A DNA stretch of 64,000 nucleotides from Amycolatopsis balhimycina FH 1894 (GTDB lineage Bacteria; Actinomycetota; Actinomycetes; Mycobacteriales; Pseudonocardiaceae), in the NCBI RefSeq assembly GCF_000384295.1, contig NZ_KB913037.1:2900649-2964648 (forward strand), given 5' to 3'. A program made the translations under genes and the position numbers. Under the pieces are notes generated by a model. That model saw nothing but the letters and a program-made list of their open reading frames with translations, did no database searches and had not been told where the DNA came from. Positions within the stretch are counted from its first letter, which is position 1. Each line of letters opens with the position of its first letter. Shown here in pieces: positions 1 to 64,000 of this stretch.

Positions 1-42
1 GGCGGGCGGTTTTTGTCGGTGGCACCCGGTAGCGTCGTGGAC

Positions 43-837
43 ATGGCAACACTGGTCACCTTCCACGCCCACCCGGACGACGAATGTCTCCGCACCGCGG
101 GCGTCATGCGCAAAGCCGTCGAGGACGGGCACCGGGTCGTGCTCGTCGTCGCCACCAAGGGCGAGGCCGGCGAAGTGCCTGAAGGCTTTCTCGCCGAGGG
201 CGAAAAACTCGAGGACAGGCGCGTCCAGGAGTCGTACGCGGCCGCGGAGATCCTCGGCGTCGAACGCGTCGAGTTCCTCGGCTACCGCGACTCCGGGATG
301 ATGGGCGAGCCGACGAACGACGATCCGGCCTGCTTCTGGCGCGCCGACGTCGAAAAGGCCGCCGAGCAGCTGGCGGCGATCCTGCGCGAGGAGTCGGCCG
401 GCGTCCTGACGGTCTACGACGACAACGGCGACTACGGCCACCCGGACCACATCCAGGTGCACCGCGTCGGCGTCCGGGCCGCCGAGCTGGCCGGCACCGC
501 CCGCGTCTTCCAGGCCACGTTCAACCGCGAGTTCATGCAACGCGGCTTCGAAGCGGCCGTCGAGCAGGGCCTGATGCCGCCCGAGGCAGCGCCGAAACCA
601 CCGGAGAACGTCGAGTTCGGCAAACCGGAAGCGGAGATCACGGCGGCGGTGGACGTGTCGAAGTACGCGCCGGTCAAGCGCGCGGCGATGCGGGCCCACC
701 CGAGCCAGATCAGCGAGGACATGTTCATGCTGGCCATGCCGGACGACGCGTTCACGTTCGCCTTCGGCACCGAGTGGTTCATCCGCACGGGCCAGGGCCC
801 GGGCATCACGGAGACGGACCTGATGGCCGGTCTCTGA
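43..837 (+). CDS. PIG-L/LmbE family deacetylase
   Basis: Predicted zinc-dependent N-deacetylase, 264 aa. The family signature AHPDDE is at residues 9-14 and the second metal motif HPDH at about 133-136 (YGHPDHIQVH). The fold is shared with the mycothiol enzymes MshB and Mca, but the sequence does not match either closely enough to name it, so the substrate is unknown. I chose the ATG at 43; an in-frame TTG at 13 exists but the residues it would add look non-conserved. No signal peptide is seen, so it should be cytoplasmic. It is followed by a 435-bp repeat-rich gap, so it is probably the last gene of its transcript. Confidence 0.85.
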   Translation: MATLVTFHAHPDDECLRTAGVMRKAVEDGHRVVLVVATKGEAGEVPEGFLAEGEKLEDRRVQESYAAAEILGVERVEFLGYRDSGMMGEPTNDDPACFWRADVEKAAEQLAAILREESAGVLTVYDDNGDYGHPDHIQVHRVGVRAAELAGTARVFQATFNREFMQRGFEAAVEQGLMPPEAAPKPPENVEFGKPEAEITAAVDVSKYAPVKRAAMRAHPSQISEDMFMLAMPDDAFTFAFGTEWFIRTGQGPGITETDLMAGL

Positions 838-919
838 TCCCGGCTTGGCCGGCCCGGGCCAACCGAACCGGGTCAGGCCGGGCACGAGTTGCCCGTCCTG
901 ACCCCGTGTCGCCCCTCCC

Positions 920-1250
920 ATCACGCGTGATCGCTCCCCAATCACACGAGATCCGCCTTCGATCACACGAGTCACGGCCCCGATCACGCGAGTTACCAAT
1001 CCGGCCAAAAGTAGGCCGACCCCCGCGCGGCACGTAACCGTTGCTACAAAGCCATTCGGCCGTGACTGTGGTCGGATTGGTAACGATCGACACAGTACGC
1101 TCCTGACCACGCGGGTCCAGCCCCGATCACGCGAGCCGTCCCTCCAGATAGCGCGAGTTCGCCGGTCCGATACGCCGCACTCGGGTGACCAGAGCCGTGA
1201 CTCGCGTGATCAGAAACGGAACTCGCGTGTTCGAGCGCGTAACTCGCGGC
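920..1250. repeat. Cluster of ATCACGCGAG-type short repeats
   Basis: No gene is supported between 838 and 1272. The gap holds at least eight degenerate copies of a 10-bp unit ATCAC(G/A)CGAG. Forward copies start near 941, 962, 983 and 1126, with weaker ones near 1106 and 1148. Reverse copies (CTCGCGTGAT) start near 1201, 1222 and 1243. A perfect 12-bp palindrome ATCACGCGTGAT lies at 920-931. The first three forward copies are spaced 21 bp apart. Orientation flips toward mtnA. I cannot assign a function. Confidence 0.75.
992..1084. repeat. 15-bp inverted repeat flanking 63 bp
   Basis: GTTACCAATCCGGCC at 992-1006 is matched by GGTCGGATTGGTAAC at 1070-1084 in inverted orientation with one mismatch. 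The arms enclose 63 bp with no coding potential. The arrangement resembles the ends of a miniature inverted-repeat element or a long hairpin. No flanking target duplication is obvious, so this is only a candidate. Confidence 0.45.
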
Positions 1251-1272
1251 AGGCGCTACCCGAGGAGGGCAC

Positions 1273-2238
1273 GTGCGCAGGACCATCGACTGGGCGGACG
1301 GCGCGATCGTCATCATCGACCAGACCGCGCTGCCCGCGGAGTACCGGCTGCTCGAGCTGCGGACCGTCGGCGAACTGGTCGACGCGATCAAGCGGCTGGC
1401 CGTGCGTGGCGCACCCGCGCTCGGAGCGGCGGGTGCGCTGGGCGTCGCGCTGGCGGCCCGTCTCGGCGGGGACGTCCGGGCCGACGCCGAGCTCGTCGCC
1501 CAGGCCCGGCCGACCGCGGTCAACCTGGCCTGGGGCGTCGAACGCGCGCTCGCGAAGCTCCCCGAGGGTGCCGACGCGGTCCTCGCGGAGGCGCAAGCCC
1601 TGCTCACCGAGGACGAACGACTGAACAAGACGGCGTCGGCGCACGCGGCCGAGATCGTGCTGGCTGAATGCCCGCGCCGGCCGCTGCGGCTGCTCAGCCA
1701 CTGCAACGCCGGGCATCTGGCGACCGTCGGCTGGGGCAGCGCGCTCGGCGTCGTCTGGCACCTGCACGAACGCGGTCTCGTCGAGGAGGTCCTCGTTGAC
1801 GAGACGCGCCCGCTGCTCCAGGGCGCCCGGCTGACGGCGTGGGAACTGGCGCAGGCGAAAGTCCCCTACCGCGTCCAGCCCGACGGCGCGGCCGCCGCGG
1901 CGATGGCGCGCGGGCTGGTCGACTGCGTGCTCGTCGGCGCCGACCGGATCGCGGCCAACGGCGATGTCGCCAACAAGATCGGCACCTACGGCCTGGCGAT
2001 CGCCGCAAAACACCACGGCGTGCCGTTCGTCGTGGTCGCCCCCTCGTCCACAGTGGACAGGCGGCTCGCGGACGGCACGGGCATCGCCATCGAAGAACGC
2101 GACGCCCGCGAGCTCACCGAATACGCCGGGGTACTCCTCACGCCGCCGGACGCGCGGGTCTTCAACCCCGCGTTCGACGTCACGCCGTCGGCGCTGATCA
2201 CGGCCGTGGTCACCGAGCACGGCCGCTTCACGTCCTAA
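1273..2238 (+). CDS. mtnA: S-methyl-5-thioribose-1-phosphate isomerase
   Basis: Isomerises methylthioribose-1-phosphate to methylthioribulose-1-phosphate in cytosolic methionine salvage; 321 aa, near the family's usual 330-350. Visible signatures are RGAPALGAAGA (45-55), the catalytic cysteine in LSHCNAGHLA (Cys144) and the catalytic aspartate in GADRIAANGD (Asp223), followed by ANKIGTYG. The GTG start is preceded by GAGGAGGG at 1262-1269. The stop overlaps the stop of the convergent ferredoxin gene by three bases. No other methionine-salvage gene is next to it. It carries one copy of the GTCC-N5-GGAC motif at 2046. Confidence 0.95.
   Translation: MRRTIDWADGAIVIIDQTALPAEYRLLELRTVGELVDAIKRLAVRGAPALGAAGALGVALAARLGGDVRADAELVAQARPTAVNLAWGVERALAKLPEGADAVLAEAQALLTEDERLNKTASAHAAEIVLAECPRRPLRLLSHCNAGHLATVGWGSALGVVWHLHERGLVEEVLVDETRPLLQGARLTAWELAQAKVPYRVQPDGAAAAAMARGLVDCVLVGADRIAANGDVANKIGTYGLAIAAKHHGVPFVVVAPSSTVDRRLADGTGIAIEERDARELTEYAGVLLTPPDARVFNPAFDVTPSALITAVVTEHGRFTS
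2046..2058. repeat. GTCC-N5-GGAC intragenic palindrome (exemplar)
   Basis: Exemplar of a 13-bp hyphenated palindrome seen by eye at 2046, 7618, 26833, 27013, 34199, 34229, 34977, 46290, 48391, 52820, 54923, 62488 and 63865, with one-base variants at 33620, 47801 and 58815. All lie inside genes and all read in the same phase, TCC-NNN-NNG-GAC (Ser-x-x-Asp). In 11 of the 13 exact copies the central base, which is the third position of the x codon, is A or T (ACA, ATT, TTT, GCT, GGT, CAT, ACT, GAA), although neighbouring codons almost always end in G or C. Function unknown. Confidence 0.7.
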
Positions 2239-2450
2239 GGGCGCGGGCCGATCTCGCGGCCGCCGTCGGTCACGGTGATCGCCATCGCCGGACACGAATC
2301 CGCCGCGTCGAGCACGGTTTCGTCGGCGTCCACGGCCGAGGTCACCGGGTGCGCGACCGCGCCGTCCAGCGCGAACACCTCCGGCAGCAGCGCGGCACAC
2401 ATCCCCGAGCCGATGCAAGTGTGTTCGTCGATCTCCACGTGCCAGGTCAT
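2235..2450 (-). CDS. 3Fe-4S ferredoxin (P450 partner)
   Basis: Small electron carrier of 71 aa. It has Cys12 and Cys18 in CIGSGMC and a third cysteine at about 53 in DSCPAMAI. In the [3Fe-4S] ferredoxins that serve actinobacterial P450s, the second cysteine of the classical 4Fe-4S motif is replaced, here by glycine, as in this protein. It lies two bases after the stop of the adjacent P450 gene and is surely its redox partner in the same transcript. Start: ATG at 2450. An ATG at 2459, overlapping the P450 stop, is also possible and would add MVT. Cytoplasmic. Confidence 0.88.
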   Translation of the reverse strand: MTWHVEIDEHTCIGSGMCAALLPEVFALDGAVAHPVTSAVDADETVLDAADSCPAMAITVTDGGREIGPRP

Positions 2451-2452
2451 CG

Positions 2453-3634
2453 TCACCATCCGATCGGCATCGTCCGCGGTCCGCGGACGATCATCTGCGT
2501 CTTCCACACGATATCGCCGGCGAGGCGCAGCGCCGGCATTTCGGTGACCAACGCGCGCAGCGCCTCCTGCAGCTCCAGCCGGGCGAGCGGCGCGCCCAGG
2601 CAGTGGTGGACGCCGTGGCCGAAGCCGAGGTGGTGGTTCTCGGGGCGGTCGAAGCGCAGCTTGTCCGCGTCGCCGAACTGCAGCCCGTCGCGGTTGGCCG
2701 CGCCGACGGCGACCAGCACCGGCTCGCCCGCCCGCACGAGCACGTCGCCGACCTCGACGTCTTCGGTGGCGTAGCGCGGGAACGCGGCGCCGGCGCCCAG
2801 CGGGACGAACCGCAGCAGTTCCTCGACCGCCGCCGGGATCAGGTCCGGGTCGGCGCACAGCCGCTCCCACTGCTCGTGCTGGTCCTGCAGCGCGTAGACG
2901 AAGTTCGGGATCTGGCTCGCGGTGGTCTCGTGCCCGGCGATCAGGACGCCGACGCACAGGTCGACCAGTTCCAGCTCGGTGAGCCGGTCGCGAACGTCGC
3001 GGGCTTCGATCAGCGCCGTCATCAGGTCGTCCTGGGGGCGCGTGCGGTGGTCGGCGATCAGGCCGCGCATGTAGTCGCGCAGTTCTTCGCGGTTGCGCAC
3101 GAACTCTTCGGGCGTCAGCCCGCTGGTGGACAACGCCGCGTCACTCCAGACGCGGAACTTCGGCCGGTCGGCGACCGGGACGCCGAGCAGCTCGCAGATC
3201 ACCGCGACCGGGATCGGCAGCGCGTAGGCGTCGACGAGGTCGGCGGGCGGGCCGGCCGCCTTCATGTCCGCGATCAGCTCCGCCGCGAGGGAAGCGACGC
3301 GCGGCCGGATCAGCTCGACCCGCCGCGTGGTGAACGCCTTCGCGACCAGCGTCCGCAGCCGCGTGTGGTCCGGCGGGTCCATCTGCAGGATGCCGCCGTC
3401 CTGCACGGCGGGCGAAAGGCGCGGCGCGTCCTTTTCCTTCTCCATCGCCCGCGAGAATCGGCGGTCGCCCAGCACCAGCCGCGCGTCGGCGTAGCGCGTG
3501 GCCAGCCACGCCGGCTCGCCGTAGATCATCTTCACCCGCACCATGCCCTCGGCTTCGCGGGCGGCCGCGTAGGCCTCGTCGAGGTCGAGCCCCGCCTCCT
3601 CGTTGAAGGGGTAGGCAAGCGGTTCGGCAGTCAT
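2453..3634 (-). CDS. Cytochrome P450
   Basis: Soluble class I bacterial P450 of 393 aa, the usual length. The I-helix oxygen-activation motif AGHETT is at 233-238, the K-helix ExxR at 272-275, and the heme-thiolate loop FGHGVHHCLG at 338-347 with Cys345 as ligand. The sequence style is CYP105/107-like, but I cannot name the subfamily or substrate. It is transcribed with the downstream ferredoxin and is divergent from a PadR-P450-ferredoxin-TetR operon. Its upstream region carries a 20-bp palindrome that probably binds a TetR-type repressor. ATG start at 3634. Confidence 0.95.
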   Translation of the reverse strand: MTAEPLAYPFNEEAGLDLDEAYAAAREAEGMVRVKMIYGEPAWLATRYADARLVLGDRRFSRAMEKEKDAPRLSPAVQDGGILQMDPPDHTRLRTLVAKAFTTRRVELIRPRVASLAAELIADMKAAGPPADLVDAYALPIPVAVICELLGVPVADRPKFRVWSDAALSTSGLTPEEFVRNREELRDYMRGLIADHRTRPQDDLMTALIEARDVRDRLTELELVDLCVGVLIAGHETTASQIPNFVYALQDQHEQWERLCADPDLIPAAVEELLRFVPLGAGAAFPRYATEDVEVGDVLVRAGEPVLVAVGAANRDGLQFGDADKLRFDRPENHHLGFGHGVHHCLGAPLARLELQEALRALVTEMPALRLAGDIVWKTQMIVRGPRTMPIGW

Positions 3635-3656
3635 GAGGTACCCCCGTGCTCCAGAT

Positions 3657-3676
3657 TTGTAAGCAGCCGCTTACAA
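3657..3676. promoter_or_regulatory. Probable TetR-type operator before P450
   Basis: Perfect palindrome TTGTAAGC-AGCC-GCTTACAA, 23 bp upstream of the start of the minus-strand P450. Length and symmetry are typical of TetR-family operators. It is well placed to block the P450-ferredoxin promoter. The TetR encoded at 5769 is the nearest candidate ligand-responsive regulator, but its own upstream palindrome (5750-5765) has a different sequence, so an unlinked regulator is equally possible. Confidence 0.65.
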
Positions 3677-3788
3677 CGCTACACAGCGATCATGCTCACG
3701 TCGAGCGCCGTGGTGATCACCCAAGGTCACGCCGTAGCGGAAAGTTTCCGTCCGGATGTCACGGTCAGCCATTGCCTTGTCACGAAGA

Positions 3789-3809
3789 CCTAGGTTACGG
3801 TGACCTAGG
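3789..3809. promoter_or_regulatory. Palindromic operator overlapping padR start
   Basis: A 21-bp inverted repeat centred on base 3799: arms CCTAGGTTAC (3789-3798) and GTGACCTAGG (3800-3809), nine of ten positions paired, containing two ACCTAGGT units 15 bp apart. It reaches into the GTG start codon of the PadR gene. It fits an autoregulatory PadR site, and its position suggests a leaderless or near-leaderless padR transcript. Confidence 0.6.
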
Positions 3810-4318
3810 TGTGGATCGAGATCCTCTTGCTGTCGAAGCTGGCCGGCTCGCCGATGCACGGTTACGAACTGCGCAAGGCCGTGGAGGCGTCGACCGGCCA
3901 CACCTTGTCGAACAACTCGCTCTACCCGACGCTGCGGCGTTTCGTCGACGCGGGCGCAGTGAGCCGCAGCGCGGAGGAGCAGGAGGCCAAACCGCCGCGG
4001 CACGTCTACACGATCACCGACGTCGGGCGGGAGCTGCTGCACGACATGCTCGCCGACTTCCCGATCGACCTGGCGCTCAACGAGCCCGAGTTCCTGGCCC
4101 GGGTCGGGAACTTCACCTGGCTGCGCGAGGACGAACGAGCACGCGTGCTCGGCACTCGCGAGCGCGCGCTGACCGCCGAGCACGCCCGGGTCAGCGGGCT
4201 GGCCGCCGGGCAGGCCGACCCCTGGAGCCGGGCCGCGCTGCAGCACGTCCTGGGGAAGTTCGACGCCGAACTCCGCTGGCTCGCCGACCTGAAAACCGAC
4301 CCGAGAGAAGGCGCATGA
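3809..4318 (+). CDS. PadR family transcriptional regulator
   Basis: DNA-binding regulator of 169 aa. The N-terminal winged helix shows the PadR hallmarks [10 protein letters not shown] and [15 protein letters not shown]. The remainder is the helical C-terminal dimerisation region usual for this family. It starts at a GTG lying inside a 21-bp palindrome, which suggests autoregulation. Its stop overlaps the ATG of the next P450 gene (ATGA at 4315-4318), so the two are translationally coupled. It most likely represses this P450-ferredoxin operon in response to a small aromatic or lipophilic ligand (inference from family behaviour). Confidence 0.9.
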
Positions 4319-5529
4319 CCACCACCGAAGAAACGCCTCGGCTCCCCTTCGCCCGCGAGAACGCGCTGGCGATCGCCCCGGACTACGAAGCTCTCCGCCG
4401 GCAGGCGCCGGTGAGCCGGGTGCTGACGCCCGCCGGCGATCCGGCGTGGCTCATCACGTCGTACGAGGAGGCCAAGGAGGTCTTCCGCGACCGGCGCTTC
4501 GGGCGCTCGCACCCGAAGCCGGAAGAGGCGTCGCGGATTTCCTACGCCGCGGTGCAGGACGGCCCGAGCGGCGACTTCGAAACCGAAGAGCGGGAACACA
4601 AGCGGATGCGCCGGATGCTCGCGCCCGCCTTCTCCGCGCCCCGCATGCGCGCTCTCGGCGACCGCATCGCGGAGCTGACCGACCGCTGCCTCGACGACCT
4701 GCAGGCCGCCCGCGACGCCAACCCCGGCGAGCCCGTCGATCTGACCGACTTCCTCGCGTTCCCCTTGCCGGTGCTGGTGATCTGCGAACTGCTCGGCGTG
4801 CCGTACGCCGACCGGGAGCACTTCCGCGGGCTGTCCGAGCGGATCGCGCTGATGGACGGCGGCGAGGACGCCCAGGCGGCGATGACCGAGTTCAAGGCCT
4901 ACATGACGAAGCTCGCCGACGCCAAGCGCGCCGACCCCCAGCCGGACGTCATCTCGGACATGGTCGCGGTCCAGGCCGACGACCCGTCCTTCACCGACGA
5001 CGACCTCGCCCGGCTGGCGACCGGTCTGCTGTTCGCCGGCCACGAAACGACGTCCACGCGCATCGCCATGGGCACGTTGTTCCTGCTCAGCGACCCTGCC
5101 CGCCGCGATCGGTTCGCCGCCGACCCCGAGGGCCAGGTGAACCAGACCGTCGAGGAGATCCTGCGGCTGACGGCCACCAGCGGCACCGGCCTGCTGCGGT
5201 ACGCCCACGAGGACGTCGAGATCGCCGGGACGCGGATCATGCGCGGCGACGCGGTGCTCATCGCCAGCGACGCGGCCAACCGCGACGCGTCGGTGTTCGC
5301 CGACCCCGACGACTTCGCCCCGGACCGGACGCCGAACGTGCACCTCGCCTTCGGCACCGGCGCCCACGTCTGCATCGGCGCCAACCTCGCCCGCACCGAG
5401 CTGCGGACGGTGTTCCCGAAGCTGTTCCGCCGCTTCCCCGGCCTGCGGCTGGAGGCCGGGATCGACGAGATCCCGGTCCGCACCAACCGCGTCGCCGGCG
5501 GCGTCGAGCGCGTCCCCGTGGCGTGGTGA
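4315..5529 (+). CDS. Cytochrome P450
   Basis: Second soluble P450, 404 aa. The I-helix AGHETT is at 241-246, the K-helix ExxR (EILR) at 281-284, and the heme loop [10 protein letters not shown] at about 346-355 with Cys353. It is clearly divergent from the first P450, so a different substrate is likely. The ATG overlaps the PadR stop and the ferredoxin GTG follows three bases after this stop, giving a PadR-P450-ferredoxin unit. Function beyond monooxygenation cannot be read from the sequence. Confidence 0.95.
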
Positions 5530-5532
5530 GCC

Positions 5533-5727
5533 GTGGAGATCACCGCCGACACCGCCAGCTGTGTCTCGTCCGGACAGTGCGTCCTGCTCGCCCCGCACAC
5601 GTTCGACCAGGACGAGGAGGACGGCACGGTCGTCCTCCTCACGGCCGAGCCCGCCCCCGGTGAGCAGGACGCGGTCCGGCAGGCGGAGCTGAGCTGCCCC
5701 GCCGCCGCGATCCGCGTCACCGGCTGA
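5533..5727 (+). CDS. 3Fe-4S ferredoxin (P450 partner)
   Basis: Electron carrier of 64 aa. Cys10 and Cys16 lie in CVSSGQC and Cys55 in ELSCPAAAI, the same three-cysteine [3Fe-4S] pattern as the ferredoxin at 2235. GTG start three bases after the P450 stop. It should deliver electrons to that P450 from a ferredoxin reductase encoded elsewhere; no reductase gene is in this window. Confidence 0.88.
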   Translation: MEITADTASCVSSGQCVLLAPHTFDQDEEDGTVVLLTAEPAPGEQDAVRQAELSCPAAAIRVTG

Positions 5728-5749
5728 GCCACCGCGCTCCGGCCCGGCT

Positions 5750-5765
5750 TGACGGTTAACCTTCA
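5750..5765. promoter_or_regulatory. Palindrome TGA-N-GGTTAACC-N-TCA before tetR
   Basis: A 16-bp near-perfect inverted repeat centred on GGTTAACC (5754-5761), ending four bases before the TetR GTG start. TetR repressors commonly control their own genes through such sites, so this is a probable autoregulatory operator. It lies in the 41-bp gap after the ferredoxin gene. Confidence 0.55.
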
Positions 5766-5768
5766 CCG

Positions 5769-6332
5769 GTGACCGAACAGCCGGGCCGGAAGCGTGACGC
5801 GGCCGCGACGCGGCAGGCGCTGCTGGACGCCGGCGCGAAGCTGTTCGCCGAGCGCGGGTTCGACCGGACGACCGTGCGGGACATCGCCGACCTGGCCGGG
5901 GTCAACCAGTCACTGCTGTTCCGCTACTTCGGCAGCAAGGAAGCGCTGTTCGAAGAGGTCATCGCCCGCAGCGGGCGCGAGCACCTCGAAACGCACCCGC
6001 CGCAGCGGCTGCTCAGCGCTTCGCTGCGCAACATGCTCGAGCCAGGGGGCGACCGGAACCGGACGCTGGAGACGTACCTGCGCTCGTCGGGCAGCGGCGA
6101 CGTCGGGGCCGTGCTCCGCGAGGAAATCGGCCAGGAGTACGCCCGGATCCTGGCCACGCTGACCGACGCCCCGGACGCCGAGCTGCGCGCCGACCTCGCG
6201 CTGGCCTGGCTGATGGGCATCGGGGTGGTCCGCGAGATCACCGGCAAGCAGCCGCTGGCCGGCGCCGACCCCGACGACATCGTCCGGCTCGTCCTCACCG
6301 CCGTCCGGACGCTGCTGGAGCGCGCCGAATGA
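5769..6332 (+). CDS. TetR family transcriptional regulator
   Basis: Repressor-type regulator of 187 aa. The N-terminal helix-turn-helix (about residues 34-65, TTVRDIADLAGVNQSLLFRY) matches the TetR_N domain; the C-terminal ligand-binding half is variable as usual. It lies 41 bp after the ferredoxin gene on the same strand, so it is either the last gene of the PadR-P450-ferredoxin operon or has its own promoter at the 5750-5765 palindrome. It probably controls one or both P450 cassettes. GTG start chosen from the start of the conserved N-terminal region. Confidence 0.9.
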   Translation: MTEQPGRKRDAAATRQALLDAGAKLFAERGFDRTTVRDIADLAGVNQSLLFRYFGSKEALFEEVIARSGREHLETHPPQRLLSASLRNMLEPGGDRNRTLETYLRSSGSGDVGAVLREEIGQEYARILATLTDAPDAELRADLALAWLMGIGVVREITGKQPLAGADPDDIVRLVLTAVRTLLERAE

Positions 6333-6360
6333 GCCGCGCCCAATGATCCGCGCCGAATGA

Positions 6361-9099
6361 TCACGGCAGGGCGCGCCGCAGCAGTTCCGCCAGGTGCACC
6401 GGCTCACGACCCGACTCCTGGGCGATCTGCGTCCGGCAGCTGAAGCCGTCCGACACGACCACCGTCTCCGGGGACGCCGCGCGGATCGCGGGAAGCATCC
6501 GGTCTTCGGCGACCGCCTTCGACACGTCGTAGTGACCGCGCTCGAAGCCGAAGTTGCCGGCCAGGCCGCAGCAACCCGAGTCCAGCGTGGTGTTCCGGAC
6601 GCCCGCGGCCGCCAGCGCGGACTCGTCGGCGCCGAAGCCCAGGACGGCGTGCTGGTGGCAGTGCACCTGCGTGATCGCGTCGACGTCGAGGTCCGCGAAC
6701 GGGATCGGCGCCCGGGCCAGGAGTTCCGCGAACGTGAACGTCCGCGACGCCAGCAGCTCGGCGCGCGGGTCGCCCGGCAGCAGCGCGGGCAGGTCGCCGC
6801 GGAACAACGCCGTGCAGCTCGGTTCCAGGCCCGCCACCTCGTACCCGTCCGCCAGGTACGGCGCCAGCACGTCCAGGGTCCGGTCCAGGACCCGGCGGGC
6901 GACGCCGAGCTGGCCCGTCGACACCCAGGTGAGTCCACAACAGACTCCGCGGTCCGGCAGGACGACGTCGTAGCCGGCCGCGGTCAGCACCTCGTGCGCG
7001 GCCGCCAGCACCGACGGCGTCAGGTAGTTGTTGAACGAATCCGGCCAGAGCACCACGCGGCGCTCGCCCGGCGCCCGGCGTCGCAGATCCGCCCGCGTCC
7101 GGGTGAACGGCGCGGGCGCGAACTGCGGCAGCGCGCGTTCCGGGGCGATCCCGCCCAGCCGTTTGAGCAGGCCGGACACCCGCCGGGACCGCCCGACGGC
7201 GTTGGCCAGGCGGGGCATCCGCGCGCTCAGCCGCAGCCAGAGCGGCAGCCAGCCCATCGAGTAGTGCGACGCCGGGCGCCGCCGCCGCCGGTAGTGCTGG
7301 TGCAGGAACTCCGCCTTGTAGGTCGCCATGTCGACATCGACCGGGCAGTCGGACAGGCAACCCTTGCAGGACAGGCACAAGTCCAAGGCTTCGCGCACTT
7401 CGGACGAGCGCCAGCCGTCCGTGATCACCTCACCGTTGATCATCTCCGCCAGCAGGTGTGCTCGGCCGCGCGTCGAGTGCTTCTCTTCGCGGGTCGCCCG
7501 ATAGCTCGGGCACATCACGCCGCCGCCGCTGGTGTTGCGGCACTTCCCGACGCCGACGCAGCGCCGCATCGCCTGGCCGAAACTCCCCCGGTCTTCGGGG
7601 TATCCCAGCACGGTGACGTCCTCAATGGACAGTGGCGCCGGACGGACGCGGAGGTTCGCGTCGACCGGCCGCGGCGCCACCAGGATGCCGGGGTTCATCC
7701 GCCCGGCGGGGTCGAAGATCGCCTTGAACCGCGCGAAGACGTCCATCATTTCCGGGCTGTACATGCGGGACAGCAGTTCGGACCGCGCCTGCCCGTCGCC
7801 GTGCTCGCCGGACAGCGATCCGCCGTGCGCCGCGACGAGGTCCGCGGCCTCCTCGAGGAACCGCCGGAACCCGGCGATCCCCTGCGAGGACAGCAGATCG
7901 AAGTCCAGCCGCAGGTGCAGGCAGCCCTCGCCGTAGTGGCCGTAGACCACGCTGCGGCGCCCGTGCGCCCGCATGAGCTCCTTGAACTCGCGCAGGTACG
8001 CGCCGAGCCGCTCCGGCGGGACGGCGGCGTCCTCCCAGCCGGGCCAGGCCTCCGAGCCGTCGGCGAGCCGGGTCGCGAGCCCGGCGCCTTCTTCGCGGAT
8101 GCGCCACAACCGGCGTTGCGCGGCCGGGTCGTCGAGGATCGTGAAGCCGGTGAGGTCGAGCGACGAGGCCAGCGCGCGGGCCCGCTCGGCCGGATCGTCC
8201 CCGGCCAGTTCGACGAACAGCCAGGCCCCGCCCGGCGGCAGGTCGCCGGCCCGGCCGGGGAGCATCGCGACGAGCTCGGCGTCCACGCCCTCGACGGTCA
8301 GCGGGGACCACGGCAGGATCGACGGCACCGCGTCGGCGGCGGCGATGTCGGACGGGAACCCCAGCACCGCCAGCACCCGGCGCTTCGGCAGCTCGGCCAG
8401 CGCGACCGTGGCCTCCAGGACGGTCACGCACGTGCCCTCGCTGCCGACGAGCGCCTTGGCGACGTCGAAACCGTTCTCCGGCAACAAGTGTTCGAGCCCG
8501 TAGCCCGAGACGCGGCGTGGCCACGTCGAGAGTTCCTTGCGCAGCACCGCCAGGTTGTCCCGCACCAGCGCGCGCAGCTCGTCGAAGATCCGGCCTTCGG
8601 CGGGTTCGTCCCGGCCGGCCCGCAGCCGCGTGCCGTCGTAGAGCAGGACGTCCAGCGACCGGACGACGTCGGCCGTGCGGCCCCACGCCACCGAGTGCGA
8701 GCCGCAGGCGTTGTTGCCGATCATCCCGCCGAGCGTGCAGCGGCTGTGCGTCGACGGGTCCGGGCCGAACCGCAGCCCGTGCGGGGCGGCGACCGCCTGC
8801 AGGTCGTCCAGCACCGTGCCGGGCAGCACGCGCGCGAGCCGTCTCTCGGGGTCCAGCTCGAGGACGCCGCCGAGGTGCCTCGACGTGTCGATCACCAGCC
8901 CCGGCCCGCAGGCGTTCCCGGCGACGCTCGTGCCGCCACCGCGCGCGATCACCGGCAGGTCGCGCGCGCGGGCCTCGGCGACCGCGGCGACGACGTCGTC
9001 GACGGTCCGGGGCAGCACCACGCCGCGGGGGACGTGACGGTAGTTGGACGCGTCGGTGGTGTACAGCGCGAGCGTGGCGGCGTCGGTGAGGATCTCCAC
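6361..9099 (-). CDS. FAD-binding and Fe-S cluster fused oxidase
   Basis: Large flavoprotein of about 912 aa, a GlcD-GlcF-like fusion (D-lactate or 2-hydroxyacid dehydrogenase type). The N-terminal PCMH FAD domain has GGGTSVAGNA (54-63). Then comes the FAD-oxidase C-terminal domain, two iron-sulfur cysteine groups (about 513-530, and CLSCKGCLSDCP near 575-585), and two CCG-type repeats (GVCCGL near 720, SGCCGLAGNFGF near 840). It probably oxidises a 2-hydroxyacid and passes electrons to the membrane chain. The GTG at 9099 begins the recognisable MEILTD segment; longer in-frame starts would run into the divergent PHP gene. Only 37 bp separate the two starts. Confidence 0.85.
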   Translation of the reverse strand: MEILTDAATLALYTTDASNYRHVPRGVVLPRTVDDVVAAVAEARARDLPVIARGGGTSVAGNACGPGLVIDTSRHLGGVLELDPERRLARVLPGTVLDDLQAVAAPHGLRFGPDPSTHSRCTLGGMIGNNACGSHSVAWGRTADVVRSLDVLLYDGTRLRAGRDEPAEGRIFDELRALVRDNLAVLRKELSTWPRRVSGYGLEHLLPENGFDVAKALVGSEGTCVTVLEATVALAELPKRRVLAVLGFPSDIAAADAVPSILPWSPLTVEGVDAELVAMLPGRAGDLPPGGAWLFVELAGDDPAERARALASSLDLTGFTILDDPAAQRRLWRIREEGAGLATRLADGSEAWPGWEDAAVPPERLGAYLREFKELMRAHGRRSVVYGHYGEGCLHLRLDFDLLSSQGIAGFRRFLEEAADLVAAHGGSLSGEHGDGQARSELLSRMYSPEMMDVFARFKAIFDPAGRMNPGILVAPRPVDANLRVRPAPLSIEDVTVLGYPEDRGSFGQAMRRCVGVGKCRNTSGGGVMCPSYRATREEKHSTRGRAHLLAEMINGEVITDGWRSSEVREALDLCLSCKGCLSDCPVDVDMATYKAEFLHQHYRRRRRPASHYSMGWLPLWLRLSARMPRLANAVGRSRRVSGLLKRLGGIAPERALPQFAPAPFTRTRADLRRRAPGERRVVLWPDSFNNYLTPSVLAAAHEVLTAAGYDVVLPDRGVCCGLTWVSTGQLGVARRVLDRTLDVLAPYLADGYEVAGLEPSCTALFRGDLPALLPGDPRAELLASRTFTFAELLARAPIPFADLDVDAITQVHCHQHAVLGFGADESALAAAGVRNTTLDSGCCGLAGNFGFERGHYDVSKAVAEDRMLPAIRAASPETVVVSDGFSCRTQIAQESGREPVHLAELLRRALP

Positions 9100-9136
9100 G
9101 CCCCCATTCAAGACGATCGGTGGGACGATCCGCTGC

Positions 9137-9964
9137 GTGACGATCGACCTGCACACGCACAGCACCGCCTCCGACGGGACCACGCCGCCCGCGGAGCTGC
9201 CCCGGCTGGCCGTCCTCGCCGGCCTGACGGTGATCGCCTTGACCGATCACGACACGTTCGCCGGACTGGCCGAGGCGACGAACGCGGCGGACGGCGTCGA
9301 GGTGGTCCCCGGCGTCGAGATCTCGTGCCGCCTCGACGACGCCGAGGTGCACCTGCTGGGCTACTTCGCCGACCCGGGGCACGCGCCGCTGGCGGCCGAA
9401 CTGGAGCTGATCCGCACCGACCGGACCCGCCGCGCGGTGCGGATGGTGGAGCGCTGCCGCGAGCTGGGCGCGCCGATCACGCTCCCGCAGGTCGAGGCCA
9501 TCGCGGGCGGCGCACCCCTCGGCCGCCCCCACGTCGCGTCGGCCCTGGTGGCGGCGGGCGTGATCGAGGACACGGCGGGCGCGTTCACCCCGGCCTGGAT
9601 CGCCGACGGCGGCCGCGCGGACGTGCCGAAACACGTTTTGGCGACGACGGAGGCGATCGCATTGGTCCGCGCGGCAGGCGGCGCGGCGGTGCTCGCCCAC
9701 CCGCGGTCGGTGAAGCGCCGAGCCGAGGTCACGGACGTCCAGCTGGCCCGGCTCGCCGAAGCGGGTCTCGCCGGGATCGAGGCGGACCACCCGGAGCAGC
9801 CGCCGGAGGTCAGGCAGCGGCTGAGCGAGGTGGCCACGGAGCTGGGGCTGGCGATCACCGGATCGAGCGACTTCCATGGCGACCGCAAGCCGGTCCGCCT
9901 CGGCGAGTTCACGACGTCCCCGGAGGTACTGGCGGCTCTCCGCGAGGCCGCTGAACAGCCGTGA
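9137..9964 (+). CDS. PHP domain phosphoesterase
   Basis: Metal-dependent phosphoesterase of 275 aa, of the YciV/RNase AM-like group that hydrolyses 3',5'-nucleoside bisphosphates or trims short RNA ends. The PHP metal ligands are visible in DLHTHSTASDG (4-14), ALTDHDT, GVEIS and the C-terminal SDFHG. GTG at 9137 is chosen because the PHP motif begins immediately after it. Divergent from the FAD/Fe-S oxidase. Its stop codon lies inside the first arm of the hairpin at 9961-10007. Confidence 0.88.
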   Translation: MTIDLHTHSTASDGTTPPAELPRLAVLAGLTVIALTDHDTFAGLAEATNAADGVEVVPGVEISCRLDDAEVHLLGYFADPGHAPLAAELELIRTDRTRRAVRMVERCRELGAPITLPQVEAIAGGAPLGRPHVASALVAAGVIEDTAGAFTPAWIADGGRADVPKHVLATTEAIALVRAAGGAAVLAHPRSVKRRAEVTDVQLARLAEAGLAGIEADHPEQPPEVRQRLSEVATELGLAITGSSDFHGDRKPVRLGEFTTSPEVLAALREAAEQP

Positions 9965-10007
9965 ATGGCACATTGAGGGACTTGACGTCCCTCAATGTGC
10001 CATTCAC
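9961..10007. terminator. 21-5-21 perfect hairpin, bidirectional terminator-like
   Basis: Arms 9961-9981 and 9987-10007 are perfectly complementary over 21 bp around a 5-nt loop (TTGAC). It lies between the convergent PHP and amino acid dehydrogenase genes and includes the PHP stop codon. A second element of identical geometry and about 16 of 21 identical arm positions is at 23739-23785. No T-tract follows, so it would be an actinobacterial-type hairpin terminator or a repeated structural element. Confidence 0.75.
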
Positions 10008-10026
10008 GGACCTTCTCGGGGCAGGT

Positions 10027-11061
10027 CTATGCGGCGACGCCGGACGCCGCGGCCGCAAGCCGCCGCTCGACCAGGGCGGACGCCTCCTCCAGCGGTGTGG
10101 TCCCGTTGGCCTTCGCGGCCTCGAGGAGGTCAGCGACGGTCCGCTCGATCGTCTCCACCCGGGCAAGCGCCGCGTCGTGGCTCAGGCCGCCTGCCTCCCG
10201 CGAGAGGGTGTAGAGGATGCCGCCCGCGCTCGCCACGTAGTCCGGGATCCACAGCACGCCCCGCGCGGCGAGGTCGGCCGCGACCGCGTCGGCCGTGAGC
10301 TGGTTGTTGGCCGGGCCGACCACCACCGGTGTGTCGAGCCGGGCCACCGTCGCCGGGCTCAGGACCCCGCCGACCGCCGCCGGGATCACCACGTCGGCCG
10401 TCAAGGTGAGCGCTTTTTCCGGCTCCACCCAGGTCAGTCCGCTGCTCTCGGCTGAAGCTCGCTTCGCCGAGTCGGTATCGGAGACGACGACGTCGGCGCC
10501 GGCCGCCCGCAAGCGAGCGGCCAAGTGGGTGCCGACCGCGCCGTAGCCGCTGATCACCGCCCGGCGGCCCGTCATGTCCGCCGTGCCGAACACGGCACGG
10601 AGCGCGGCGAGCACGCCGATGGCGGTCGGACCGCTGGATGAGCCCGTGCCGCCCGCGGACTCCGGCGTGCAGAACGCGAACGCCGAGACCTCGCGGAACA
10701 CCAGCATGTCGTCCGGTCCGGTGCCGACGTCCGGGCCGGCGAGGTAGGCCCCGCCGAACTCGGCGATCAGGTCGGCGTGGTCGAGGAGGACGTCCCGGCG
10801 GTCCGCCGGCGTCAGCACGCGTCCCGGTTCCGGCGCGATGACGCTCTTGCCGCCTCCGTACGCGAGTCCCGCGACGGCGCACTTGGCCGTCATCGCGGCG
10901 GACAGGCGGAGGACGTCGGCGACGGCCTGGTCGAGGCCGGCGTACGGCTTGAAGCGGCAGCCGCCGACGGCGGGGCCGAGGGCGGTCGAATGGATCGCGA
11001 TCATCGTGGTGACGCCGGATCGACGGCCACGGCGGGCCACGAGCTGCTCATGTGCGGTCAT
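10027..11061 (-). CDS. Leu/Val/Phe-type amino acid dehydrogenase
   Basis: NAD-dependent oxidative deaminase of branched-chain or aromatic amino acids, 344 aa, slightly shorter than the usual 350-370. The family segments HSTALGPAVGGCRF, MTAKCAVAGLAYGGGKSVI (the substrate and catalytic lysines) and the NAD-binding GYGAVGTHLA are present. Valine, leucine and phenylalanine dehydrogenases cannot be separated by eye. ATG at 11061. It is divergent from an Lrp/AsnC regulator 77 bp away, which very likely controls it in response to an amino acid. The 3' end faces the PHP gene across a strong hairpin. Confidence 0.88.
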   Translation of the reverse strand: MTAHEQLVARRGRRSGVTTMIAIHSTALGPAVGGCRFKPYAGLDQAVADVLRLSAAMTAKCAVAGLAYGGGKSVIAPEPGRVLTPADRRDVLLDHADLIAEFGGAYLAGPDVGTGPDDMLVFREVSAFAFCTPESAGGTGSSSGPTAIGVLAALRAVFGTADMTGRRAVISGYGAVGTHLAARLRAAGADVVVSDTDSAKRASAESSGLTWVEPEKALTLTADVVIPAAVGGVLSPATVARLDTPVVVGPANNQLTADAVAADLAARGVLWIPDYVASAGGILYTLSREAGGLSHDAALARVETIERTVADLLEAAKANGTTPLEEASALVERRLAAAASGVAA

Positions 11062-11104
11062 GTCGGCCTAAGTTAGAGTGAACATCGACGAAGTCGGCGA
11101 GCCG

Positions 11105-11119
11105 CCGAACGAAATTCGG
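11105..11119. promoter_or_regulatory. Possible Lrp site
   Basis: Short inverted repeat CCGAA-CGAAA-TTCGG in the divergent gap between the dehydrogenase and the Lrp gene. Size and position suit an Lrp/AsnC half-site pair. The evidence is only symmetry and location. The Lrp ribosome binding site CGGAGG follows at about 11128. Confidence 0.3.
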
Positions 11120-11138
11120 TCCCGATACGGAGGTCCCG

Positions 11139-11597
11139 GTGCTGGACGAACTTGATTCGGCGATCGTGCGCCTGCTGCAGGAGGACGCGCGGCAGACCAA
11201 CCGGGACATCGCCCGCAAGGTCGGCATCGCGCCGTCGACGTGTCTCGAACGGATCCGGTTGCTCCGCGAACGCGGCGTCATCCGCGGTTACCACGCCGAC
11301 ATCGACCTCGCGAGCCTCAACCGCGGCGTCCGGGCGCTCGTCACGGCGCAGGTGCGGCCGCTGAGCCGGGCGGTGATCGATTCCTTCCAGCGGTCGATCG
11401 CCGAGCTGCCGGAAGTGCTTTCGGTGTACGTCACGGCCGGAAACGACGATTTCCTGATCGAAGTGACCACTCCCGGCATCGACGCGTTGCACGCTTTCCT
11501 CACCGACCGGCTGGCATTGCGCCGTGAGATCGTCGGCTTCCGGACGTCGATCGTTTTCCGCCACCTGCGCAAGACCACGCTTGAACCGCTTTCCTGA
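11139..11597 (+). CDS. Lrp/AsnC family transcriptional regulator
   Basis: Feast-famine regulator of 152 aa. The N-terminal helix-turn-helix is DEL...QTNRDIARKVGIAPSTCLERI (about 3-37); the C-terminal RAM/ligand domain includes VLSVYVTAGNDDFLIEV. GTG start with CGGAGG about 6 nt upstream. Divergence from the amino acid dehydrogenase implies that it regulates that gene, and probably itself, in response to a branched-chain or aromatic amino acid, as BkdR-type and other linked Lrp proteins do. Confidence 0.93.
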   Translation: MLDELDSAIVRLLQEDARQTNRDIARKVGIAPSTCLERIRLLRERGVIRGYHADIDLASLNRGVRALVTAQVRPLSRAVIDSFQRSIAELPEVLSVYVTAGNDDFLIEVTTPGIDALHAFLTDRLALRREIVGFRTSIVFRHLRKTTLEPLS

Positions 11598-11603
11598 GGG
11601 GTA

Positions 11604-11622
11604 CTCCGGGATTACCCCGGAG
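11604..11622 (+). terminator. Hairpin after lrp
   Basis: CTCCGGG-ATTAC-CCCGGAG forms a 7-bp GC-rich stem with a 5-nt loop, starting 7 bases after the Lrp stop codon. Placement fits a short terminator. No U-tract follows. Confidence 0.5.
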
Positions 11623-11737
11623 CAGCGCGACACGCCACCCCTACGTGGAGACCCTAAATCCCCGGGTTCGCACGCTGGGAGGCGGAAACTGTCGGTGGTG
11701 GGGCGTCTAATGAGCACGACGGGAAGGAGGCGCCGCC

Positions 11738-11995
11738 ATGATCACCGAATTGAACCATCGTGAGCGGGCCACGTTGAGAGCCGTGGCCGGGGGCCAGGCC
11801 GAGATCAGCTGCAGCTGCGAGCCAGACCTGTTCATCGACGGCCTGAGCTGCTGTGACCAGACGACCGTGCACCGGCTGGCGCGGCTCGGCCTGATCGCCC
11901 CGGCCCGCCCCGGCAAGTGCGGCGAGCGCGTGCCCGCCCTGCTCACCGAGGCCGGCTCGCAGGCACTGGGCGAGGTCCTCGCCGTCGCCGCGTAA
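11738..11995 (+). CDS. Small cysteine-rich HTH-like protein
   Basis: 85-aa protein that I do not recognise as a named family. A GGAAGGAGG ribosome site at about 11720-11728 supports the ATG at 11738. The central part (DQTTVHRLARLGLIAP, then a basic loop and PALLTEAGSQALGE) reads like a recognition helix and wing of a winged-helix DNA-binding protein. There are five cysteines: a CSC pair near residues 25-27, a CC pair near 38-39 and one in GKCGER, enough to bind a metal or sense redox state (inference). It stands alone between Lrp and the GNAT gene. Confidence 0.7.
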   Translation: MITELNHRERATLRAVAGGQAEISCSCEPDLFIDGLSCCDQTTVHRLARLGLIAPARPGKCGERVPALLTEAGSQALGEVLAVAA

Positions 11996-12035
11996 TCGCG
12001 TTGCCACACACTGGGGTTACTGCCAGCATCACCCG

Positions 12036-12608
12036 ATGCACGTATTCCTCGAAACCGAGCGGCTGATCCTCCGCCGGTTCACCGAGAACGACGCCGACGC
12101 GCTGTTCGAGCTCTACGACGACCCGGCCGTGATGAAGTACCTCAATGGGGGCCTGCCGGCGGATCGCACCGAGATCGTCACTCTCGACCTCCCCGCGTTC
12201 CTCGGTTACTACGAGCGTTTCCCCGGTTACGGGTTCTGGGCGGCGATCGAGAAGCGCACCGGTGATTTCCTGGGGTGGTTCCACTTCCGGCCGCGTCCGG
12301 CAGATCCGGCGGACGAGCCCGAGCTGGGGTACCGGCTGCACCAGAAGGCGTGGGGCCAGGGCTACGGCACCGAGGGTTCGGCGGCTTTGCTCGCGAAGGG
12401 CTTCACCGAGCTGGGGGTCCGGCGCGTCACGGCGTTCACGATGACGGTGAACCACCGCTCGCGCCGCGTCATGGAAAAGCTGGGGATGACGTTCCTCCGC
12501 ACGTTCTTCGAAGAGTTCCCCGAGCACGAACGAGCCCCGGGCAGCGAACAAGGCGAAGTCGCGTACGCGATAACCCGCGAAGAGTGGCTGGCCCGCAACG
12601 GTTCCTGA
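12036..12608 (+). CDS. GNAT family N-acetyltransferase
   Basis: 190-aa acetyltransferase of the RimJ/RimL-like subgroup. It begins with the typical LETERLILRRFTENDAD strand-helix. The acetyl-CoA-binding motif A is HQKAWGQGYGTEGSAA (about 105-120, a variant of Q/RxxGxG/A), followed by VNHRSRRVMEKLGM, the motif B helix. These enzymes acetylate protein N-termini or small amines; the substrate cannot be predicted here. ATG start at 12036. Its 3' end faces the YigZ gene across 9 bp. Confidence 0.9.
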   Translation: MHVFLETERLILRRFTENDADALFELYDDPAVMKYLNGGLPADRTEIVTLDLPAFLGYYERFPGYGFWAAIEKRTGDFLGWFHFRPRPADPADEPELGYRLHQKAWGQGYGTEGSAALLAKGFTELGVRRVTAFTMTVNHRSRRVMEKLGMTFLRTFFEEFPEHERAPGSEQGEVAYAITREEWLARNGS

Positions 12609-12617
12609 AGGGTCCGG

Positions 12618-13244
12618 TCAGGCGGTGATCCAGTGGTCGCCCACGGAACTTGGGGCGGCTTCGCCGTTGGTCTGGTCTGCCAGCCAGCTTTCGAAAGCTT
12701 CAACCTGGCCCGGCTCGAGGCCGGTCTCGAAGTGGGCTCGCTCCTCGAAGCGGGTCGCATGGAGGAGGTACGGCGACGCGCGCAGGTCGTTCTCCAGCCG
12801 GCCCGCGCGGTCGTAGCCGACCGCCACGTCGACCATGCGCAGCCGACGGTGTTCTAGTACACCAACAACTTCCAGTGCGTCCGAAACGGACTGACCGTAC
12901 GCGCGGATGAGCCCGCCGACGCCCAGCAACACGCCGCCGAAGTACCGCGTCACCACCGCGACCGTGTCGGTCAGCTCGCGGCGGCGCAGCACTTCCAGCA
13001 TCGGCGTGCCCGCGGTGCCCGCCGGCTCGCCGTCGTCACTGGACCGCCGAGTTCGCCCATCCGGCCCCAAAACGAAGGCGTGACAGTGGTGCCGCGCCTG
13101 CGGATCGGCGCGGCGGCGGGCCGCGATGAACTCGCGCGCGGCCTCCTCCGAGGTCACCGGAGCGAGCGCGCACAGGAAGCGGGAGCGCTTGATCTCGATC
13201 TCGTGGACGCTCGTCCGAGCCACGGAGAGATAACGATCAGCCAT
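12618..13244 (-). CDS. YigZ/IMPACT family protein
   Basis: 208-aa protein of the YigZ/IMPACT (UPF0029) family. The conserved core is KRSRFLC, HHCHAFVLG, SSDDGEPAGTAGTPML and TRYFGGVLLGVGGLIRAYG, followed by a smaller C-terminal domain. Members are cytosolic and linked to translation or stress control, but no catalytic reaction is established. I start at the ATG at 13244 because homology begins at MADRYLS; the upstream extension to 13433 looks non-coding. Monocistronic, as far as seen. Confidence 0.88.
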   Translation of the reverse strand: MADRYLSVARTSVHEIEIKRSRFLCALAPVTSEEAAREFIAARRRADPQARHHCHAFVLGPDGRTRRSSDDGEPAGTAGTPMLEVLRRRELTDTVAVVTRYFGGVLLGVGGLIRAYGQSVSDALEVVGVLEHRRLRMVDVAVGYDRAGRLENDLRASPYLLHATRFEERAHFETGLEPGQVEAFESWLADQTNGEAAPSSVGDHWITA

Positions 13245-13791
13245 CGGACGAGTCCGCCATGTACCCAGCTTCCCACCCCGCGACGACGTCGCGACACGTG
13301 CCCCAGACCACTGGGGACAGACATTTCCGCAGGTCACGGCGCTGCCATACCGCCGAGCGGGAGACCCAGCCCGGCATATGGGACTACCCTGGGCGGCGTC
13401 AACGGAAGCGTGGCATTTCCCACCCGGGCACAACGACGTATGTCGATAACAGCGAATTCACACTATCGTCATAAGACCCGGCGAACCCGGGAGTAACACC
13501 GCGCGCTCCGTCCGGTCCCCACCACAGTGGCCGGTCTGTGCGCGCACGCAGAACCCGACATGTTCGGCTGCCCAGCGTCGTGCGGCCTCCCAGATGCTCC
13601 GCTTCCGGTTCCGGGCCACAGAGCCCGGCCGATCCTTCGCGGCATCTTGCACTGCGACACCACCATCGCCGACAACAGCAACTGTTCTCGACTGACCATC
13701 GCGGTACCGGACCACTTCGTTAACCGGTTCAGCAAGAACCACTCGATGGAGTGAGTACCGGTCGCGCCAACGCCTTGGGAGGCGGCCAGCC
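13245..13791. other. 547-bp gap upstream of gltB, no gene supported
   Basis: This stretch separates the minus-strand YigZ gene from gltB and must hold both promoters. From about 13440 to 13760 it is visibly less GC-rich than its surroundings. A 127-codon open frame runs on the minus strand (13458-13841), but it overlaps the gltB start, has no ribosome site and no recognisable motif, so I do not call it. A small palindrome AACCGGTT is at 13722-13729. A long gltB leader is possible but I see no known riboswitch. Confidence 0.5.
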
Positions 13792-16700
13792 GTGACCCAC
13801 CGTGCCAGTTCCCTGCCCCCGTTCGGGGAGCAGCTCAGCAACGCCGAGGCCGAGGGCCTCTACCGGAGCGACTACGAACACGACGCCTGCGGTGTCGCCT
13901 TCGTCGCCGACCTGACCGGGCGACGGGATCATTCGATCGTCGCCAAGGCCCTGGTCGCGTTGCGCAACCTGGAACATCGCGGAGCACGCGGCGCCGAACC
14001 GGACACCGGCGACGGCGCCGGACTGCTCATCCAGATCCCGGACGAGTTCTACCGCGAGGTCGTGGACTTCGAGCTCCCCGAGCCGGGTACCTACGCCGTC
14101 GGCACGGCTTTCCTGCCGCAGGACGAAAAGCGCCGCGGCCGGGCCATGACGACCATCGAGCGCATCGCGGCGGAAGAGGACATGCGCGTCCTCGGCTGGC
14201 GCGAGCTGCCGGTGCACACCGAGCACTGCGGGCCGACCGCGGCCGAGACCATGCCGCACTTCACCCAGCTGTTCCTCGCCGCGCGCCGCCCGAAACCGGA
14301 GCATTCGGACCCGCTGCACATCGAGCGCAGCGCGTTCTGCGTCCGCAAGCGCGCCGAGCACGAGCTCGTCGAGGACACCGGGGAACCGGCTGTCTACTTC
14401 GCGTCCTTGTCTTCGCGCACGATCGTCTACAAAGGAATGCTCACCGAGCCCCAGGTCGAGCGGTTCTTCGCCGACCTGACCGACGAGCGCGTCACCAGCG
14501 CCATCGGCCTGGTGCACTCGCGCTTCTCCACCAACACGTTCCCGTCGTGGCCGCTGGCGCACCCGTACCGCTACGTCGCGCACAACGGCGAGATCAACAC
14601 GTTGCGCGGCAACCGCAACTGGATGGACGCCCGCGAGGCGCTGCTCGAGACCGATCTGATCCCGGGCGACCTCAAGCGGATCTACCCGGTGATCACGCGC
14701 GGCGCCAGCGACTCGGCGTCCTTCGACGAGGTCCTCGAACTGCTCCACCTCGGCGGCCGCTCGCTGCCCCACGCCGTCCTGATGATGATCCCGGAGGCCT
14801 GGGAGAACCACCAGGAGATGGACCCCGCGCGGCGCGCGTTCTACGAGTTCCACTCGACGCTGATGGAGCCGTGGGACGGCCCGGCGCTCGTCGCCTTCAC
14901 CGACGGCTCCCAGATCGGTGCCGTCCTCGACCGCAACGGCCTGCGCCCCGGCCGGTACTGGGTGACCGACGACGGGCTCGTCGTGCTCGCCTCCGAAGTC
15001 GGCGTGCTCGACATCGACCCGGCGACGATCGTCCGGAAGGGGCGCCTCGAGCCCGGCCGGATGTTCCTGGTGGACACCGTCGAAGGCCGGATCATCGAGG
15101 ACGAAGAGGTCAAGACCGAGCTGGCCACCGCGCACCCGTACGACGAATGGGTCGACGCCGGCCTGCTGCAGCTCGAGGACCTGCCCGAGCGCGACCGCGA
15201 AGTGCCGCTGCACGCCGCGCTCGTCCGCCGCCAGCAGGCGTTCGGTTACACCGAGGAAGAACTCGAAGCCATCCTCGAACCGATGGCCCGCAGCGGCGCG
15301 GAGCCGATCGGCTCGATGGGCAACGACTCTCCGCTCGCCACGCTGTCCAGCCGGCCACGGCTGATCTTCGACTACTTCATCCAGCTGTTCGCGCAGGTCA
15401 CGAACCCGCCGCTGGACGCCATCCGCGAGGAGCTCGTCACCGCGCTCGGCGCGCAGATCGGCGCCGAACCGAACCTCCTCGACGGCAACGCCGCCAGCTG
15501 CCGCCGGATCGCGCTGCCATTCCCGGTGCTCGACAACGACCAGCTCGCCAAGCTGGTGCACGTCAACGACGACGGCGACCTGCCGGAGTTCCAGGCGGTC
15601 ACCGTGCTCGGCCGCTACAACGTGCACGGCGGTGGCGACGCGCTGGTCCAGCGGCTCGACGAGATCCGCGCCGAGGTGTCGGAGGCGATCGAGGACGGCG
15701 CCCGGCTGATCGTGCTGTCCGACCGCGGCCTCGACGAGCACCACGCGCCGATCCCGTCGCTGCTGCTCACCGGCGCGGTGCACCACCACCTCGTCCGCGA
15801 AAAGACGCGCACGCAGGTCGGCCTCATCGTCGAGGCAGGCGACGCGCGCGAGGTGCACCACATCGCGTTGCTCATCGGCTACGGCGTCGCCGCGGTGAAC
15901 CCGTACCTGGCGATGGCGACCGTCGAGGAGATGGCCCACCAGGGCCTGATCCCGGGGGTGACGCCGAAGCAGGCGACGCAGAACCTGATCAAGGCGCTCG
16001 GCAAGGGCGTCCGCAAGACGATGTCGAAGATGGGCGTTTCGACCGTCGCGTCCTACACCGGCGCGCAGATCTTCGAAGCGATCGGGCTCGGCGAAGAGGT
16101 CATCGAGAACTGCTTCACCGGCACGACGTCCCGCCTCGGCGGTGTCGGCTTCGAGACGCTCGCCGACGAAGTCGCGAAGCGGCACAAGTACGCGTTCCCG
16201 GCCGACGGCGTCCGCGCCGCCCACCGCGAGCTGGAGACCGGCGCGGACTACCAGTGGCGCCGCGAGGGTGAACCGCACCTGTTCAACCCGCAGACGGTGT
16301 TCAAGCTCCAGCACTCCACGCGCGCCGGGAAGTACGACGTCTTCAAGGAGTACACGAAGGCCGTCGACGACCAGGCCGAGAAGCTGCTGACGCTGCGCGG
16401 GCTGTTCGACTTCAAGTACGGCAAGCGCGCGCCGGTGCCGATCGAAGAGGTCGAGCCGGTCTCGGAGATCGTCAAGCGGTTCGCCACCGGCGCCATCTCC
16501 TACGGCTCGATCTCGATGGAGATGCACCAGACCCTCGCCATCGCGATGAACCGCCTCGGCGGCAAGTCCAACACCGGCGAAGGCGGCGAAGACGCGGAGC
16601 GGCTGTACGACCCGGAGCGGCGCAGCGCCGTGAAGCAGGTCGCGTCCGGCCGGTTCGGCGTCACGAGCGAGTACCTCGTCAACGCCGACGACATCCAGAT

Positions 16701-18375
16701 CAAGATGGCGCAGGGCGCGAAGCCCGGCGAAGGCGGGCAGCTGCCCGGCGCGAAGGTGTACCCGTGGATCGCGAAGACGCGGTTCTCGACGCCGGGCGTC
16801 GGCCTCATTTCGCCGCCGCCGCACCACGACATCTACTCGATCGAGGACCTGGCGCAGCTGATCCACGACCTCAAGAACGCCAACCCGAACGCGCGCATCC
16901 ACGTGAAGCTCGTGTCCGAGGTCGGCGTCGGGACGGTCGCCGCGGGCGTGTCCAAGGCGCACGCCGACGTCGTGCTCATCTCGGGCCACGACGGCGGGAC
17001 TGGCGCGTCGCCGCTGTCGTCCATCAAGCACGCCGGCGGCCCGTGGGAGCTCGGCCTGGCCGAGACGCAGCAGACGCTGCTGGCCAACCGGCTGCGCGAC
17101 CGGATCGTCGTGCAGACCGACGGCCAGCTCAAGACCGGCCGTGACGTCATCGTCGCGGCACTGCTCGGCGCCGAGGAGTTCGGCTTCGCGACCGCGCCGC
17201 TGGTGGTGTCCGGCTGCATCATGATGCGCGTCTGTCACCTCGACACCTGCCCGGTGGGCGTCGCGACGCAGAACCCGAAGCTGCGCGAGAAGTTCAGCGG
17301 CAAGGCCGAATACGTCATCAACTTCTTCGAGTTCATCGCCCAGGAAGTGCGCGAGTACCTGGCCGAGCTGGGTTTCCGGTCGATCGCCGAGGCCGTCGGG
17401 CACGCCGAGTTCCTCGACAAGCGCAAGGCCGTCGAGCACTGGAAGGCGTCCGGGCTCGACCTGTCGCCGATCTTCCACGTGCCGGACGTGGCCCCGGCCG
17501 GGCTGCGCCTGCAGCAGAAGCCGCAGGACCACGGGCTCGAGAAGGCACTCGACAACACGCTGATCCAGCTCGCCGAGGGCGCGTTGAACTCCGGCGACAA
17601 GGTGCGGCTGGAACTGCCCGTGCGCAACGTGAACCGGACCGTGGGCACCATGCTCGGCTCGGAGCTGACCCGGCGGTGGGGCGGCGAAGGCCTGCCCGAC
17701 GACACCATCGACGTCACCTTCACCGGCACCGCGGGCCAGTCGTTCGGCGCGTTCCTGCCGAAGGGCATCACGCTGCGGCTCTACGGCGACGGCAACGACT
17801 ACGTCGGCAAGGGCCTCTCCGGCGGACGGCTGATCGTGCGGCCGCCGAAGGAGGCGCGGATCGCCGCCGAGGACCACATCATCGCCGGCAACGTGATCGC
17901 CTACGGCGCGACCAGCGGCGAGATCTTCATCCGCGGCAAGGTCGGCGAGCGGTTCTGCGTGCGCAACTCGGGCGCGCTGGCCGTCGTCGAAGGCGTCGGC
18001 GACCACGGCGGCGAGTACATGACCGGCGGCCGGATGGTCGTGCTCGGCCCGATCGGGCGCAACTTCGCGGCCGGCATGTCCGGCGGCATCGCGTACGTGC
18101 TGGACCTGCCCGCGCACCGCGTCAACCCGGAGATGGTCGACCTCGACCCGCTCGACTCCGAAGACGCGGACTTCCTGCGCGAAACGCTGGAGAAGCACTA
18201 CAACGAAACGGAATCCGCGGTCGCGCGGGAACTGCTGGCCGACTGGGACGCGGGTGTCGACCGCTTCGGGAAGGTCATGCCGAAGGACTACAAGCGCGTG
18301 CTCGCCGCTCAGGTGCAGGCGGAGCGCGACGGGCGCGACGTGAACGAGGCGATCATGGAGGCAGCTCATGGCTGA
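13792..18375 (+). CDS. gltB: Glutamate synthase large subunit
   Basis: Alpha subunit of NADPH-dependent GOGAT, 1527 aa, full length. It hydrolyses glutamine and channels ammonia to 2-oxoglutarate. Domains in order: class II glutaminase whose nucleophile is Cys33 (HDACGVAF; residues 1-32 are a propeptide to be removed), central domain, FMN-binding synthase barrel ([21 protein letters not shown]), the 3Fe-4S cysteines at about 1142, 1148 and 1153 ([12 protein letters not shown]), and the C-terminal GXGXG beta-helix. GTG start preceded by GGGAGG. It is followed by gltD after 92 bp. Confidence 0.97.
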
Positions 18376-18419
18376 TAATCGCGCAGCCAGTCATGAGTGC
18401 CGACCGGCAGTGTTGATGC

Positions 18420-18447
18420 GGGACACCCGCACCCGGGGGAGTGTCCC
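18420..18447 (+). promoter_or_regulatory. Hairpin in gltB-gltD gap
   Basis: GGGACAC (18420-18426) pairs with GTGTCCC (18441-18447) around a 14-nt loop in the 92-bp gap between gltB and gltD. It could tune the subunit ratio by partial termination or mRNA processing; only the symmetry is seen. Confidence 0.4.
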
Positions 18448-18467
18448 GCAAGAAACGGAGGCCGCAC

Positions 18468-19919
18468 ATGGCTGACCCCAAGGGCTTTCTGACCACCACC
18501 CGCGAAGAGCCGAAGCGCCGTCCGGTCGACCTGAGGCTGATGGACTGGCGAGAGGTCTACGAAGACTTCGCCACGACGAAGCTGCAGAAGCAGGCCGGCC
18601 GCTGCATGGACTGCGGCATCCCGTTCTGCCACCAGGGCTGCCCGCTCGGGAACCTCATCCCGGAGTGGAACACGCTGACCTGGCGGGAGGACTGGCAGCA
18701 GGCCATCGAACGGCTGCACGCGACCAACAACTTCCCGGAGTTCACCGGCACGCTGTGCCCGGCACCCTGCGAAACCGCGTGCGTGCTCGGGATCAACGAC
18801 GACCCGGTGACGATCAAGCGGGTCGAGATCTCGATCATCGACCGCGCCTTCGAAGAGGGCTGGGTGACGCCCGAAGTTCCCAGCGCCCTCACGGGCAAGA
18901 AGGTCGCCGTGGTCGGATCCGGCCCGTCGGGACTTGCCGCGGCGCAGCAGCTCACGCGCGCGGGCCACAGCGTCGTGGTCCTCGAGCGGGCCGACAAGAT
19001 CGGCGGGCTGCTGCGCTACGGCATCCCCGAGTTCAAGATGGAGAAGTCCCGCCTCGACCGCCGTCTCGACCAGATGCGCGCCGAGGGCACGGAGTTCCGG
19101 GCGTCGGTGAACGTCGGCGTGGACATTTCCGCTTCGGAGCTGACTTCGTCCTACGACGCCGTGGTGCTGGCCGGCGGCGCGACCGACTGGCGCGACCTGC
19201 CGATCCCCGGCCGCGAGCTGGACGGCATCCACCAGGCGATGGAGTTCCTCCCGCCGGCCAACCGGGTCGCTTCGGGTGAGCTTGCCGAGTCGCCCTACTC
19301 GGCCGCGGGCCTCGACGTCGTCGTGATCGGCGGCGGCGACACGGGCGCGGACTGCGTCGGGACGTCGCACCGCCAGGGCGCGAAGTCGGTGACGCAGCTG
19401 GAGATCATGCCTCGCCCGCCCCAGGCGCGTTCCGACGCCCACCCGTGGCCGACATACCCGATGATCTACCGGGTGTCCTCGGCGCACGAAGAGGGCGGCG
19501 AACGGCTGTACGCGGTGAACACGCAGGAGTTCCTGGGCGACGACTCCGGCCGCGTGCGCGCGTTGAAGCTGGTCGAGGTCCGCAACGAGGGCGGCAAGTT
19601 CGTCCCGGTGCCCGATTCCGAGCGCGAGCTGCCCGCGCAGCTCGTGCTGCTGGCGATGGGCTTCCTCGGGCCGCAGAAGCAGGGCCTGATCGAGGACCTC
19701 GGCGTCGAGCTGGACGCGCGCGGCAACGTGGCGCGCGACAAGGCGTTCAAGACGAGCCTGGACAACGTGTTCGTGGCCGGCGACATGGGCCGCGGCCAGT
19801 CCCTGATCGTCTGGGCGATCGCGGAAGGCCGCTCGGCGGCGGCCGGCGTCGACGCCTACCTGACCGGGCGCGAGGTGCTGCCCCGGCCGATCGCGCCGAC
19901 GGACCGGCCGATCGCGTAA
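18468..19919 (+). CDS. gltD: Glutamate synthase small subunit
   Basis: Beta subunit of GOGAT, 483 aa. It oxidises NADPH and passes electrons through FAD and Fe-S clusters to GltB. N-terminal cysteines Cys46, Cys49, Cys54 and Cys58 (CMDCGIPFCHQGC) and the later CPAPCETAC group bind 4Fe-4S clusters. The FAD Rossmann motif GSGPSGLAAA is near 150 and the NADPH motif GGGDTGADC near 288; the C-terminal GDMGRGQSLIVWAI closes the FAD site. ATG at 18468 follows CGGAGG; the upstream in-frame codons are leader. Ends before a strong hairpin. Confidence 0.96.
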   Translation: MADPKGFLTTTREEPKRRPVDLRLMDWREVYEDFATTKLQKQAGRCMDCGIPFCHQGCPLGNLIPEWNTLTWREDWQQAIERLHATNNFPEFTGTLCPAPCETACVLGINDDPVTIKRVEISIIDRAFEEGWVTPEVPSALTGKKVAVVGSGPSGLAAAQQLTRAGHSVVVLERADKIGGLLRYGIPEFKMEKSRLDRRLDQMRAEGTEFRASVNVGVDISASELTSSYDAVVLAGGATDWRDLPIPGRELDGIHQAMEFLPPANRVASGELAESPYSAAGLDVVVIGGGDTGADCVGTSHRQGAKSVTQLEIMPRPPQARSDAHPWPTYPMIYRVSSAHEEGGERLYAVNTQEFLGDDSGRVRALKLVEVRNEGGKFVPVPDSERELPAQLVLLAMGFLGPQKQGLIEDLGVELDARGNVARDKAFKTSLDNVFVAGDMGRGQSLIVWAIAEGRSAAAGVDAYLTGREVLPRPIAPTDRPIA

Positions 19920-19924
19920 GACCC

Positions 19925-19966
19925 AGCGCCGGCGGAGGTGTCACCGTCGCCACCTCCACCGGCGCT
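19925..19966 (+). terminator. Terminator hairpin after gltD
   Basis: A 16-bp stem with one mismatch (19925-19940 pairing with 19951-19966, AGCGCCGG near each end) and a loop of about 10 nt, starting six bases after the gltD stop. It lies between convergent genes and could serve both. Confidence 0.7.
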
Positions 19967-19992
19967 GCTCCACTTTCTCGGCCGTGCAGCGG

Positions 19993-20979
19993 CTAGCTGT
20001 CGAGAAGAGCGCTTCCCAGCGGGGTGAGCGAGTGCAGCACCGTGTTGCGCTCCCGGTGCGTGATGATCAGTCCCGCGCGCCGGAGCACCGTGGTGTGCTT
20101 GCTGACCGCCGACGGCGTGACGCCCAGCCGCGCCGCCAGTTCGGACGTCGAGCAGCCCACCGCCAGGACCGCCAGCGCCGCCGCGCGGGTCGGGCCCAGC
20201 AGGTCCGCCAGCGCGTTGCCCGGCGTCTTCCGGGCTCCGCGATCGAACCCGGCGGAGTGCGCGGCGTGGCGGACGCACGGGTAGTGCAGCCGCGGCGTGC
20301 CGCCGGGGGACGGCGGGACCAGGGCCGGGCACACCGAGAAGTACGTCGGGACCAGCAGCAGGCCCGCCCCCTCCGAGGGGAGCGTCGCGGGGATCCCGTC
20401 GTCGGTCTCCAGGACCGGCGCCGTCCAGTGCACCTTCGGGCGCAGGCCGGTCAGCAGCGCGTCGATCCCGCCGTGGAGCAGCACCTGCGTGCGCATCCCC
20501 AGATCGGCGTCCACCTGGGCGCACACGACGTCCCAGCCCGGCGCGAGCGCGAGGTCGTGGTACTCCTGCATCGCCTGCACCAGCCGCGGCAGGCCCGCGG
20601 GGTCGCCGTCGGCGAGCGCGGCCGCCCACGCGGGCAGGTCACGCTCGGCCGGGGCGGTCCGCAACGCGGCCTTCAGGCTCACCGGTTCGGCCCGCAGCAC
20701 CGCCGCGAGCCCGGACTCCAGGTCGTAGCGCCCCGCCGCGGGCAGCAGGAACTCCGGGATCGGGGCGTCCGGCCGGCAGAGCCAGGTCAGCACCGACGCC
20801 GAGTCCGGCAGCCCCTGCCATACCCGGTGCCGCCACCGGTTGAACGCCGCCGACGCCGCGTTGCGGCCACCGTCGCGCCGCTGCAGCACCTGCAGGCTCG
20901 CGGCGAGCTCCCCCATCGGATCGGCCGCGGCCGCGAGACGGGCGCGGACGAGGTCCTGCAACGTCAGTTCGATGCGCAC
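19993..20979 (-). CDS. ArsR-like winged-helix regulator with large N-domain
   Basis: 328-aa regulator. The C-terminal 75 residues form an ArsR-type winged helix (AVGCSTSELAARLGVTPSAV, then SKHTTVLRRAGLIITHRERN). The N-terminal 230 residues (starting MRIELTLQDLVRARLAAAADPMG) match the architecture of actinobacterial DUF5937-type regulators, probably a sensor or dimerisation region. No metal-binding cysteine motif is seen, so metal sensing is unlikely. ATG at 20979. It is divergent from the secreted lectin gene across 265 bp and may regulate it (inference from position only). Confidence 0.82.
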   Translation of the reverse strand: MRIELTLQDLVRARLAAAADPMGELAASLQVLQRRDGGRNAASAAFNRWRHRVWQGLPDSASVLTWLCRPDAPIPEFLLPAAGRYDLESGLAAVLRAEPVSLKAALRTAPAERDLPAWAAALADGDPAGLPRLVQAMQEYHDLALAPGWDVVCAQVDADLGMRTQVLLHGGIDALLTGLRPKVHWTAPVLETDDGIPATLPSEGAGLLLVPTYFSVCPALVPPSPGGTPRLHYPCVRHAAHSAGFDRGARKTPGNALADLLGPTRAAALAVLAVGCSTSELAARLGVTPSAVSKHTTVLRRAGLIITHRERNTVLHSLTPLGSALLDS

Positions 20980-21244
20980 GGTCCCCCCGGGGTGTCTGCT
21001 CGTCCATCGGGCGAAGATCTCGATCCGTTACACACCTGACCTGCGTTTTTGCCCCTGCCGGAAATCTCCTCGACGGACGCCGGACGGCACTGAATGATGG
21101 CTGAAGAGACCGCTTTCGGGGGTTTGACGGTCTTGACGAGGGGGAATCGTCGGCAGATTCAGCGCCGGGCCATGCGGCCCGGAGCCGGTTGCCGCACGCC
21201 TTCGTCGTCAGCTGTGCGAAACGAAGCCGAAAAAAAGGGGAACG

Positions 21245-21874
21245 ATGACGAAGATGAAGCGCCTGATGGTGACGGTCGCCGCGGCGGCGGGCCTGTTCGG
21301 CCTGATCGCGGTGCCGCAGGCCGGCGCGGCCGACGGCAAGGGGACGCCGGTCACGTCGCTCGGCCAGATCAAGCTGATCCCGTCCAAGGTGGCGGGGGCC
21401 GCGCAGCACCAGCGCTCGGCCGGCACCATGGCCGCGCAGGACGTCAACCCGGGGCCGTACCTGCTGCAGTCCGTGGGCTTCGGGCGCTGCTGGGACGCCG
21501 ACGTGAACACCATCAACGCCAACGGCACGAAGATGCAGCTCTGGGACTGCAACGACACCGCGCCGAACCAGGCGTTCTGGCTGACCCAGAACCCGGAAGG
21601 CTACTACCGGTTCCAGAACTACCAGAGCGGCCGCTACCTCGACGCCGACCTGAACACGATCAACGGCAACGGCACCAAGATCCAGCTGTGGGACTACATG
21701 GCCGGTGGCAAGAACCAGTGGTGGACGCTCGCCGAGATCCCCGAGGGCTACCTGCGCCTGCAGACCCCGGCCAGCCCGCGCTACCTGACCGCCGAGGGCA
21801 CGGTGGGTGGCAACGGCACGCGGCTGCAGCTGTGGGACTTCATCGCGGGCGGCAAGTCGCAGTGGTGGCAGTGA
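21245..21874 (+). CDS. Secreted ricin-type beta-trefoil lectin
   Basis: 209-aa exported protein. Residues 1-28 form a Sec-type signal peptide (MTKMKRL, then an Ala/Gly-rich core ending near AGA-A). After a roughly 45-residue spacer comes one beta-trefoil made of three repeats, each with a QLWD or QWW signature (MQLWDCN, IQLWDYM...NQWW, LQLWDFI...SQWW). Such domains bind galactose- or xylose-type sugars. No catalytic domain is attached, so it is a stand-alone lectin or peptide-bearing trefoil. ATG at 21245 follows AAAAGGGGAACG. Followed by a strong terminator. Confidence 0.85.
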   Translation: MTKMKRLMVTVAAAAGLFGLIAVPQAGAADGKGTPVTSLGQIKLIPSKVAGAAQHQRSAGTMAAQDVNPGPYLLQSVGFGRCWDADVNTINANGTKMQLWDCNDTAPNQAFWLTQNPEGYYRFQNYQSGRYLDADLNTINGNGTKIQLWDYMAGGKNQWWTLAEIPEGYLRLQTPASPRYLTAEGTVGGNGTRLQLWDFIAGGKSQWWQ

Positions 21875-21889
21875 TCCGCATGAGCAACT

Positions 21890-21922
21890 GAACGCGGGCC
21901 CCGAGTCTCGGGGCCCGCGTTC
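21890..21922 (+). terminator. Strong GC-rich terminator after lectin gene
   Basis: A 13-bp perfect stem (21890-21902 with 21910-21922, GAACGCGGGCCCC on the left) around a 7-nt loop, 16 bp after the lectin stop. A clear intrinsic-type hairpin without a T-tract. Confidence 0.85.
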
Positions 21923-21979
21923 CGCACGTCGAAAGCCGAACGGCACCGTACCCACCCGAGGCAGGGAGGACGGATCGAC

Positions 21980-23149
21980 ATGAGTGGCCTGCTGGAACAG
22001 CTGATGAAACGGTCCGACGCCAACGCGCGGGCCGAGGTGAAAGCGTACGAACGCGAGCTTCCGGATTACCGGGTCCACGCCGCGAATCCCCGTTCCCGGG
22101 CGGAGATGCTGGACTACGCCGTGTGGTTTCGCCGGCACACCGTCGAACTGGTCTCCGAAAGCCGCCGGCTTTCCGACGAAGACCTTTCCTTCATCGGGGA
22201 CATCGGCCGGAAACGGGCCGAGGAAGGGTTTTCCACCGGAGCGGCGCAACGCGTCCTCGCCCTGCACGCCACCTTGATGTTGCGTGAGATCAACGAGGTG
22301 GCCGAAGGCGAAGACCTCGAGGAGCTGCTGCGCCTCACGGCCTGGTTCGGCGAGCAGGGCACCCGGGGCAGTGGCTCCTACCTCGACGGGTACCTGGCCG
22401 CGCAACGGCTCCGGCTTTCGGTGGGCAAGCGGCTGCACGACCTCGTCGACCTGCTGCTGGCCGGCGACCTGTCGGCTCCCGGCCTCGCGCACGACCTCGG
22501 TGTCTGCCTGCACGACCACTACGTCGCGGTGGTGATGCGGTTTCCCGGCCGGCCATCCTGCCGCGGCGATCACGACGACGACCTCGTCGAGTCGGTGTTC
22601 AAGATGCACACCGTGCCGATCGCCTGGCGCCGGCCGGAGGAGCTCCTCGCGCTGCTGCCCGCGTGTTCGCCGCGGGAGGAGGCGCCGGACGACACGCTGC
22701 CGGTGGTGCGGGACATCGCCGAGCTGGTGGAGGGCCCCTGCCGCGTCGGCGTCGCGACCGGCACGGCGGGCAGGCTGCCCGAGGCCGTGTGCACGGCGCG
22801 TCAGGTGGCCGAGGTCGCGCCGGTGCAGCGGGTGCCGCACACCGTGTGCGGGATCGCGGACGTGTTCGTCGAGCTCGGTGTCGCGCGAGTGCCCGAGGTG
22901 GACCACTGGCTCCGCGACGTCGCGCGGCGGCTCGCGAACGGCCCGGACCTGGTGCGGACGCTCGACGTCTACTACCGCAACGACATGAACCGGCTCCGCG
23001 CGGCCGTCGCGCTGCACATCCACCCCCGGACCCTCGACTACCGCCTCCGGCGGGTGCGGGAGGTGACCGCGATCGATCCCGGCTCGACGAAGGGAGTCCG
23101 CGTCCTCACCGCGGCCGTCGCCCGCCTGCTGGCCGGCGCCTGGACCTGA
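21980..23149 (+). CDS. PucR/CdaR-type transcriptional regulator
   Basis: 389-aa activator-type regulator. The C-terminal HTH_30 domain is evident at about 335-375 (LDVYYRNDMNRLRAAVALHI followed by HPRTLDYRLRRVREVT). The central part resembles the GGDEF-like PucR dimerisation region, and the N-terminal half (LLEQLMKR... HTVELVSESRRL) is a RsbRD-like helical sensor. ATG at 21980 with GGGAGG upstream. It lies between two small secreted-protein genes and may control one of them; no direct evidence in sequence. Confidence 0.87.
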   Translation: MSGLLEQLMKRSDANARAEVKAYERELPDYRVHAANPRSRAEMLDYAVWFRRHTVELVSESRRLSDEDLSFIGDIGRKRAEEGFSTGAAQRVLALHATLMLREINEVAEGEDLEELLRLTAWFGEQGTRGSGSYLDGYLAAQRLRLSVGKRLHDLVDLLLAGDLSAPGLAHDLGVCLHDHYVAVVMRFPGRPSCRGDHDDDLVESVFKMHTVPIAWRRPEELLALLPACSPREEAPDDTLPVVRDIAELVEGPCRVGVATGTAGRLPEAVCTARQVAEVAPVQRVPHTVCGIADVFVELGVARVPEVDHWLRDVARRLANGPDLVRTLDVYYRNDMNRLRAAVALHIHPRTLDYRLRRVREVTAIDPGSTKGVRVLTAAVARLLAGAWT

Positions 23150-23276
23150 TTGCGCGTCGTGCCAACCGGGCGGCCGGCGCGGGACGCGGATTTGCGAGAA
23201 ATGCCAACGAATTCTCCCCGGTCGCGGCCGTAAGCTCGCCTCTGCGTTACCGCCCACGGAAAGGGAGTAATAGCAG

Positions 23277-23720
23277 ATGTCGACGCTTCGATCCCGTTTT
23301 GCCGCGCTCTCGGGAATCGGTTCCGCCTTTTTCCTGACGATCACGGGTGTCGCCACGGCCGGGTCCGTGACCCCGGCCGCGCTGCCGGCCTCGGTCCTCG
23401 AGAGCTGCCCGGCGAGTTCGGTCTGCCTGTACGAACACAAGGACTTCGGGGGGAAGGTCCTGGTCATCCCGGCCGGCGTGGCCTACCCGGACCTCCGCGC
23501 TTTCGACTGCCAGGATTGCCGCAGCTCCAAACACGACAACAACAACGGAACGTGGTCCGATCAGCTGAGCTCGTGGGTGAACAACACGGGACAGGTGTAT
23601 TGCTGGTATTGGAACGAGAACTATTCCCGCCGCAATGATCCGCTGATGAACGCGGGCACGGCGAGCAGCTACGTCGGCAAGGACCCGAACGACCAGGCGT
23701 CCTCCATCGGCCCCTGCTGA
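23277..23720 (+). CDS. Secreted peptidase inhibitor I36-type protein
   Basis: 147-aa exported protein. Signal peptide covers about residues 1-29 (MSTLRSRF, hydrophobic core, VATAG). The mature part has the beta/gamma-crystallin-like pattern of Streptomyces metalloprotease inhibitor family I36: SVCLYEHKDFGGKVLVIPAG, a cysteine-rich middle, and WSDQLSSWVNNT. Seven cysteines in the mature part, all outside the signal peptide. It probably inhibits a secreted protease or is a cell-surface stress protein. GGGAG ribosome site before the ATG at 23277. Followed by the 23739-23785 hairpin. Confidence 0.82.
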   Translation: MSTLRSRFAALSGIGSAFFLTITGVATAGSVTPAALPASVLESCPASSVCLYEHKDFGGKVLVIPAGVAYPDLRAFDCQDCRSSKHDNNNGTWSDQLSSWVNNTGQVYCWYWNENYSRRNDPLMNAGTASSYVGKDPNDQASSIGPC

Positions 23721-23738
23721 CCCTCCGTCCTCCGGTCG

Positions 23739-23785
23739 TGAAGGCCACCTTCAGGAACATAGAGTTCCTCAAGGTGGCCTTCACG
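23739..23785. terminator. 21-5-21 hairpin, second family copy
   Basis: Arms 23739-23759 and 23765-23785, 20 of 21 positions paired, loop of 5 nt (ATAGA). Same geometry as 9961-10007 and again between convergent genes (I36 and ROK). Arm positions that differ from the first copy change in both arms at four places, so pairing is preserved. Confidence 0.75.
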
Positions 23786-23807
23786 AACTTGGACGAGTCG
23801 TCGCGGG

Positions 23808-24704
23808 TCAGGCGTCGAGCAGGTCCAGGGCCAGCAGCCCCGCGCCGAGGCGCCCGGCCTCGTCGCCCAGCTTCGCGATCCGCAGCTCCGGCATCTTCTG
23901 GAACGTCAGGTGCGCGGCGAGCCACGCCCGCACCGGCTCCAGCACGTAGTCCGCGGCGGTGAACAGCCCGCCACCCAGGACGATCACCTCGGGGCCCAGC
24001 AGCGTCAGCAGCGTGCGGATCCCGTGCCCGAGGCCGTCGAGCGCGTCCTGGACCACCGCCACGGCCACCTCGTCGCCGTGGCGGGCCAGGTCCACCACCT
24101 CGCGGGCGCCGTCGGCCGGGCGGCCGGTGCGCTCGGTGTAGCGGCGGGCGATCGCGGCCGCCGACGAGATCGCCTCCAGGCAGCCGGTCGCGCCGCAGCC
24201 GCACTTGCCGGGGTGGCCGACGTCGATGTGCCCGACCTCGCCCGCCTGCCCGTGGGCCCGGTGGATCCGGCCGTCGAGCAGGAGCGCGGCCGCGATCCCG
24301 GTGCCGACCGGGATGAACGCCGCGTTCACCGCGCCCTGCCCGGCGCCGACGCGGAACTCGGCGATGCCGCCCGCGGTGACGTCGTGGCCGAACGCCACCG
24401 GCAGCCCGAGGCGTCCCTCCAGCAGGTCGCCGAAGGCGACCTCGCGCCAGTCCAGGTTGGCCGAGAAGTGGCAGACGCGGGTCTGTTCGTCGACGATCCC
24501 GGGCACGACCACGCCGACCGCCGCCGGCTGCCCGGTGCCCGCCTGCTCCGCCAGCGCGGCCACGATGTCCACGACCTGCGCGGCCAGCGCCGTCCCGTCC
24601 GCGCTGCGCGCCGTCTCCGCTCGCAATGCCGCCTGGGGCTGGAGCCGCTCGTCGAGCAGCGCTGCCTTGATCGTCGTCCCGCCCACATCGAGGGCCGCCA
24701 CCAT
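23808..24704 (-). CDS. ROK family sugar kinase (glucokinase-like)
   Basis: 298-aa ATP-dependent sugar kinase. The N-terminal phosphate motif DVGGTTIKAALLD is at about 6-18. The ROK zinc signature GHPGKCGCGATGCLEAISS has the CxCxxxxC cysteines that separate kinases from non-zinc relatives. No N-terminal helix-turn-helix is present, so it is an enzyme, not a NagC/XylR regulator. Substrate glucose or N-acetyl-hexosamine is likely. I start at the ATG at 24704; a GTG at 24713 would add three residues. It is divergent from the cobalamin riboswitch-cbtBA unit. Confidence 0.9.
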   Translation of the reverse strand: MVAALDVGGTTIKAALLDERLQPQAALRAETARSADGTALAAQVVDIVAALAEQAGTGQPAAVGVVVPGIVDEQTRVCHFSANLDWREVAFGDLLEGRLGLPVAFGHDVTAGGIAEFRVGAGQGAVNAAFIPVGTGIAAALLLDGRIHRAHGQAGEVGHIDVGHPGKCGCGATGCLEAISSAAAIARRYTERTGRPADGAREVVDLARHGDEVAVAVVQDALDGLGHGIRTLLTLLGPEVIVLGGGLFTAADYVLEPVRAWLAAHLTFQKMPELRIAKLGDEAGRLGAGLLALDLLDA

Positions 24705-24728
24705 TCGAGTCACCGCGGCATTGTCACA

Positions 24729-24758
24729 TTGACGCGCCCGGAAGCGCGGACCTACGCT
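24729..24758 (+). promoter_or_regulatory. Candidate promoter for cbtBA
   Basis: TTGACG at 24729-24734 and TACGCT at 24753-24758 with an 18-bp spacer fit a vegetative actinobacterial promoter and would start transcription just before the riboswitch. Called from consensus only. Confidence 0.5.
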
Positions 24759-24762
24759 CAAC

Positions 24763-24850
24763 CGGCCAGACGACGGATTCCGGAACGCGGTGCAAGTCCG
24801 CGCGGTCGCGCCACTGTGACCCCTGCCAGGGGAAGCCAGACCCGGACCGT
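24763..24850 (+). promoter_or_regulatory. Cobalamin riboswitch controlling cbtBA
   Basis: RNA sensor of adenosylcobalamin. The conserved landmarks are in order: GGTGCAAGTCCG near 24789, the B12-box-type GCGCCACTGTGA near 24808, and GAAGCCAGACCC near 24832. The boundaries are approximate. It sits about 50 bp upstream of cbtB and should switch off the cobalt transporter when cobalamin is plentiful, probably through the following GGAGG ribosome site. Shorter than the cobN riboswitch at 52625, chiefly between the B12 box and the 3' landmark. Confidence 0.9.
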
Positions 24851-24896
24851 CGTGACCGACCCCGATGAGGCCGCGAAAGCCCGAGGAGGCCACGCC

Positions 24897-25106
24897 ATGA
24901 CCCAGACGGCAGTTCCCGCCGTTCCGCTCCCGATCCGCATCCCGATCCGTGAGATCGTGCCGTGGGCGGTGTTCGTGGTGCTCCTCGCCCTGATCGCGCT
25001 CTACTTCGTGAGCGCCGAACAGGGCGCGACGGCGGTCTTCGCGAACTCCTACGTCCACGAGTTCGTGCACGACGGCCGGCACCTGCTGGCCTTCCCCTGC
25101 CACTGA
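24897..25106 (+). CDS. cbtB: Cobalt transporter subunit CbtB
   Basis: 69-aa membrane protein, full length for CbtB. One transmembrane helix is evident at about residues 20-40 (EIVPWAVFVVLLALIALYFV). The C-terminal tail carries the metal-ligand-rich end HEFVHDGRHLLAFPCH characteristic of the family. With CbtA it forms a predicted cobalt uptake system, typically found behind cobalamin riboswitches, as here. ATG at 24897 follows GAGGAGG. cbtA starts 19 bp downstream. Confidence 0.92.
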   Translation: MTQTAVPAVPLPIRIPIREIVPWAVFVVLLALIALYFVSAEQGATAVFANSYVHEFVHDGRHLLAFPCH

Positions 25107-25125
25107 TCGGCGGGCACGCGCTCCC

Positions 25126-25854
25126 ATGATGAAGACCCTGCTGGTCCGCGGCATGCTCGCGGGCCTGATCGCCGGCGTGCTCGCGTTCGGGTTCGCCTAC
25201 GCCTTCGGCGAGCCGTCGGTGAACGCCGCCATCGGGCTCGAGGAGTCCCCCGACGCTCCCGCTCCCGCCGAAGCGCACGAAGAGGAACTGGTCCCCCGGG
25301 ACATCCAGAGCACGGTCGGGCTGCTGACCGGCGTCCTGGTCTACGGCGTCGCGATCGGCGGGCTGCTCTCGCTCGCGTTCGCGTTCGCCCAGGGACGGCT
25401 CGGCACCCTCCGCCCGCGGGTGACGGCGCTGCTGCTCACCGCGGGCGCGTTCGCCGTGGTGTTCCTGGTGCCGTTCCTGAAGTACCCGGCCAACCCGCCC
25501 GCGGTGGGGCAGCCGGGCACGATCGGCTCGCGGACCGAGCTGTACTTCGGGTTCGTCGCCGTCTCGCTGCTGGCCGGCATCCTCGCCACGGTGTTCGGCC
25601 GCAAGCTCGCCGACCGCTTCGGCGCGTGGAACGGCTTCCTGCTCGCCGCGGCGGCCTACCTCGTCGTGATCGGCGTCGTCGCCTGGCTGATGCCGGTGGT
25701 CGACGAGGTCCCGACGTCGTTCCCGGCGTCGACGCTGTGGAGCTTCCGGACCGCTTCGGTCGGCACTCAGCTGACGCTGTGGCTCGCGCTGGGCCTGGTG
25801 TTCGGCGCGTTCGCGGAGAAGGCGCTGAACCGGAAGGCCGCCGTCACCGCCTGA
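25126..25854 (+). CDS. cbtA: Cobalt transporter subunit CbtA
   Basis: 242-aa integral membrane protein with about five hydrophobic helices (near 7-27, 62-87, 97-117, 140-160, 170-190 and a last one near 217-235). The family segment KYPANPPAVG is at about 122-131, between helices. A histidine/glutamate-containing loop (EAHEEELVPRDIQ) follows the first helix. Works with CbtB in cobalt import for the cobalamin pathway. Two adjacent ATGs (25126 and 25129) are possible starts. Same transcript as cbtB and therefore under the same riboswitch. Confidence 0.92.
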   Translation: MMKTLLVRGMLAGLIAGVLAFGFAYAFGEPSVNAAIGLEESPDAPAPAEAHEEELVPRDIQSTVGLLTGVLVYGVAIGGLLSLAFAFAQGRLGTLRPRVTALLLTAGAFAVVFLVPFLKYPANPPAVGQPGTIGSRTELYFGFVAVSLLAGILATVFGRKLADRFGAWNGFLLAAAAYLVVIGVVAWLMPVVDEVPTSFPASTLWSFRTASVGTQLTLWLALGLVFGAFAEKALNRKAAVTA

Positions 25855-25926
25855 GTGTTCTCCCTGTGCGGTTTCTGTCGGACCGGTTGCCTAGACTGCC
25901 GCCGACAGGACTGCACAGGGGGAACC

Positions 25927-26556
25927 ATGTCCGAAGTCGATTCTTCACGCCGGGCGAATTCGACGCCGGGAGCTGCGCCGCCGCCGACGCGCAATCCCTT
26001 CGCGGTCGCGTCGCTGGTACTGGGCATCCTCGGCATCTTCGGGTTGTCGCTGCTGGTGGCGCCGATCCTGGGCGTCGTCGCGCTGGTGCAGATACCCAAG
26101 CGGAACCAGACCGGGCGCGGCATGGCGATCGCCGGGATCGTGTTGAGTGTGGTGTGGGCCGCGGTGCTCACGGGCGCGCTGATCGTGTCCGTCGGCTGGT
26201 CGACCGGCGGCGGCACGGCCCCGACCGGGCAGGCGTTGCAGGCCGGTGAGTGCTACCTCAAGCAGGACACGGACATCGCCAAGGCGTCCTGCACGAAGCC
26301 GCACGACGGCCAAGCGTTCGCCACCTTCACCCTGACGCCGCCCACCGGAGCGTCCTCGGACGACGAACTCGAGCAGGCCGCCGCCGCGGGCTGCCAGGTC
26401 CGGAGCGACGAGTACTTCGGCGCCGGCGTCGAACCGGACAGCGGAGAGGTCGTGACGTTCCACCCCGGCGGGGCCGACTGGGCGGCGGGCAAGCACACCG
26501 CCGTCTGCGCGGTCCAGGCGCGGGGCGGGCAGTACCTGGCGCCGTACCGACGCTGA
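25927..26556 (+). CDS. DUF4190/septum-formation-like membrane protein
   Basis: 209-aa protein. After a proline-rich cytosolic N-terminus come two transmembrane helices typical of DUF4190 (NPFAVASLVLGILGIFGLSL and a second after GRGMAIAGIVLSVVWA). An extracellular domain of about 130 residues follows, with GECYLKQ, CTKPHDGQAFATFTL and paired cysteines, as in actinobacterial septum-formation-related lipoprotein-like domains. ATG at 25927 with GGGGGA upstream. It stands alone and its stop is three bases from the stop of convergent cobQ. Function unknown; likely envelope. Confidence 0.8.
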   Translation: MSEVDSSRRANSTPGAAPPPTRNPFAVASLVLGILGIFGLSLLVAPILGVVALVQIPKRNQTGRGMAIAGIVLSVVWAAVLTGALIVSVGWSTGGGTAPTGQALQAGECYLKQDTDIAKASCTKPHDGQAFATFTLTPPTGASSDDELEQAAAAGCQVRSDEYFGAGVEPDSGEVVTFHPGGADWAAGKHTAVCAVQARGGQYLAPYRR

Positions 26557-26559
26557 GTG

Positions 26560-28041
26560 TCAGGGCGCGCCGGGCGGGACGAACGGCAGGTTCGGCGGCG
26601 CGCCCCGCTCCAGCAGCGTCTCCAGCACTGCGGTGTCGAGGTGCTCACCGACGGCGTCCGCCAGTTTGTCCAGCATTTCCTCGCGCAGCTCGCCGAAACC
26701 GGGGGCGTCCGGCGCCGGGGCCCAGCTGACGCCCGCCTGCGCCGCCGCTTCGGTGAGCCAGGCGCGGCGGAAGGCGTCGTTCTCGAACGCGCCGTGCCAC
26801 ATCGTGCCCCAGACCGCGCCGGCCCGCATACCGTCCAAAAAGGACTCGGTCGTCGTCGCCGACGTGACCGAGCCGTGGTGGATCTCGTAGGCGTCCACCC
26901 GGGTGCCGCGCCACTCCCCGACCGGGCGGGCCAGCACCTTCTCCGCGGCGAACGTCACCTTCGCCGGCAGCAGGCCGAGGCCGGGCACCTCGCCCGCCCC
27001 GGACTCCACGTCGTCCACAATGGACTCGGCGAGCATCTGGTAGCCGCCGCAGATGCCGAGGACCGGCCGCCCGGTGACGGCCCGGGCCGTCACCGCCGCG
27101 TCGAGGCCGCGCTCCCGCAGCCAGGCGAGGTCGCCGACGGTGGAGCGCGACCCGGGCAGCACCACGACGTCGGCCGCCGCGACCCGGTCGGGGTCGGCGG
27201 TCAGCGTGACGGTGACGCCAGGTTCGGCGGCCAGTGCGTCGACGTCGGTGGCGTTGGAGGCGCGCGGGAACCGCACGACGGCGACGTCGAGGCCCGTGTT
27301 TTGTGCTTCCCGGCGCCACCCGGCGGCGGCGAGCGCGTCCTCCGAGTCGATCCACACCCGGTCGAGCCACGGCAGGACACCGAGCACGGGCCGCCCGGTG
27401 ACCTTCTCGAGGCTGTCCAGGCCCGGCCGCAGCAGGCCGACGTCCCCGCGGAACTTGTTGACGACCCAGCCCGCGACCAGGGCTTGGTCTTCGGCCGAGA
27501 GCAGCGCGAGGGTGCCGAACATCGCCGCCAGCACCCCACCGCGGTCGATGTCGCCGACGACCACTACCGGCAGCCCGAACCGCCGCGCGAGCCCCATGTT
27601 GACGTAGTCGCCACCGCGCAGGTTGATCTCCGCGGGACTACCGGCGCCTTCGCAGACGACGACGTCGTACCGGGCGCTGAGGTCTTCGAAGGCACCGAAG
27701 GCGATCTCGGCGAGCCCGGCCCGGCCGGTGGCGTACTCGCCGGCTTCGAGGGTGCCGAAGGGCTTCCCGAGCGCGACGACGTGGCTGCGCCGATCGCTCC
27801 CGGGCTTGAGCAGCACGGGGTTCATCGCCGCCTCGGGTTCGACGCCCGCGGCCCGGGCCTGCACCCACTGGGCCCGCCCGATCTCGGCACCGTCGGCGCA
27901 GACCATCGAGTTGTTGGACATGTTCTGCGCCTTGAACGGCGCGACCCGCACCCCACGGCGCGCAAGCCACCGGCAGATCCCGGCGGTGACCAGGCTCTTC
28001 CCGGCATCGGACGTCGTCCCGGCGACGAGCAGGCCGGTCAT
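26560..28041 (-). CDS. cobQ: Cobyric acid synthase
   Basis: 493-aa glutamine-dependent amidotransferase that amidates four side chains of adenosylcobyrinate a,c-diamide. The N-terminal synthetase-type ATP site is GTTSDAGKSLVTAG (8-21), followed by APFKAQNMSNNS. The C-terminal class I-like glutaminase has the nucleophile in GICGGYQMLAE (near 329) and the histidine in MWHGAFEND. ATG at 28041 overlaps the cobD stop (ATGA), so the two genes are coupled. Two GTCC-N5-GGAC motifs lie inside (26833, 27013). Confidence 0.96.
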   Translation of the reverse strand: MTGLLVAGTTSDAGKSLVTAGICRWLARRGVRVAPFKAQNMSNNSMVCADGAEIGRAQWVQARAAGVEPEAAMNPVLLKPGSDRRSHVVALGKPFGTLEAGEYATGRAGLAEIAFGAFEDLSARYDVVVCEGAGSPAEINLRGGDYVNMGLARRFGLPVVVVGDIDRGGVLAAMFGTLALLSAEDQALVAGWVVNKFRGDVGLLRPGLDSLEKVTGRPVLGVLPWLDRVWIDSEDALAAAGWRREAQNTGLDVAVVRFPRASNATDVDALAAEPGVTVTLTADPDRVAAADVVVLPGSRSTVGDLAWLRERGLDAAVTARAVTGRPVLGICGGYQMLAESIVDDVESGAGEVPGLGLLPAKVTFAAEKVLARPVGEWRGTRVDAYEIHHGSVTSATTTESFLDGMRAGAVWGTMWHGAFENDAFRRAWLTEAAAQAGVSWAPAPDAPGFGELREEMLDKLADAVGEHLDTAVLETLLERGAPPNLPFVPPGAP

Positions 28042-29114
28042 CGTGCCACCCCGGCGCGACGGTTCCCGCGCTTGCTCCGCTTTTTGTCCACAGCCCACGC
28101 GGCACCGGCGGAGTTGTCCACAGATCGCCGAGCGGCGGTTGTGCCGGCCGGGGAGCCGATAGACTGGTCAGGGGCCGCCCCCCGGGGAGTGGTGGGGGCT
28201 GCGGTCGCGGCGATCAGCACCGCCGCTGCCCCGACCAGGCGGGACAAGCGCACCGCGCGGCGCAGGTCCGCCGGCTGCGGGTCGCGGCCTTCGCCGAGCC
28301 GGGAGCGGCTCTCGATCTCGCCGCCGTAGCTGTTCGTCCCGCCGAGCCGGATGCCCAGCGCGCCGGCGAACGCGGCTTCCACCTGGCCCGCGTTCGGGCT
28401 CGGGTGCCGTCCGCCGTCGCGGCGCCAGATCCGCCAGGACTCCCGCGCCCGGCCGCCCGCGCACACCACCGTGAGCGCGGCGCCGATCCGCGACGGCACG
28501 AGGTTGGCGACGTCGTCGGCGCGCGCCGCGGCCCAGCCGAAGCGCCGGTAGCGCGCCGAGCGGTAGCCGACCATCGCGTCGAGGGTGTTGAGGGCGCGAT
28601 AGCCGAGGAGACCCGGCACCCCGGCGACGGCGCCCCAGAACAGCGGCGCGACCACGGCGTCCGAGGTGTTCTCGGCGATCGACTCGGTGGCCGCGCGGGT
28701 GAGCTCGGCGGAGTCGAGCGTCGTCGCGTCGCGCGCGCAGAGGTGCGAGAGCCTCTGACGCGCTTCAGGCACTTCGCCCGCTTCGAGCAACCGGGCCATT
28801 TCGGCGCCTTCGGTGGCGAGACCGCGTCCCCCGAGCACGACCCAGGTAGATGCGGCCGTGACCACGAAGCGCGCGAAGGGGCGTCGCCGCGTCGCCGTCT
28901 GAAGCGCGACGCCGAGGCCTACCGCCCCGAAGGTGCACAACCCCGCGTACGCGACTCCACGTGGCTTCGAATCAGCCCACAGGCGACGTTCGAGGCGGGC
29001 CGCGGCGGTACCGAAGACGGCGACCGGATGCCCCTGTCGGGGGTCACCGAACAGTGCGTCGGCGACATATCCGGTAACGAGTCCGGCTGCGGTTGTCCCT
29101 AGACGGAGTGGCAC
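28038..29114 (-). CDS. cobD: Adenosylcobinamide-phosphate synthase (CbiB/CobD)
   Basis: Membrane enzyme that joins aminopropanol phosphate to adenosylcobyric acid, 358 aa. Family segments are present: GDPRQGHPVAVFG, ESIAENTSDAVVAPLFWG, RALNTLDAMVGYRS, SPNAGQVEAAFAGALGIRLG. Several hydrophobic helices are visible. The usual family length is about 310-320; the last 45-50 residues, rich in Arg/Ser/Gly, are encoded by the DnaA-box repeat at 28084-28200 and look like a recent extension. Start: GTG at 29114 (a second GTG is at 29123); the gap to divergent cobU is only 36 bp. Confidence 0.92.
   Translation of the reverse strand: MPLRLGTTAAGLVTGYVADALFGDPRQGHPVAVFGTAAARLERRLWADSKPRGVAYAGLCTFGAVGLGVALQTATRRRPFARFVVTAASTWVVLGGRGLATEGAEMARLLEAGEVPEARQRLSHLCARDATTLDSAELTRAATESIAENTSDAVVAPLFWGAVAGVPGLLGYRALNTLDAMVGYRSARYRRFGWAAARADDVANLVPSRIGAALTVVCAGGRARESWRIWRRDGGRHPSPNAGQVEAAFAGALGIRLGGTNSYGGEIESRSRLGEGRDPQPADLRRAVRLSRLVGAAAVLIAATAAPTTPRGAAPDQSIGSPAGTTAARRSVDNSAGAAWAVDKKRSKRGNRRAGVAR
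28084..28200 (-). repeat. DnaA-box-bearing repeat, copy 1 (inside cobD 3' end)
   Basis: About 118 bp that recurs in inverted orientation at 30827-30943 with roughly 85% identity by manual alignment. It carries TTGTCCACA at 28084-28092 and 28114-28122, exactly 30 bp apart. That 9-mer is the preferred Streptomyces DnaA box. Here the repeat is translated as the C-terminal tail of CobD. Confidence 0.8.
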
Positions 29115-29150
29115 GTGGCGCACGGTAGCGCGTGCACCAGAATGCCGGGT

Positions 29151-29792
29151 ATGACTGTGCCCAATGCCGCCTCCGCGGAGAAACGTACATCGGCGGGGCT
29201 GCGCCACCGGCTCGCCGGGTCTCTCGAGACCCTGGCACGGGCACTGCGCCGGTCCGGACGCGACGAAGGCAAGGTGCTGGTCCTCGGCGGCGTCCGCTCG
29301 GGGAAGTCGCGGCACGCCGAGCGGCTCGTCGATCGCCACCCGCACCTCGTCTACGTCGCGCCCGGCCTGCCCGCGGGCGAGGACGACCCCGAGTGGGCCG
29401 CGCGGGTAGCCGCGCACCAGGCGCGGCGGCCGGCGCACTGGAAGACCGTCGAGACCACCGACCTGGCCGGGATCCTGCGCTCGGCGACCGAACCGCTGCT
29501 GATCGACTGCCTCGGCACCTGGCTGTCCCGTGTGCTGGACGACGTCGGCGCGTGGCGCCAGAAGCCGGGCTGGGAGCACCGGCTGGACGACCGGCTCGAG
29601 GACTTCCTCGCCGCGTGGGCCGCGGCGCGGGTGCCGGTGGTCGCGGTCAGCAACGAGGTCGGCAGCGGTGTGGTGCCCGCAACGTCGTCCGGACGGCTGT
29701 TCCGTGATGTGCTGGGCGCACTCAACAACCGGGTGTCCGCCGACGCCGACCGGGTCGTGCTGGTCGTCGCGGGCCGGGCGCTCGACCTGTAG
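29151..29792 (+). CDS. cobU: Adenosylcobinamide kinase/guanylyltransferase
   Basis: Bifunctional CobU/CobP, 213 aa: phosphorylates adenosylcobinamide and then attaches GMP in nucleotide-loop assembly. Walker A is GGVRSGKS (46-53), followed by HAERLV; YVAPGLPAGEDDPEWAARV and the LLIDCLGTWLS strand match the family. It carries about 40 extra N-terminal residues compared with the 181-aa Salmonella enzyme. ATG at 29151 (or 29142). Followed by cobT after 13 bp with an AGGAGG between; divergent from cobD. Confidence 0.94.
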   Translation: MTVPNAASAEKRTSAGLRHRLAGSLETLARALRRSGRDEGKVLVLGGVRSGKSRHAERLVDRHPHLVYVAPGLPAGEDDPEWAARVAAHQARRPAHWKTVETTDLAGILRSATEPLLIDCLGTWLSRVLDDVGAWRQKPGWEHRLDDRLEDFLAAWAAARVPVVAVSNEVGSGVVPATSSGRLFRDVLGALNNRVSADADRVVLVVAGRALDL

Positions 29793-29805
29793 CCAGGAGG
29801 CGCCC

Positions 29806-30819
29806 GTGTTCGACGTACCCGTGCCCGACCCCGCCGCCCGCGCCGCCGCGCTGGACCGGCTCGACGGCCTGGTCAAGCCGCTCGGCGCGCTGGGCAGGCT
29901 GGAAGAGATCGCCGCCTGGCTGGCCGCCGCGCACGGCAGCGTGCCGCCGCGCCCCCTGGACGACGTCCGCGTGGTCGTCTTCGCGGGCGACCACGGCGTG
30001 TCGGCGCTCTCGGCGTACCCGCGTGAAGTGACCGCGGCGATGGTCCGGGTGTTCCTGGCCGGCAAGAGCGGGGTGAACGTGCTGGCCGCGCAGGTCGGCG
30101 CGAAGGTGCGGGTGGCCGACATCGGCGTCGACTGGGACGGCGCGGACGTGCCGCCCGAGGTGACGGCCCACAAGATCCGCCGCGGCTCGGGCTCGATCGA
30201 CGTCGAGGACGCGTTGTTGCCGGGCGAAGCCCAGGCGGCGTTCGAAGCGGGCCGGGCGATCGCGCTCGAGGAGCGCGAGGCGGACGTGCTGATCCCGGGA
30301 GACATGGGAATCGGCAACACGGCGGTGTGCGCGGCGCTGGTCGCGGCGTCACTGGGCCTGCCGGCGGCGGAGGTGGTCGGCACGGGCACCGGAGTCGACG
30401 CGGCGGGCCTGGAGAGGAAGACGGCGGCGGTCGCGGCGGCGTTGACGCGGACGGCCGGCCGCACGGAGGACCCGTTCGAGCGCTTGACGGCGTTGGGCAG
30501 CGCGTGCGCGGCGGCGACGGCGGGCTTCCTGGTCCAGGCGGCGGCGCTCGGCATCCCGGTGCTGCTGGACGGAGTCTTTTCCGGCGCGGCGGCGTTGGTG
30601 GCGCGCGACATCGCACCGGGAGCGGAGCAGTGGTGGCTGGCCGGGCACCGCTCGACGGAACCTTCGCAGGCGTTCGCGTTGAAGGCGCTGGGCCTGGAGC
30701 CGATCTTGGACTTCGGGCTGCGGCTCGGCGAAGGAAGCGGGGCGGTGCAGGCGGTACCGACGCTGCGCGCCGCCCGCGCGATCTTGGCCGAAATGGGCTT
30801 GCTGGCCGACCTGGCATGA
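29806..30819 (+). CDS. cobT: Nicotinate-nucleotide-DMB phosphoribosyltransferase
   Basis: 337 aa; activates 5,6-dimethylbenzimidazole to alpha-ribazole phosphate for the lower ligand. Recognisable blocks are RLDGLVKPLGALGRLEEIA, VFAGDHGVSALSAYPREVT, GDMGIGNTAVCAAL and, near the C-terminus, LRLGEGSGAVQAVPTLRAA with the catalytic glutamate of the GEGxGA motif. GTG at 29806 follows AGGAGG. Works with BluB (42042) which supplies the base. Separated from cobS by the DnaA-box repeat copy 2. Confidence 0.96.
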   Translation: MFDVPVPDPAARAAALDRLDGLVKPLGALGRLEEIAAWLAAAHGSVPPRPLDDVRVVVFAGDHGVSALSAYPREVTAAMVRVFLAGKSGVNVLAAQVGAKVRVADIGVDWDGADVPPEVTAHKIRRGSGSIDVEDALLPGEAQAAFEAGRAIALEEREADVLIPGDMGIGNTAVCAALVAASLGLPAAEVVGTGTGVDAAGLERKTAAVAAALTRTAGRTEDPFERLTALGSACAAATAGFLVQAAALGIPVLLDGVFSGAAALVARDIAPGAEQWWLAGHRSTEPSQAFALKALGLEPILDFGLRLGEGSGAVQAVPTLRAARAILAEMGLLADLA

Positions 30820-30826
30820 AAAACGC

Positions 30827-30943
30827 AGCCCCCGCCACTCCCTGGGGGGCGTCCCCTGTCCAGTCTATCGGTCCCCCGGCCGGCACCACGGCCGTTCGGC
30901 GATCTGTGGACAACTCGGCCTTCGCCGGCCCGGCTGTGGACAA
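30827..30943 (+). repeat. DnaA-box-bearing repeat, copy 2 (cobT-cobS gap)
   Basis: Inverted copy of 28084-28200 filling the 130-bp gap between cobT and cobS. TGTGGACAA (the DnaA-box complement) occurs at 30905-30913 and 30935-30943, with the same 30-bp spacing. The strongest matching stretch includes CCAGTCTATCGG and CTCGGCGATCTG-like sequence. It ends six bases before the cobS start. Confidence 0.8.
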
Positions 30944-30949
30944 CTCGAG

Positions 30950-31693
30950 GTGAGCCGCTGGGTCGATGCCGCGCGGATGGCCGTCGGGACGCTGACCACC
31001 GTGCCGGTCCCGGCGCCGCGCGTCATCGATCGGCGGGTGGCCGGGCGGGCCATGCTGCTCTCGCCGCTCGCGGCGATTCCCCTGGCCGCTGCCGCCGGGG
31101 GGATCGTCTGGGCGGGGTCCGCCGCCGGGCTGCCCGCGCTCGGCACCGCGGCGCTCGCCCTCGGTGCCGTCGCGCTCGGCAGCCGGGGCCTGCACCTCGA
31201 CGGGCTCGCCGACACCGCCGACGGCCTCGGCGCCTCCTACGACCGCGCCAAGGCCCTCGAGGTCATGCGCCGCGGCGATTCCGGTCCCACCGGGGTCGCG
31301 ACCCTCGTCCTGGTTCTCCTCCTCCAGGTCGGCGCCCTGACCGCCGCCAACCCGATCACCGCGGCCGCGGGCGTGCTCGTCGGCCGGTGCACGCTCTCGA
31401 TGGCGTGTGCGCGGGGCGTTCCGCCGGCCCGGCCGGAGGGCTTGGGCGCCACCGTCGCGGGATCAGTGCCCCGCACGGCCGCGATCGCCGTCGGGGTGGC
31501 GGCCGCCGGGCTCGCTGTGCTCCTGCCCGGACTGCCGTGGTGGCGCGGGCCGCTCGCGGTCCTCCTCGCCTACGGCGTCGCCGGGGCGCTCCTGTGGCGA
31601 TGCACCAAGCGGCTCGGCGGCATCACCGGCGACGTCCTCGGCGCCGGTGTCGAAGCCGCCGTCGCGGCCGCGCTGCTCGCGCTGTCAACCTAG
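30950..31693 (+). CDS. cobS: Adenosylcobinamide-GDP ribazoletransferase
   Basis: 247-aa integral membrane enzyme (cobalamin synthase) that joins AdoCbi-GDP with alpha-ribazole. The Mg-binding motif HLDGLADTADGLGAS is at about residues 83-97, followed by ALEVMRRGDSGPTGV. Multiple hydrophobic helices cover the rest. GTG at 30950 lies directly after the repeat and has no obvious ribosome site of its own, so translation may be coupled or leaderless. The gene completes the cobU-cobT-cobS nucleotide-loop set. Confidence 0.93.
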   Translation: MSRWVDAARMAVGTLTTVPVPAPRVIDRRVAGRAMLLSPLAAIPLAAAAGGIVWAGSAAGLPALGTAALALGAVALGSRGLHLDGLADTADGLGASYDRAKALEVMRRGDSGPTGVATLVLVLLLQVGALTAANPITAAAGVLVGRCTLSMACARGVPPARPEGLGATVAGSVPRTAAIAVGVAAAGLAVLLPGLPWWRGPLAVLLAYGVAGALLWRCTKRLGGITGDVLGAGVEAAVAAALLALST

Positions 31694-31717
31694 GTCCGGT
31701 AAGTCATCGGAGCCAGC

Positions 31718-31774
31718 GCACCGTTCGACAACGTTGCGGTGCTTGCGGATCTCAGCATCGAAGGCGGGCGACCG
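31718..31774 (-). mobile_element. IS5-type transposase C-terminal scrap
   Basis: On the minus strand this short stretch reads FDAEIRKHRNVVERC in one frame (31718-31762), preceded by RSPA. The RNVVERC block is the hallmark near the C-terminus of IS5-family (IS112-type) transposases. Only about 20 codons survive and no ends or full domain are present, so it is a decayed remnant. It follows directly after the stop of the truncated MarR frame. Confidence 0.6.
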
Positions 31775-31781
31775 AGACCGG

Positions 31782-32108
31782 CTATGGGTGGTGCGGGGTT
31801 CGCATTTTCGTCAGCAGCGCGAGCAAGGTGTCCTGTTCCTGCGCGTCGAGACCGGCGAACAGCCCGGAGGCGTGCAGCCGCGTTCTGAGCGCATCCCACA
31901 GTTCGTGGCCGTGTTCGGTGAGGGTCAGGGTGCGCTTGCGGCCGTCGGCGGGATGAGGCTGACGGGCGACGAGTCCCATGCTCTGGAGTTTGTCGGCGGC
32001 GAGACTCACCGTGGAAGGGTCGCAGTGCAGGCGGGCTGCCACATCCCGCATCGTCGGCGGCTCGGTTCCCGGGACAAGCGCCCACAGCGTCCCCGCCCCA
32101 CGGAACAG
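31782..32108 (-). pseudogene. 5'-truncated MarR family regulator
   Basis: The C-terminal two thirds of a MarR regulator are clear: TMRDVAARLHCDPSTVSLAA (recognition helix), LVARQPHPADGRKRTLTLTE (wing) and the dimerisation helix LDAQEQDTLLALLTKM. The expected N-terminal helices are missing. The frame stays open to 32750 but lacks an ATG or GTG before the homologous part; the only ATG (PT-MRDV) falls after helix 2. The sequence upstream of LFRGAG shows no family likeness. With a transposase scrap adjoining its 3' end, I read it as a decayed gene. A non-canonical start remains possible. Confidence 0.6.
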
Positions 32109-32222
32109 ACGATCATCGACACCGCCACCGCCCTCAGCGCCGGACCACGACAGGGCCAGGCCCGTCGCCCGGCAGGTACTTGGTGAAGCAGGTAACCGAA
32201 ACTGTCGTACCCCCTCCTTACA

Positions 32223-32918
32223 GTGATCGACGTGAACCGAACCGATCGTCTTTACGCCCTCGTCGAAGAACTGCGCGCCGTCGCGCCGCGGCCGCGCAGC
32301 GCGCGGTGGCTCGCGGACCGGTTCGAGGTCAGCGTCCGCACCATCGAACGGGACATCGGCGCCCTTCAGGAGTCCGGCACGCCGATCTACGCCGAGGCCG
32401 GCCGCACCGGTGGTTACTGCCTCGACAAGGCGCACACCATGCCGCCGGTCAACCTGACGTCCGGCGAGGCCGTCGCGATGGCACTCGCGCTGAAACACCT
32501 GGAGGGCACCCCGTTCCGCGCGGAAGGGCGCTCGGCGCTGCGCAAGCTGGTCGCCGCGATGCGGCGGGAGGAGGCGGATGCGGCGCAGGACCTCGCCGCC
32601 TGTGTCCACCTGCTCGGCGGCGGTCCCATCCCGCCGATGCCACACGTGCTCGGTATCCGCCGCGTACTGCGCATCCGGTACGTCGACCGCGAAGGCAAAG
32701 CCACCCGGCGGGAGGTCGAGCCGCTCGGCTACGTCGGCAAGCCCGCGCACTGGTACCTCGTGGCCTGGTGCCGGCTGCGCCGGGAGATCCGGGCATTTCG
32801 CACCGACCGGATCACCTCCTTCACCGTGACCGCCGAGGTGCCGCCGCTTCGCCGGCTTCGCCCCGAGGACCTCGACATCCCGTACGGCGACGTCGAGCAG
32901 CTCAGTTTGGCGGGGTGA
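32223..32918 (+). CDS. WYL-domain HTH regulator (YafY-like)
   Basis: 231-aa DeoR-type regulator. The N-terminal winged helix is ARWLADRFEVSVRTIERDIG (about 26-45); the WYL domain covers about 130-215 and includes RIRYVDREGKATRREVEPLG and HWYLVAWCRLRREIRAFRTD. WYL domains bind nucleic acid or small ligands. GTG at 32223 has no convincing ribosome site, so a leaderless mRNA is possible. Its 3' end overlaps the convergent VOC gene by 17 bp, a pairing that suggests related function. Confidence 0.9.
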   Translation: MIDVNRTDRLYALVEELRAVAPRPRSARWLADRFEVSVRTIERDIGALQESGTPIYAEAGRTGGYCLDKAHTMPPVNLTSGEAVAMALALKHLEGTPFRAEGRSALRKLVAAMRREEADAAQDLAACVHLLGGGPIPPMPHVLGIRRVLRIRYVDREGKATRREVEPLGYVGKPAHWYLVAWCRLRREIRAFRTDRITSFTVTAEVPPLRRLRPEDLDIPYGDVEQLSLAG

Positions 32919-33258
32919 ACACCGAGAAGCGGTTGCCCGCCGGGTCGAGCAGGTGCGCGAACTTCACCCCGACGGGGTTGACCGTCGGCGGCCGTTGCAC
33001 CTGGCCGCCGGCTGCCGCCGCCCGTTCGCAGGCCGCTTCGACGTCCTCGACGAGCACGGTGAAAATCGCGTAGTCCTCCGTGCCCCTGGCGAGGCCGCCG
33101 CGCGAGCCGCCGGTGTCGATCACCCGGTACGCCGGGTCGGTGCTCGCCGACTCGTCCTGGACTGTCTTCCAGCCGAAGACGTCGCCGTAGAACCGTTCGG
33201 CGGCCGCCGGGTCCGCGGCGCCGATCTCGAACCACGCGACGTCGTTGAATCCAGGCAT
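32902..33258 (-). CDS. VOC (glyoxalase/bleomycin resistance) family protein
   Basis: 118-aa single-domain vicinal-oxygen-chelate protein. Typical features are the N-terminal MPGFNDVAWFEIGAADP strand, AERFYGDVFGWK, the beta strand DYAIFTVLVEDVEAAC and the C-terminal HLLDPAGNRFSVFTP with the metal-ligand-like region. Members act as glyoxalase-like enzymes or binding proteins; the substrate is unknown. ATG at 33258. It overlaps the WYL regulator tail-to-tail and lies 82 bp downstream of cobC on the same strand. Confidence 0.88.
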   Translation of the reverse strand: MPGFNDVAWFEIGAADPAAAERFYGDVFGWKTVQDESASTDPAYRVIDTGGSRGGLARGTEDYAIFTVLVEDVEAACERAAAAGGQVQRPPTVNPVGVKFAHLLDPAGNRFSVFTPPN

Positions 33259-33340
33259 GTCGTTCCTTCCGCTGCCGAGCCGGGCGTTTCCCGGTCTGCG
33301 CCCACTCTCGACCTCGGTGGCGACAACCCCCTGTCGGTGT

Positions 33341-34381
33341 TTACGAAATTTCGCGCACCGCGGTCAGGAACGCGTCCGTCGTCGCGCGGTCGCGGACGGC
33401 CAGTCGCAGGTGGTCCGGGCCGAGACCGGGGAACGTGTCCCCGCGGCGGACCGCGTAGCCCGCCTCACGCAGGCGCGCGCGCAGTGAAGCGCCATCGGGC
33501 ACGCGGACCAGCACGAACGGGCCGCGGGGGTCGCCCAGCACCGGTACCCCCGCCGCCGTCAGGCCGGACACCAGGTACTCGCGGTCCGACTCCGCCGCGA
33601 TCGCCAGCTTTTCCGCTTCCTCCAAAGCGGACGGACGGCAGCACGCCACCGTCGCCACCCCGGCCAGCGTGGACACCGACCAGGGCACCTGGACCGCCCG
33701 CAACCGCTCGACGACGTCGGCCGAAGCGAGCACGTAACCCGCTCGAAGCCCCGCCAGGCCCCACGTCTTCGTCAGGCTGCGCAGCACGACGACGCCCGGG
33801 AAACCTGGCGCCAGGCTCTCGACCTCGCCCGGGATCGCGTCCAGGAACGCCTCGTCGACCACGAGCAGCCGTCCGGGCCGGGCCAGGGAACGCAGGACCG
33901 CGGCCGGGTGCAGCACGGAGGTCGGGTTCGTCGGGTTGCCGACGAACACCAGGTCCGCGTCGGCCGGCACGAGCGCCGGGTCGAGGACGAAACCGTCCGG
34001 TTCGGCCAGGATCACGCGCGAGACCTCGTGCCCCGCCGCCCGCAACGCCGCTTCCGGCTCGGTGAACTGCGGATGCACGACCACCGCGCGACGCGGCCGG
34101 AACGCCGAGGCCAGCAGCGTGAACGCCTCCGCCGCGCCCGCGGTGACCAGCACTTCGGCAGGAGGACGGCCGTGCCGTGCGGCCACCGCCTCCGTGGCGT
34201 CCACCGAGGACGGATAGGCGGCGAGGTCGTCCAAAGCGGACACCAGCTCCGCACGCAACCACGCGGGCGGCCGCGGCAACCGGACGTTCACGGCGAGGTC
34301 GACCAGCCCCGGCGCGACCTCGCGGTCGCCGTGGTGATGGAGGTCGTATCCTCCCGCGGAGGCGGAATCAGCCACCGCCAT
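33341..34381 (-). CDS. cobC: Threonine-phosphate decarboxylase (CobC)
   Basis: 346-aa PLP fold type I enzyme, histidinol-phosphate aminotransferase-like, predicted to make aminopropanol phosphate for the cobalamin side arm. The PLP lysine is in LRSLTKTWGLAGLRAGY (near residue 203); NPTNPTSV and DEAFLD are the cofactor-contact motifs. Assignment rests on the context (fourth member of cobC-cobB-cobO-chelatase) and the DLHHHGDREV start typical of mycobacterial CobC. ATG at 34381 overlaps the end of cobB by 14 bp. Two GTCC-N5-GGAC motifs lie 17 bp apart near its 5' end. Confidence 0.9.
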   Translation of the reverse strand: MAVADSASAGGYDLHHHGDREVAPGLVDLAVNVRLPRPPAWLRAELVSALDDLAAYPSSVDATEAVAARHGRPPAEVLVTAGAAEAFTLLASAFRPRRAVVVHPQFTEPEAALRAAGHEVSRVILAEPDGFVLDPALVPADADLVFVGNPTNPTSVLHPAAVLRSLARPGRLLVVDEAFLDAIPGEVESLAPGFPGVVVLRSLTKTWGLAGLRAGYVLASADVVERLRAVQVPWSVSTLAGVATVACCRPSALEEAEKLAIAAESDREYLVSGLTAAGVPVLGDPRGPFVLVRVPDGASLRARLREAGYAVRRGDTFPGLGPDHLRLAVRDRATTDAFLTAVREIS

Positions 34382-35705
34382 ACGCCCGGGCGCTCGCGGC
34401 GAACCGGTGCGCCAGCTCGGGGTACCCGGCCCAGTGGACGTGCAGGTAGGACGCGTGCAACGTCGGCGACGCGAAGCCGTCCAGCTGCCGGTCCCAGCCC
34501 CAGGCCGCCGAGCCGCCGTGCGACGGCGTCACCTCGGTGCGGTGGAATTCGTGCCCGGTGACGCGCTGGCCGGCCGTCGCCAGCAGGTTGTCCTCGACGG
34601 CGACCGCGCGCCGGTAGCCGAGCTTGCCGCGGGCGGTCATCTTCGCGTCCGCGGGCACCGCGCCGACCATCGGCACGCCGTCCAGGGATTGGCACAGGTA
34701 CAACAGGCCCGCGCATTCGGCGCTCACCGGCATCCCGCGTTCGATCGCGGAAGCCACTTCGGTCCGCAACGCCGTGTTCGCCGACAGCTCGGCCGCGTGC
34801 ACCTCGGGGAACCCGCCACCGAAGTACAGCCCGGCGCAGCCGTCCGGCAACGCCTTGTCCCGCAAGGGATCGACGTCGACGACATCGACGCCGCACGCGG
34901 CCAGCAACTCGACGTTTTCGGTGTAGCGGAAGGTGAACGCCGGCCCGCCCGCGGCCGCGACCGTCACTCGGGAACCGTCCACACCGGACGGTTCCCACGG
35001 TGCCGCCGAAAGCCGCGGCGCCCCGGAAGCGATCCGGACGATCGCCTCGACGTCGACGCCGTCGGTCACCCACGCAGCGAGCGCGGGCAGCACGCGTTGC
35101 GCCTCCGCGGCCCGTTCCGCCGCCGGGACGAGCCCGAGGTGCCTGCTCGGCGCGTGGATCTCTTCGTTGCGGTACAACGCGCCCAGCAGCGGGACGCCGG
35201 TGGCTTCCAGCGCGGACGCGATTTCGTCGAGGTGCCGCTGCGAGCCGAGCTTGTTGAGGATGACGCCGGCGAGCCGCACCCGGTTGTCGTAGTGGGCGAA
35301 CCCCAGGACCGTCGCGGCGACACTGCGCGAAGCCGCCGAAGCGTCGACGACCAGTACCACCGGCGCGTCCAGAAGACGGGCCACGTGCGCGGTCGACGCG
35401 TAGCCCTCGGTGCCCAAAGCCCCGTCGAACAGGCCCATGACGCCCTCGATGACCGCGATGCCGGCGTCGCGGGAGCCGTGCCGCAGCAAGGGAACCAGCC
35501 GGTCCTCACCCTGCAGGAACGGGTCCAGGTTGCGCGCGGGACGTCCGGTGGCGAGGGCGTGGTAGCCCGGGTCGATGAAGTCGGGCCCGACCTTGTGCCC
35601 GGAAACGCGGTGCCCGGCCGCCCGCAGCGCCGCCATCAGCCCGGCGGCGATCGTGGTCTTGCCGTGCCCGGAGCCGGGCGCGGCGATGACCACGCGCGCT
35701 ACCAC
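34368..35705 (-). CDS. cobB: Hydrogenobyrinate/cobyrinate a,c-diamide synthase
   Basis: 445-aa ATP- and glutamine-dependent amidotransferase acting before cobalt insertion in the aerobic route. N-terminal P-loop APGSGHGKTT (about 9-18), then KVGPDFIDPGYH and EGVMGLFDG. The C-terminal glutaminase has the cysteine in VSAECAGLLYL (near 330) and GHEFHRTEV. Start: GTG at 35705, which overlaps the cobO stop by 7 bases and gives the normal family N-terminus; GTG at 35693 is an alternative. Contains a GTCC-N5-GGAC motif at 34977. Confidence 0.94.
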   Translation of the reverse strand: MVARVVIAAPGSGHGKTTIAAGLMAALRAAGHRVSGHKVGPDFIDPGYHALATGRPARNLDPFLQGEDRLVPLLRHGSRDAGIAVIEGVMGLFDGALGTEGYASTAHVARLLDAPVVLVVDASAASRSVAATVLGFAHYDNRVRLAGVILNKLGSQRHLDEIASALEATGVPLLGALYRNEEIHAPSRHLGLVPAAERAAEAQRVLPALAAWVTDGVDVEAIVRIASGAPRLSAAPWEPSGVDGSRVTVAAAGGPAFTFRYTENVELLAACGVDVVDVDPLRDKALPDGCAGLYFGGGFPEVHAAELSANTALRTEVASAIERGMPVSAECAGLLYLCQSLDGVPMVGAVPADAKMTARGKLGYRRAVAVEDNLLATAGQRVTGHEFHRTEVTPSHGGSAAWGWDRQLDGFASPTLHASYLHVHWAGYPELAHRFAASARAYGGG

Positions 35706-36313
35706 TCGATCCCCCGCTGGCCCTTCTGGCCGGCGTCCATCGGGTGCTTGACCTTGGTCATTTCCGCGACGAGGTCGGCAGCGTCGATCAGCTCCGGCGG
35801 CGCATACCGGCCGGTGATGACGACGTGCTGGTGCCCGGGCCGCGAGGCCAACGTGGACACCACGTCGCCGGCCTCGAGCCAGCCCCACTTGAGCAGGTAG
35901 GAGAACTCGTCGAGGACGTAGAAGTCGTGCGTCTCGGCGGCGAGCCGGCGCTTGATCTCCGCCCAGCCTTCGCGCGCGTTCTCCGCGTGGTCCTCCTCGC
36001 TGCCGGTCTTGCGCGCCCAGCTCCAGCCTTCGCCCATCTTGTGCCACTCGACCGGCCCGCCCTGGCCGGTGTCGTCGTGCAGCTTCCCCAGCGCGCGGAA
36101 CGCGGCTTCCTCGCCGACGCGCCACTTCGCCGACTTGACGAACTGGAACACGCCGATCGACCAGCCCTGGTTCCAGGCGCGCAGCGCCATCCCGAACGCG
36201 GCCGTCGACTTGCCCTTCATCTCGCCGGTGTGCACGGCGAGCAGCGGCCGGTTGCGGCGCTGGCGCGTGGTCAGGCCGTCGTCCGGGACGACGCCGGGTT
36301 TGCCTTGGGGCAT
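35699..36313 (-). CDS. cobO: Cob(I)yrinic acid a,c-diamide adenosyltransferase
   Basis: 204-aa CobO/CobA-type corrinoid adenosyltransferase that adds the upper ligand from ATP. The P-loop variant GEMKGKST is at 30-37. Then follow VFQFVKSAKWRVGEE, HDFYVLDEFSYLL and HHVVITGR-like GHQHVVITGRYAP, all family blocks. Full length. ATG at 36313 overlaps the chelatase stop (ATGA). Middle gene of the minus-strand cobC-cobB-cobO-chelatase operon. Confidence 0.96.
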   Translation of the reverse strand: MPQGKPGVVPDDGLTTRQRRNRPLLAVHTGEMKGKSTAAFGMALRAWNQGWSIGVFQFVKSAKWRVGEEAAFRALGKLHDDTGQGGPVEWHKMGEGWSWARKTGSEEDHAENAREGWAEIKRRLAAETHDFYVLDEFSYLLKWGWLEAGDVVSTLASRPGHQHVVITGRYAPPELIDAADLVAEMTKVKHPMDAGQKGQRGIEW

Positions 36314-38256
36314 CAGGCGGCCTTTCCGGTCCGGGCGCGGACGGCGTCCGCCAGCGATTCGGCGGCGACGCCGGCGAGGGGAACATGCTCGGCGCCGAGG
36401 TGGGCGGCGAGGTCGGCGGCCAGGCCGAGCCGCATCTTGCCGCTCTCGCAGTCCATCACGACGGTCGTGACGCCGGTGAGCAGCCCGGCCGCGGCCTGGG
36501 CGCGCGCGACGGCGTCCGGGCCGCTGGTGGCGCGCCCGTCGGTGACGACGACCAGCAGCGGCCGCCGCCGCGGGTCACGGATCTCCTCGACACGCAGCAC
36601 GCGCGCGGCTTCCAGGAGTCCTTCGGCCAAGGGCGTACGGCCGCCGGTCGGGAGGCCTTCGAGGCGGGACGCGGCCGCGTCGACGCTGATGGTCGGCGGC
36701 AGCGCGAGTTCGGCCGCGTCACCGCGGAAAGTGACGAGCCCGACCTTGTCGCGGCGCTGGTAGGCGTCGAGCAGCAGGGACAGGACCGCGGACTTGACCT
36801 CGCGCATCCGGGCCTTCGCGCCCATCGAGCCGGACGCGTCCACGCAGAACAGCACGAGGTTGCCCTCACGGCCTTCCCGCAGCGCGAACCGCAGGTCCTC
36901 CGGCCGCAGCTTCAGGCCGGCACCGGCCCGGCCACGGGCTTTCTGGTGCGGCGCCGCGGCTTTCACGGTCGCGACCAGGTGCGGCCGCCCCTCGCGGACA
37001 CTCGCGGGCTGGACGCCGACGGTCCGGCCGCTGTCGGTGATCGCGCGTGAACGGCGGCCGCGTTCGCCCTCGCCCATGCCCTTGACTCGGAACACGCGCG
37101 CCTTGAACGTCTCCCCCGCGCCGACGGTTTTCTGCCGACCGCCACTCTGCTTTGGTTCGCCTTGCGGCGCGTTTTCACTCCCCTGCGGCTCGGACGCTTC
37201 CGGTGGCGTCGAACCGGATCCAGGACCGTCGTCCTCGGGTCCCGGGTCCGGTTGGGCGTCCTGCAGGGCCTGCTCCAGCTGCTCTTCCGAGATCCCGGGC
37301 GCGTCGAAGGGGTTCCGGCGGCGGCGGTGCGGCAACGCGAGCCGCGCCGCGACGCGGACGTCGTCGGTCGTGACCTCGTCGCGGCCGGCCCAGGCCGCGT
37401 GCGCGACCGCGGTGCGCGCGGTGACGATGTCCGCGCGCATGCCGTCGACCTCGAAGGACGCGCAGACCTCGGCGATCCGGCGCAGAGCGTCGTCGGGGAG
37501 CTTGACCGCGGGCAGAAGCCGTTGCGCCGCTTCGATGTCCGCGGCGAGCTGGGCGTCTTCGGCGGCGTACTGCGCGGCGAAGGCGTCGGGATCGGCTTCG
37601 TAGGCCAGGCGACGCCGGACGACCTCGACGCGCTGCTCCGGGTCGCGGCTGGAGGCGACTTCGACGGTCAGCCCGAAGCGGTCCAGCAGCTGCGGCCGCA
37701 GCTCGCCTTCTTCCGGGTTCATGGTGCCGATCAGGACGAACCGGGCCGCGTGCGACACCGAGACGCCCTCGCGTTCCACGGTCGCGCGGCCCATCGCGGC
37801 GGCGTCGAGCAGGGTGTCGACGAGGTGGTCGTGCAGCAGGTTGACCTCGTCGACGTAGAGCAGCCCGCGGTGCGCGGCGGCCAGCAGGCCCGGCTGGAAG
37901 TCCGTCACGCCTTCGGCCAGCGCGCGTTCCAGGTGCAGGGAGCCGATGACGCGGTCTTCGGCCGCGCCGACCGGCAGCTCGACCAGCTTCGCCGGACGGC
38001 GGTGGCTCGCTGCGCCTTCGTGCGGGCCGTCCGGGCAGAGCGGGTCGGGGGCCGCGGGATCGCAGGAGAAGCGGCAGCCGGCCACGACGTCGACACGGGG
38101 GAGCAGGCCCGCGAGCGCGCGGACCATGGTCGACTTCGCCGTGCCTTTTTCACCGCGCACCAGCACCCCGCCGACGGCGGGCGAAATCGAGGAGAGGACC
38201 AAGGCGAGGCGCAGGTCCGGCAGCCCGACGACGGCGGTGAACGGGTACGGCTTCAA
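36313..38256 (-). CDS. Chelatase ID fusion (cobalt/magnesium chelatase-like)
   Basis: 647-aa fusion of a ChlI/BchI-type AAA+ ATPase and a ChlD-type VWA domain. Walker A GEKGTAKST is at 35-43; LLYVDEVNLLHDHLVDTLL is Walker B; GTMNPEEGELRPQLLDRFG is the sensor region. A proline/acidic linker near 320-370 leads to the VWA domain with the MIDAS motif VDASGSMGAK near 470. No CobS/CobT genes are present in the window, so this is probably the motor partner of CobN in cobalt insertion. TTG at 38256 is chosen because AGGAG lies 5 nt upstream and MKPYPF is the expected start. Confidence 0.9.
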   Translation of the reverse strand: MKPYPFTAVVGLPDLRLALVLSSISPAVGGVLVRGEKGTAKSTMVRALAGLLPRVDVVAGCRFSCDPAAPDPLCPDGPHEGAASHRRPAKLVELPVGAAEDRVIGSLHLERALAEGVTDFQPGLLAAAHRGLLYVDEVNLLHDHLVDTLLDAAAMGRATVEREGVSVSHAARFVLIGTMNPEEGELRPQLLDRFGLTVEVASSRDPEQRVEVVRRRLAYEADPDAFAAQYAAEDAQLAADIEAAQRLLPAVKLPDDALRRIAEVCASFEVDGMRADIVTARTAVAHAAWAGRDEVTTDDVRVAARLALPHRRRRNPFDAPGISEEQLEQALQDAQPDPGPEDDGPGSGSTPPEASEPQGSENAPQGEPKQSGGRQKTVGAGETFKARVFRVKGMGEGERGRRSRAITDSGRTVGVQPASVREGRPHLVATVKAAAPHQKARGRAGAGLKLRPEDLRFALREGREGNLVLFCVDASGSMGAKARMREVKSAVLSLLLDAYQRRDKVGLVTFRGDAAELALPPTISVDAAASRLEGLPTGGRTPLAEGLLEAARVLRVEEIRDPRRRPLLVVVTDGRATSGPDAVARAQAAAGLLTGVTTVVMDCESGKMRLGLAADLAAHLGAEHVPLAGVAAESLADAVRARTGKAA

Positions 38257-38309
38257 CAGCACTCCTGAACTCGGCGACCGGCCGATCATCGCACAGCGCC
38301 CGGCTCGCT

Positions 38310-38315
38310 TAGGGT
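38310..38315 (+). promoter_or_regulatory. Possible -10 element of cobL
   Basis: TAGGGT lies 8 bp before the cobL GTG in the 67-bp divergent gap between the chelatase gene and cobL. This spacing would give a leaderless or nearly leaderless cobL transcript, common in actinobacteria. No cobalamin riboswitch fits in this gap. Consensus match only. Confidence 0.35.
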
Positions 38316-38323
38316 GGGAAATC

Positions 38324-39508
38324 GTGCGCGAAGAATCACGTCGATCGGCGGCGGAAGCGGGCTCCGCGAACCGCCTGACCGTGGTCGGGATCGGGGCCGA
38401 CGGCTGGTCCGGGCTGTCGGAACAGGCGAGGGCCGCGGTGCTCGCCGCCGACGTCGTGCTGGGCGCGCCCCGGCAGCTGGGCTACCTGCCCGACGGGGTC
38501 ACGGCGCAGGCGTGGCCGACGCCGTTGCTGCCGGGGCTCGATGCGGTGATCGCCGAGCACGAAGGAGCCCGGATCTGCGTCCTGGCCAGCGGCGATCCGT
38601 TTTTGTCGGGGGTCGGCACTACGCTCGTGGCACATGGATATGAGGTCGAGGCGCTGCCCGCGGTCTCGTCGGTGACGCTGGCCCGGGCACGGCTGGGCTG
38701 GTCCGCCGAGGAGACCGAGGTGGTCACCATCGTCGGCCGGTCGTCGGCCCGCGTCGCCCGCGTGCTGGCGCCGCGCCGGCGAGTGCTCGTCCTGGGTGCC
38801 GACGCGCCCGCTCTGCGCTCCCTGCTCACCGTGCGGGGTTACGGCGAGAGCGAGCTGATCGCGTTGGAGAACCTGGGCGGGCCCGACGAGCGCGTTTCCG
38901 ACGGCTGGACCGGCGATCCCGGTCCGCTGTCGGTGTTCGCGCTGGAGTGCGCGGGTCCGGCGTTGCCGCTGATCGGCATCCCGGACGACGTGTACGCCCA
39001 CGACGGGCAGCTGACCAAGCGCGACCTGCGGGTGTCGGCGCTCGCCCGCCTCGCGCCGAGTCCCGGCGAGCTGTTGTGGGACGTCGGCGCGGGCGCGGGC
39101 AGCGTCGGCATCGAGTGGTCGCGGCTGCACGTGCTGAACCGCGCGATCGCTGTCGAGCGCTCGGAGGAACGGGCCGAACGGATCGGGCGGAACGCGTTGG
39201 ACCTGGGAGTACCGGAACTGGAGGTGGTGACCGGGGAAGCACCGGAGGCGCTGAGCGCGCTGCCCGTGCCGGACGCCGTCTTCATCGGCGGCGGGGTGAC
39301 GGCGCCGGGCGTACTGGACGCCTGCCTGGCGACGGGCGCGCGGCTGGTGGCACACGGCGTGACGCTGGAGGCCGAGCAGGTCCTGGCGCGCGCGTACGAG
39401 CAGCACGGAGGGGAACTGTTGAGGATCGGCGTAGAGCGGGCGGCCCCGCTCGGCGGGTTCACCGGCTGGACCCCGGCGCGGACGGTGACCCAGTGGAGCA
39501 ACCGATGA
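38324..39508 (+). CDS. cobL: Precorrin-6Y C5,15-methyltransferase (decarboxylating)
   Basis: 394-aa fusion of CbiE-like and CbiT-like methyltransferases. It methylates C5 and C15 and decarboxylates the C12 acetate to give precorrin-8X. N-terminal tetrapyrrole methylase blocks: VVGIGADGWSGL and LASGDPFLSGVG. The C-terminal SAM site is LLWDVGAGAGSVGIEW (near 250-265), followed by FIGGGVTAPGVLD. GTG at 38324 with AGGGTGGG upstream. First gene of the plus-strand cobL-cobM-oxidoreductase-cobK-bluB run. Confidence 0.95.
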   Translation: MREESRRSAAEAGSANRLTVVGIGADGWSGLSEQARAAVLAADVVLGAPRQLGYLPDGVTAQAWPTPLLPGLDAVIAEHEGARICVLASGDPFLSGVGTTLVAHGYEVEALPAVSSVTLARARLGWSAEETEVVTIVGRSSARVARVLAPRRRVLVLGADAPALRSLLTVRGYGESELIALENLGGPDERVSDGWTGDPGPLSVFALECAGPALPLIGIPDDVYAHDGQLTKRDLRVSALARLAPSPGELLWDVGAGAGSVGIEWSRLHVLNRAIAVERSEERAERIGRNALDLGVPELEVVTGEAPEALSALPVPDAVFIGGGVTAPGVLDACLATGARLVAHGVTLEAEQVLARAYEQHGGELLRIGVERAAPLGGFTGWTPARTVTQWSNR

Positions 39509-39554
39509 CCGGTGCACGCACCCCCTGCCGCCCACGCACGCCGGAGCGCGGCCG

Positions 39555-40316
39555 ATGACCGTGCACTTCGTCGGCGCCGGGCCCGGCGCCGCGGACCTCA
39601 TCACCGTGCGCGGCCGGGACCTGCTGGCGCGCTGCGGGGTCTGCCTCTACCCCGGCAGCATGACCCCGCCCGACCTCCTCGCGTACTGCCCGCCCGGCGC
39701 CGAGGTGGTCGACACCGCCGGCCTGAGCCTCGAACAGATCGTCGCCAAGCTGGTCGAAGCGCACCGGGCAGGTCACGATGTCGCGCGGCTGTGCTCCGGT
39801 GATCCGTCGCTGTACAGCGCCGTCGCCGAGCAGATGCGGCGGCTCGACGCCGCCGGCGTGCCGTACGAGGTCGTTCCCGGTGTGCCCGCCTTCGCCGCTT
39901 CGGCCGCAGCGCTGAAACGGGAGCTCACCGTGCCCGAGGTCGGGCAGAGCCTCGTCATCACCCGCGTCCAGGCGCGGTCCACGAAGATGCCCCCCACCGA
40001 AACCCTCGCCGCCTTCGCCGCGACCGGGGCCACGCTCGCCCTGCACCTGGCGATCAACTACGTCGAGCGGGTGACCGAAGACCTGAAACCGCACTACGGC
40101 GAAGACTGCCCGGTCGCCGTCGTCGCGCTCGCGACGCAGCCCGGCGAAACCGTCGTGCGCGGCGTGCTCGGCGAACTGCCGATGCTGGTCCGCGAAGCCG
40201 GGATGACGCGCGCGGCCACCATCTTCGTCGGCCGGGTGCTCGCCGCCACGAACTTTCCCGACAGCTTCCTCTATTCCAGTGCCCGCGACCGGGCGAACCA
40301 ACCGGAGTCGTTGTGA
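39555..40316 (+). CDS. cobM: Precorrin-4 C11-methyltransferase
   Basis: 253-aa SAM-dependent uroporphyrin-III-methylase-fold enzyme making precorrin-5. Blocks are HFVGAGPGAADLITVRG (4-20), CLYPGSMTP, LCSGDPSLYSAV (about 75-86, the SAM-binding turn) and VPGVPAFAASAAAL. Its ATG lies 46 bp after the cobL stop. Its stop overlaps the GTG of the following oxidoreductase (GTGA). Precorrin-5 made here would normally be used by CobF, which I do not find in the window. Confidence 0.96.
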   Translation: MTVHFVGAGPGAADLITVRGRDLLARCGVCLYPGSMTPPDLLAYCPPGAEVVDTAGLSLEQIVAKLVEAHRAGHDVARLCSGDPSLYSAVAEQMRRLDAAGVPYEVVPGVPAFAASAAALKRELTVPEVGQSLVITRVQARSTKMPPTETLAAFAATGATLALHLAINYVERVTEDLKPHYGEDCPVAVVALATQPGETVVRGVLGELPMLVREAGMTRAATIFVGRVLAATNFPDSFLYSSARDRANQPESL

Positions 40317-41329
40317 CCGAACTTCGCTGGGGCCTGCTGGCCGCCGGGACCATCGCCGCCCACTTCGCCGCGGGCGTCGAGGAGAGCAAGCACGGCAGGC
40401 CGGCCGCGGTCGCCGCGCGGGATGCCGACCGGGCGAGGGAGTTCGCCACGCGCTTCGACATCCCCAAGGCGTACGGAAGCTACGAAGAACTCCTCGCCGA
40501 CCCGGACGTCGACGCCGTGTACGTCTCGACACCGCACGCCCTGCACAAGGAATGGGCCATCGCTGCCGCCGAAGCCGGCAAGCACGTGCTCTGCGAGAAG
40601 CCGCTGACGGTCACCGCGGCCGACGCCGAGGAAGTGATCACCGCCGCGCGCAAGCACGACGTCTTCCTGATGGAGGCGTTCATGTACCGGCTGCACCCGC
40701 AGACCCGGCGGCTGGTGGAGCTGATCTCGTCCGGCGCGATCGGCGAGGTCCGGGCGGTCGACACCACGTTCTCCTTCGACAGCAACCCGGAAGAAACCGC
40801 GCGGCTCGCCGATCCCGCGCTCGGCGGCGGCGGGATTCTCGACGTCGGGTGCTACTGCACGTCGCTCGCACGGCTGGTCGCCCAAGCCGCGACCGGGCAG
40901 GACGTCGTCGAGCCGGCCGAGGTCAGCGGGATGGCGCACCTGTCCGCCACCGGCGTCGACGAGTGGGCGACCGGCCTGCTCCGCCTGCCCGGGGACATCC
41001 TCGCGACGATCTCGTGCGGGATCCGGCTGACCCGCGAGGACGGCATCCACGTCTTCGGCTCGCGCGGGCAGATCCACATCCCGCAGCCGGCGTGGATCCA
41101 CCCGCTGCGCAAGCCTGGCGTCTCGCGGATCATCCTGACCCCCGCCGACGGCGAGCCGGAGGTCATCGAGGTCGAAGCGACCCAGGGCGTCTTCGCGCGC
41201 GAAGCGGACCACGTCGCCGCGCACGTCGACGACCGCCAGGCGCCGGAGCTGACCTGGGCGGAGACCCTCGCCAACATGCGCACGCTGGACCGCTGGCGCG
41301 AAGCCGTCGGCTCCGGGCGCCGCGCGTGA
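40313..41329 (+). CDS. Gfo/Idh/MocA family oxidoreductase
   Basis: 338-aa NAD(P)-dependent dehydrogenase. The N-terminal Rossmann domain has LLAAGTIAAHFAAG (9-22) and the family motif CEKPLT at about 93-98; the C-terminal alpha/beta domain includes MEAFMYRLHPQT and GGGGILDVGCYC. Members oxidise or reduce sugars, inositols, dihydrodiols or biliverdin. It overlaps cobM at its start (GTGA) and cobK at its end (GTGA), so it is built into the cobalamin operon. No step in the known pathway needs such an enzyme, so its role is open. Confidence 0.9.
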   Translation: MTELRWGLLAAGTIAAHFAAGVEESKHGRPAAVAARDADRAREFATRFDIPKAYGSYEELLADPDVDAVYVSTPHALHKEWAIAAAEAGKHVLCEKPLTVTAADAEEVITAARKHDVFLMEAFMYRLHPQTRRLVELISSGAIGEVRAVDTTFSFDSNPEETARLADPALGGGGILDVGCYCTSLARLVAQAATGQDVVEPAEVSGMAHLSATGVDEWATGLLRLPGDILATISCGIRLTREDGIHVFGSRGQIHIPQPAWIHPLRKPGVSRIILTPADGEPEVIEVEATQGVFAREADHVAAHVDDRQAPELTWAETLANMRTLDRWREAVGSGRRA

Positions 41330-42045
41330 TCCTGATCCTCGGCGGAACCGGAGAAGCGCGGCAGCTGGCCGAAGCGCTGACAACGCGCGAAGTCCCCGTT
41401 GTCTCTTCGCTGGCAGGACGCGTCGCCCGGCCGAGGCTCCCAGTCGGCGAAGTACGCGTAGGCGGCTTCGGCGGCCCGGAAGGTCTCGCGCTCTACTTGC
41501 GAGAACACCGGATCGAAGCCGTCGTGGACGCCACGCACCCCTTCGCCGAGCGAATCGGGGCCAACGCGGTCAAGGCGGCCGAACTGACGAAGACGCCTCT
41601 CCTCCGGCTCGCCCGGCCGGGCTGGCAGCCGGGGCCAGGAGACGTCTGGCACTGGGCGGACGATCTCGCCGAAGCCGCGCGGATGCTCCCCGACCTCGGC
41701 AAACGCGTGTTCCTGACCAGCGGCCGCCAGGGCCTGCCCGCCTTCGCGCACCTCGACGACCTGTGGTTCCTCATCCGCTGCGTCGACCCGCCCGCGCCCC
41801 CGTTGCCCCGCCGGCACGAGCTGATCCTCGCCCGCGGCCCGTACGAAGTGGCTGCCGAGCGCGAGCTGCTCGGCCGGGTCGACGTCCTGGTCACCAAGGA
41901 TTCGGGCGGTGCGCAGACCAGCGCGAAACTCACCGCCGCCCGCGAGCTGAACATCCCCGTCCTGCTGGTCAGGCGGCCGGAACGCTCCGGCACCGAGACC
42001 GCCGCAACCGTCCCCGAAGCCGTCGAATGGGTCCTGCACCGATGA
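41326..42045 (+). CDS. cobK: Precorrin-6A reductase
   Basis: 239-aa NADPH-dependent reductase converting precorrin-6A to precorrin-6B. Conserved blocks are ILILGGTGEARQLAEAL (N-terminus), VVDATHPFAERIGANAV, RLARPGWQPGPGD, LTSGRQGL and VTKDSGGAQTSAKL near the C-terminus. GTG at 41326 overlaps the stop of the Gfo/Idh/MocA gene; its own stop overlaps the bluB ATG (ATGA). Slightly shorter than some homologues but complete. Confidence 0.95.
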   Translation: MILILGGTGEARQLAEALTTREVPVVSSLAGRVARPRLPVGEVRVGGFGGPEGLALYLREHRIEAVVDATHPFAERIGANAVKAAELTKTPLLRLARPGWQPGPGDVWHWADDLAEAARMLPDLGKRVFLTSGRQGLPAFAHLDDLWFLIRCVDPPAPPLPRRHELILARGPYEVAAERELLGRVDVLVTKDSGGAQTSAKLTAARELNIPVLLVRRPERSGTETAATVPEAVEWVLHR

Positions 42046-42701
42046 TCGAAGAGTTCTACGAAGTCCTGCGCAAGCGGCGGGACGTCCGCGGCGAGTTCAC
42101 CGGCGAGCCCATCCCCGAAGCCACCCTGACGAGGATCCTCGAGGCCGCGCACGCCGCGCCGAGCGTCGGGCTCACCCAGCCGTGGGACTTCGTGCTGGTC
42201 GACGACGTCGAGACGCGCGAGAAGTTCGCGAAGCACGTCTACGAGGAACGAGAGGTCTTCGCGGGTCAGCTCGGCGAAGACCGCGCGAGCACCTTCGCGA
42301 ACATCAAGATCGAGGGCATCCTCGAGGCGAGCCTCGGCATCGTCGTCACCTACGACCCGGCGCGTGGCGCGCCCGACGTGCTCGGCCGGCACGCCATCGC
42401 CGACGCCGGCCTGTACTCGGTCTGCCTGGCGATCCAGAACCTCTGGCTGGCGGCCACCGCCGAAGGCCTCGGCGTCGGCTGGGTGAGTTTCTACCGCGAA
42501 CCCTTCCTGGGCGAGCTGCTCGGCATCCCCGACGGCATCCGGCCGGTCGCGTGGCTGTGCGCCGGCCCGGTGAGCCGGCTGGAGACCGAGCCGGACCTCG
42601 AGCGCCACGGCTGGCGCAGCCGCCGTCCCCTGACCGAGGCGATACACCACGGACGGTTCACCCCGCGTGACCCGGGGCCTGCGTCAGCCGCCACCGTCTG
42701 A
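42042..42701 (+). CDS. bluB: 5,6-dimethylbenzimidazole synthase
   Basis: 219-aa flavin-destroying enzyme that makes the lower ligand base from reduced FMN and oxygen. The nitroreductase fold is evident; BluB-type features are EEFYEVLRKRRDVRGEF, AAPSVGLTQPWDFVLV, and GLGVGWVSFYREPFLGELLG. ATG at 42042 overlaps cobK's stop. The presence of BluB means the strain can make true B12 rather than pseudo-B12 when oxygen is present. Last cobalamin gene of this plus-strand run; the arabinosyltransferase gene follows after 18 bp. Confidence 0.93.
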   Translation: MIEEFYEVLRKRRDVRGEFTGEPIPEATLTRILEAAHAAPSVGLTQPWDFVLVDDVETREKFAKHVYEEREVFAGQLGEDRASTFANIKIEGILEASLGIVVTYDPARGAPDVLGRHAIADAGLYSVCLAIQNLWLAATAEGLGVGWVSFYREPFLGELLGIPDGIRPVAWLCAGPVSRLETEPDLERHGWRSRRPLTEAIHHGRFTPRDPGPASAATV

Positions 42702-42719
42702 CCCGTTAGCGTTGCGCCG

Positions 42720-45700
42720 ATGCGTCTGATTGCCGTAGCGCTGGGGCTGCTCTCGGCCTTGTGCGCGCTGGCTTTCCCCTTCCTGCCGGTGGTGCAGGAC
42801 ACGGCGGAGGTCGTCTGGCCGACCGGCAGCGACACCCGCTCCGTCAACGCGCCCTTGACCGGCTACTGGGCCCAGGACCTGCGCGCCGAACTGCCGTGCG
42901 CGGCCATCCGCTCGGTCGACGCCCGCACGAACGGCCCGGGCCTGCTGTTCGCCACCGTGCCGGACGGCCGCACCGACCCGAAGGCCGGCAACGGCGTCGG
43001 CCTGCAGCTGCGCGTCGACAACGGCGTGCTGCTCGCTTCCAGCCAGGGCCAGCAGATCGCCCAGCAGCCGCTGCCCGCGGAGAAGTGCGACGTCGAGCTG
43101 GACGTCGACGCGACGCAGATGACCCTCGCCGTGGCGGGGACGCCGATCTTCCACACCGGAGGCGACGCCCGGCCCCGCGTGGTCGGCATCTACTCCTCGA
43201 TCAACTCGAGCAAGGACCCGATCGCCGGCCTGCACGTCTCGGTCGTGCCGGACACGCGCTACCAGACGTCGCCGACCGCGCTGAAGATCATCGTCGGCGT
43301 GATCGCCGTGCTGTCGTTGATCGGCTCCCTGATCGCGGTCTGGCGCCGCGACTCCGGCTCCGCCCGCCGCGCCCCGCGCTGGGCGCCGGTCGGCTGGTGG
43401 CGGCTGACGGCACGGGACACAACGGTGATCGCCGCGCTCGGCGCGTGGGTTTTCATCGGGCCGGTGACCTCGGACGACGGCTACATCCTCACGATGGCCC
43501 GGGTCACCGAGGCAACCGGCTACCTGACGAACTACCACCGCTGGTTCGGCGTCGCCGAAGCGCCGTTCGGCTGGTTCTACCACGTCTTCGAGCTGATGAC
43601 GCACGTCAGCACGGTGCCGCCGTGGATCCGGCTGCCGTCGTTCCTGCTCGGCGTGCTCAGCTGGCTGCTGATCAGCCGTGAGGTGATGCCGCGGCTGGGC
43701 ACCCAGATCCGCACCAGCCGCCCGGCCAGCTGGGCCGCCGCGACCGTGTTCCTGATCTGGTGGATGCCCTACAACAACGGCGTCCGCCCGGAACCGGTCG
43801 CCGCGCTCGGCTCGCTGCTGGCGATCTGCGCCGTGGAGCGCACGCTGGTGACACGGCGGCTGCTGCCGCTGTGCCTCGGCCTGTCCGCGGCCGGGTTCAC
43901 CCTGGCCGCGACGCCGACCGGGCTGATCGCGGTGGCGCCGTTCCTCGTGGCCGCACGCCCGCTGTTCAAGCTGATCCGCCAGCGCGCGACCGAGAACGGC
44001 TGGCTCCCGGTGCTCGCGCCGGTCGCCGCGGCCGGGCTGCTCGTGCTGGTCGCGGTGTTCGCCGACCAGACGTTCGCGACGGTCCAGGAAGCGACGCGGA
44101 TCCGCACCCAGGTGGGCCCGAACCTGTCGTGGTTCCAGGAGCTCTCGCGCTACCAGCTGCTGTTCGAAAGCCTGCCGGACGGCTCGGCACCGCGCCGCTT
44201 CCCGGTGCTGCTGGTGCTGCTGTGCACCGGCACCTGCCTGGTGATGCTGCTGCGCCGCGGCCGCATCCCCGGCGCGGCGCTCGGCCCGGCGCGGCGCTTG
44301 ATCGGTACGACGGCGCTGTTCTTCCTGCTGCTGGCCCTGACGCCGACGAAGTGGACGCACCACTTCGGCGCGTTCGCCGCGGTCGGCGCGTCGATGGCGG
44401 CGCTGACCGCGCTCGCCACCGGCTCGACGGTGCTGCGGTCGAGCCGCAACCGCGCCGCGTTCCTCGCCGGGCTGCTGGTCGTCGCCGCGCTGGCCGCGAC
44501 CGGGCCGAACACCTACTGGTTCGTCTCGCGCCTCGGTGTCCAGTGGACGAACGTGGCGCCGTCGATCGGCGGCATCGGCCTGTCCACGATCCTGCTGGTC
44601 GCGGCGGGGATCGCCGGGGTGTACGCGTTCGTCGAGAACGTCCGCGCGCACCGGCCGGGCCTGCCCGCGCAACCCCAGGAAGGCAAGCGCCGCGCGCTGC
44701 GGCTCGGTTCGCTGTCGCTGGTGGTGGTCTGCGGCCTGGTGGCGGCGGGCGAGTTCGTCACGATGGCGTGGGCGATCCACAACCAGGCCGGCAGCTACAG
44801 CCTGGGCGCGGCGAACGTCGGGCACCTGTTCGGCAAGAGCTGCAACCTGTCCGACCACGTGATGGTCGAGCGCGACGCGGCGACGAGCATCCTGCACCCG
44901 CAGTCCGAGCAGCGGACCGTCCCGGTGAAGCCGCAGGAAAGCTCGCCGCTGCCCAACCCCGACCAGGCCAACGGCCGCGCCCAGACCGGTTTCCACACCC
45001 GCCCGGTCGACGACAAGGACCCCCTGGCCGAGCCGCCGCACGGGTTCACCCCGGAGACCGTGCCGATGTGGTCGAGCTACCTCGACCCGGAGACGCGGGC
45101 GGGCCGGCTGCGCAGCGACTGGTACGCGCTGACGGAGAAGCCCGCGGACGGCCAGATCGTGGTGGCGACGGCGGGCGCGCCCCGCCGTCCGACGTCGGTC
45201 AGCCTCGACTACGGCGCCGACACCCCCGACGGCGTGAAGATCCTGCGCAGCCAGTTCATGCTGCCGCCGGGCTCGGGCACGGGCGGCTGGAACGACACCC
45301 GCATCAACCTGCGCGACCTGCCGCCGGAGACGAACGCGGTCCGGATCAACATCGTCGACAACGACCTGACGGAGGACGGCTGGATCGCGGCGTCGGCCCC
45401 GCGCGTGCCGACGTTCACGACGCTGACGGACCGGATCGGGTCGAAGCCGGTGTACGTCGACTGGCCGGCGTCGTTCGTGTACCCGTGCGTCCAGCCGGTG
45501 ACGTCCCACGACGGGATCTCGCAGGTCCCGGACTACCGCATCACGGCGGGCGGCCTCGCGGACGAGGCCCAGTGGGCGTCCTCGACCAACGGCGGGCCGA
45601 TCGGCTGGCTGGAGGAGCTGGCCGAGGAGCCCGAGGTGCCGAGCTACCTGATCGGCCAGCCGAGCCAGTCCTGGGGACAGCTGCTGCAGATCGAGCCGTT

Positions 45701-45809
45701 CACCGAGGGCATCGCGCCCACGGTCGTGCACGGCGAGAAGACGGTGCCGGGCTGGTGGTCGCCGGGACCGGGGCCGCGGCAGCCGAACGGCAAGGACCCG
45801 ACGCGGTAG
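42720..45809 (+). CDS. EmbC-type arabinosyltransferase
   Basis: 1029-aa membrane glycosyltransferase of the GT-C fold (EmbA/B/C family) that adds arabinofuranose from decaprenyl-phosphoarabinose to arabinogalactan or lipoarabinomannan. An N-terminal helix leads to a periplasmic jelly-roll domain (about 30-180). The catalytic acidic loop TSDDGYILTMARVTEATGYL is near 250, and about a dozen further helices follow. The extracytoplasmic C-terminal carbohydrate-binding region starts near residue 690. ATG at 42720, 18 bp after bluB, so it may ride on that transcript. No second emb paralogue is in the window. Confidence 0.92.
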   Translation: MRLIAVALGLLSALCALAFPFLPVVQDTAEVVWPTGSDTRSVNAPLTGYWAQDLRAELPCAAIRSVDARTNGPGLLFATVPDGRTDPKAGNGVGLQLRVDNGVLLASSQGQQIAQQPLPAEKCDVELDVDATQMTLAVAGTPIFHTGGDARPRVVGIYSSINSSKDPIAGLHVSVVPDTRYQTSPTALKIIVGVIAVLSLIGSLIAVWRRDSGSARRAPRWAPVGWWRLTARDTTVIAALGAWVFIGPVTSDDGYILTMARVTEATGYLTNYHRWFGVAEAPFGWFYHVFELMTHVSTVPPWIRLPSFLLGVLSWLLISREVMPRLGTQIRTSRPASWAAATVFLIWWMPYNNGVRPEPVAALGSLLAICAVERTLVTRRLLPLCLGLSAAGFTLAATPTGLIAVAPFLVAARPLFKLIRQRATENGWLPVLAPVAAAGLLVLVAVFADQTFATVQEATRIRTQVGPNLSWFQELSRYQLLFESLPDGSAPRRFPVLLVLLCTGTCLVMLLRRGRIPGAALGPARRLIGTTALFFLLLALTPTKWTHHFGAFAAVGASMAALTALATGSTVLRSSRNRAAFLAGLLVVAALAATGPNTYWFVSRLGVQWTNVAPSIGGIGLSTILLVAAGIAGVYAFVENVRAHRPGLPAQPQEGKRRALRLGSLSLVVVCGLVAAGEFVTMAWAIHNQAGSYSLGAANVGHLFGKSCNLSDHVMVERDAATSILHPQSEQRTVPVKPQESSPLPNPDQANGRAQTGFHTRPVDDKDPLAEPPHGFTPETVPMWSSYLDPETRAGRLRSDWYALTEKPADGQIVVATAGAPRRPTSVSLDYGADTPDGVKILRSQFMLPPGSGTGGWNDTRINLRDLPPETNAVRINIVDNDLTEDGWIAASAPRVPTFTTLTDRIGSKPVYVDWPASFVYPCVQPVTSHDGISQVPDYRITAGGLADEAQWASSTNGGPIGWLEELAEEPEVPSYLIGQPSQSWGQLLQIEPFTEGIAPTVVHGEKTVPGWWSPGPGPRQPNGKDPTR

Positions 45810-46211
45810 CTACGGGCACGGCGGGGCGTAGGGCACTCCCGGAAAGTACGTCCCCCACTCCGCCGGGGTGATCTTCGGATCCGCCAGCCCGCAGATCTGC
45901 CGGGCCACCCGCTCCGGATCCAGTTCCAGCAACCGGATGGTGCCCGCGCCGATCGCGACCCGCCGCCCGTCGGGCGCCGGCGCGATCGTGTACGCCGAGT
46001 CGGTGAAGCCGCTGAACGCCGCCGTCTGGACCGGGTGGGCGAGGTCCGACACGTCCCACAACCGCATCGAACGGTCATAACCGGCCGTGGCGATCAGGGT
46101 TCCCGACGGCCCGATCGACACCGACGCCACCGTGTCCGTGTGCCCGGTCAGCGCGGAGAACGTCACGGGCATCGGCTCACCGAACGGGCCGGCGTTCCTG
46201 ACGGCGCTCGG
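45810..46211 (-). pseudogene. WD40 repeat protein remnant (C-terminal end)
   Basis: About 130 codons that read as the last blades of a large actinobacterial WD40 protein: LTGHTDTVASVSIGPSGTLI, ATAGYDRSMRLWDVSD, and the typical terminal tail ICGLADPKITPAEWGTYFPG. Intact members have several hundred residues. An ATG exists at 46172, but the in-frame likeness (AVRNAGPFGEP) continues upstream of it to a TGA that abuts the cobIJ stop codon. I therefore read it as a truncated remnant left between the convergent emb gene and cobIJ rather than a 120-aa gene. Confidence 0.7.
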
Positions 46212-47699
46212 TCAGTAACTCCGCGGGGTCCAGACGACGCCGTTCTCCGCGCGGGTCCTCGACGAGCCCACGATCAGCAGGCAGCGCATGTCCACTGTGG
46301 ACGGATCGAGGTCCCCGAGCGTGGTGATCCGGATGTCCTCCTCCGGGCCGCCGACGTCCCGCGCGACCACCACCGGGGTCGCCGGGGCGCGGTGGCGGAG
46401 GAGGACGTCCCGGGCGTCGGCGAGCTGCGTCGTCCGGGACCGCGAAGCCGGGTTGTACAGCGCCAGCACCAGGTCCGCCGCGCCCGCCGCGTCGAGCCGT
46501 TTCTCGATGATTTCCCACGGCTTCAAGCGATCGGACAGCGAGAGCACGCAGTAGTCGTGCCCGAGCGGCGCGCCGACGCGGGACGCGGCCGCCTGCGCCG
46601 CCGTCACGCCCGGCACGATCCGCACCCGCACGCCCGTGCCGTGCCCGGCGGCGACCTGCTCCAGCACGGCCGACGCCATCGCGAAGACCCCCGGATCCCC
46701 GGAGGAGACCACGGCGACCCGGGCGCCCGAAGCGGCGAGCGACAACGCTTCGACCGCCCGGTCGGCCTCGACCCGGTTGCCGGACGCGTGCCGCCGCTGC
46801 CCGGCTTTCTGCGGCACGCGCGCGACATACGGCCCGTAGCCGACGATGTGCTCGGCCGCGTCGAGTTCCGCCGCGGCTTCCGGCGTCAGCCACTCCGGCC
46901 CCGCGGGGCCGAGGCCGACGACCACGACCTCGCCCGAAGCCGCGGCAGGTGACGCGGAAGGCGCGGGCGAAACACGCGACGCGTAAGCCGGGCTCGGCAG
47001 CAACGCCAGCGAGAAGTACGGGACCGTCGAAGGATCGACCGACCCGAACGGCTCGATCCGCTGCTGTCCCCAGGTCGCACGCTCGACGTACACGGCGTCG
47101 TCGAGCTTCCCCGCCTCTTCCAGCGCTTCCCGCACCGAAGAGAACGTCCGCCCGAGCTTCAGCACGGCCGCCGAGTCGGTGTCCGCGAGGCGCCGGGCCA
47201 GCTCCGGGGCCGGCAGCGTGCCCGGGAGCACGGTCAGTACCTCGTCGCGCTGCACCAGCGGCCGGCCGAGCACCGCCGACGCCGCGCTCACCGACGTCAC
47301 CCCGGGCACGACGACCGCGTCGAACCGGCCGGAAAGCCGCTCGTGCATGTACATGTACGAGCCGTAGAAGAACGGGTCGCCTTCGCAGAGCAGGACGACG
47401 TCGCGACCCGCGTCGAGGTGCTCGGCCAGCCGCTTCGCGCTCAGCTCGTAGAAGTCGGCGATCGCGCCTTCGTACCCGCCCGGGTGGTCGGTCGTCTCGG
47501 TGGTGACCGGGTAGACGAGCTTCTCCTCGATCTGCCCTTCGCGCAGGTACGGCTCGGCGACCGACCGCGCGATGCTCCGGCCGTGCCGCGCGCAGTGGTA
47601 GGCGATCACCTGCGCCTCGGAGATCAGCCGGGCCGCCTTGACCGTCATCAGTTCCGGGTCGCCGGGGCCGAGCCCGACGCCGTACAGCGTGCCGGTCAT
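46212..47699 (-). CDS. cobIJ: CobI-CobJ fusion methyltransferase
   Basis: 495-aa fusion of precorrin-2 C20-methyltransferase (CobI, about 1-235) and precorrin-3B C17-methyltransferase (CobJ, about 255-495), as in mycobacteria. CobI blocks: [31 protein letters not shown]. An Ala/Pro/Ser linker ([13 protein letters not shown]) joins the halves. CobJ blocks: [43 protein letters not shown] at 47699 overlaps the cobH stop. Last gene of the minus-strand cobG-cobH-cobIJ operon; contains GTCC-N5-GGAC at 46290. Confidence 0.96.
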
Positions 47700-48319
47700 T
47701 CTTCGGCGCTCGCGAGTGCGTTGATCGCCGCGACGGCCATGGCGCTGCCGCCCCGCCGTCCGTGGACGACCAGGTACGGCGCCGGAGCCCGCTTCGCGAG
47801 CTCCACTTTGGACTCCGCCGCGCCGACGAACCCGACCGGGACGCCGATGATCGCCGCGGGGGCGCCGACGCCTTCGTCGAGGATTTCCAGGAGGCGGAAC
47901 AGCGCGGTCGGCGCGTTGCCGATCGCCACGACCGAGCCGGGCAGCTTGTCGCGCCACAGTTCCAGGGCCGCGGCCGAACGCGTGGTGCCCATGCGTTCGG
48001 CGAGCCCGGGCACAGCGGGGTCGGACAGCGTGCAGAGCACCTCGTTGTCCGCGGGCAGGCGGCGCCGGGTCACGCCGCTGGCGATCATCCGCGCGTCGCA
48101 CAGGATCGGCGCGCCGGCTTCCAGGGCGGCCCGGCCGGATTCGACGACGTCGAGCGTGTAGCGCAGGTCGTCGACCAGATCGACCATGCCGCAGGCGTGG
48201 ATCATCCGGACCGCGAGGCCCGCCACGTCGTCGGGCAGGATCGCCAGGTCCGCCTCCTCGCGGATCGTGGCGAACGAGTGCCGGTAGATCTCGGCACCGT
48301 CCCGCAGGTAGTCGATCAC
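47696..48319 (-). CDS. cobH: Precorrin-8X methylmutase
   Basis: 207-aa enzyme that moves the C11 methyl to C12, giving hydrogenobyrinic acid. The catalytic histidine is in [17 protein letters not shown] (about residue 41); [26 protein letters not shown] and [11 protein letters not shown] are family blocks. GTG at 48319 overlaps the cobG stop (GTGA), and its own stop overlaps the cobI ATG, so the three genes are tightly coupled. Confidence 0.96.
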
Positions 48320-49389
48320 AGATTCCCCTTCAGCTCGTCGAGCGGCACCCACCGGCCGTCGATGCGGTAGCCCCCCGCTTCGGCGACAACGTCCACATGG
48401 GACTGCGACGGCTTCCCGCACCGCCGTTCGCAGCCCGAGAAGTGCGCGCGCAGGCCGGGCCGGAACACGGCGTCGGCGCGCACGTCGGCGCGCGACTTCG
48501 CGCAGCCCGGACGGCCGATGCACGCGCTGGTGCCCAGCGGCACGCCACCGAAACCCAGCCGCTCGAAGACGTCGGCGGGCACGTCCGGCAGGACCACGGA
48601 CTTCCACGGCGTGACCAGCGCCGGGCCGAACCCGGCCAGCACCCGGGCCTGCGCTGCGGACAGCTGCCCGAAGCGGGGCACGACACCGGCCGCGAAGCCG
48701 CCGTCCCGCTCGATCAGCCCGGCCGGGACCGTGCCGTCGACCCGCGGCACCGGCGTCCCCCGCCACTCCGGGTCGTCGAGTTCGGCGACGCGCCAAGCGG
48801 CCCCGCGCACCCGGCAGAACTCGAGCGCGACCTCGACGAGCACCGAGACGGCGTCGGCGCGAAGCACCCGCCGTCCCGTGTCACCGCCCGCGAGCAGCAG
48901 CGTTCCCCCGGACGGGCCGGTCGCCCGCCAGCAGACGTCGGGGCTCTCTCCCGTGACGTCCCCGCGGCCGTCGTCGAAGGCGAAGAGGAAGCGGCCGGGC
49001 AGCGATGCCAGCTCCGGCGTCGAACACAGCGCGAGATCCAGCGCAGCCGCCAGGCCGCGGACGTCGGAGAGGCCGCCGCGCAGTCCGCTCAGGGGCGACG
49101 CCAGGACGTTCCGGACCCATTCGTGCGACGGCGACGGCAGCAGGCCGGCGTCGGTGAGCCGGGCGGCGAGGCCGGGCCGGGTGACGCCGCGCAGCTGGAC
49201 GTTGCCGCGCGAGGTGAGGTGGAGGTCGCCGTCGCCGCAAGCTTCGGCCCCATCGGCCAGCGCGCGCAGCTGCGCTGCGGAAATCGTGCCGCCGGGCAGC
49301 CGCACCCGGGCCAACGGTCCGTCGGCGGCGTCGTGGGGTGCGAAAACACCAGGGCACGCGTCGGCTCGCACGCGCGCTGGGGTCGGCAT
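48316..49389 (-). CDS. cobG: Precorrin-3B synthase
   Basis: 357-aa oxygen-dependent monooxygenase of the sulfite/nitrite reductase fold, diagnostic of the aerobic pathway. The N-terminal ferredoxin-like half carries [14 protein letters not shown]. The Fe-S/siroheme-like cysteines are in [10 protein letters not shown] and FSGCERRCG near residues 290-330. ATG at 49389 begins the recognisable [14 protein letters not shown]; upstream in-frame codons belong to the DUF6191 gene region. First gene of cobG-cobH-cobIJ. Confidence 0.94.
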
Positions 49390-49393
49390 GGGG

Positions 49394-49708
49394 TCACTGT
49401 AGCTGGCGGTTCTCCGGCTCCGGCGGGCCCGAACGGGGCCGGATCCGGGCGGTTCCGGCGTCCAGGTCCACGTCACGCCAGGGTGGTGCGCCTTCGGCGT
49501 CCTGCTCGACGAGCATCGACATCGTTTCCCGGTGTTCCAGCTCACGCCGCTTGGTGCCGTAGAGGAAGGCGGTGGTCTCTTCGATGTAGGTCGCGGACAG
49601 CCGCGCCTTGAAGCGCGAGCCGTTCTTGCGCGGCCGCAGTTCGATCGCCGCCATGACCAGCAGGATCACCACGCCGCCCGGAAGGGCCAGCCCCAGCCAA
49701 GTTCCCAT
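49394..49708 (-). CDS. DUF6191-like small membrane protein
   Basis: 104-aa protein with one N-terminal transmembrane helix (LGLALPGGVVILLVMAAIEL) and a basic cytosolic segment. A conserved-looking ETTAFLYGTKRRELEHRETM leads to an acidic tail ending DVDLDAGTARIRP. This matches my memory of DUF6191 proteins in actinobacteria, whose function is unknown. ATG at 49708 (M-GTWLGLA). Its stop lies 4 bp before the cobG start, so it is probably the first gene of the cobG operon. Confidence 0.7.
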   Translation of the reverse strand: MGTWLGLALPGGVVILLVMAAIELRPRKNGSRFKARLSATYIEETTAFLYGTKRRELEHRETMSMLVEQDAEGAPPWRDVDLDAGTARIRPRSGPPEPENRQLQ

Positions 49709-49765
49709 GCCCGGCGAACCGGGTGACCGCCGGTCAAGTTCCCGGGACAGCAGAAGTCTCATCAG

Positions 49766-49785
49766 ATGTAGTAGGTGTGCTACAT
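49766..49785. promoter_or_regulatory. Palindrome ATGTAG-N8-CTACAT upstream of ABC operon
   Basis: Arms ATGTAG (49766-49771) and CTACAT (49780-49785) around 8 bp, about 33 bp before the ABC ATPase start. It is the best operator candidate for the operon, possibly recognised by the XRE protein encoded third. Symmetry and location only. Confidence 0.45.
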
Positions 49786-49817
49786 TCAATCGCATCAGTC
49801 AGATGGGGGTGATCGCG

Positions 49818-50744
49818 ATGAGAGATCCAGCCGATCCCGTTGTCCGCGCGCGCGGACTGCGGATGCGGTACGGCACGAACGACGTGCTCCACGGGGTCGA
49901 GTTCGAGGCGTACCGCGGCGAGGTCGTCTGCCTGCTGGGGCCGAACGGCGCGGGCAAGACGACGACGATCGAGATCCTCGAAGGCTTCCGCATGCGGTCG
50001 GCGGGCGAGGTGAGCGTGCTGGGCGTCGACCCGGCACACGGTGGCGAGGACTGGCGGGCACGCCTGGGGGTCGTGCTCCAGTCCTGGCGCGACCACGGGA
50101 AGTGGCGCATCCGCGAGCTGCTCGCGCACCTGGGCCGCTATTACGCGCCGTACTCGACGGCGTCGCACCCGCGGCCGTGGGACACCGACGAGCTGATCGC
50201 GACGGTCGGGCTCACCGAGCACGCGCACAAGAAGCTCAAGCAGCTCTCCGGCGGCCAGCGGCGGCGGCTCGACGTCGCGATCGGCATCGTCGGCCGTCCC
50301 GAGCTGCTGTTCCTCGACGAGCCGACCGCCGGGTTCGACCCCGAGGCGCGGCGCGAGTTCCACGACCTGGTGCACCGCCTGTCCGACGAGCTCGACACGA
50401 CGATCCTGCTCACCACGCACGACCTCGACGAGGCCGAGAAGCTGGCCGACCGGATCCTCATCCTCAACGGCGGCCGCATCATCGCCGACGGCTCGGCCGA
50501 CCAGCTGAGCCGGCAGGTCTCCGGCGAGGCCGAGGTCCGCTGGTCCGTCGACGGCCAGCGCTTCGTGCACCTGACGACCGAAGCGACGAAGTACGTGTAC
50601 GACCTGTTCAGGCAGCACGGTGAAGCCGTCGCGGACCTCGAGGTCAGGCGGGCGTCGCTGGAGGACACCTACATGACGCTGGTCCGCCGGGCGGAGACCG
50701 GCGGCGAAACGGAGCTCGGCCTCCAGGAAGCGGGTGCGCGATGA
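49818..50744 (+). CDS. ABC transporter ATP-binding protein
   Basis: 308-aa ATPase of the drug/antibiotic-exporter (DrrA/CcmA-like) class. Walker A GPNGAGKTT is at about 40-48, the signature LSGGQRRRLDVAIGI in mid-protein and Walker B LLFLDEPTAGFDP, with the switch histidine in LLTTHDLDEAE. A C-terminal extension of about 80 residues is typical for DrrA-like proteins. ATG at 49818 after GGGGG; an upstream ATG at 49803 is less likely. Stop overlaps the permease ATG. Energises the permease next door, probably for export. Confidence 0.95.
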   Translation: MRDPADPVVRARGLRMRYGTNDVLHGVEFEAYRGEVVCLLGPNGAGKTTTIEILEGFRMRSAGEVSVLGVDPAHGGEDWRARLGVVLQSWRDHGKWRIRELLAHLGRYYAPYSTASHPRPWDTDELIATVGLTEHAHKKLKQLSGGQRRRLDVAIGIVGRPELLFLDEPTAGFDPEARREFHDLVHRLSDELDTTILLTTHDLDEAEKLADRILILNGGRIIADGSADQLSRQVSGEAEVRWSVDGQRFVHLTTEATKYVYDLFRQHGEAVADLEVRRASLEDTYMTLVRRAETGGETELGLQEAGAR

Positions 50745-51592
50745 ACGCCAAGACCGCCGCACTGCGGTCCGGCCTGGCCCGCGGCTGGATCGAGTTCAAG
50801 CAGACGTGGACCAACATCGACGACGTGGTGGGGCAGCTCGTCTTCGTGGTGCTCTTCCTCGGCACGCTGTTCTTCATGCGGAACGCGACACTGCCCGGCA
50901 CGTCGTTCTCACTCGGCGCGGCCACCGTGCCCAGCGTGCTCGGCGCCGGCATCGTGTTCCAAGGCCTGACCGGCGCGGCGGGCTACCTGGCCATCGACCG
51001 CGAAGACGGCACGCTGCTGCGGGCGAAGGCGACCCCGAACGGAATGCTGGGGTACCTGCTCGGGAAGACGACGGCGCTGTCGCTCGCCCAGCTCACGGGC
51101 CTGGCGGCGGTTCTGATCCCGTGCCTGTTCGCGTTCTCCGTGCTGGCGCCCGACGGCGTCTGGTCGTACCTGCACCTGCTCGGGGTACTGCTGATCGGCA
51201 TGGCCGCGACGATGCCGATCGGCGCGGCGCTGGGTTCGCTGACCAACAGCCCGCGCTCGATCGGGCTGATCACCCTGCCGATCATGGGGATGGGCGCGAT
51301 CTCGGGGATCTTCTACCCGATCACGGCACTGCCGGGCTGGGTGCAGGGCATCGCGCAGGTGTTCCCGATGTACTGGCTGGGCCTCGGGATGCGCTCGGCG
51401 CTGCTGCCGGACAGCGCGCTCGCCGTCGAAATCGGCCAGTCGTGGCGCCCGCTGCCGACCCTCGCGGTGCTCGTCGCGTGGGCCGTGATCGGATTGGCAC
51501 TGGCGCCGGTCCTGCTCCGCCGCATGGCGCGGCGCGAGGCGGGTTCGTCGGTGGCCGAACGGCGGCAGAAGGCCATGCAGCGTGTGGGGTAG
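50741..51592 (+). CDS. ABC-2 type permease
   Basis: 283-aa membrane subunit with about six transmembrane helices and an amphipathic N-terminus (RGWIEFKQTWTNIDD). The ABC-2 signature region GLITLPIMGMGAISGIFYPI, followed by TALPGWVQGIAQVFPMYWLG, is near residues 175-215. Partner of the preceding ATPase (ATGA overlap). Substrate unknown; such DrrAB-like pairs export lipids or antibiotics. Confidence 0.93.
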   Translation: MNAKTAALRSGLARGWIEFKQTWTNIDDVVGQLVFVVLFLGTLFFMRNATLPGTSFSLGAATVPSVLGAGIVFQGLTGAAGYLAIDREDGTLLRAKATPNGMLGYLLGKTTALSLAQLTGLAAVLIPCLFAFSVLAPDGVWSYLHLLGVLLIGMAATMPIGAALGSLTNSPRSIGLITLPIMGMGAISGIFYPITALPGWVQGIAQVFPMYWLGLGMRSALLPDSALAVEIGQSWRPLPTLAVLVAWAVIGLALAPVLLRRMARREAGSSVAERRQKAMQRVG

Positions 51593-51594
51593 TC

Positions 51595-51828
51595 ATGAGT
51601 GAGGTCGTCTACAACCGGATCGCGATGCTGCGCGCGGAGCGGTCGATCTCGCGGCGGCAGCTGGCGGAGGCCCTCGGGGTGCACTACCAGACGATCGGCT
51701 ACCTGGAGCGCGGCGAGTACAGCCCTTCGCTGTACTTGGCCCTGCGGATCGCGGAGTTCTTCGAGGTGTCCGTGGAGGTGCTGTTCTCGACGACGCCCTT
51801 CCCGCGGCTGGGAGAACGCTCGGCTTAG
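51595..51828 (+). CDS. Small XRE-type HTH regulator
   Basis: 77-aa protein that is almost entirely a helix-turn-helix of the Cro/XRE type (SRRQLAEALGVHYQTIGYLE, about 20-39), with the tail EVSVEVLFSTTPFPRLG typical of YozG-like small regulators. Its start is two bases after the permease stop, so it is part of the ABC operon and likely controls it. Its stop overlaps the stop of the convergent gene by four bases. Confidence 0.9.
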   Translation: MSEVVYNRIAMLRAERSISRRQLAEALGVHYQTIGYLERGEYSPSLYLALRIAEFFEVSVEVLFSTTPFPRLGERSA

Positions 51829-52553
51829 GGCTTGCGCAGGTCGGCCTCGGCCAGCGCGCGGACGACGTCGTCGCGGCGGGTCTCCCGGACGGTCCGGTTG
51901 AGCTCGACGTGCAGGAACGGCGTACCGCCGGCGGCCTGGCTCTGGACGTTCGTCGTCCCGGCCAGGCCCCGGCAGGGCTCGGCCCAGGCCCGGCGGACGC
52001 GGAACCCGGCGGCTTTTAGCCGGTCCGCCGCCCGGCGGGCCGCGTCCCCGGCTTCGGCGGCCCCGGCCGAGAGGACGACGTCCGCCTCGGGCAGGGTGCG
52101 GTCCTTGAAGCCGTGCAGCTGGACCTGGGGCAGGCCGCGCCGGGCGAGCAGCGTGGTGACGACGTGGAAGACGGTCCGCGTGTCGTGCGCGGGGTCTTCC
52201 CGGCGGCGGTGCGCGCCCGCGACGGCCAGCACGGCGCCGGGCACCTGCCGGAAGAGCGCCAGGCCGATCAGGTCGGTCCGCAGGTCGGACGAGGGATGCG
52301 GCACCTCGACGACCAGTGACGGCGGCGCGGACCGGTCGATCGCGTAGAGCCCCCAGGCGCGTCCGGTGCCGGGTTCCTGGACGGCGAGCGCGTCGTCGTG
52401 GACGGAGAAGCCCAGGTCATCGAGGTGGTGCGGGGCCCGGTCGAGGAACGCGGCGAAGCCGGTTCCGGCGGTTTCGAGCTCGGCCGCCGTGGGGTGGCGG
52501 TACGGCTGCCGGGTCGACTGCGCGGCGGTGAAGCTCCGGAGAAGGGATTCCAA
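51825..52553 (-). CDS. Conserved hypothetical, possible hydrolase
   Basis: 242-aa protein that I do not recognise. Potential metal or catalytic residues are clustered in VVEVPHPSSDLRTD, LAVAGAHRRRE, TRTVFHVVTTLL, VQLHGF and LHVELNRTVR. This spread of histidines next to acidic residues recalls N-formylglutamate amidohydrolase and poly-gamma-glutamate hydrolase folds, but the match is too weak to assign. No signal peptide. ATG at 52553. It is divergent from the cobN riboswitch, about 70 bp before the riboswitch begins. Confidence 0.6.
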   Translation of the reverse strand: MESLLRSFTAAQSTRQPYRHPTAAELETAGTGFAAFLDRAPHHLDDLGFSVHDDALAVQEPGTGRAWGLYAIDRSAPPSLVVEVPHPSSDLRTDLIGLALFRQVPGAVLAVAGAHRRREDPAHDTRTVFHVVTTLLARRGLPQVQLHGFKDRTLPEADVVLSAGAAEAGDAARRAADRLKAAGFRVRRAWAEPCRGLAGTTNVQSQAAGGTPFLHVELNRTVRETRRDDVVRALAEADLRKP

Positions 52554-52624
52554 GCCACCAGGCTACCCAGCGCCGGTCAACGTCACCTTGACGCACTTCG
52601 ACCGGCACCGGAGAGTGAGGGCGA

Positions 52625-52765
52625 TACCCACGCGTCGGCAGGTGGAGGAACCCGGTGAGAGTCCGGGGCGGTCCCGCCACTGTCACCGGAGAGCTGGGTC
52701 CGGCGCCGCCTCCGCGGGAGGGAGTGCGTCGGCGGGTCTCCGGGAGCCAGGAACTCCGGCCGGCG
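52625..52765 (+). promoter_or_regulatory. Cobalamin riboswitch controlling cobN
   Basis: RNA sensor of adenosylcobalamin, longer than the cbtBA one. Landmarks in order are GGTGAGAGTCCGGGGC (near 52655), CCCGCCACTGTCACCG (near 52673), a GC-rich variable stem, and GGGAGCCAGGAACTCC near 52742. Boundaries approximate. A possible -35 TTGACG is at 52588. A small stem in CGGGGCGCGGACCCCG just before the GAGGAGG ribosome site (52792-52799) could form the expression switch. Confidence 0.92.
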
Positions 52766-52805
52766 CGCCCGTCTACCCGGGGCGCGGACCCCGAGGAGGA
52801 ACCTC

Positions 52806-55800
52806 GTGATCCTGCTTTTGTCCACTTCGGACACCGACCTGCTCAGCGCTCGATCGAGCGACCGAGAGTACCGGCTCGGCAACCCCGCCCGGCTCGACGT
52901 CGCCGAGCTGCCCGGGCTGCTCGACGGCGTCAAGATCGTCGTCGCGCGGATCCTCGGCACGCCGCGGAGCTGGCAGGACGGCCTGGACACGCTGCGGGCC
53001 TCGGGCGCGCACGTCGTCGTCCTGGGCGGGGAGCAGACGCCGGACGCCGAGCTGATGAAGCTCTCGACCGTTCCGGCCGGCATCGCCGCCGAGGCCCACG
53101 CGTACCTCGCGCAGGGCGGCCCGGCGAACCTCACCCAGCTCCACCGGTTCCTCTCCGACACGCTCCTGCTCACCGGCGACGGCTTCGAGCCGCCCGCCGA
53201 GCAGCCCGCGTGGGGTGTGCTGGAGCGTCCTTCGCAGGGCGACGGCCCGGTCATCGGGATCCTGTACTACCGGGCACACCACCTGTCCGGGAACACGGCG
53301 TTCGTGCACACGCTCGCCGACCAGATCGAAGCCGCGGGCGGGCGCGCGTTGCCGATCTACTGTGCTTCGCTGCGTACGCGCGAGCCGGAGATGATGGCCG
53401 AGCTGACAACCGTCGACGCCCTGCTGGTCACGGTGCTCGCGGCCGGTGGCACGCGGCCGTCCGAGGTGGGCGCCGGCGGGGACGACGAGGCGTGGGACGT
53501 CGCCGAGATGGCCGCGCTCGACGTCCCGATCCTGCAGGCGCTGTGCCTGACCAGCGACCGCGAGGCCTGGGCGGCCAGCGACGACGGCCTCTCGCCGCTC
53601 GACGCCGGGAACCAGATGGCCGTGCCGGAGTTCGACGGACGGCTGATCACGGTGCCGTTCTCGTTCAAGGAACTCGACGAAGACGGGCTGCCGCGGTATG
53701 TGCCGGACGCCGAGCGCGCGTCGCGCGTCGCTCGCATTGCGCTGGCACACGCCCGGCTGCGGTACACGCCTCCTGCGGAGCGGCGCATCGCGCTGATGCT
53801 GTCCGCGTACCCGACGAAGCACTCTCGCGTCGGCAACGCGGTCGGGCTGGACACGCCCGCGTCGGCGGTCGAACTGCTGCGGCGGATGCGCGATGTGGGC
53901 TACGACCTGGGACCGGACGCGTTCCCCGGCGTCGAGCCGACCGGGACCGACCAGCCCGACGGTGACGCCCTCATCCACGCGCTGATCGCCGCCGGCGGCC
54001 AGGACCCGGAGTGGCTCACCGAGGAACAGCTGGCCGGGAACCCGATCCGCGTGCCCGCCGCGCGGTACCAGGAGTGGTTCGACGCGCTGCCGGCCGAACT
54101 GCGCGACGGCGTCGAGGAGCACTGGGGCCCGGCGCCCGGCGAACTGTACGTCGACAACGGCGACATCGTGCTGGCGTCGCTGCAAAGCGGCAACATGATC
54201 ATCATGATCCAGCCGCCGCGCGGGTTCGGCGAGAACCCCGTCGCGATCTACCACAACCCGGACCTGCCGCCGAGCCACCACTACCTGGCCGCCTACCGGT
54301 GGCTCGAGGAGGAGTTCGGCGCGCACGCCGTCGTCCACCTCGGCAAGCACGGGTCCCTGGAGTGGCTGCCGGGCAAGACCGCGGGGCTTTCGGCGTCGTG
54401 CGCACCCGACGCCGCGCTCGGGAACCTGCCGCTGGTGTACCCGTTCCTGATCAACGACCCCGGCGAGGGCGCGCAGGCGAAACGGCGGGCGCACGCGACG
54501 ATCGTCGACCACCTGATCCCGCCGATGGCGCGCGCGGAGTCGTACGGCGACATGGCGCGGCTGGAGCAGCTGCTCGACGAGCACGCGAACATCGCGGCGA
54601 TGGACCCGGCGAAGCTGCCGGCGATCCGCGCGCAGATCTGGACGCTGATCCAGGCCGCGAAGCTCGACCACGACCTCGGCGTCGAGGAACGGCCGCACGA
54701 CGCGGAGTTCGACGACTTCCTGCTGCACATCGACGGCTGGCTCTGCGAGGTCAAGGACGCGCAGATCCGCGACGGGCTCCACGTCCTGGGCGCGGCGCCT
54801 ACCGGCGAAGCCCGCGTCAACCTGGTGCTGGCGATGCTGCGCGCGTCGCAGATGTGGGGCGGCAAGCAGGGTGCGATCCCGGGCCTGCGGTCGGCGCTGG
54901 GGCTCAAGGAGAACGCGCCGATGTCCGAAGTGGACGCGGTCGAGAAGACGGCGCGTGAGCTCGTCCAGACGATGGAGATGCGCGGCTGGGACGCGACCGC
55001 GGTCGCTTCGGTCGCGCCGGACGAGCAGGTCGCGCGGGTGCTTTCGTTCGCGGCTTCCGAGATCGTCCCGCGGCTCGCGGGGACGTCCGCCGAACTCGAC
55101 GCGGTGCTGCACGCGCTGGACGGCGGGTACATCCCGGCCGGGCCGAGCGGGTCGCCGCTGCGCGGGCTGATCAACGTGCTGCCGACCGGCCGGAACTTCT
55201 ACACCGTCGACCCGAAGGCGATCCCGAGCCGGCTCGCCTGGGAAACCGGGCAGGCGCTGGCGGATTCCCTTTTGAAGCGCTACCGCGAGGACACGGGCGA
55301 CTGGCCGAAGTCGGTCGGGCTTTCGGTGTGGGGCACGTCGGCGATGCGGACGTCCGGCGACGACGCGGCGGAAGTCCTGGCGCTGCTGGGCGTCCAGCCG
55401 GTGTGGGACGAAGCTTCGCGGCGCGTCACGGGCATCGAGGCCGTTCCCCTGGCCGAGCTGGGCCGGCCCCGGATCGACGTCACGGTGCGGATCAGCGGGT
55501 TCTTCCGCGACGCGTTCCCGCACGTGATCGCGTTGATGGACGACGCGGTGCGGCTGGTGGCGTCGCTGGACGAACCCGGTGACGAGAACTTCGTCCGCGC
55601 GCACGTCTCGGCGGACCTGGCCGCATACGGCGATTCCCGCCGGGCGACCACGCGGATCTTCGGGTCGAAGCCGGGCGCGTACGGCGCCGGCCTGCTGCCG
55701 CTGATGGACAGCGGAAACTGGCGCGACGACAAGGACCTCGCGGAGGTGTACGCGGTGTGGGGCGGCTTCGCGTACGGCCGCGACCTCGACGGTCGCCCGG

Positions 55801-56369
55801 CGCGCGAGGACATGGAGAATTCGTACAAGCGCATCGTGGTGGCGGCGAAGAACACGGACACGCGCGAACACGACATCGCCGACTCGGACGACTACTTCCA
55901 GTACCACGGCGGGATGATCGCGACGGTCCGCGCGCTGACCGGCGCGGCCCCGGCGTCCTACGTGGGCGACAGCACCTCACCGGACGCGGTCCGCACCCGC
56001 ACGCTGGGCGAGGAGACGGCCCGGGTGTTCCGCGCGCGGGTCGTCAACCCGCGCTGGCTGGCGGCGATGCGCCGTCACGGCTACAAGGGCGCGTTCGAGC
56101 TGGCGGCCACAGTGGACTACCTGTTCGGCTTCGACGCGACAGCAGGCGTCGTCGGCGACTGGATGTACGAGAAGCTGACCGAGTCGTACGTGCTCGACGA
56201 GGTGAACCAGGAGTTCCTGCGGCAGGCGAACCCGTGGGCGCTGCGCGGGATCGTGGAGCGCCTGAACGAGGCGGCGGACCGCGGGCTGTGGGAGGAGCCG
56301 GACCCGGCGTTGCTCGAGAAGATGCGCGAGGTGTACCTGTCGCTGGAGGGTGACCTCGAGTCGGAATGA
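52806..56369 (+). CDS. cobN: Cobaltochelatase subunit CobN
   Basis: 1187-aa large chelatase subunit that binds hydrogenobyrinate a,c-diamide and inserts cobalt with an AAA+/VWA partner. Family segments include GILYYRAHHLSGNTAF, HLGKHGSLEWLPGKTAGLS and GNLPLVYPFLINDPGEGAQ, then LINVLPTGRNFYTVDPKAIP. GTG at 52806 follows GAGGAGG. It is alone downstream of a B12 riboswitch and separated from the ID chelatase gene by 14 kb. Contains two GTCC-N5-GGAC motifs (52820, 54923). Confidence 0.97.
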   Translation: MILLLSTSDTDLLSARSSDREYRLGNPARLDVAELPGLLDGVKIVVARILGTPRSWQDGLDTLRASGAHVVVLGGEQTPDAELMKLSTVPAGIAAEAHAYLAQGGPANLTQLHRFLSDTLLLTGDGFEPPAEQPAWGVLERPSQGDGPVIGILYYRAHHLSGNTAFVHTLADQIEAAGGRALPIYCASLRTREPEMMAELTTVDALLVTVLAAGGTRPSEVGAGGDDEAWDVAEMAALDVPILQALCLTSDREAWAASDDGLSPLDAGNQMAVPEFDGRLITVPFSFKELDEDGLPRYVPDAERASRVARIALAHARLRYTPPAERRIALMLSAYPTKHSRVGNAVGLDTPASAVELLRRMRDVGYDLGPDAFPGVEPTGTDQPDGDALIHALIAAGGQDPEWLTEEQLAGNPIRVPAARYQEWFDALPAELRDGVEEHWGPAPGELYVDNGDIVLASLQSGNMIIMIQPPRGFGENPVAIYHNPDLPPSHHYLAAYRWLEEEFGAHAVVHLGKHGSLEWLPGKTAGLSASCAPDAALGNLPLVYPFLINDPGEGAQAKRRAHATIVDHLIPPMARAESYGDMARLEQLLDEHANIAAMDPAKLPAIRAQIWTLIQAAKLDHDLGVEERPHDAEFDDFLLHIDGWLCEVKDAQIRDGLHVLGAAPTGEARVNLVLAMLRASQMWGGKQGAIPGLRSALGLKENAPMSEVDAVEKTARELVQTMEMRGWDATAVASVAPDEQVARVLSFAASEIVPRLAGTSAELDAVLHALDGGYIPAGPSGSPLRGLINVLPTGRNFYTVDPKAIPSRLAWETGQALADSLLKRYREDTGDWPKSVGLSVWGTSAMRTSGDDAAEVLALLGVQPVWDEASRRVTGIEAVPLAELGRPRIDVTVRISGFFRDAFPHVIALMDDAVRLVASLDEPGDENFVRAHVSADLAAYGDSRRATTRIFGSKPGAYGAGLLPLMDSGNWRDDKDLAEVYAVWGGFAYGRDLDGRPAREDMENSYKRIVVAAKNTDTREHDIADSDDYFQYHGGMIATVRALTGAAPASYVGDSTSPDAVRTRTLGEETARVFRARVVNPRWLAAMRRHGYKGAFELAATVDYLFGFDATAGVVGDWMYEKLTESYVLDEVNQEFLRQANPWALRGIVERLNEAADRGLWEEPDPALLEKMREVYLSLEGDLESE

Positions 56370-56449
56370 CGGCCGCGGCGGCTACGCTTCGCCTTCCCCG
56401 CCGCTGAGCGGAAACGCCCGGGAAACGCGGGCCGGGGTTGGGTGGCGGC

Positions 56450-58330
56450 ATGATCACCGCCGCTCCCCCGAAGACCCGCTCCTGGGCGCTTCCGCTCGTC
56501 TGCCTCGGCGCCGCCGTCCTCTACGCCTGGAAGATCGGCGACGGCCAGGTCGGCAACACCTACTACGCCGCCGCCGTCAAATCGATGACGAGCGGCTTCA
56601 CGAACTTCCTCTTCGGTGCCTTCGACCCGTACGGCGTGGTGACGGTCGACAAACCGCCTCTCTCGTTGTGGCCCCAGGCGATCTCCACGCTGGTCTTCGG
56701 CTACCACGGCTGGGCGCTGCTCCTGCCCCAGGTGCTCGAAGGCGTCGCGGCGGTCTTCCTCCTGCACCGGACGGTCCGGCGGTGGGCGGGCGAAAACGTC
56801 GCCCTGCTCGCCGCCGTGATCCTCGCGCTCACGCCGGTCACCGTGATCATCGACCGCGACAACAACCCGGACACGCTGCTCGTCCTCTTCCTGGTCGCCG
56901 CCGCGTACGCGCTCACCCGCGCGCTCGAAGACGGGCGGAAGTGGCTGTTCTGGTGCGCGTTCTTCGTCGGCTGCGGCTTCCTGACCAAGATGCTGCAGGC
57001 CTGGATCATCGTCCCGGTGCTTGCGCTCGCTTACTTCGCGGGGACGACCGCGCCGGTCAACCGCCGTCTCCTCGACCTGCTGGGCGCCGGGGTCGTGCTC
57101 GTCGTGTCGTCGTTCTGGTGGATCGCCCTGTACGACTGGTGGCCCGGCGCCAAGCCCTTCATGGGCGGCAGCGCGGACGGTTCCGCGTGGGACCTCGTCT
57201 TCGGCTACAACGGCTTCGGCCGTCTCTCCGGCAACGGCGAGAGCGGCGGCATGATGATCATGCGCAATGGGCAGCTGACCATGACGTCCTTCGGCGGCGA
57301 CCCCGGACCGGGCCGGATGTTCAACGACGTCGTCGGCGGCCAGATCTCGTGGCTGCTGCCGCTGTCGCTGCTCGCGCTGATCGTCGCCGGTCGCCGGTGG
57401 CGCGACGCCGGCTGGGTGCTGTGGGGCGGCTGGCTGCTGGTGACGACCGCGGTGTTCAGTTTCGCCGGCGGCATCTGGCACCCGTACTACACGACGGCGA
57501 TGGCGCCCGCGATCGCCGCGGTCTCCGCCGCCGGGCTGGCGCTGCTGTGGCGCCACCACCGGCGGACTCTGCTGCCGCTCGCCATCGCGTCGACCGCGGC
57601 CTGGGCGTTCGTGCTGACTTCGCGGGACACGTCGTTCCACGGCTGGACGCGCTGGGCGGTGCTCGGCACGGCCGTCGCGGCCATCGCCGGGCTCCTCGTC
57701 ACGCGGAGCCGGTCGGCGCTGGTCGCCGGGCTCGTGCCGCTGCTGCTCACCCCGGCCGTGTGGTCGTACGCCGCCGCGCAGAGCACGTCCGCGGGCACCC
57801 TGCCCGCCGCCGGCCCCGCTCCGGGCGGGCCCGGACCGGTGCCCGGCGGTCCCGGACCGGCGCCGGGTCCGTCCGCCGGTGGACCGGGGCCCCGGCTGGT
57901 GCTCGGCGGCGGGGGCGACGGCACCGCCAGGCTGTCCGACAACCAGCGGCGCATCCTCGGCTACGCCCGGCGCAACGGCACCGAGATCACCCTGGCGGTG
58001 AACAGTGAAGCGAGCAGCGTCGCGCCGTTCATCATCGACTCGGACGCGACCGTGATCGGCATGGGCGGCTTCGGCGGCCGCGACAACGCGCCGTCGGTCG
58101 CGCAGCTCGGCCGCTGGCTCGCCGAGGGCAAGCTGCGGTTCGTGCTGAGCAGCGCCGGCACCGCTCAGGGCGGGCCCGCGCGGAGCCCCGTCCAGGACGA
58201 ACGCCGTCGCTGGATCGAGGGGCACTGCGCGGTCGTCGACGCGAGTGCGTACGGCGGCCGGCCCGGCCCCGCGCAGGACAGTGGCCCGGTGCGGATCGGC
58301 GGCGCGGACACGCTCTACCAGTGCCGCTAA
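56450..58330 (+). CDS. GT39-type membrane glycosyltransferase (YkcB-like)
   Basis: 626-aa polytopic membrane protein of the ArnT/PMT superfamily. The N-terminal periplasmic loop has the acidic motif YYAAAVKSMTSGFTNFLFGA, then FDPYGVVTVDKPPLSLW with the catalytic-type acidic residue and KPP. RDNNPDTLLVL follows and about eleven helices are visible. A Gly/Pro-rich linker (about 450-485) joins an extracytoplasmic C-terminal domain of about 140 residues. Probably transfers a lipid-linked sugar to an envelope acceptor. ATG at 56450. Lies 35 bp upstream of a two-component system on the same strand. Confidence 0.88.
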   Translation: MITAAPPKTRSWALPLVCLGAAVLYAWKIGDGQVGNTYYAAAVKSMTSGFTNFLFGAFDPYGVVTVDKPPLSLWPQAISTLVFGYHGWALLLPQVLEGVAAVFLLHRTVRRWAGENVALLAAVILALTPVTVIIDRDNNPDTLLVLFLVAAAYALTRALEDGRKWLFWCAFFVGCGFLTKMLQAWIIVPVLALAYFAGTTAPVNRRLLDLLGAGVVLVVSSFWWIALYDWWPGAKPFMGGSADGSAWDLVFGYNGFGRLSGNGESGGMMIMRNGQLTMTSFGGDPGPGRMFNDVVGGQISWLLPLSLLALIVAGRRWRDAGWVLWGGWLLVTTAVFSFAGGIWHPYYTTAMAPAIAAVSAAGLALLWRHHRRTLLPLAIASTAAWAFVLTSRDTSFHGWTRWAVLGTAVAAIAGLLVTRSRSALVAGLVPLLLTPAVWSYAAAQSTSAGTLPAAGPAPGGPGPVPGGPGPAPGPSAGGPGPRLVLGGGGDGTARLSDNQRRILGYARRNGTEITLAVNSEASSVAPFIIDSDATVIGMGGFGGRDNAPSVAQLGRWLAEGKLRFVLSSAGTAQGGPARSPVQDERRRWIEGHCAVVDASAYGGRPGPAQDSGPVRIGGADTLYQCR

Positions 58331-58365
58331 CGGCGAGGAAACACCGCCGCGGCGATCATGGCGGC

Positions 58366-59022
58366 ATGCGGGTCCTGGTGGTGGAGGACGAGCCGATGCT
58401 CGCGGACGCGATCGCGGAGTGGCTGCGCGGCGAGTCCCACGCCGTCGACCTCGCCCACGACGGCGGCGCGGCGCTGGAGCGGATCGCCGTGCACGACTAC
58501 GACGTCGTCGTGCTCGACCGGGACCTGCCGGTCGTGCACGGCGACGACGTCTGCCGCGAACTGGTGGCGTCCGGAACGGCGACGCGGGTGCTGATGCTCA
58601 CGGCGGCCGCGGAGGTCACCGACCGCGTCGGCGGGTTGTCCCTCGGCGCCGACGACTACCTGACCAAGCCGTTCGCCTTCCCCGAGCTGGCCGCGCGCAT
58701 CCAGTCGCTGGGGCGGCGCTGCCGCCCGGCCGCACCGCCGGTGCTGCGCCGATCCGGCGTCACGCTCGATCCGGCGCGGCACGAGGTGTTCCGCGACGGC
58801 CGGTACCTGCCCCTGTCCAAAAAGGAGTTCGCGGTGCTCGCCGAGCTGCTGCGCGCCGACGGCGCCACCGTCTCCGCGGAACACCTGCTGGAGAAGGCGT
58901 GGGACGAGCACGCGGACCCGTTCACCGGCGCGGTCCGGCTCACCATCCTCAAGCTGCGCCGCAAGCTCGGTGACCCACCGCTGGTGGAGACGGTCACCGG
59001 GGTCGGCTACCGGATTTCATGA
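58366..59022 (+). CDS. OmpR-family response regulator
   Basis: 218-aa response regulator. The receiver domain has the acidic pair EDE (8-10), phospho-Asp51 in VVLDRDLP and the lysine in DDYLTKPF (near 103). The C-terminal winged helix has VTLDPARHEVFRDGRYLPLS, KKEFAVLAELLRADG and VRLTILKLRRKLG. ATG at 58366. Its stop is 10 bp before the histidine kinase GTG, forming a standard operon pair. Carries a GTCC-N5-GGA variant at 58815. Confidence 0.95.
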   Translation: MRVLVVEDEPMLADAIAEWLRGESHAVDLAHDGGAALERIAVHDYDVVVLDRDLPVVHGDDVCRELVASGTATRVLMLTAAAEVTDRVGGLSLGADDYLTKPFAFPELAARIQSLGRRCRPAAPPVLRRSGVTLDPARHEVFRDGRYLPLSKKEFAVLAELLRADGATVSAEHLLEKAWDEHADPFTGAVRLTILKLRRKLGDPPLVETVTGVGYRIS

Positions 59023-59032
59023 GGCGGCTCCG

Positions 59033-60124
59033 GTGAGCCTCCGGCTGCGGCTGACCGTGCTGTACGGCGGATTGTTCCTGCTGGCGGGCGGCGTGCTGCT
59101 GGGCGTGACGTACCTGCTGTTCACGCGGCAGGTGGGGCGGCGGGTGACGATGCTCGTCGGCACCGCGCCGTCCGGCCTGCCCCCACTGCCGTCACTGCCT
59201 TCGCCGGAGTCGCTCGACGAGCAGGCGCGGCAGGTCCGCGAGGCGGCGGCGACGTCGCTGCTGATGCAGGGCGCGATCGCGCTCGGCGCCGTGGCCGTGC
59301 TCGCGGCCGCGGCCGGCTGGCTGGTGGCGGGGCGCGCGCTGGCGCCGTTGCGCCAGGTGACGGACACCGCCCGCCGGATCGCGGCGGCGGCCGACCCGGG
59401 CGGCCACGAGCGCATCGCGCTGCCCGGGCCGGAGGACGAGGTGAAGGATCTGGCCGACGCGTTCGACGTGATGGTCGAGCGCCTCGACCGGTCCTTCGAC
59501 GCGCAGCGCCGGTTCGTGGCGAACGCGTCGCACGAGCTGCGCACCCCGCTGACGCTGAACCGCTCCCTGGTCGAGGTGGCGATGCACCGCCGGACGGCGT
59601 CGGACGACGTCCGCGAGCTCGGCACCAAGCTGCTGCAGATCAACTCCCGGCACGAGAAGCTGATCAGTGGGTTGCTGCTGCTGGCCAGGTCGGAGAGCGC
59701 CCTGACCGAGCGGCGCCCGGTGGACCTGGCCGCAGTGGTCGCCCACGTAGTCCCGCCGGGCGTCTCGGAGGAGCTGGGCGAAGCGGTGGCGCTGGGCGAC
59801 GCACTGATGCTGGAGCGCCTGGCGCACAACCTGGTGGAGAACGCGATCCGCCACAACACCGAGGAGGGCTGGGTCCGGGTGACGACCCGCTCCGTGCCGG
59901 GCGGCGTCGAGCTTTCCGTGGCCAACAGCGGACCGGTGATCCCGCCGTCGGAGGTCCCGGCGCTGTTCGACCCGTTCCACCGCCGTGCGCGCGTGGCCGC
60001 GGAGGGGGCGGGGCTGGGATTGTCGATCGTGCGCTCGGTGGCGCACGCCCACGGCGGCGAGGTGGTGGCGACGGGGCGGCCGGCCGGAGGGCTCGTCGTG
60101 GTGGTGACGCTGCCCGGCGCTTGA
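59033..60124 (+). CDS. Sensor histidine kinase
   Basis: 363-aa membrane kinase. Two transmembrane helices (about 8-30 and 80-102) flank a short extracytoplasmic loop of about 50 residues. HAMP follows at about 103-155. The phosphoacceptor is His167 in NASHELRTPL, then the N-box HNLVENAIRHN and the G-box GAGLGLSIV. GTG at 59033 with GAGGCGG upstream. The small sensor loop suggests it detects a membrane or envelope signal. Partner of the response regulator before it; possible target is the upstream GT39 gene. Confidence 0.94.
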   Translation: MSLRLRLTVLYGGLFLLAGGVLLGVTYLLFTRQVGRRVTMLVGTAPSGLPPLPSLPSPESLDEQARQVREAAATSLLMQGAIALGAVAVLAAAAGWLVAGRALAPLRQVTDTARRIAAAADPGGHERIALPGPEDEVKDLADAFDVMVERLDRSFDAQRRFVANASHELRTPLTLNRSLVEVAMHRRTASDDVRELGTKLLQINSRHEKLISGLLLLARSESALTERRPVDLAAVVAHVVPPGVSEELGEAVALGDALMLERLAHNLVENAIRHNTEEGWVRVTTRSVPGGVELSVANSGPVIPPSEVPALFDPFHRRARVAAEGAGLGLSIVRSVAHAHGGEVVATGRPAGGLVVVVTLPGA

Positions 60125-60147
60125 CCTGCTTCGTCTTTCCTCGGACA

Positions 60148-60160
60148 AATATCGGATATT
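60148..60160. promoter_or_regulatory. AT-rich palindrome AATATC-G-GATATT
   Basis: Perfect 13-bp palindrome in the 145-bp gap between the kinase and chitinase genes, in unusually AT-rich sequence for this window. It could be a second operator of the chitinase or part of the kinase terminator region. Confidence 0.35.
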
Positions 60161-60217
60161 CCGGGCTTTTCACCTCCCGGTCCGCGATGCCCGACCTTGG
60201 TGGCTTGACTTCGTTAA

Positions 60218-60229
60218 TGGTCTAGTCCA
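60218..60229. promoter_or_regulatory. DasR-like operator (dre) upstream of chitinase
   Basis: TGGTCTAGTCCA matches 11 of 12 positions of the palindromic core TGGTCTAGACCA of Streptomyces DasR-responsive elements, which repress chitin and GlcNAc utilisation genes. It lies 41 bp before the chitinase ATG and just downstream of a -35-like TTGACT at 60205-60210, ideal for repression. Confidence 0.75.
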
Positions 60230-60269
60230 ATGATCTGTCCACCTCGAAATCCCCACGGGAGGACAGCTC

Positions 60270-61475
60270 ATGCGCAAGAGCAGACTGGCCGCCATCGGGC
60301 TCGCCGCCGCCGCTTTCGCCGCCACCGCCGTCAGCCTCGTGCTCGGCGCGCCTTCGGCGACCGCGGCGTTGAGCAGCAACTGGTACGCCGCGGCGCCGTA
60401 CCTGATGCCCCAGAGCAACAACCCGCCCGACCCCGTGACCGTCATGAACGCGACCGGGCTCAAGGCGTTCCAGCTGGCGTTCATCCTGGCCCCGAACGGT
60501 GGTGGCTGCAGCCCGACCTGGGACGGCACCTCGGCGGTCTCCTCCGACACGGCGGTCGCGGGCGTGATCTCGCGGATCCGCGGCGCGGGCGGCGACGTCT
60601 CGGTGTCCGTCGGCGGTTACGGCGGCACGAAGCTCGGCCAGACCTGCGGGACGGTGGCCGCGACGGCCGCCGCCTACCAGCAGGTCATCACGAAGTACTC
60701 GCTCAAGGCGATCGACCTCGACCTCGAAGAGCCCGAGTACGAGAACACCGCGGCCATCGCGAACGAGCTCGGTGCCGCGAAGACGTTGCAGGCGAACAAC
60801 CCCGGCCTGTTCGTGTCGGTGACCATGCCGGGCACCGCGGCCGGCACCGGCTGGTTCGGCACGCAGCTGCTCGACCAGGCCAAGTCGATCGGCTTCACCC
60901 CGAACAACTTCTCGATCATGCCCTTCGACGGCGGTTTCAACGGCGGTTCGTCGCAGGTGTCGGCATTGGAGGCGTTCCACGGCCTGCTGATGTCGCACCT
61001 GGGCTGGGACAGCGCCACGGCGTACTCGCACGAGGGCTTCTCCGGCATGAACGGAAAGTCGGACGCGGCGGAGATGTTCTACACCGCGGACTTCCAGACG
61101 GTGTACGACTACGCGACCGGCCACGGCCTCGGCCGCTTCACGTTCTGGTCGGTCAACCGGGACCGCGCCTGCGTCGGCACGACCGACAACGGCGTCTGCA
61201 GCAACGTCCCGCAGAACGACTGGGACTTCACGAAGTTCAGCGTCCGCTTCGCGGGTGCGACGCCGCCGCAGACGACACCGCCGGTGACGACGACCCCGAC
61301 CACGCCGGGCGGCGGCTCCTGCACCGCGGCGGAGTGGGACCGGACGAAGGTCTACGTCAAGGACAACGTCGTCTCGCACAACAGCCACAAGTGGACGGCG
61401 AAGTGGTGGACGCAGGGCGAAGAGCCCGGCACGACCGGAGAGTGGGGCGTCTGGGTGGACAACGGCGCCTGCTAG
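60270..61475 (+). CDS. Secreted GH18 chitinase with C-terminal CBM5/12
   Basis: 401-aa exported enzyme. Signal peptide about 1-33 (MRKSRLAAIG, hydrophobic core, SATA). The GH18 barrel covers about 37-330; the catalytic motif DxDxE is Asp149-Leu-Asp151-Leu-Glu153 in AIDLDLEEPEYEN, and SVSVGGYGG is the preceding conserved strand. A Thr/Pro-rich linker (QTTPPVTTTPTTPGGG) leads to a 45-residue chitin-binding domain with paired tryptophans (KWTAKWWTQGEEPGT, GEWGVW). Degrades chitin outside the cell. The upstream dre site implies GlcNAc-responsive control. ATG at 60270 after GGGAGGA. Confidence 0.94.
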   Translation: MRKSRLAAIGLAAAAFAATAVSLVLGAPSATAALSSNWYAAAPYLMPQSNNPPDPVTVMNATGLKAFQLAFILAPNGGGCSPTWDGTSAVSSDTAVAGVISRIRGAGGDVSVSVGGYGGTKLGQTCGTVAATAAAYQQVITKYSLKAIDLDLEEPEYENTAAIANELGAAKTLQANNPGLFVSVTMPGTAAGTGWFGTQLLDQAKSIGFTPNNFSIMPFDGGFNGGSSQVSALEAFHGLLMSHLGWDSATAYSHEGFSGMNGKSDAAEMFYTADFQTVYDYATGHGLGRFTFWSVNRDRACVGTTDNGVCSNVPQNDWDFTKFSVRFAGATPPQTTPPVTTTPTTPGGGSCTAAEWDRTKVYVKDNVVSHNSHKWTAKWWTQGEEPGTTGEWGVWVDNGAC

Positions 61476-61494
61476 CCGATTTTCTTCAGAAGTC

Positions 61495-62586
61495 TCAGAA
61501 GCCGAGGTGGGTGTTCTCGCGCTGGACCTCCGGGGTCAGCGCGGGCACCTCGACGACGTCGCGCCCGGCCTGCCGCAGCAGCTCGGTGCCCTGGGCGTCG
61601 ACGAAGACCAGTGGCTCGCGCCAGGCGAACACGATGCGCGGGATGCCGGCGTCGAGGATGAGCTGGGTACAGCTGCGCGGGTGCGAACTCCGGTTGCTGC
61701 ACGGCTCCAGCGAGCTGTACATCGTCGCCCCGGCCAGGCGCGGGTCGCCGGCGCACTTGGCGAGCGCCGCTTCTTCGGCGTGGTTCAACGGATCGCCCTC
61801 GCCGGAATGCCCGGTCGCGACGACCTCGCCGTCGGCGCCGGTGATCACGGCCCCGACCCGGAAGGTGTGGCTCGGCGGGCATTCGGCGGCGAGCGCGATG
61901 GCTTCCCTGAGCCGCCGGACGTCCCGGCCGGACGGCTCCTCCGCCGCGCGGTACTCGAGGATCGCCATCCCTTGCAGTTCTTTCGCGCTGGTGAGGACCA
62001 GCGGCCGCGGATAGCGCCCCGGCCCGACGAACTTCGGCGCGTCCGGCTGCCCGACGAAGAACGGTGCGATCGCCAGGCGCAGCTCGTCGGCCAGGCCTTC
62101 GGTGAGGAATCGCGTGTGGATTCCGCCGCCGCCTTCGACCAGCAGCTTTTCGATGCCGCGCGCCCCGAGGTCGTCGAGGACGCGGCCGAAGTCGGGTGGG
62201 TCGCCGGCGTCGACGACGGTGGCGAGGTGCTTCACGGCGTCCGCGGCGCCGGGCGGCGCGTAGACGATCTTTTCGGTGTCCCCCACGGTGAAGAACTGCG
62301 CGTCCGGATCGAGGCCGCGGGTGGTCACGGTGACCTTGACGGGCTGCTCGGGCTTTCCCCGCGCCACGCGTTGCCGCCGCAGCTCGGGTGACCGCACGAG
62401 CAGCCGCGGGTTGTCGGCGCGGACGGTCCCGGCCCCGACGAAGATCGCGTCTGCCTCGGCCCGCAACCGGTCGACGACGGCGAAGTCGTCCTCAGTGGAC
62501 AGCACGAGCCGCTCGGGCGAGGTGTCGTCGAGGTAGCCGTCGAGCGACTGCGCGGCGGACAGCAGGACGTGCGGCCGGGAGATCAC
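61495..62586 (-). CDS. RibD-like reductase-deaminase, reversed domain order
   Basis: 363-aa fusion. The N-terminal ~210 residues are a RibD_C/DHFR-like reductase (VLLSAAQSLDGYLDD, FVGAGTVRADNPRLLVR, KLLVEGGGGIHTRFL). The C-terminal ~140 residues are a cytidine-deaminase-fold domain with zinc ligands in NHAEEAALAK and SLEPCSNRSSHPRSC. Classical bacterial RibD has the deaminase first. It probably catalyses deamination and reduction in riboflavin or a related pathway. GTG at 62586 with GGGGCGG upstream. No other rib genes adjoin. Convergent with the chitinase gene. Confidence 0.85.
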   Translation of the reverse strand: MISRPHVLLSAAQSLDGYLDDTSPERLVLSTEDDFAVVDRLRAEADAIFVGAGTVRADNPRLLVRSPELRRQRVARGKPEQPVKVTVTTRGLDPDAQFFTVGDTEKIVYAPPGAADAVKHLATVVDAGDPPDFGRVLDDLGARGIEKLLVEGGGGIHTRFLTEGLADELRLAIAPFFVGQPDAPKFVGPGRYPRPLVLTSAKELQGMAILEYRAAEEPSGRDVRRLREAIALAAECPPSHTFRVGAVITGADGEVVATGHSGEGDPLNHAEEAALAKCAGDPRLAGATMYSSLEPCSNRSSHPRSCTQLILDAGIPRIVFAWREPLVFVDAQGTELLRQAGRDVVEVPALTPEVQRENTHLGF

Positions 62587-62672
62587 CCGCCCCAGTATGC
62601 CGTAACACCTTCGGTGATCCTCGCGTCCTACGACGTATCCCTGTGATCCCCCATCCCCCGGAGCTGCGGAAC

Positions 62673-62924
62673 ATGACCACGCGAGGCTGGTACAAGGAAC
62701 GGACACTCACCACGGTCGACACCGTCGGCCGCGAGGTGCCGGTGACGACCGGGCTCACCCGCGACCCCGAAGGCCGCCTGGTCGCGGCGATCGCCATCAG
62801 CGACGGCCCGACGGCGATCTACCGCTACTCCGGGGACACGAGCGACCGGACCGAGCTGGTCACCAACGCCGCGGACACCGTCCAGGAGCTCCGCAAGCTC
62901 GCGGACATCCCGCCCGCGCAGTGA
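62673..62924 (+). CDS. Small hypothetical protein
   Basis: 83-aa soluble protein with a well-formed coding bias, charged and beta-strand-like (GRLVAAIAISDGPTAIYRYS) followed by a C-terminal helix TVQELRKLADI. No family recognised. ATG at 62673 with CGGAG about 13 nt upstream; a GTG at 62643 would add ten residues. Divergent from the RibD-like gene and convergent with proA. Confidence 0.6.
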   Translation: MTTRGWYKERTLTTVDTVGREVPVTTGLTRDPEGRLVAAIAISDGPTAIYRYSGDTSDRTELVTNAADTVQELRKLADIPPAQ

Positions 62925-62946
62925 CGTCCGGCACCGGCGCGGAGCT

Positions 62947-64000
62947 TCAGGCGGGCAGGACCGCGTACTGGCGGACGTAGAGGTCCGTGTACGTCACCGG
63001 CCCGCGGGGACCGGGGACCTTGTCCAGGTTGATGCCGGTCTCCGGGACCGCGAGCAGCTTGAAGCCGTCGAGGAGGCGGGTCGGCGCGTTCCAGAAGACG
63101 CCCGTGCCGGTGTAGCCGTCGAAGAAGGCGTCGGCGGCCGACTCGTCCTCGGTGGCGATGCCCGCCGCCAGGCCCGAGGTCCGCTCGTTGGCGATCTCGA
63201 CGGCGTCGGCGAGCGAGCCGACCTTGGCGACCGTGACGGTCGCTTCCCGGTCGGAGTCGAGCGCCCACTCGTAGCCGATGGGGTGCTCGTGCGGGGCCAG
63301 CGAAGGCGTCACGCCCCGCTCGGCGAGCGCCTCGGAGATCGCCGGCCAGGCTTCGTCGTGGATGCCCTCGTGGACGAGGAGCAGGTTGAGCCGGTTGCAG
63401 ACGCCCAGGCGGTCGAGGCTGGCGTAGACCAGGTCACGCGCCTTGGTGACGTCCGCGCCACGGTCGACGTACAGGACCCCGCCGCCGTCGGCGTGGGCGA
63501 GCGTGCGCACGCCGTGGACCGCCGCCTCGGTGGCGAGCGCCCGGGTGCTGTCACCGCTGCCGCGCAGGATCACCAGCGGCACCAGGTCCGGCAGCCGCAC
63601 CAGCGCGGACGCCGCCTCGCGCTCGACACGGGGCACCAGCTGGACGCAGTCCGCGTCGATGCCCGCCTCCGCCAGCGCCGGCGCGATGACGACGTCGCGC
63701 AGCCGCTGCGCCGAGCCGAGCGCGGCCGAGCCGGTGCGCAGGACGCCGCCGTTGCGCGACTTGACCAGCTGCGACGCCACGTCGACGGTCACGTTCGGCC
63801 GCGCCTCGTAGTTCGCGCCGATGACGCCGACCGGGCGCCGCCGCTCGACCAGCCGCAAGCCGCCGTCCAGCGTGGACACCTCGACCGAGCGCTCCTGGTG
63901 TGACGCGCCGGCGAGCAGCCGCAGCTGCTCGGCCATGCCGGTCAGCCGATCCGGGGTGATGGTGAGCCGGTCGAGCAGACCGGCGCTCATCCCCTCGCTC
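62947..64000 (-). CDS. proA: Glutamate-5-semialdehyde dehydrogenase (partial)
   Basis: Gamma-glutamyl phosphate reductase of proline synthesis, cut by the window edge: at least 351 codons are visible and the frame is still open at 64000. The family blocks are MSAGLLDRLTITPDRLTGMA, NYEARPNVTVDVASQLVKSR and the catalytic cysteine in LGVCNRLNLLLVH (family usually PSVCNA). An ATG at 63990 exists but homology (EGMSAGLLDRL) runs across it. Some blocks differ from canonical ProA (for example GVLRTGSAA), so a ProA-like paralogue is possible. Confidence 0.8.
   Translation of the reverse strand, partial: SEGMSAGLLDRLTITPDRLTGMAEQLRLLAGASHQERSVEVSTLDGGLRLVERRRPVGVIGANYEARPNVTVDVASQLVKSRNGGVLRTGSAALGSAQRLRDVVIAPALAEAGIDADCVQLVPRVEREAASALVRLPDLVPLVILRGSGDSTRALATEAAVHGVRTLAHADGGGVLYVDRGADVTKARDLVYASLDRLGVCNRLNLLLVHEGIHDEAWPAISEALAERGVTPSLAPHEHPIGYEWALDSDREATVTVAKVGSLADAVEIANERTSGLAAGIATEDESAADAFFDGYTGTGVFWNAPTRLLDGFKLLAVPETGINLDKVPGPRGPVTYTDLYVRQYAVLPA

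Follow-up and report, generated by a model that had tools for sequence, protein, structure and literature searches.

Why does the gapped palindrome GTCC-N5-GGAC, mostly with A or T at its centre, recur inside the genes of a 64,000-nucleotide stretch of Amycolatopsis balhimycina FH 1894 DNA (contig NZ_KB913037.1; hereafter the window)? A sequence-only reading had listed 13 copies, all of them genic and 11 with an A/T centre. The 13 copies are exact and lie at the positions that it gave, and its count of A/T centres is correct. Two copies that it missed, at 12879 (GTCCGAAACGGAC) and 61921 (GTCCCGGCCGGAC), raise the total to 15, 12 of them A/T-centred. When the window is shuffled with its dinucleotides preserved, 3.59 ± 1.95 copies are found, with a maximum of 12, and none of 100 shuffles reaches 15. 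All 15 copies are located within genes predicted from codon usage, and nine copies are indeed in cob genes (two each in cobQ, cobC, and cobN, and one each in cobB, cobIJ, and a cobG-like gene).

The first site, GTCCACAGTGGAC (2046..2058), has an A/T centre and lies in mtnA (1273-2238, + strand), which encodes S-methyl-5-thioribose-1-phosphate isomerase. It is followed by GTCCTCAATGGAC (7618..7630) in the gene of a YdiJ-like FAD-linked oxidase/Fe-S protein (6361-9183, - strand) and by the added copy GTCCGAAACGGAC (12879..12891) in a gene of the YigZ/IMPACT family (12618-13223, - strand). The cobQ gene (26560-28041, - strand) contains GTCCAAAAAGGAC (26833..26845), which aligns with GTCCAGAAAGGAC in the relative G028, and GTCCACAATGGAC (27013..27025), both arms of which are altered in G028. 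In cobC (33341-34381, - strand), the site GTCCACCGAGGAC (34199..34211) has a G/C centre and probably belongs to the background class, and GTCCAAAGCGGAC (34229..34241) reads GTCCACAGCGGAC in G028. The sites GTCCACACCGGAC (34977..34989) in cobB (34368-35693, - strand) and GTCCACATGGGAC (48391..48403) in the cobG-like gene (48316-49305, - strand) are not retained in G028, and GTCCACTGTGGAC (46290..46302) in cobIJ (46212-47699, - strand) reads GTCCACAGTGGAC there, an A/T swap at the centre. The cobN gene (52806-56369, + strand) contains GTCCACTTCGGAC (52820..52832), which covers codons 5-9 near the 5' end, and GTCCGAAGTGGAC (54923..54935). A RibD-like gene (61495-62586, - strand) harbours the added copy GTCCCGGCCGGAC (61921..61933), which has a G/C centre and is probably background, and GTCCTCAGTGGAC (62488..62500), which corresponds to GTCCTCATTGGAC in G028. 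The last site, GTCCAGCGTGGAC (63865..63877), in a gene of the aldehyde dehydrogenase family (62947-63990, - strand), is also G/C-centred and probably of the background class.

The enrichment holds across the genome and across the genus. The 10.86 Mb genome contains 2235 copies of GTCC-N5-GGAC, 1540 of them with an A/T centre (W sites), compared with 21 for a reversed-pattern control. All 35 same-genus relatives tested are motif-rich, with 483-1881 W sites against 14-66 for the control. Some genera other than Amycolatopsis are motif-rich as well; in 400 kb of G611, which belongs to a second genus, A/T-centred copies number 65 against 5.5 in codon shuffles, G/C-centred copies 44 against 31.7, and there are 45 perfect-arm copies of the core compared with 0-3 for each single-arm mismatch.

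Ser-x-x-Asp helix caps written in preferred codons could produce such a palindrome as an artefact of codon usage and protein structure: both Ser-TCC and Asp-GAC occur often, and the phase that dominates constrains the fewest amino acids. We virtually discount this explanation as the main cause, because codon-preserving shuffles match neither the observed count nor the A/T fraction. One such comparison gave 90 A/T-centred copies against 7.2 ± 2.4, with a maximum of 12 among 60 shuffles; in 1.0 Mb of genes, 122 were observed against 9.5 and 7.9 expected, whereas the G/C-centred form was barely raised (67 against 50.7). Furthermore, where Ser-x-x-Asp(GAC) is flanked by G, the central wobble is A or T in 96 of 157 cases after TCC, but in only 3 of 52 after TCG and 3 of 30 after AGC. 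The proposal that Ser-x-x-Asp leaves the A/T wobble unexplained, and that the motif acts at the level of DNA, is supported by both comparisons.

The excess extends to all codon phases and to DNA outside genes. The sequence-only reading held every copy to be locked in the phase TCC-NNN-NNG-GAC, which is true of 15/15 copies in the window, but fails outside it. In a sample of 864 kb (eight 100-kb blocks and the window), this phase accounts for 112 of the 132 coding copies and the other two phases for 20, with a further 21 copies in non-coding DNA. A/T centres predominate in every class, with 74 W and 38 G/C centres in the main phase, 8 and 4, and 8 and 0 in the others, and 15 and 6 in non-coding DNA. 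The other two phases are enriched as well (30 against 4.0 and 14 against 3.6; 11 of the loci in this set had been selected for their site pairs). The preference for one phase is best understood as a side effect, because only Ser and Asp are fixed in that frame and the remaining fixed bases of the motif fall on wobble positions.

The motif can be written as GTCC-N2-W-N2-GGAC, with the core YGTCCACWGTGGACR. It has the top z-score among gapped 4-base palindromes with gaps of 0-14 (719 genes, 8 shuffles), and in the 864 kb a spacing of 5 stands out, with 153 copies compared with 17-74 at each other spacing from 0 to 40. The half-motif GTCCACA without the second arm is not raised (106 against 119.1, both strands), whereas with the second arm it is found 54 times against 1.3. 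Arm mismatches are close to background, except for changes of the outer G (ATCC 19 against 5.3, CTCC 35 against 14.2, TTCC 12 against 5.4) and of the inner C to T (20 against 5.1). The N positions also have preferences, AC occurring 87 times against 1.8 and GA 37 times against 2.4. These calculations show that the motif is near-strict in its arms and requires both of them at spacing 5, together with an A/T centre.

Calculation also shows that some sites are retained at orthologous positions beyond what the protein requires. The cobN site at 52820 is intact in all 40 of the covered named Amycolatopsis loci, and in 30/30 of a set of same-genus loci that includes the genome itself. Its centre codon is ACT in 38 and ACA in 2 of the 40 loci, although the two together make up less than 6% of Thr codons. 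In other genera the same peptide is spelled without the motif in 24/28 genomes; thus, the conserved element at 52820 is the DNA word rather than the peptide. At the second cobN site, 54923, the A/T centre is present in 40/40 covered named loci and the whole motif in 35/40; the centre codon is GAA (Glu) in 35 and GAT (Asp) in 5, and never GAG, which accounts for 72% of Glu codons. Among the 1189 codon columns of cobN in 30 same-genus loci, only two have an A/T wobble in 95% or more of the loci, and both are motif centres.

Elsewhere the sites turn over. Between G000 and G028, 19 A/T-centred sites could be aligned and 31 further sites could not; of those aligned, 10 keep the arms and W, one keeps the arms with a G/C centre, and eight have lost both arms. 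Among nine further motif centres from three reference loci, four keep A/T in all of the 9-10 related species, and the other five do so in just 8-45% of 29-39, a level of conservation not above that of ordinary A/T wobbles (25-41%). In other genera, the presence of the cobN site does not follow motif richness: it is found with an A/T centre in 3/16 genomes with at least 18 exact copies and in 1/12 with 0-2 copies, and five of these 12 poor genomes have the ACT codon within broken arms. What looks like selection could also come from biased repair or conversion.

The organisation of the chromosome, repair, methylation, and protein binding are all candidate functions of the motif. The explanation to which we give an even chance is that the approximately 1,500 chromosomal copies are a dispersed DNA address read by a dimeric protein with a chromosome-wide job. 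A sequence-specific protein would bind the duplex as a symmetric dimer, with one subunit on each GTCC half, and the A/T centre would ease bending or the fit of the minor groove. Since no reader protein was found, binding is proposed from the symmetry of the motif; the turnover of the sites and their uneven density also count against this explanation. The job might be nucleoid organisation, segregation, or genome maintenance. More tentatively, we favour a chromosome-wide role over promoter control, as neither gene starts nor intergenic space influence where the sites lie: 16 sites lie less than 150 bp from a start, compared with 18.5 expected from a flat distribution along genes, and the density between genes is similar to that within them (122 sites are coding and 21 non-coding, in a sequence of which 16.7% is non-coding). 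The sites of SlmA, Noc, and ParB are likewise palindromic dispersed addresses bound by dimers, but number tens each.

The cyanobacterial palindrome HIP1 lies within and between genes, and the motif described here is similarly spread through coding and non-coding DNA. HIP1, GCGATCGC with alternates, also shares with it a great genome- and clade-wide excess, low numbers or absence in some lineages, and outer-base deviations, as described in PMC4390886. We read the motif as resembling HIP1 in kind, although it differs from GCGATCGC and from the described ungapped alternates in its gapped 4-N5-4 form, its A/T centre, and its GC-rich actinobacterial hosts, and is found about once per 7 kb (1540 in 10.86 Mb) rather than at the HIP1 saturation of one per 1000 nt (PMC4390886). 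According to the model proposed by Elhai for HIP1, DNA modification and biased mismatch repair create and keep the motif, instead of selection for a bound protein; the modification would here be placed at the palindrome GTCCNNNNNGGAC. Such an origin would account for a strict, highly iterated palindrome and for the raised outer-base deviations, which match those of HIP1 (PMC4390886), but not as readily for the raised inner C to T change. Swaps between A and T at the centre and the N-position preferences agree better with the fit of a protein on DNA than with an enzyme that ignores N. Methyltransferase matches are patchy (0-9 per genome for PF00145 and 0-5 for PF01555), neither family has a match in G599 or G056, two of the 28 motif-rich genomes, and within these two main families no conserved methyltransferase common to the motif-rich genomes tested was found, which is a possible further difference from HIP1. 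We consider this origin unlikely.

Less probable again is a recombination or DNA-exchange signal that owes its spread to a benefit or drive of recombination. Like the motif, Chi and uptake signals occur in hundreds to thousands of dispersed copies and need no link to promoters, and the scarcity of the motif in low-GC3 genes (75.7 per Mb at GC3 below 0.86, compared with 114-197 per Mb above) fits accumulation in long-resident DNA. However, Chi works as a polar, single-stranded signal for which a dyad is unnecessary, and RecC (PF04257), rejected as a reader, is absent from 16/16 motif-rich genomes and present in 7/22 motif-poor ones. The idea that the motif is an ordinary transcription-factor operator with very many, mostly intragenic sites appears more doubtful still. 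A comparable half-site is recognised by NdgR-like IclR proteins. In Streptomyces the 15-bp motif of NdgR, [GT]T[CT]CAC[CA][CTA][TC][GC][TC]GGAC, contains half-sites resembling GTCCAC and GTGGAC, but at a spacing of N7 and in a transcription regulon of 19 reported loci (PMC4340878). In our data GTCC and GGAC at spacing 7 give 44 copies against the 153 at spacing 5, and GTCCAC-N3-GTGGAC is not raised (1 against 0.7). Neither gene starts nor intergenic space are preferred, and 10 of 11 close pairs of G000 sites are inside predicted genes, the other being in a convergent gap.

As for the putative dimeric reader, no autoregulated gene emerged as a candidate near 11 of the 12 close double sites of G000. 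An extra ParB was rejected, as no additional ParB-type helix-turn-helix protein (PF17762) marks motif-rich genomes: 33/35 genomes have one strong match, G059 has none, and G364 has a split match, and of the genomes with weaker second matches (G451, G493, G566, and G042) only G451 is motif-rich. The DnaA box of Streptomyces and Mycobacterium, TTGTCCACA, has GTCCACA on one strand of its consensus, but is not palindromic and occurs 4 times against 0.9, numbers too small to account for the pattern. The excess of GTCCACA on both strands (160 against 120.4) comes from the motif's own copies; the coding strand by itself gives a misleading 54 against 57.7.

A description of the motif was not found in one library of open-access literature, searched for the exact string and related wording. 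It is possible, with a likelihood somewhat short of even, that Amycolatopsis, its family, and a few relatives have a new sequence-addressed system. A dimeric protein would read some 1,500 addresses of 13 bp, most of them within genes, and thereby organise, segregate, or maintain the chromosome. Selection at many of them would override synonymous choice, and lineages like Actinopolyspora would have lost the whole system. There is still no agreement on what causes highly iterated palindromes such as HIP1. The Amycolatopsis motif adds an independent example from another phylum, and its gapped pattern looks as if it is read by a protein. It opens the question to testing, because a defined 13-mer can serve as bait and lineages with and without the motif, for instance motif-rich Saccharopolyspora and motif-poor Actinopolyspora, belong to one family. 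The motif also places a further constraint on synonymous codons, one that studies of codon optimisation and dN/dS in these bacteria would misinterpret.

The density of sites varies about 2.5-fold among 100-kb blocks (8-20). Genes with at least two sites are slightly above the Poisson expectation (15 against 9.3), and genes shorter than 600 bp have few sites (7 in 147 kb). The Streptomyces phages phiC31 and R4, taken as a foreign-DNA control, contain one W site in 91 kb, a comparison that was discarded because these are phages of the wrong hosts. The first 250 kb of the contig seem denser in sites, which might suggest a contrast between the ends and the middle, but variants there recur at regular steps, as in repeated modules, and 100-kb blocks elsewhere range over 8-20.

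The palindrome GTCC-N5-GGAC is a dispersed DNA word that exceeds codon preference and is, at several places, conserved beyond the needs of the protein. The sequence-only reading listed 13 copies in the window; a pattern count gives 15, compared with 3.6 expected from dinucleotide shuffling, and 0 of 100 shuffles reach 15. The middle base is A or T in 12 of the 15 copies, in agreement with the predominance noticed earlier. The genome, searched as one contig of 10,858,503 bases in which the window occupies positions 2900649–2964648, contains 2235 copies versus 106 of the reversed pattern, and the genome-wide enrichment that had been named beforehand as a check is thus present. For the A/T-centred form, GTCC-N2-W-N2-GGAC, the corresponding numbers are 1540 and 21. 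The density of the window is ordinary: it holds 12 A/T-centred copies, and the genome averages about 9 in 64 kb.

The excess of the motif is not an effect of spacing, composition, or codon usage. In 864 kb of the genome, the spacing of five bases occurs 153 times, and the remaining spacings between 0 and 40 occur 17–74 times each. The centre base of the 153 copies is A in 54, T in 51, C in 24, and G in 24, in contrast to third codon positions, which are 92% G or C. Synonymous codons were permuted inside each of 719 genes, predicted by our own codon-usage script with no curated annotation. Against this codon-preserving shuffle, named in advance as the control capable of overturning the motif, 132 copies were observed versus 47.4 ± 5.6, and 90 A/T-centred copies versus 7.2 ± 2.4, with a maximum of 12 in 60 shuffles. 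A larger set of 1008 genes (1.0 Mb) contains 122 A/T-centred copies (9.5 expected from the codon shuffle) and 67 G/C-centred copies (50.7 expected). GTCC-5 tops the z ranking of gapped four-base palindromes with gaps of 0–14 in eight codon shuffles. Departures are seen for other palindromes as well, such as CTCG-1 (249 versus 130), and the codon shuffle is therefore an imperfect null; despite this imperfection, the A/T-centred form lies far beyond it.

The contrast between serine codons proposed in the sequence-only reading is pronounced at Ser-x-x-Asp(GAC) sites with a G preceding the serine codon and a third codon ending in G. The middle wobble is A or T in 96 of 157 such sites with TCC, 3 of 52 with TCG, and 3 of 30 with AGC. 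When 16 loci are added, of which 11 had been picked for site pairs, the fractions are 147/217, 5/76, and 3/41. In this larger set, pair-selected loci included, the favoured codon phase holds 147 copies versus 7.1 expected, and the other two phases hold 30 versus 4.0 and 14 versus 3.6. Outside genes, the centre is A or T in 15 of 21 copies.

The inner dinucleotide is preferentially AC (87 versus 1.8 expected), and AA, AT, and GA are also favoured. Changes in the arms are raised at the outer G (ATCC 19 versus 5.3, CTCC 35 versus 14.2, TTCC 12 versus 5.4) and at the inner C replaced by T (20 versus 5.1), and there is little tolerance of the remaining mismatches. On both strands of genes, GTCCACA occurs 160 times (120.4 expected), of which 54 are followed by the second arm (1.3 expected) and 106 are not (119.1 expected), so the half-site by itself is not raised; TTGTCCACA without the second arm occurs 4 times (0.9 expected). 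The spacing of the Streptomyces IclR-like regulator NdgR, GTCCAC-N3-GTGGAC, is not raised either (1 versus 0.7). In 400 kb of G611, from another genus of the family, there are 133 spacing-5 copies, 81 A/T-centred and 52 G/C-centred; the remaining spacings between 0 and 15 have 1–29 copies each. The logo in G611 extends to ACYGTCCACWGTGGACRGT, with 45 perfect copies of the core versus 0–3 for each single-arm mismatch, and its predicted genes contain 65 A/T-centred copies (5.5 expected) and 44 G/C-centred copies (31.7 expected).

The gene cobN, present in 40 of 40 same-genus genomes, carries two sites, at window positions 52820 and 54923. In the best 30 of the 40 loci, own genome among them, only 2 of 1189 codon columns have an A/T wobble in at least 95% of sequences, and both are motif centres. 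A named set of 65 cobN loci includes 41 from Amycolatopsis with 85–97% protein identity to that of the window; 40 of the 41 cover the sites, and their species may overlap with the unnamed set. Site 52820 is intact in all 40, with the centre codon ACT in 38 and ACA in 2. Site 54923 is intact in 35, and one arm base is changed in the other five; its A/T centre is kept in all 40, the codon being GAA (Glu) in 35 loci and GAT (Asp) in five, and the common Glu codon GAG is found in none. Conservation does not extend to every site. Of the 19 A/T-centred sites that could be aligned between the window's genome and its relative G028, the arms and A/T centre are kept in 10, the arms with a G/C centre in 1, and both arms are lost in 8; 31 further sites were unaligned. 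Besides the two cobN sites, nine centres were followed across three reference loci from the named set: four keep A/T in all 9–10 aligned species, and five are A/T in only 8–45% of 29–39 species, compared with means of 25–41% for ordinary A/T wobbles.

The CobN peptide LLSTSDTDL, near the protein start, was found in all 28 genomes of a control sample from other genera and families. It is encoded with an A/T-centred site in four (G611, G444, G457, and G493), with a G/C-centred site in four, and without the motif in 20. Since other genera keep the peptide mostly without the motif, the constancy in Amycolatopsis concerns the DNA word rather than the peptide. LLSTSDTDL provides a handy natural control for synonymous-site studies. 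The A/T-centred site is present in 3 of 16 genomes with at least 18 exact-consensus copies and in 1 of 12 with 0–2, and its occurrence outside Amycolatopsis therefore does not follow motif richness; five of the 12 motif-poor genomes have ACT at the centre codon with broken arms. The site is present in 3 of 3 named Saccharopolyspora loci and absent from 7 of 7 Actinopolyspora genomes. Site 54923 is intact in 4 of 12 stretches examined from other genera.

Amycolatopsis is placed in Pseudonocardiaceae (NCBI taxonomy), and all 35 same-genus relatives tested are rich in A/T-centred sites (483–1881 versus 14–66 for the reversed control), with the lowest counts in G011 (483) and G013 (600). In a phylum sample of 296 genomes, which includes the window's own genome as the sole member of its family, none of the others exceeds 127. 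Among 397 genomes of the order, exact GTCCACWGTGGAC occurs 98–225 times in 14 own-genus genomes and 0–640 times in other genera of the family, with 0–2 in Actinopolyspora (g221; same family in the comparison set, Actinopolysporaceae in NCBI) and a few others. Named Actinopolyspora loci, 142 kb in all, contain eight A/T-centred GTCC-N5-GGAC copies, none of which has the ACWGT form. Exact GTCCACWGTGGAC is also found in family f5 (195 and 237 in one genus, 23 in another), f12 (74 and 37), and f9, where two genomes of one genus have 114 (G056) and 1 (G043); beyond these families the count is at most 8. We read this distribution as an old trait lost several times, the alternative being repeated gain.

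The sites show no promoter pattern. In 1.2 Mb, of which 16.7% is non-coding, 122 lie within genes and 21 outside, and 16 lie within 150 bp of a gene start (18.5 expected). Counts by tenths of the gene are flat (11, 9, 16, 13, 11, 15, 14, 9, 9, 15), and eight 100-kb blocks hold 8–20 sites each. Fifteen genes have at least two sites (9.3 expected). Sites are scarce in genes shorter than 600 bp (47.5 per Mb, versus 129–179 above this length) and fewer in genes with GC3 below 0.86 than in the rest.

The dyad, near-strict arms, and A/T centre suggest that a putative dimeric DNA-binding protein reads the motif on the duplex, and the even spread of sites hints, more weakly, at a chromosome-wide role. 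No gene with a motif-like distribution was found among RecC, ParB-type HTH proteins, PF00145, and PF01555. None of the 16 motif-rich genomes tested has RecC (PF04257), compared with 7 of 22 motif-poor genomes, four of these seven being from the window's own family; this pattern may be a phylogenetic coincidence. ParB-type HTH proteins number about one per genome, which argues against an extra ParB. C5 (PF00145) and N6/N4 (PF01555) methyltransferases have none to several matches per genome, and G599 and G056, among 28 motif-rich genomes, have neither. The nearest described phenomenon is the highly iterated palindrome HIP1 of cyanobacteria, which Elhai attributes to a methylation-linked repair bias (PMC4390886). 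Unlike HIP1, the Amycolatopsis motif is gapped and A/T-centred, and no methyltransferase of either kind is common to all motif-rich genomes tested. We file it as a highly iterated palindrome distinct from HIP1.

In contig 1 of the window's genome (G000:C1), at about 119–253 kb, identical site variants come back at near-regular steps; GTCCACTTCGGAC, for instance, is found at 124170, 135144, 146665, and 157681. It looks as if repeated gene modules carried the site along. In G056, four A/T-centred sites lie at 30–39-bp steps within 112 bp (L170:10001–10112) of one predicted gene (9645–11987). At G031:C1:1978293–1978325, 2444392–2444418, and 9071637–9071671, sites occur in pairs that are partly self-complementary, have GTCCCCTTAGGAC/GTCCTAAGGGGAC-like cores, and resemble a larger inverted repeat of another kind. 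Two copies 8 bp apart form a double site that is kept between two species, at G000:C1:6208101–6208134 (L162) and G005:C1:259511–259544 (L177), inside an orthologous-looking predicted gene.
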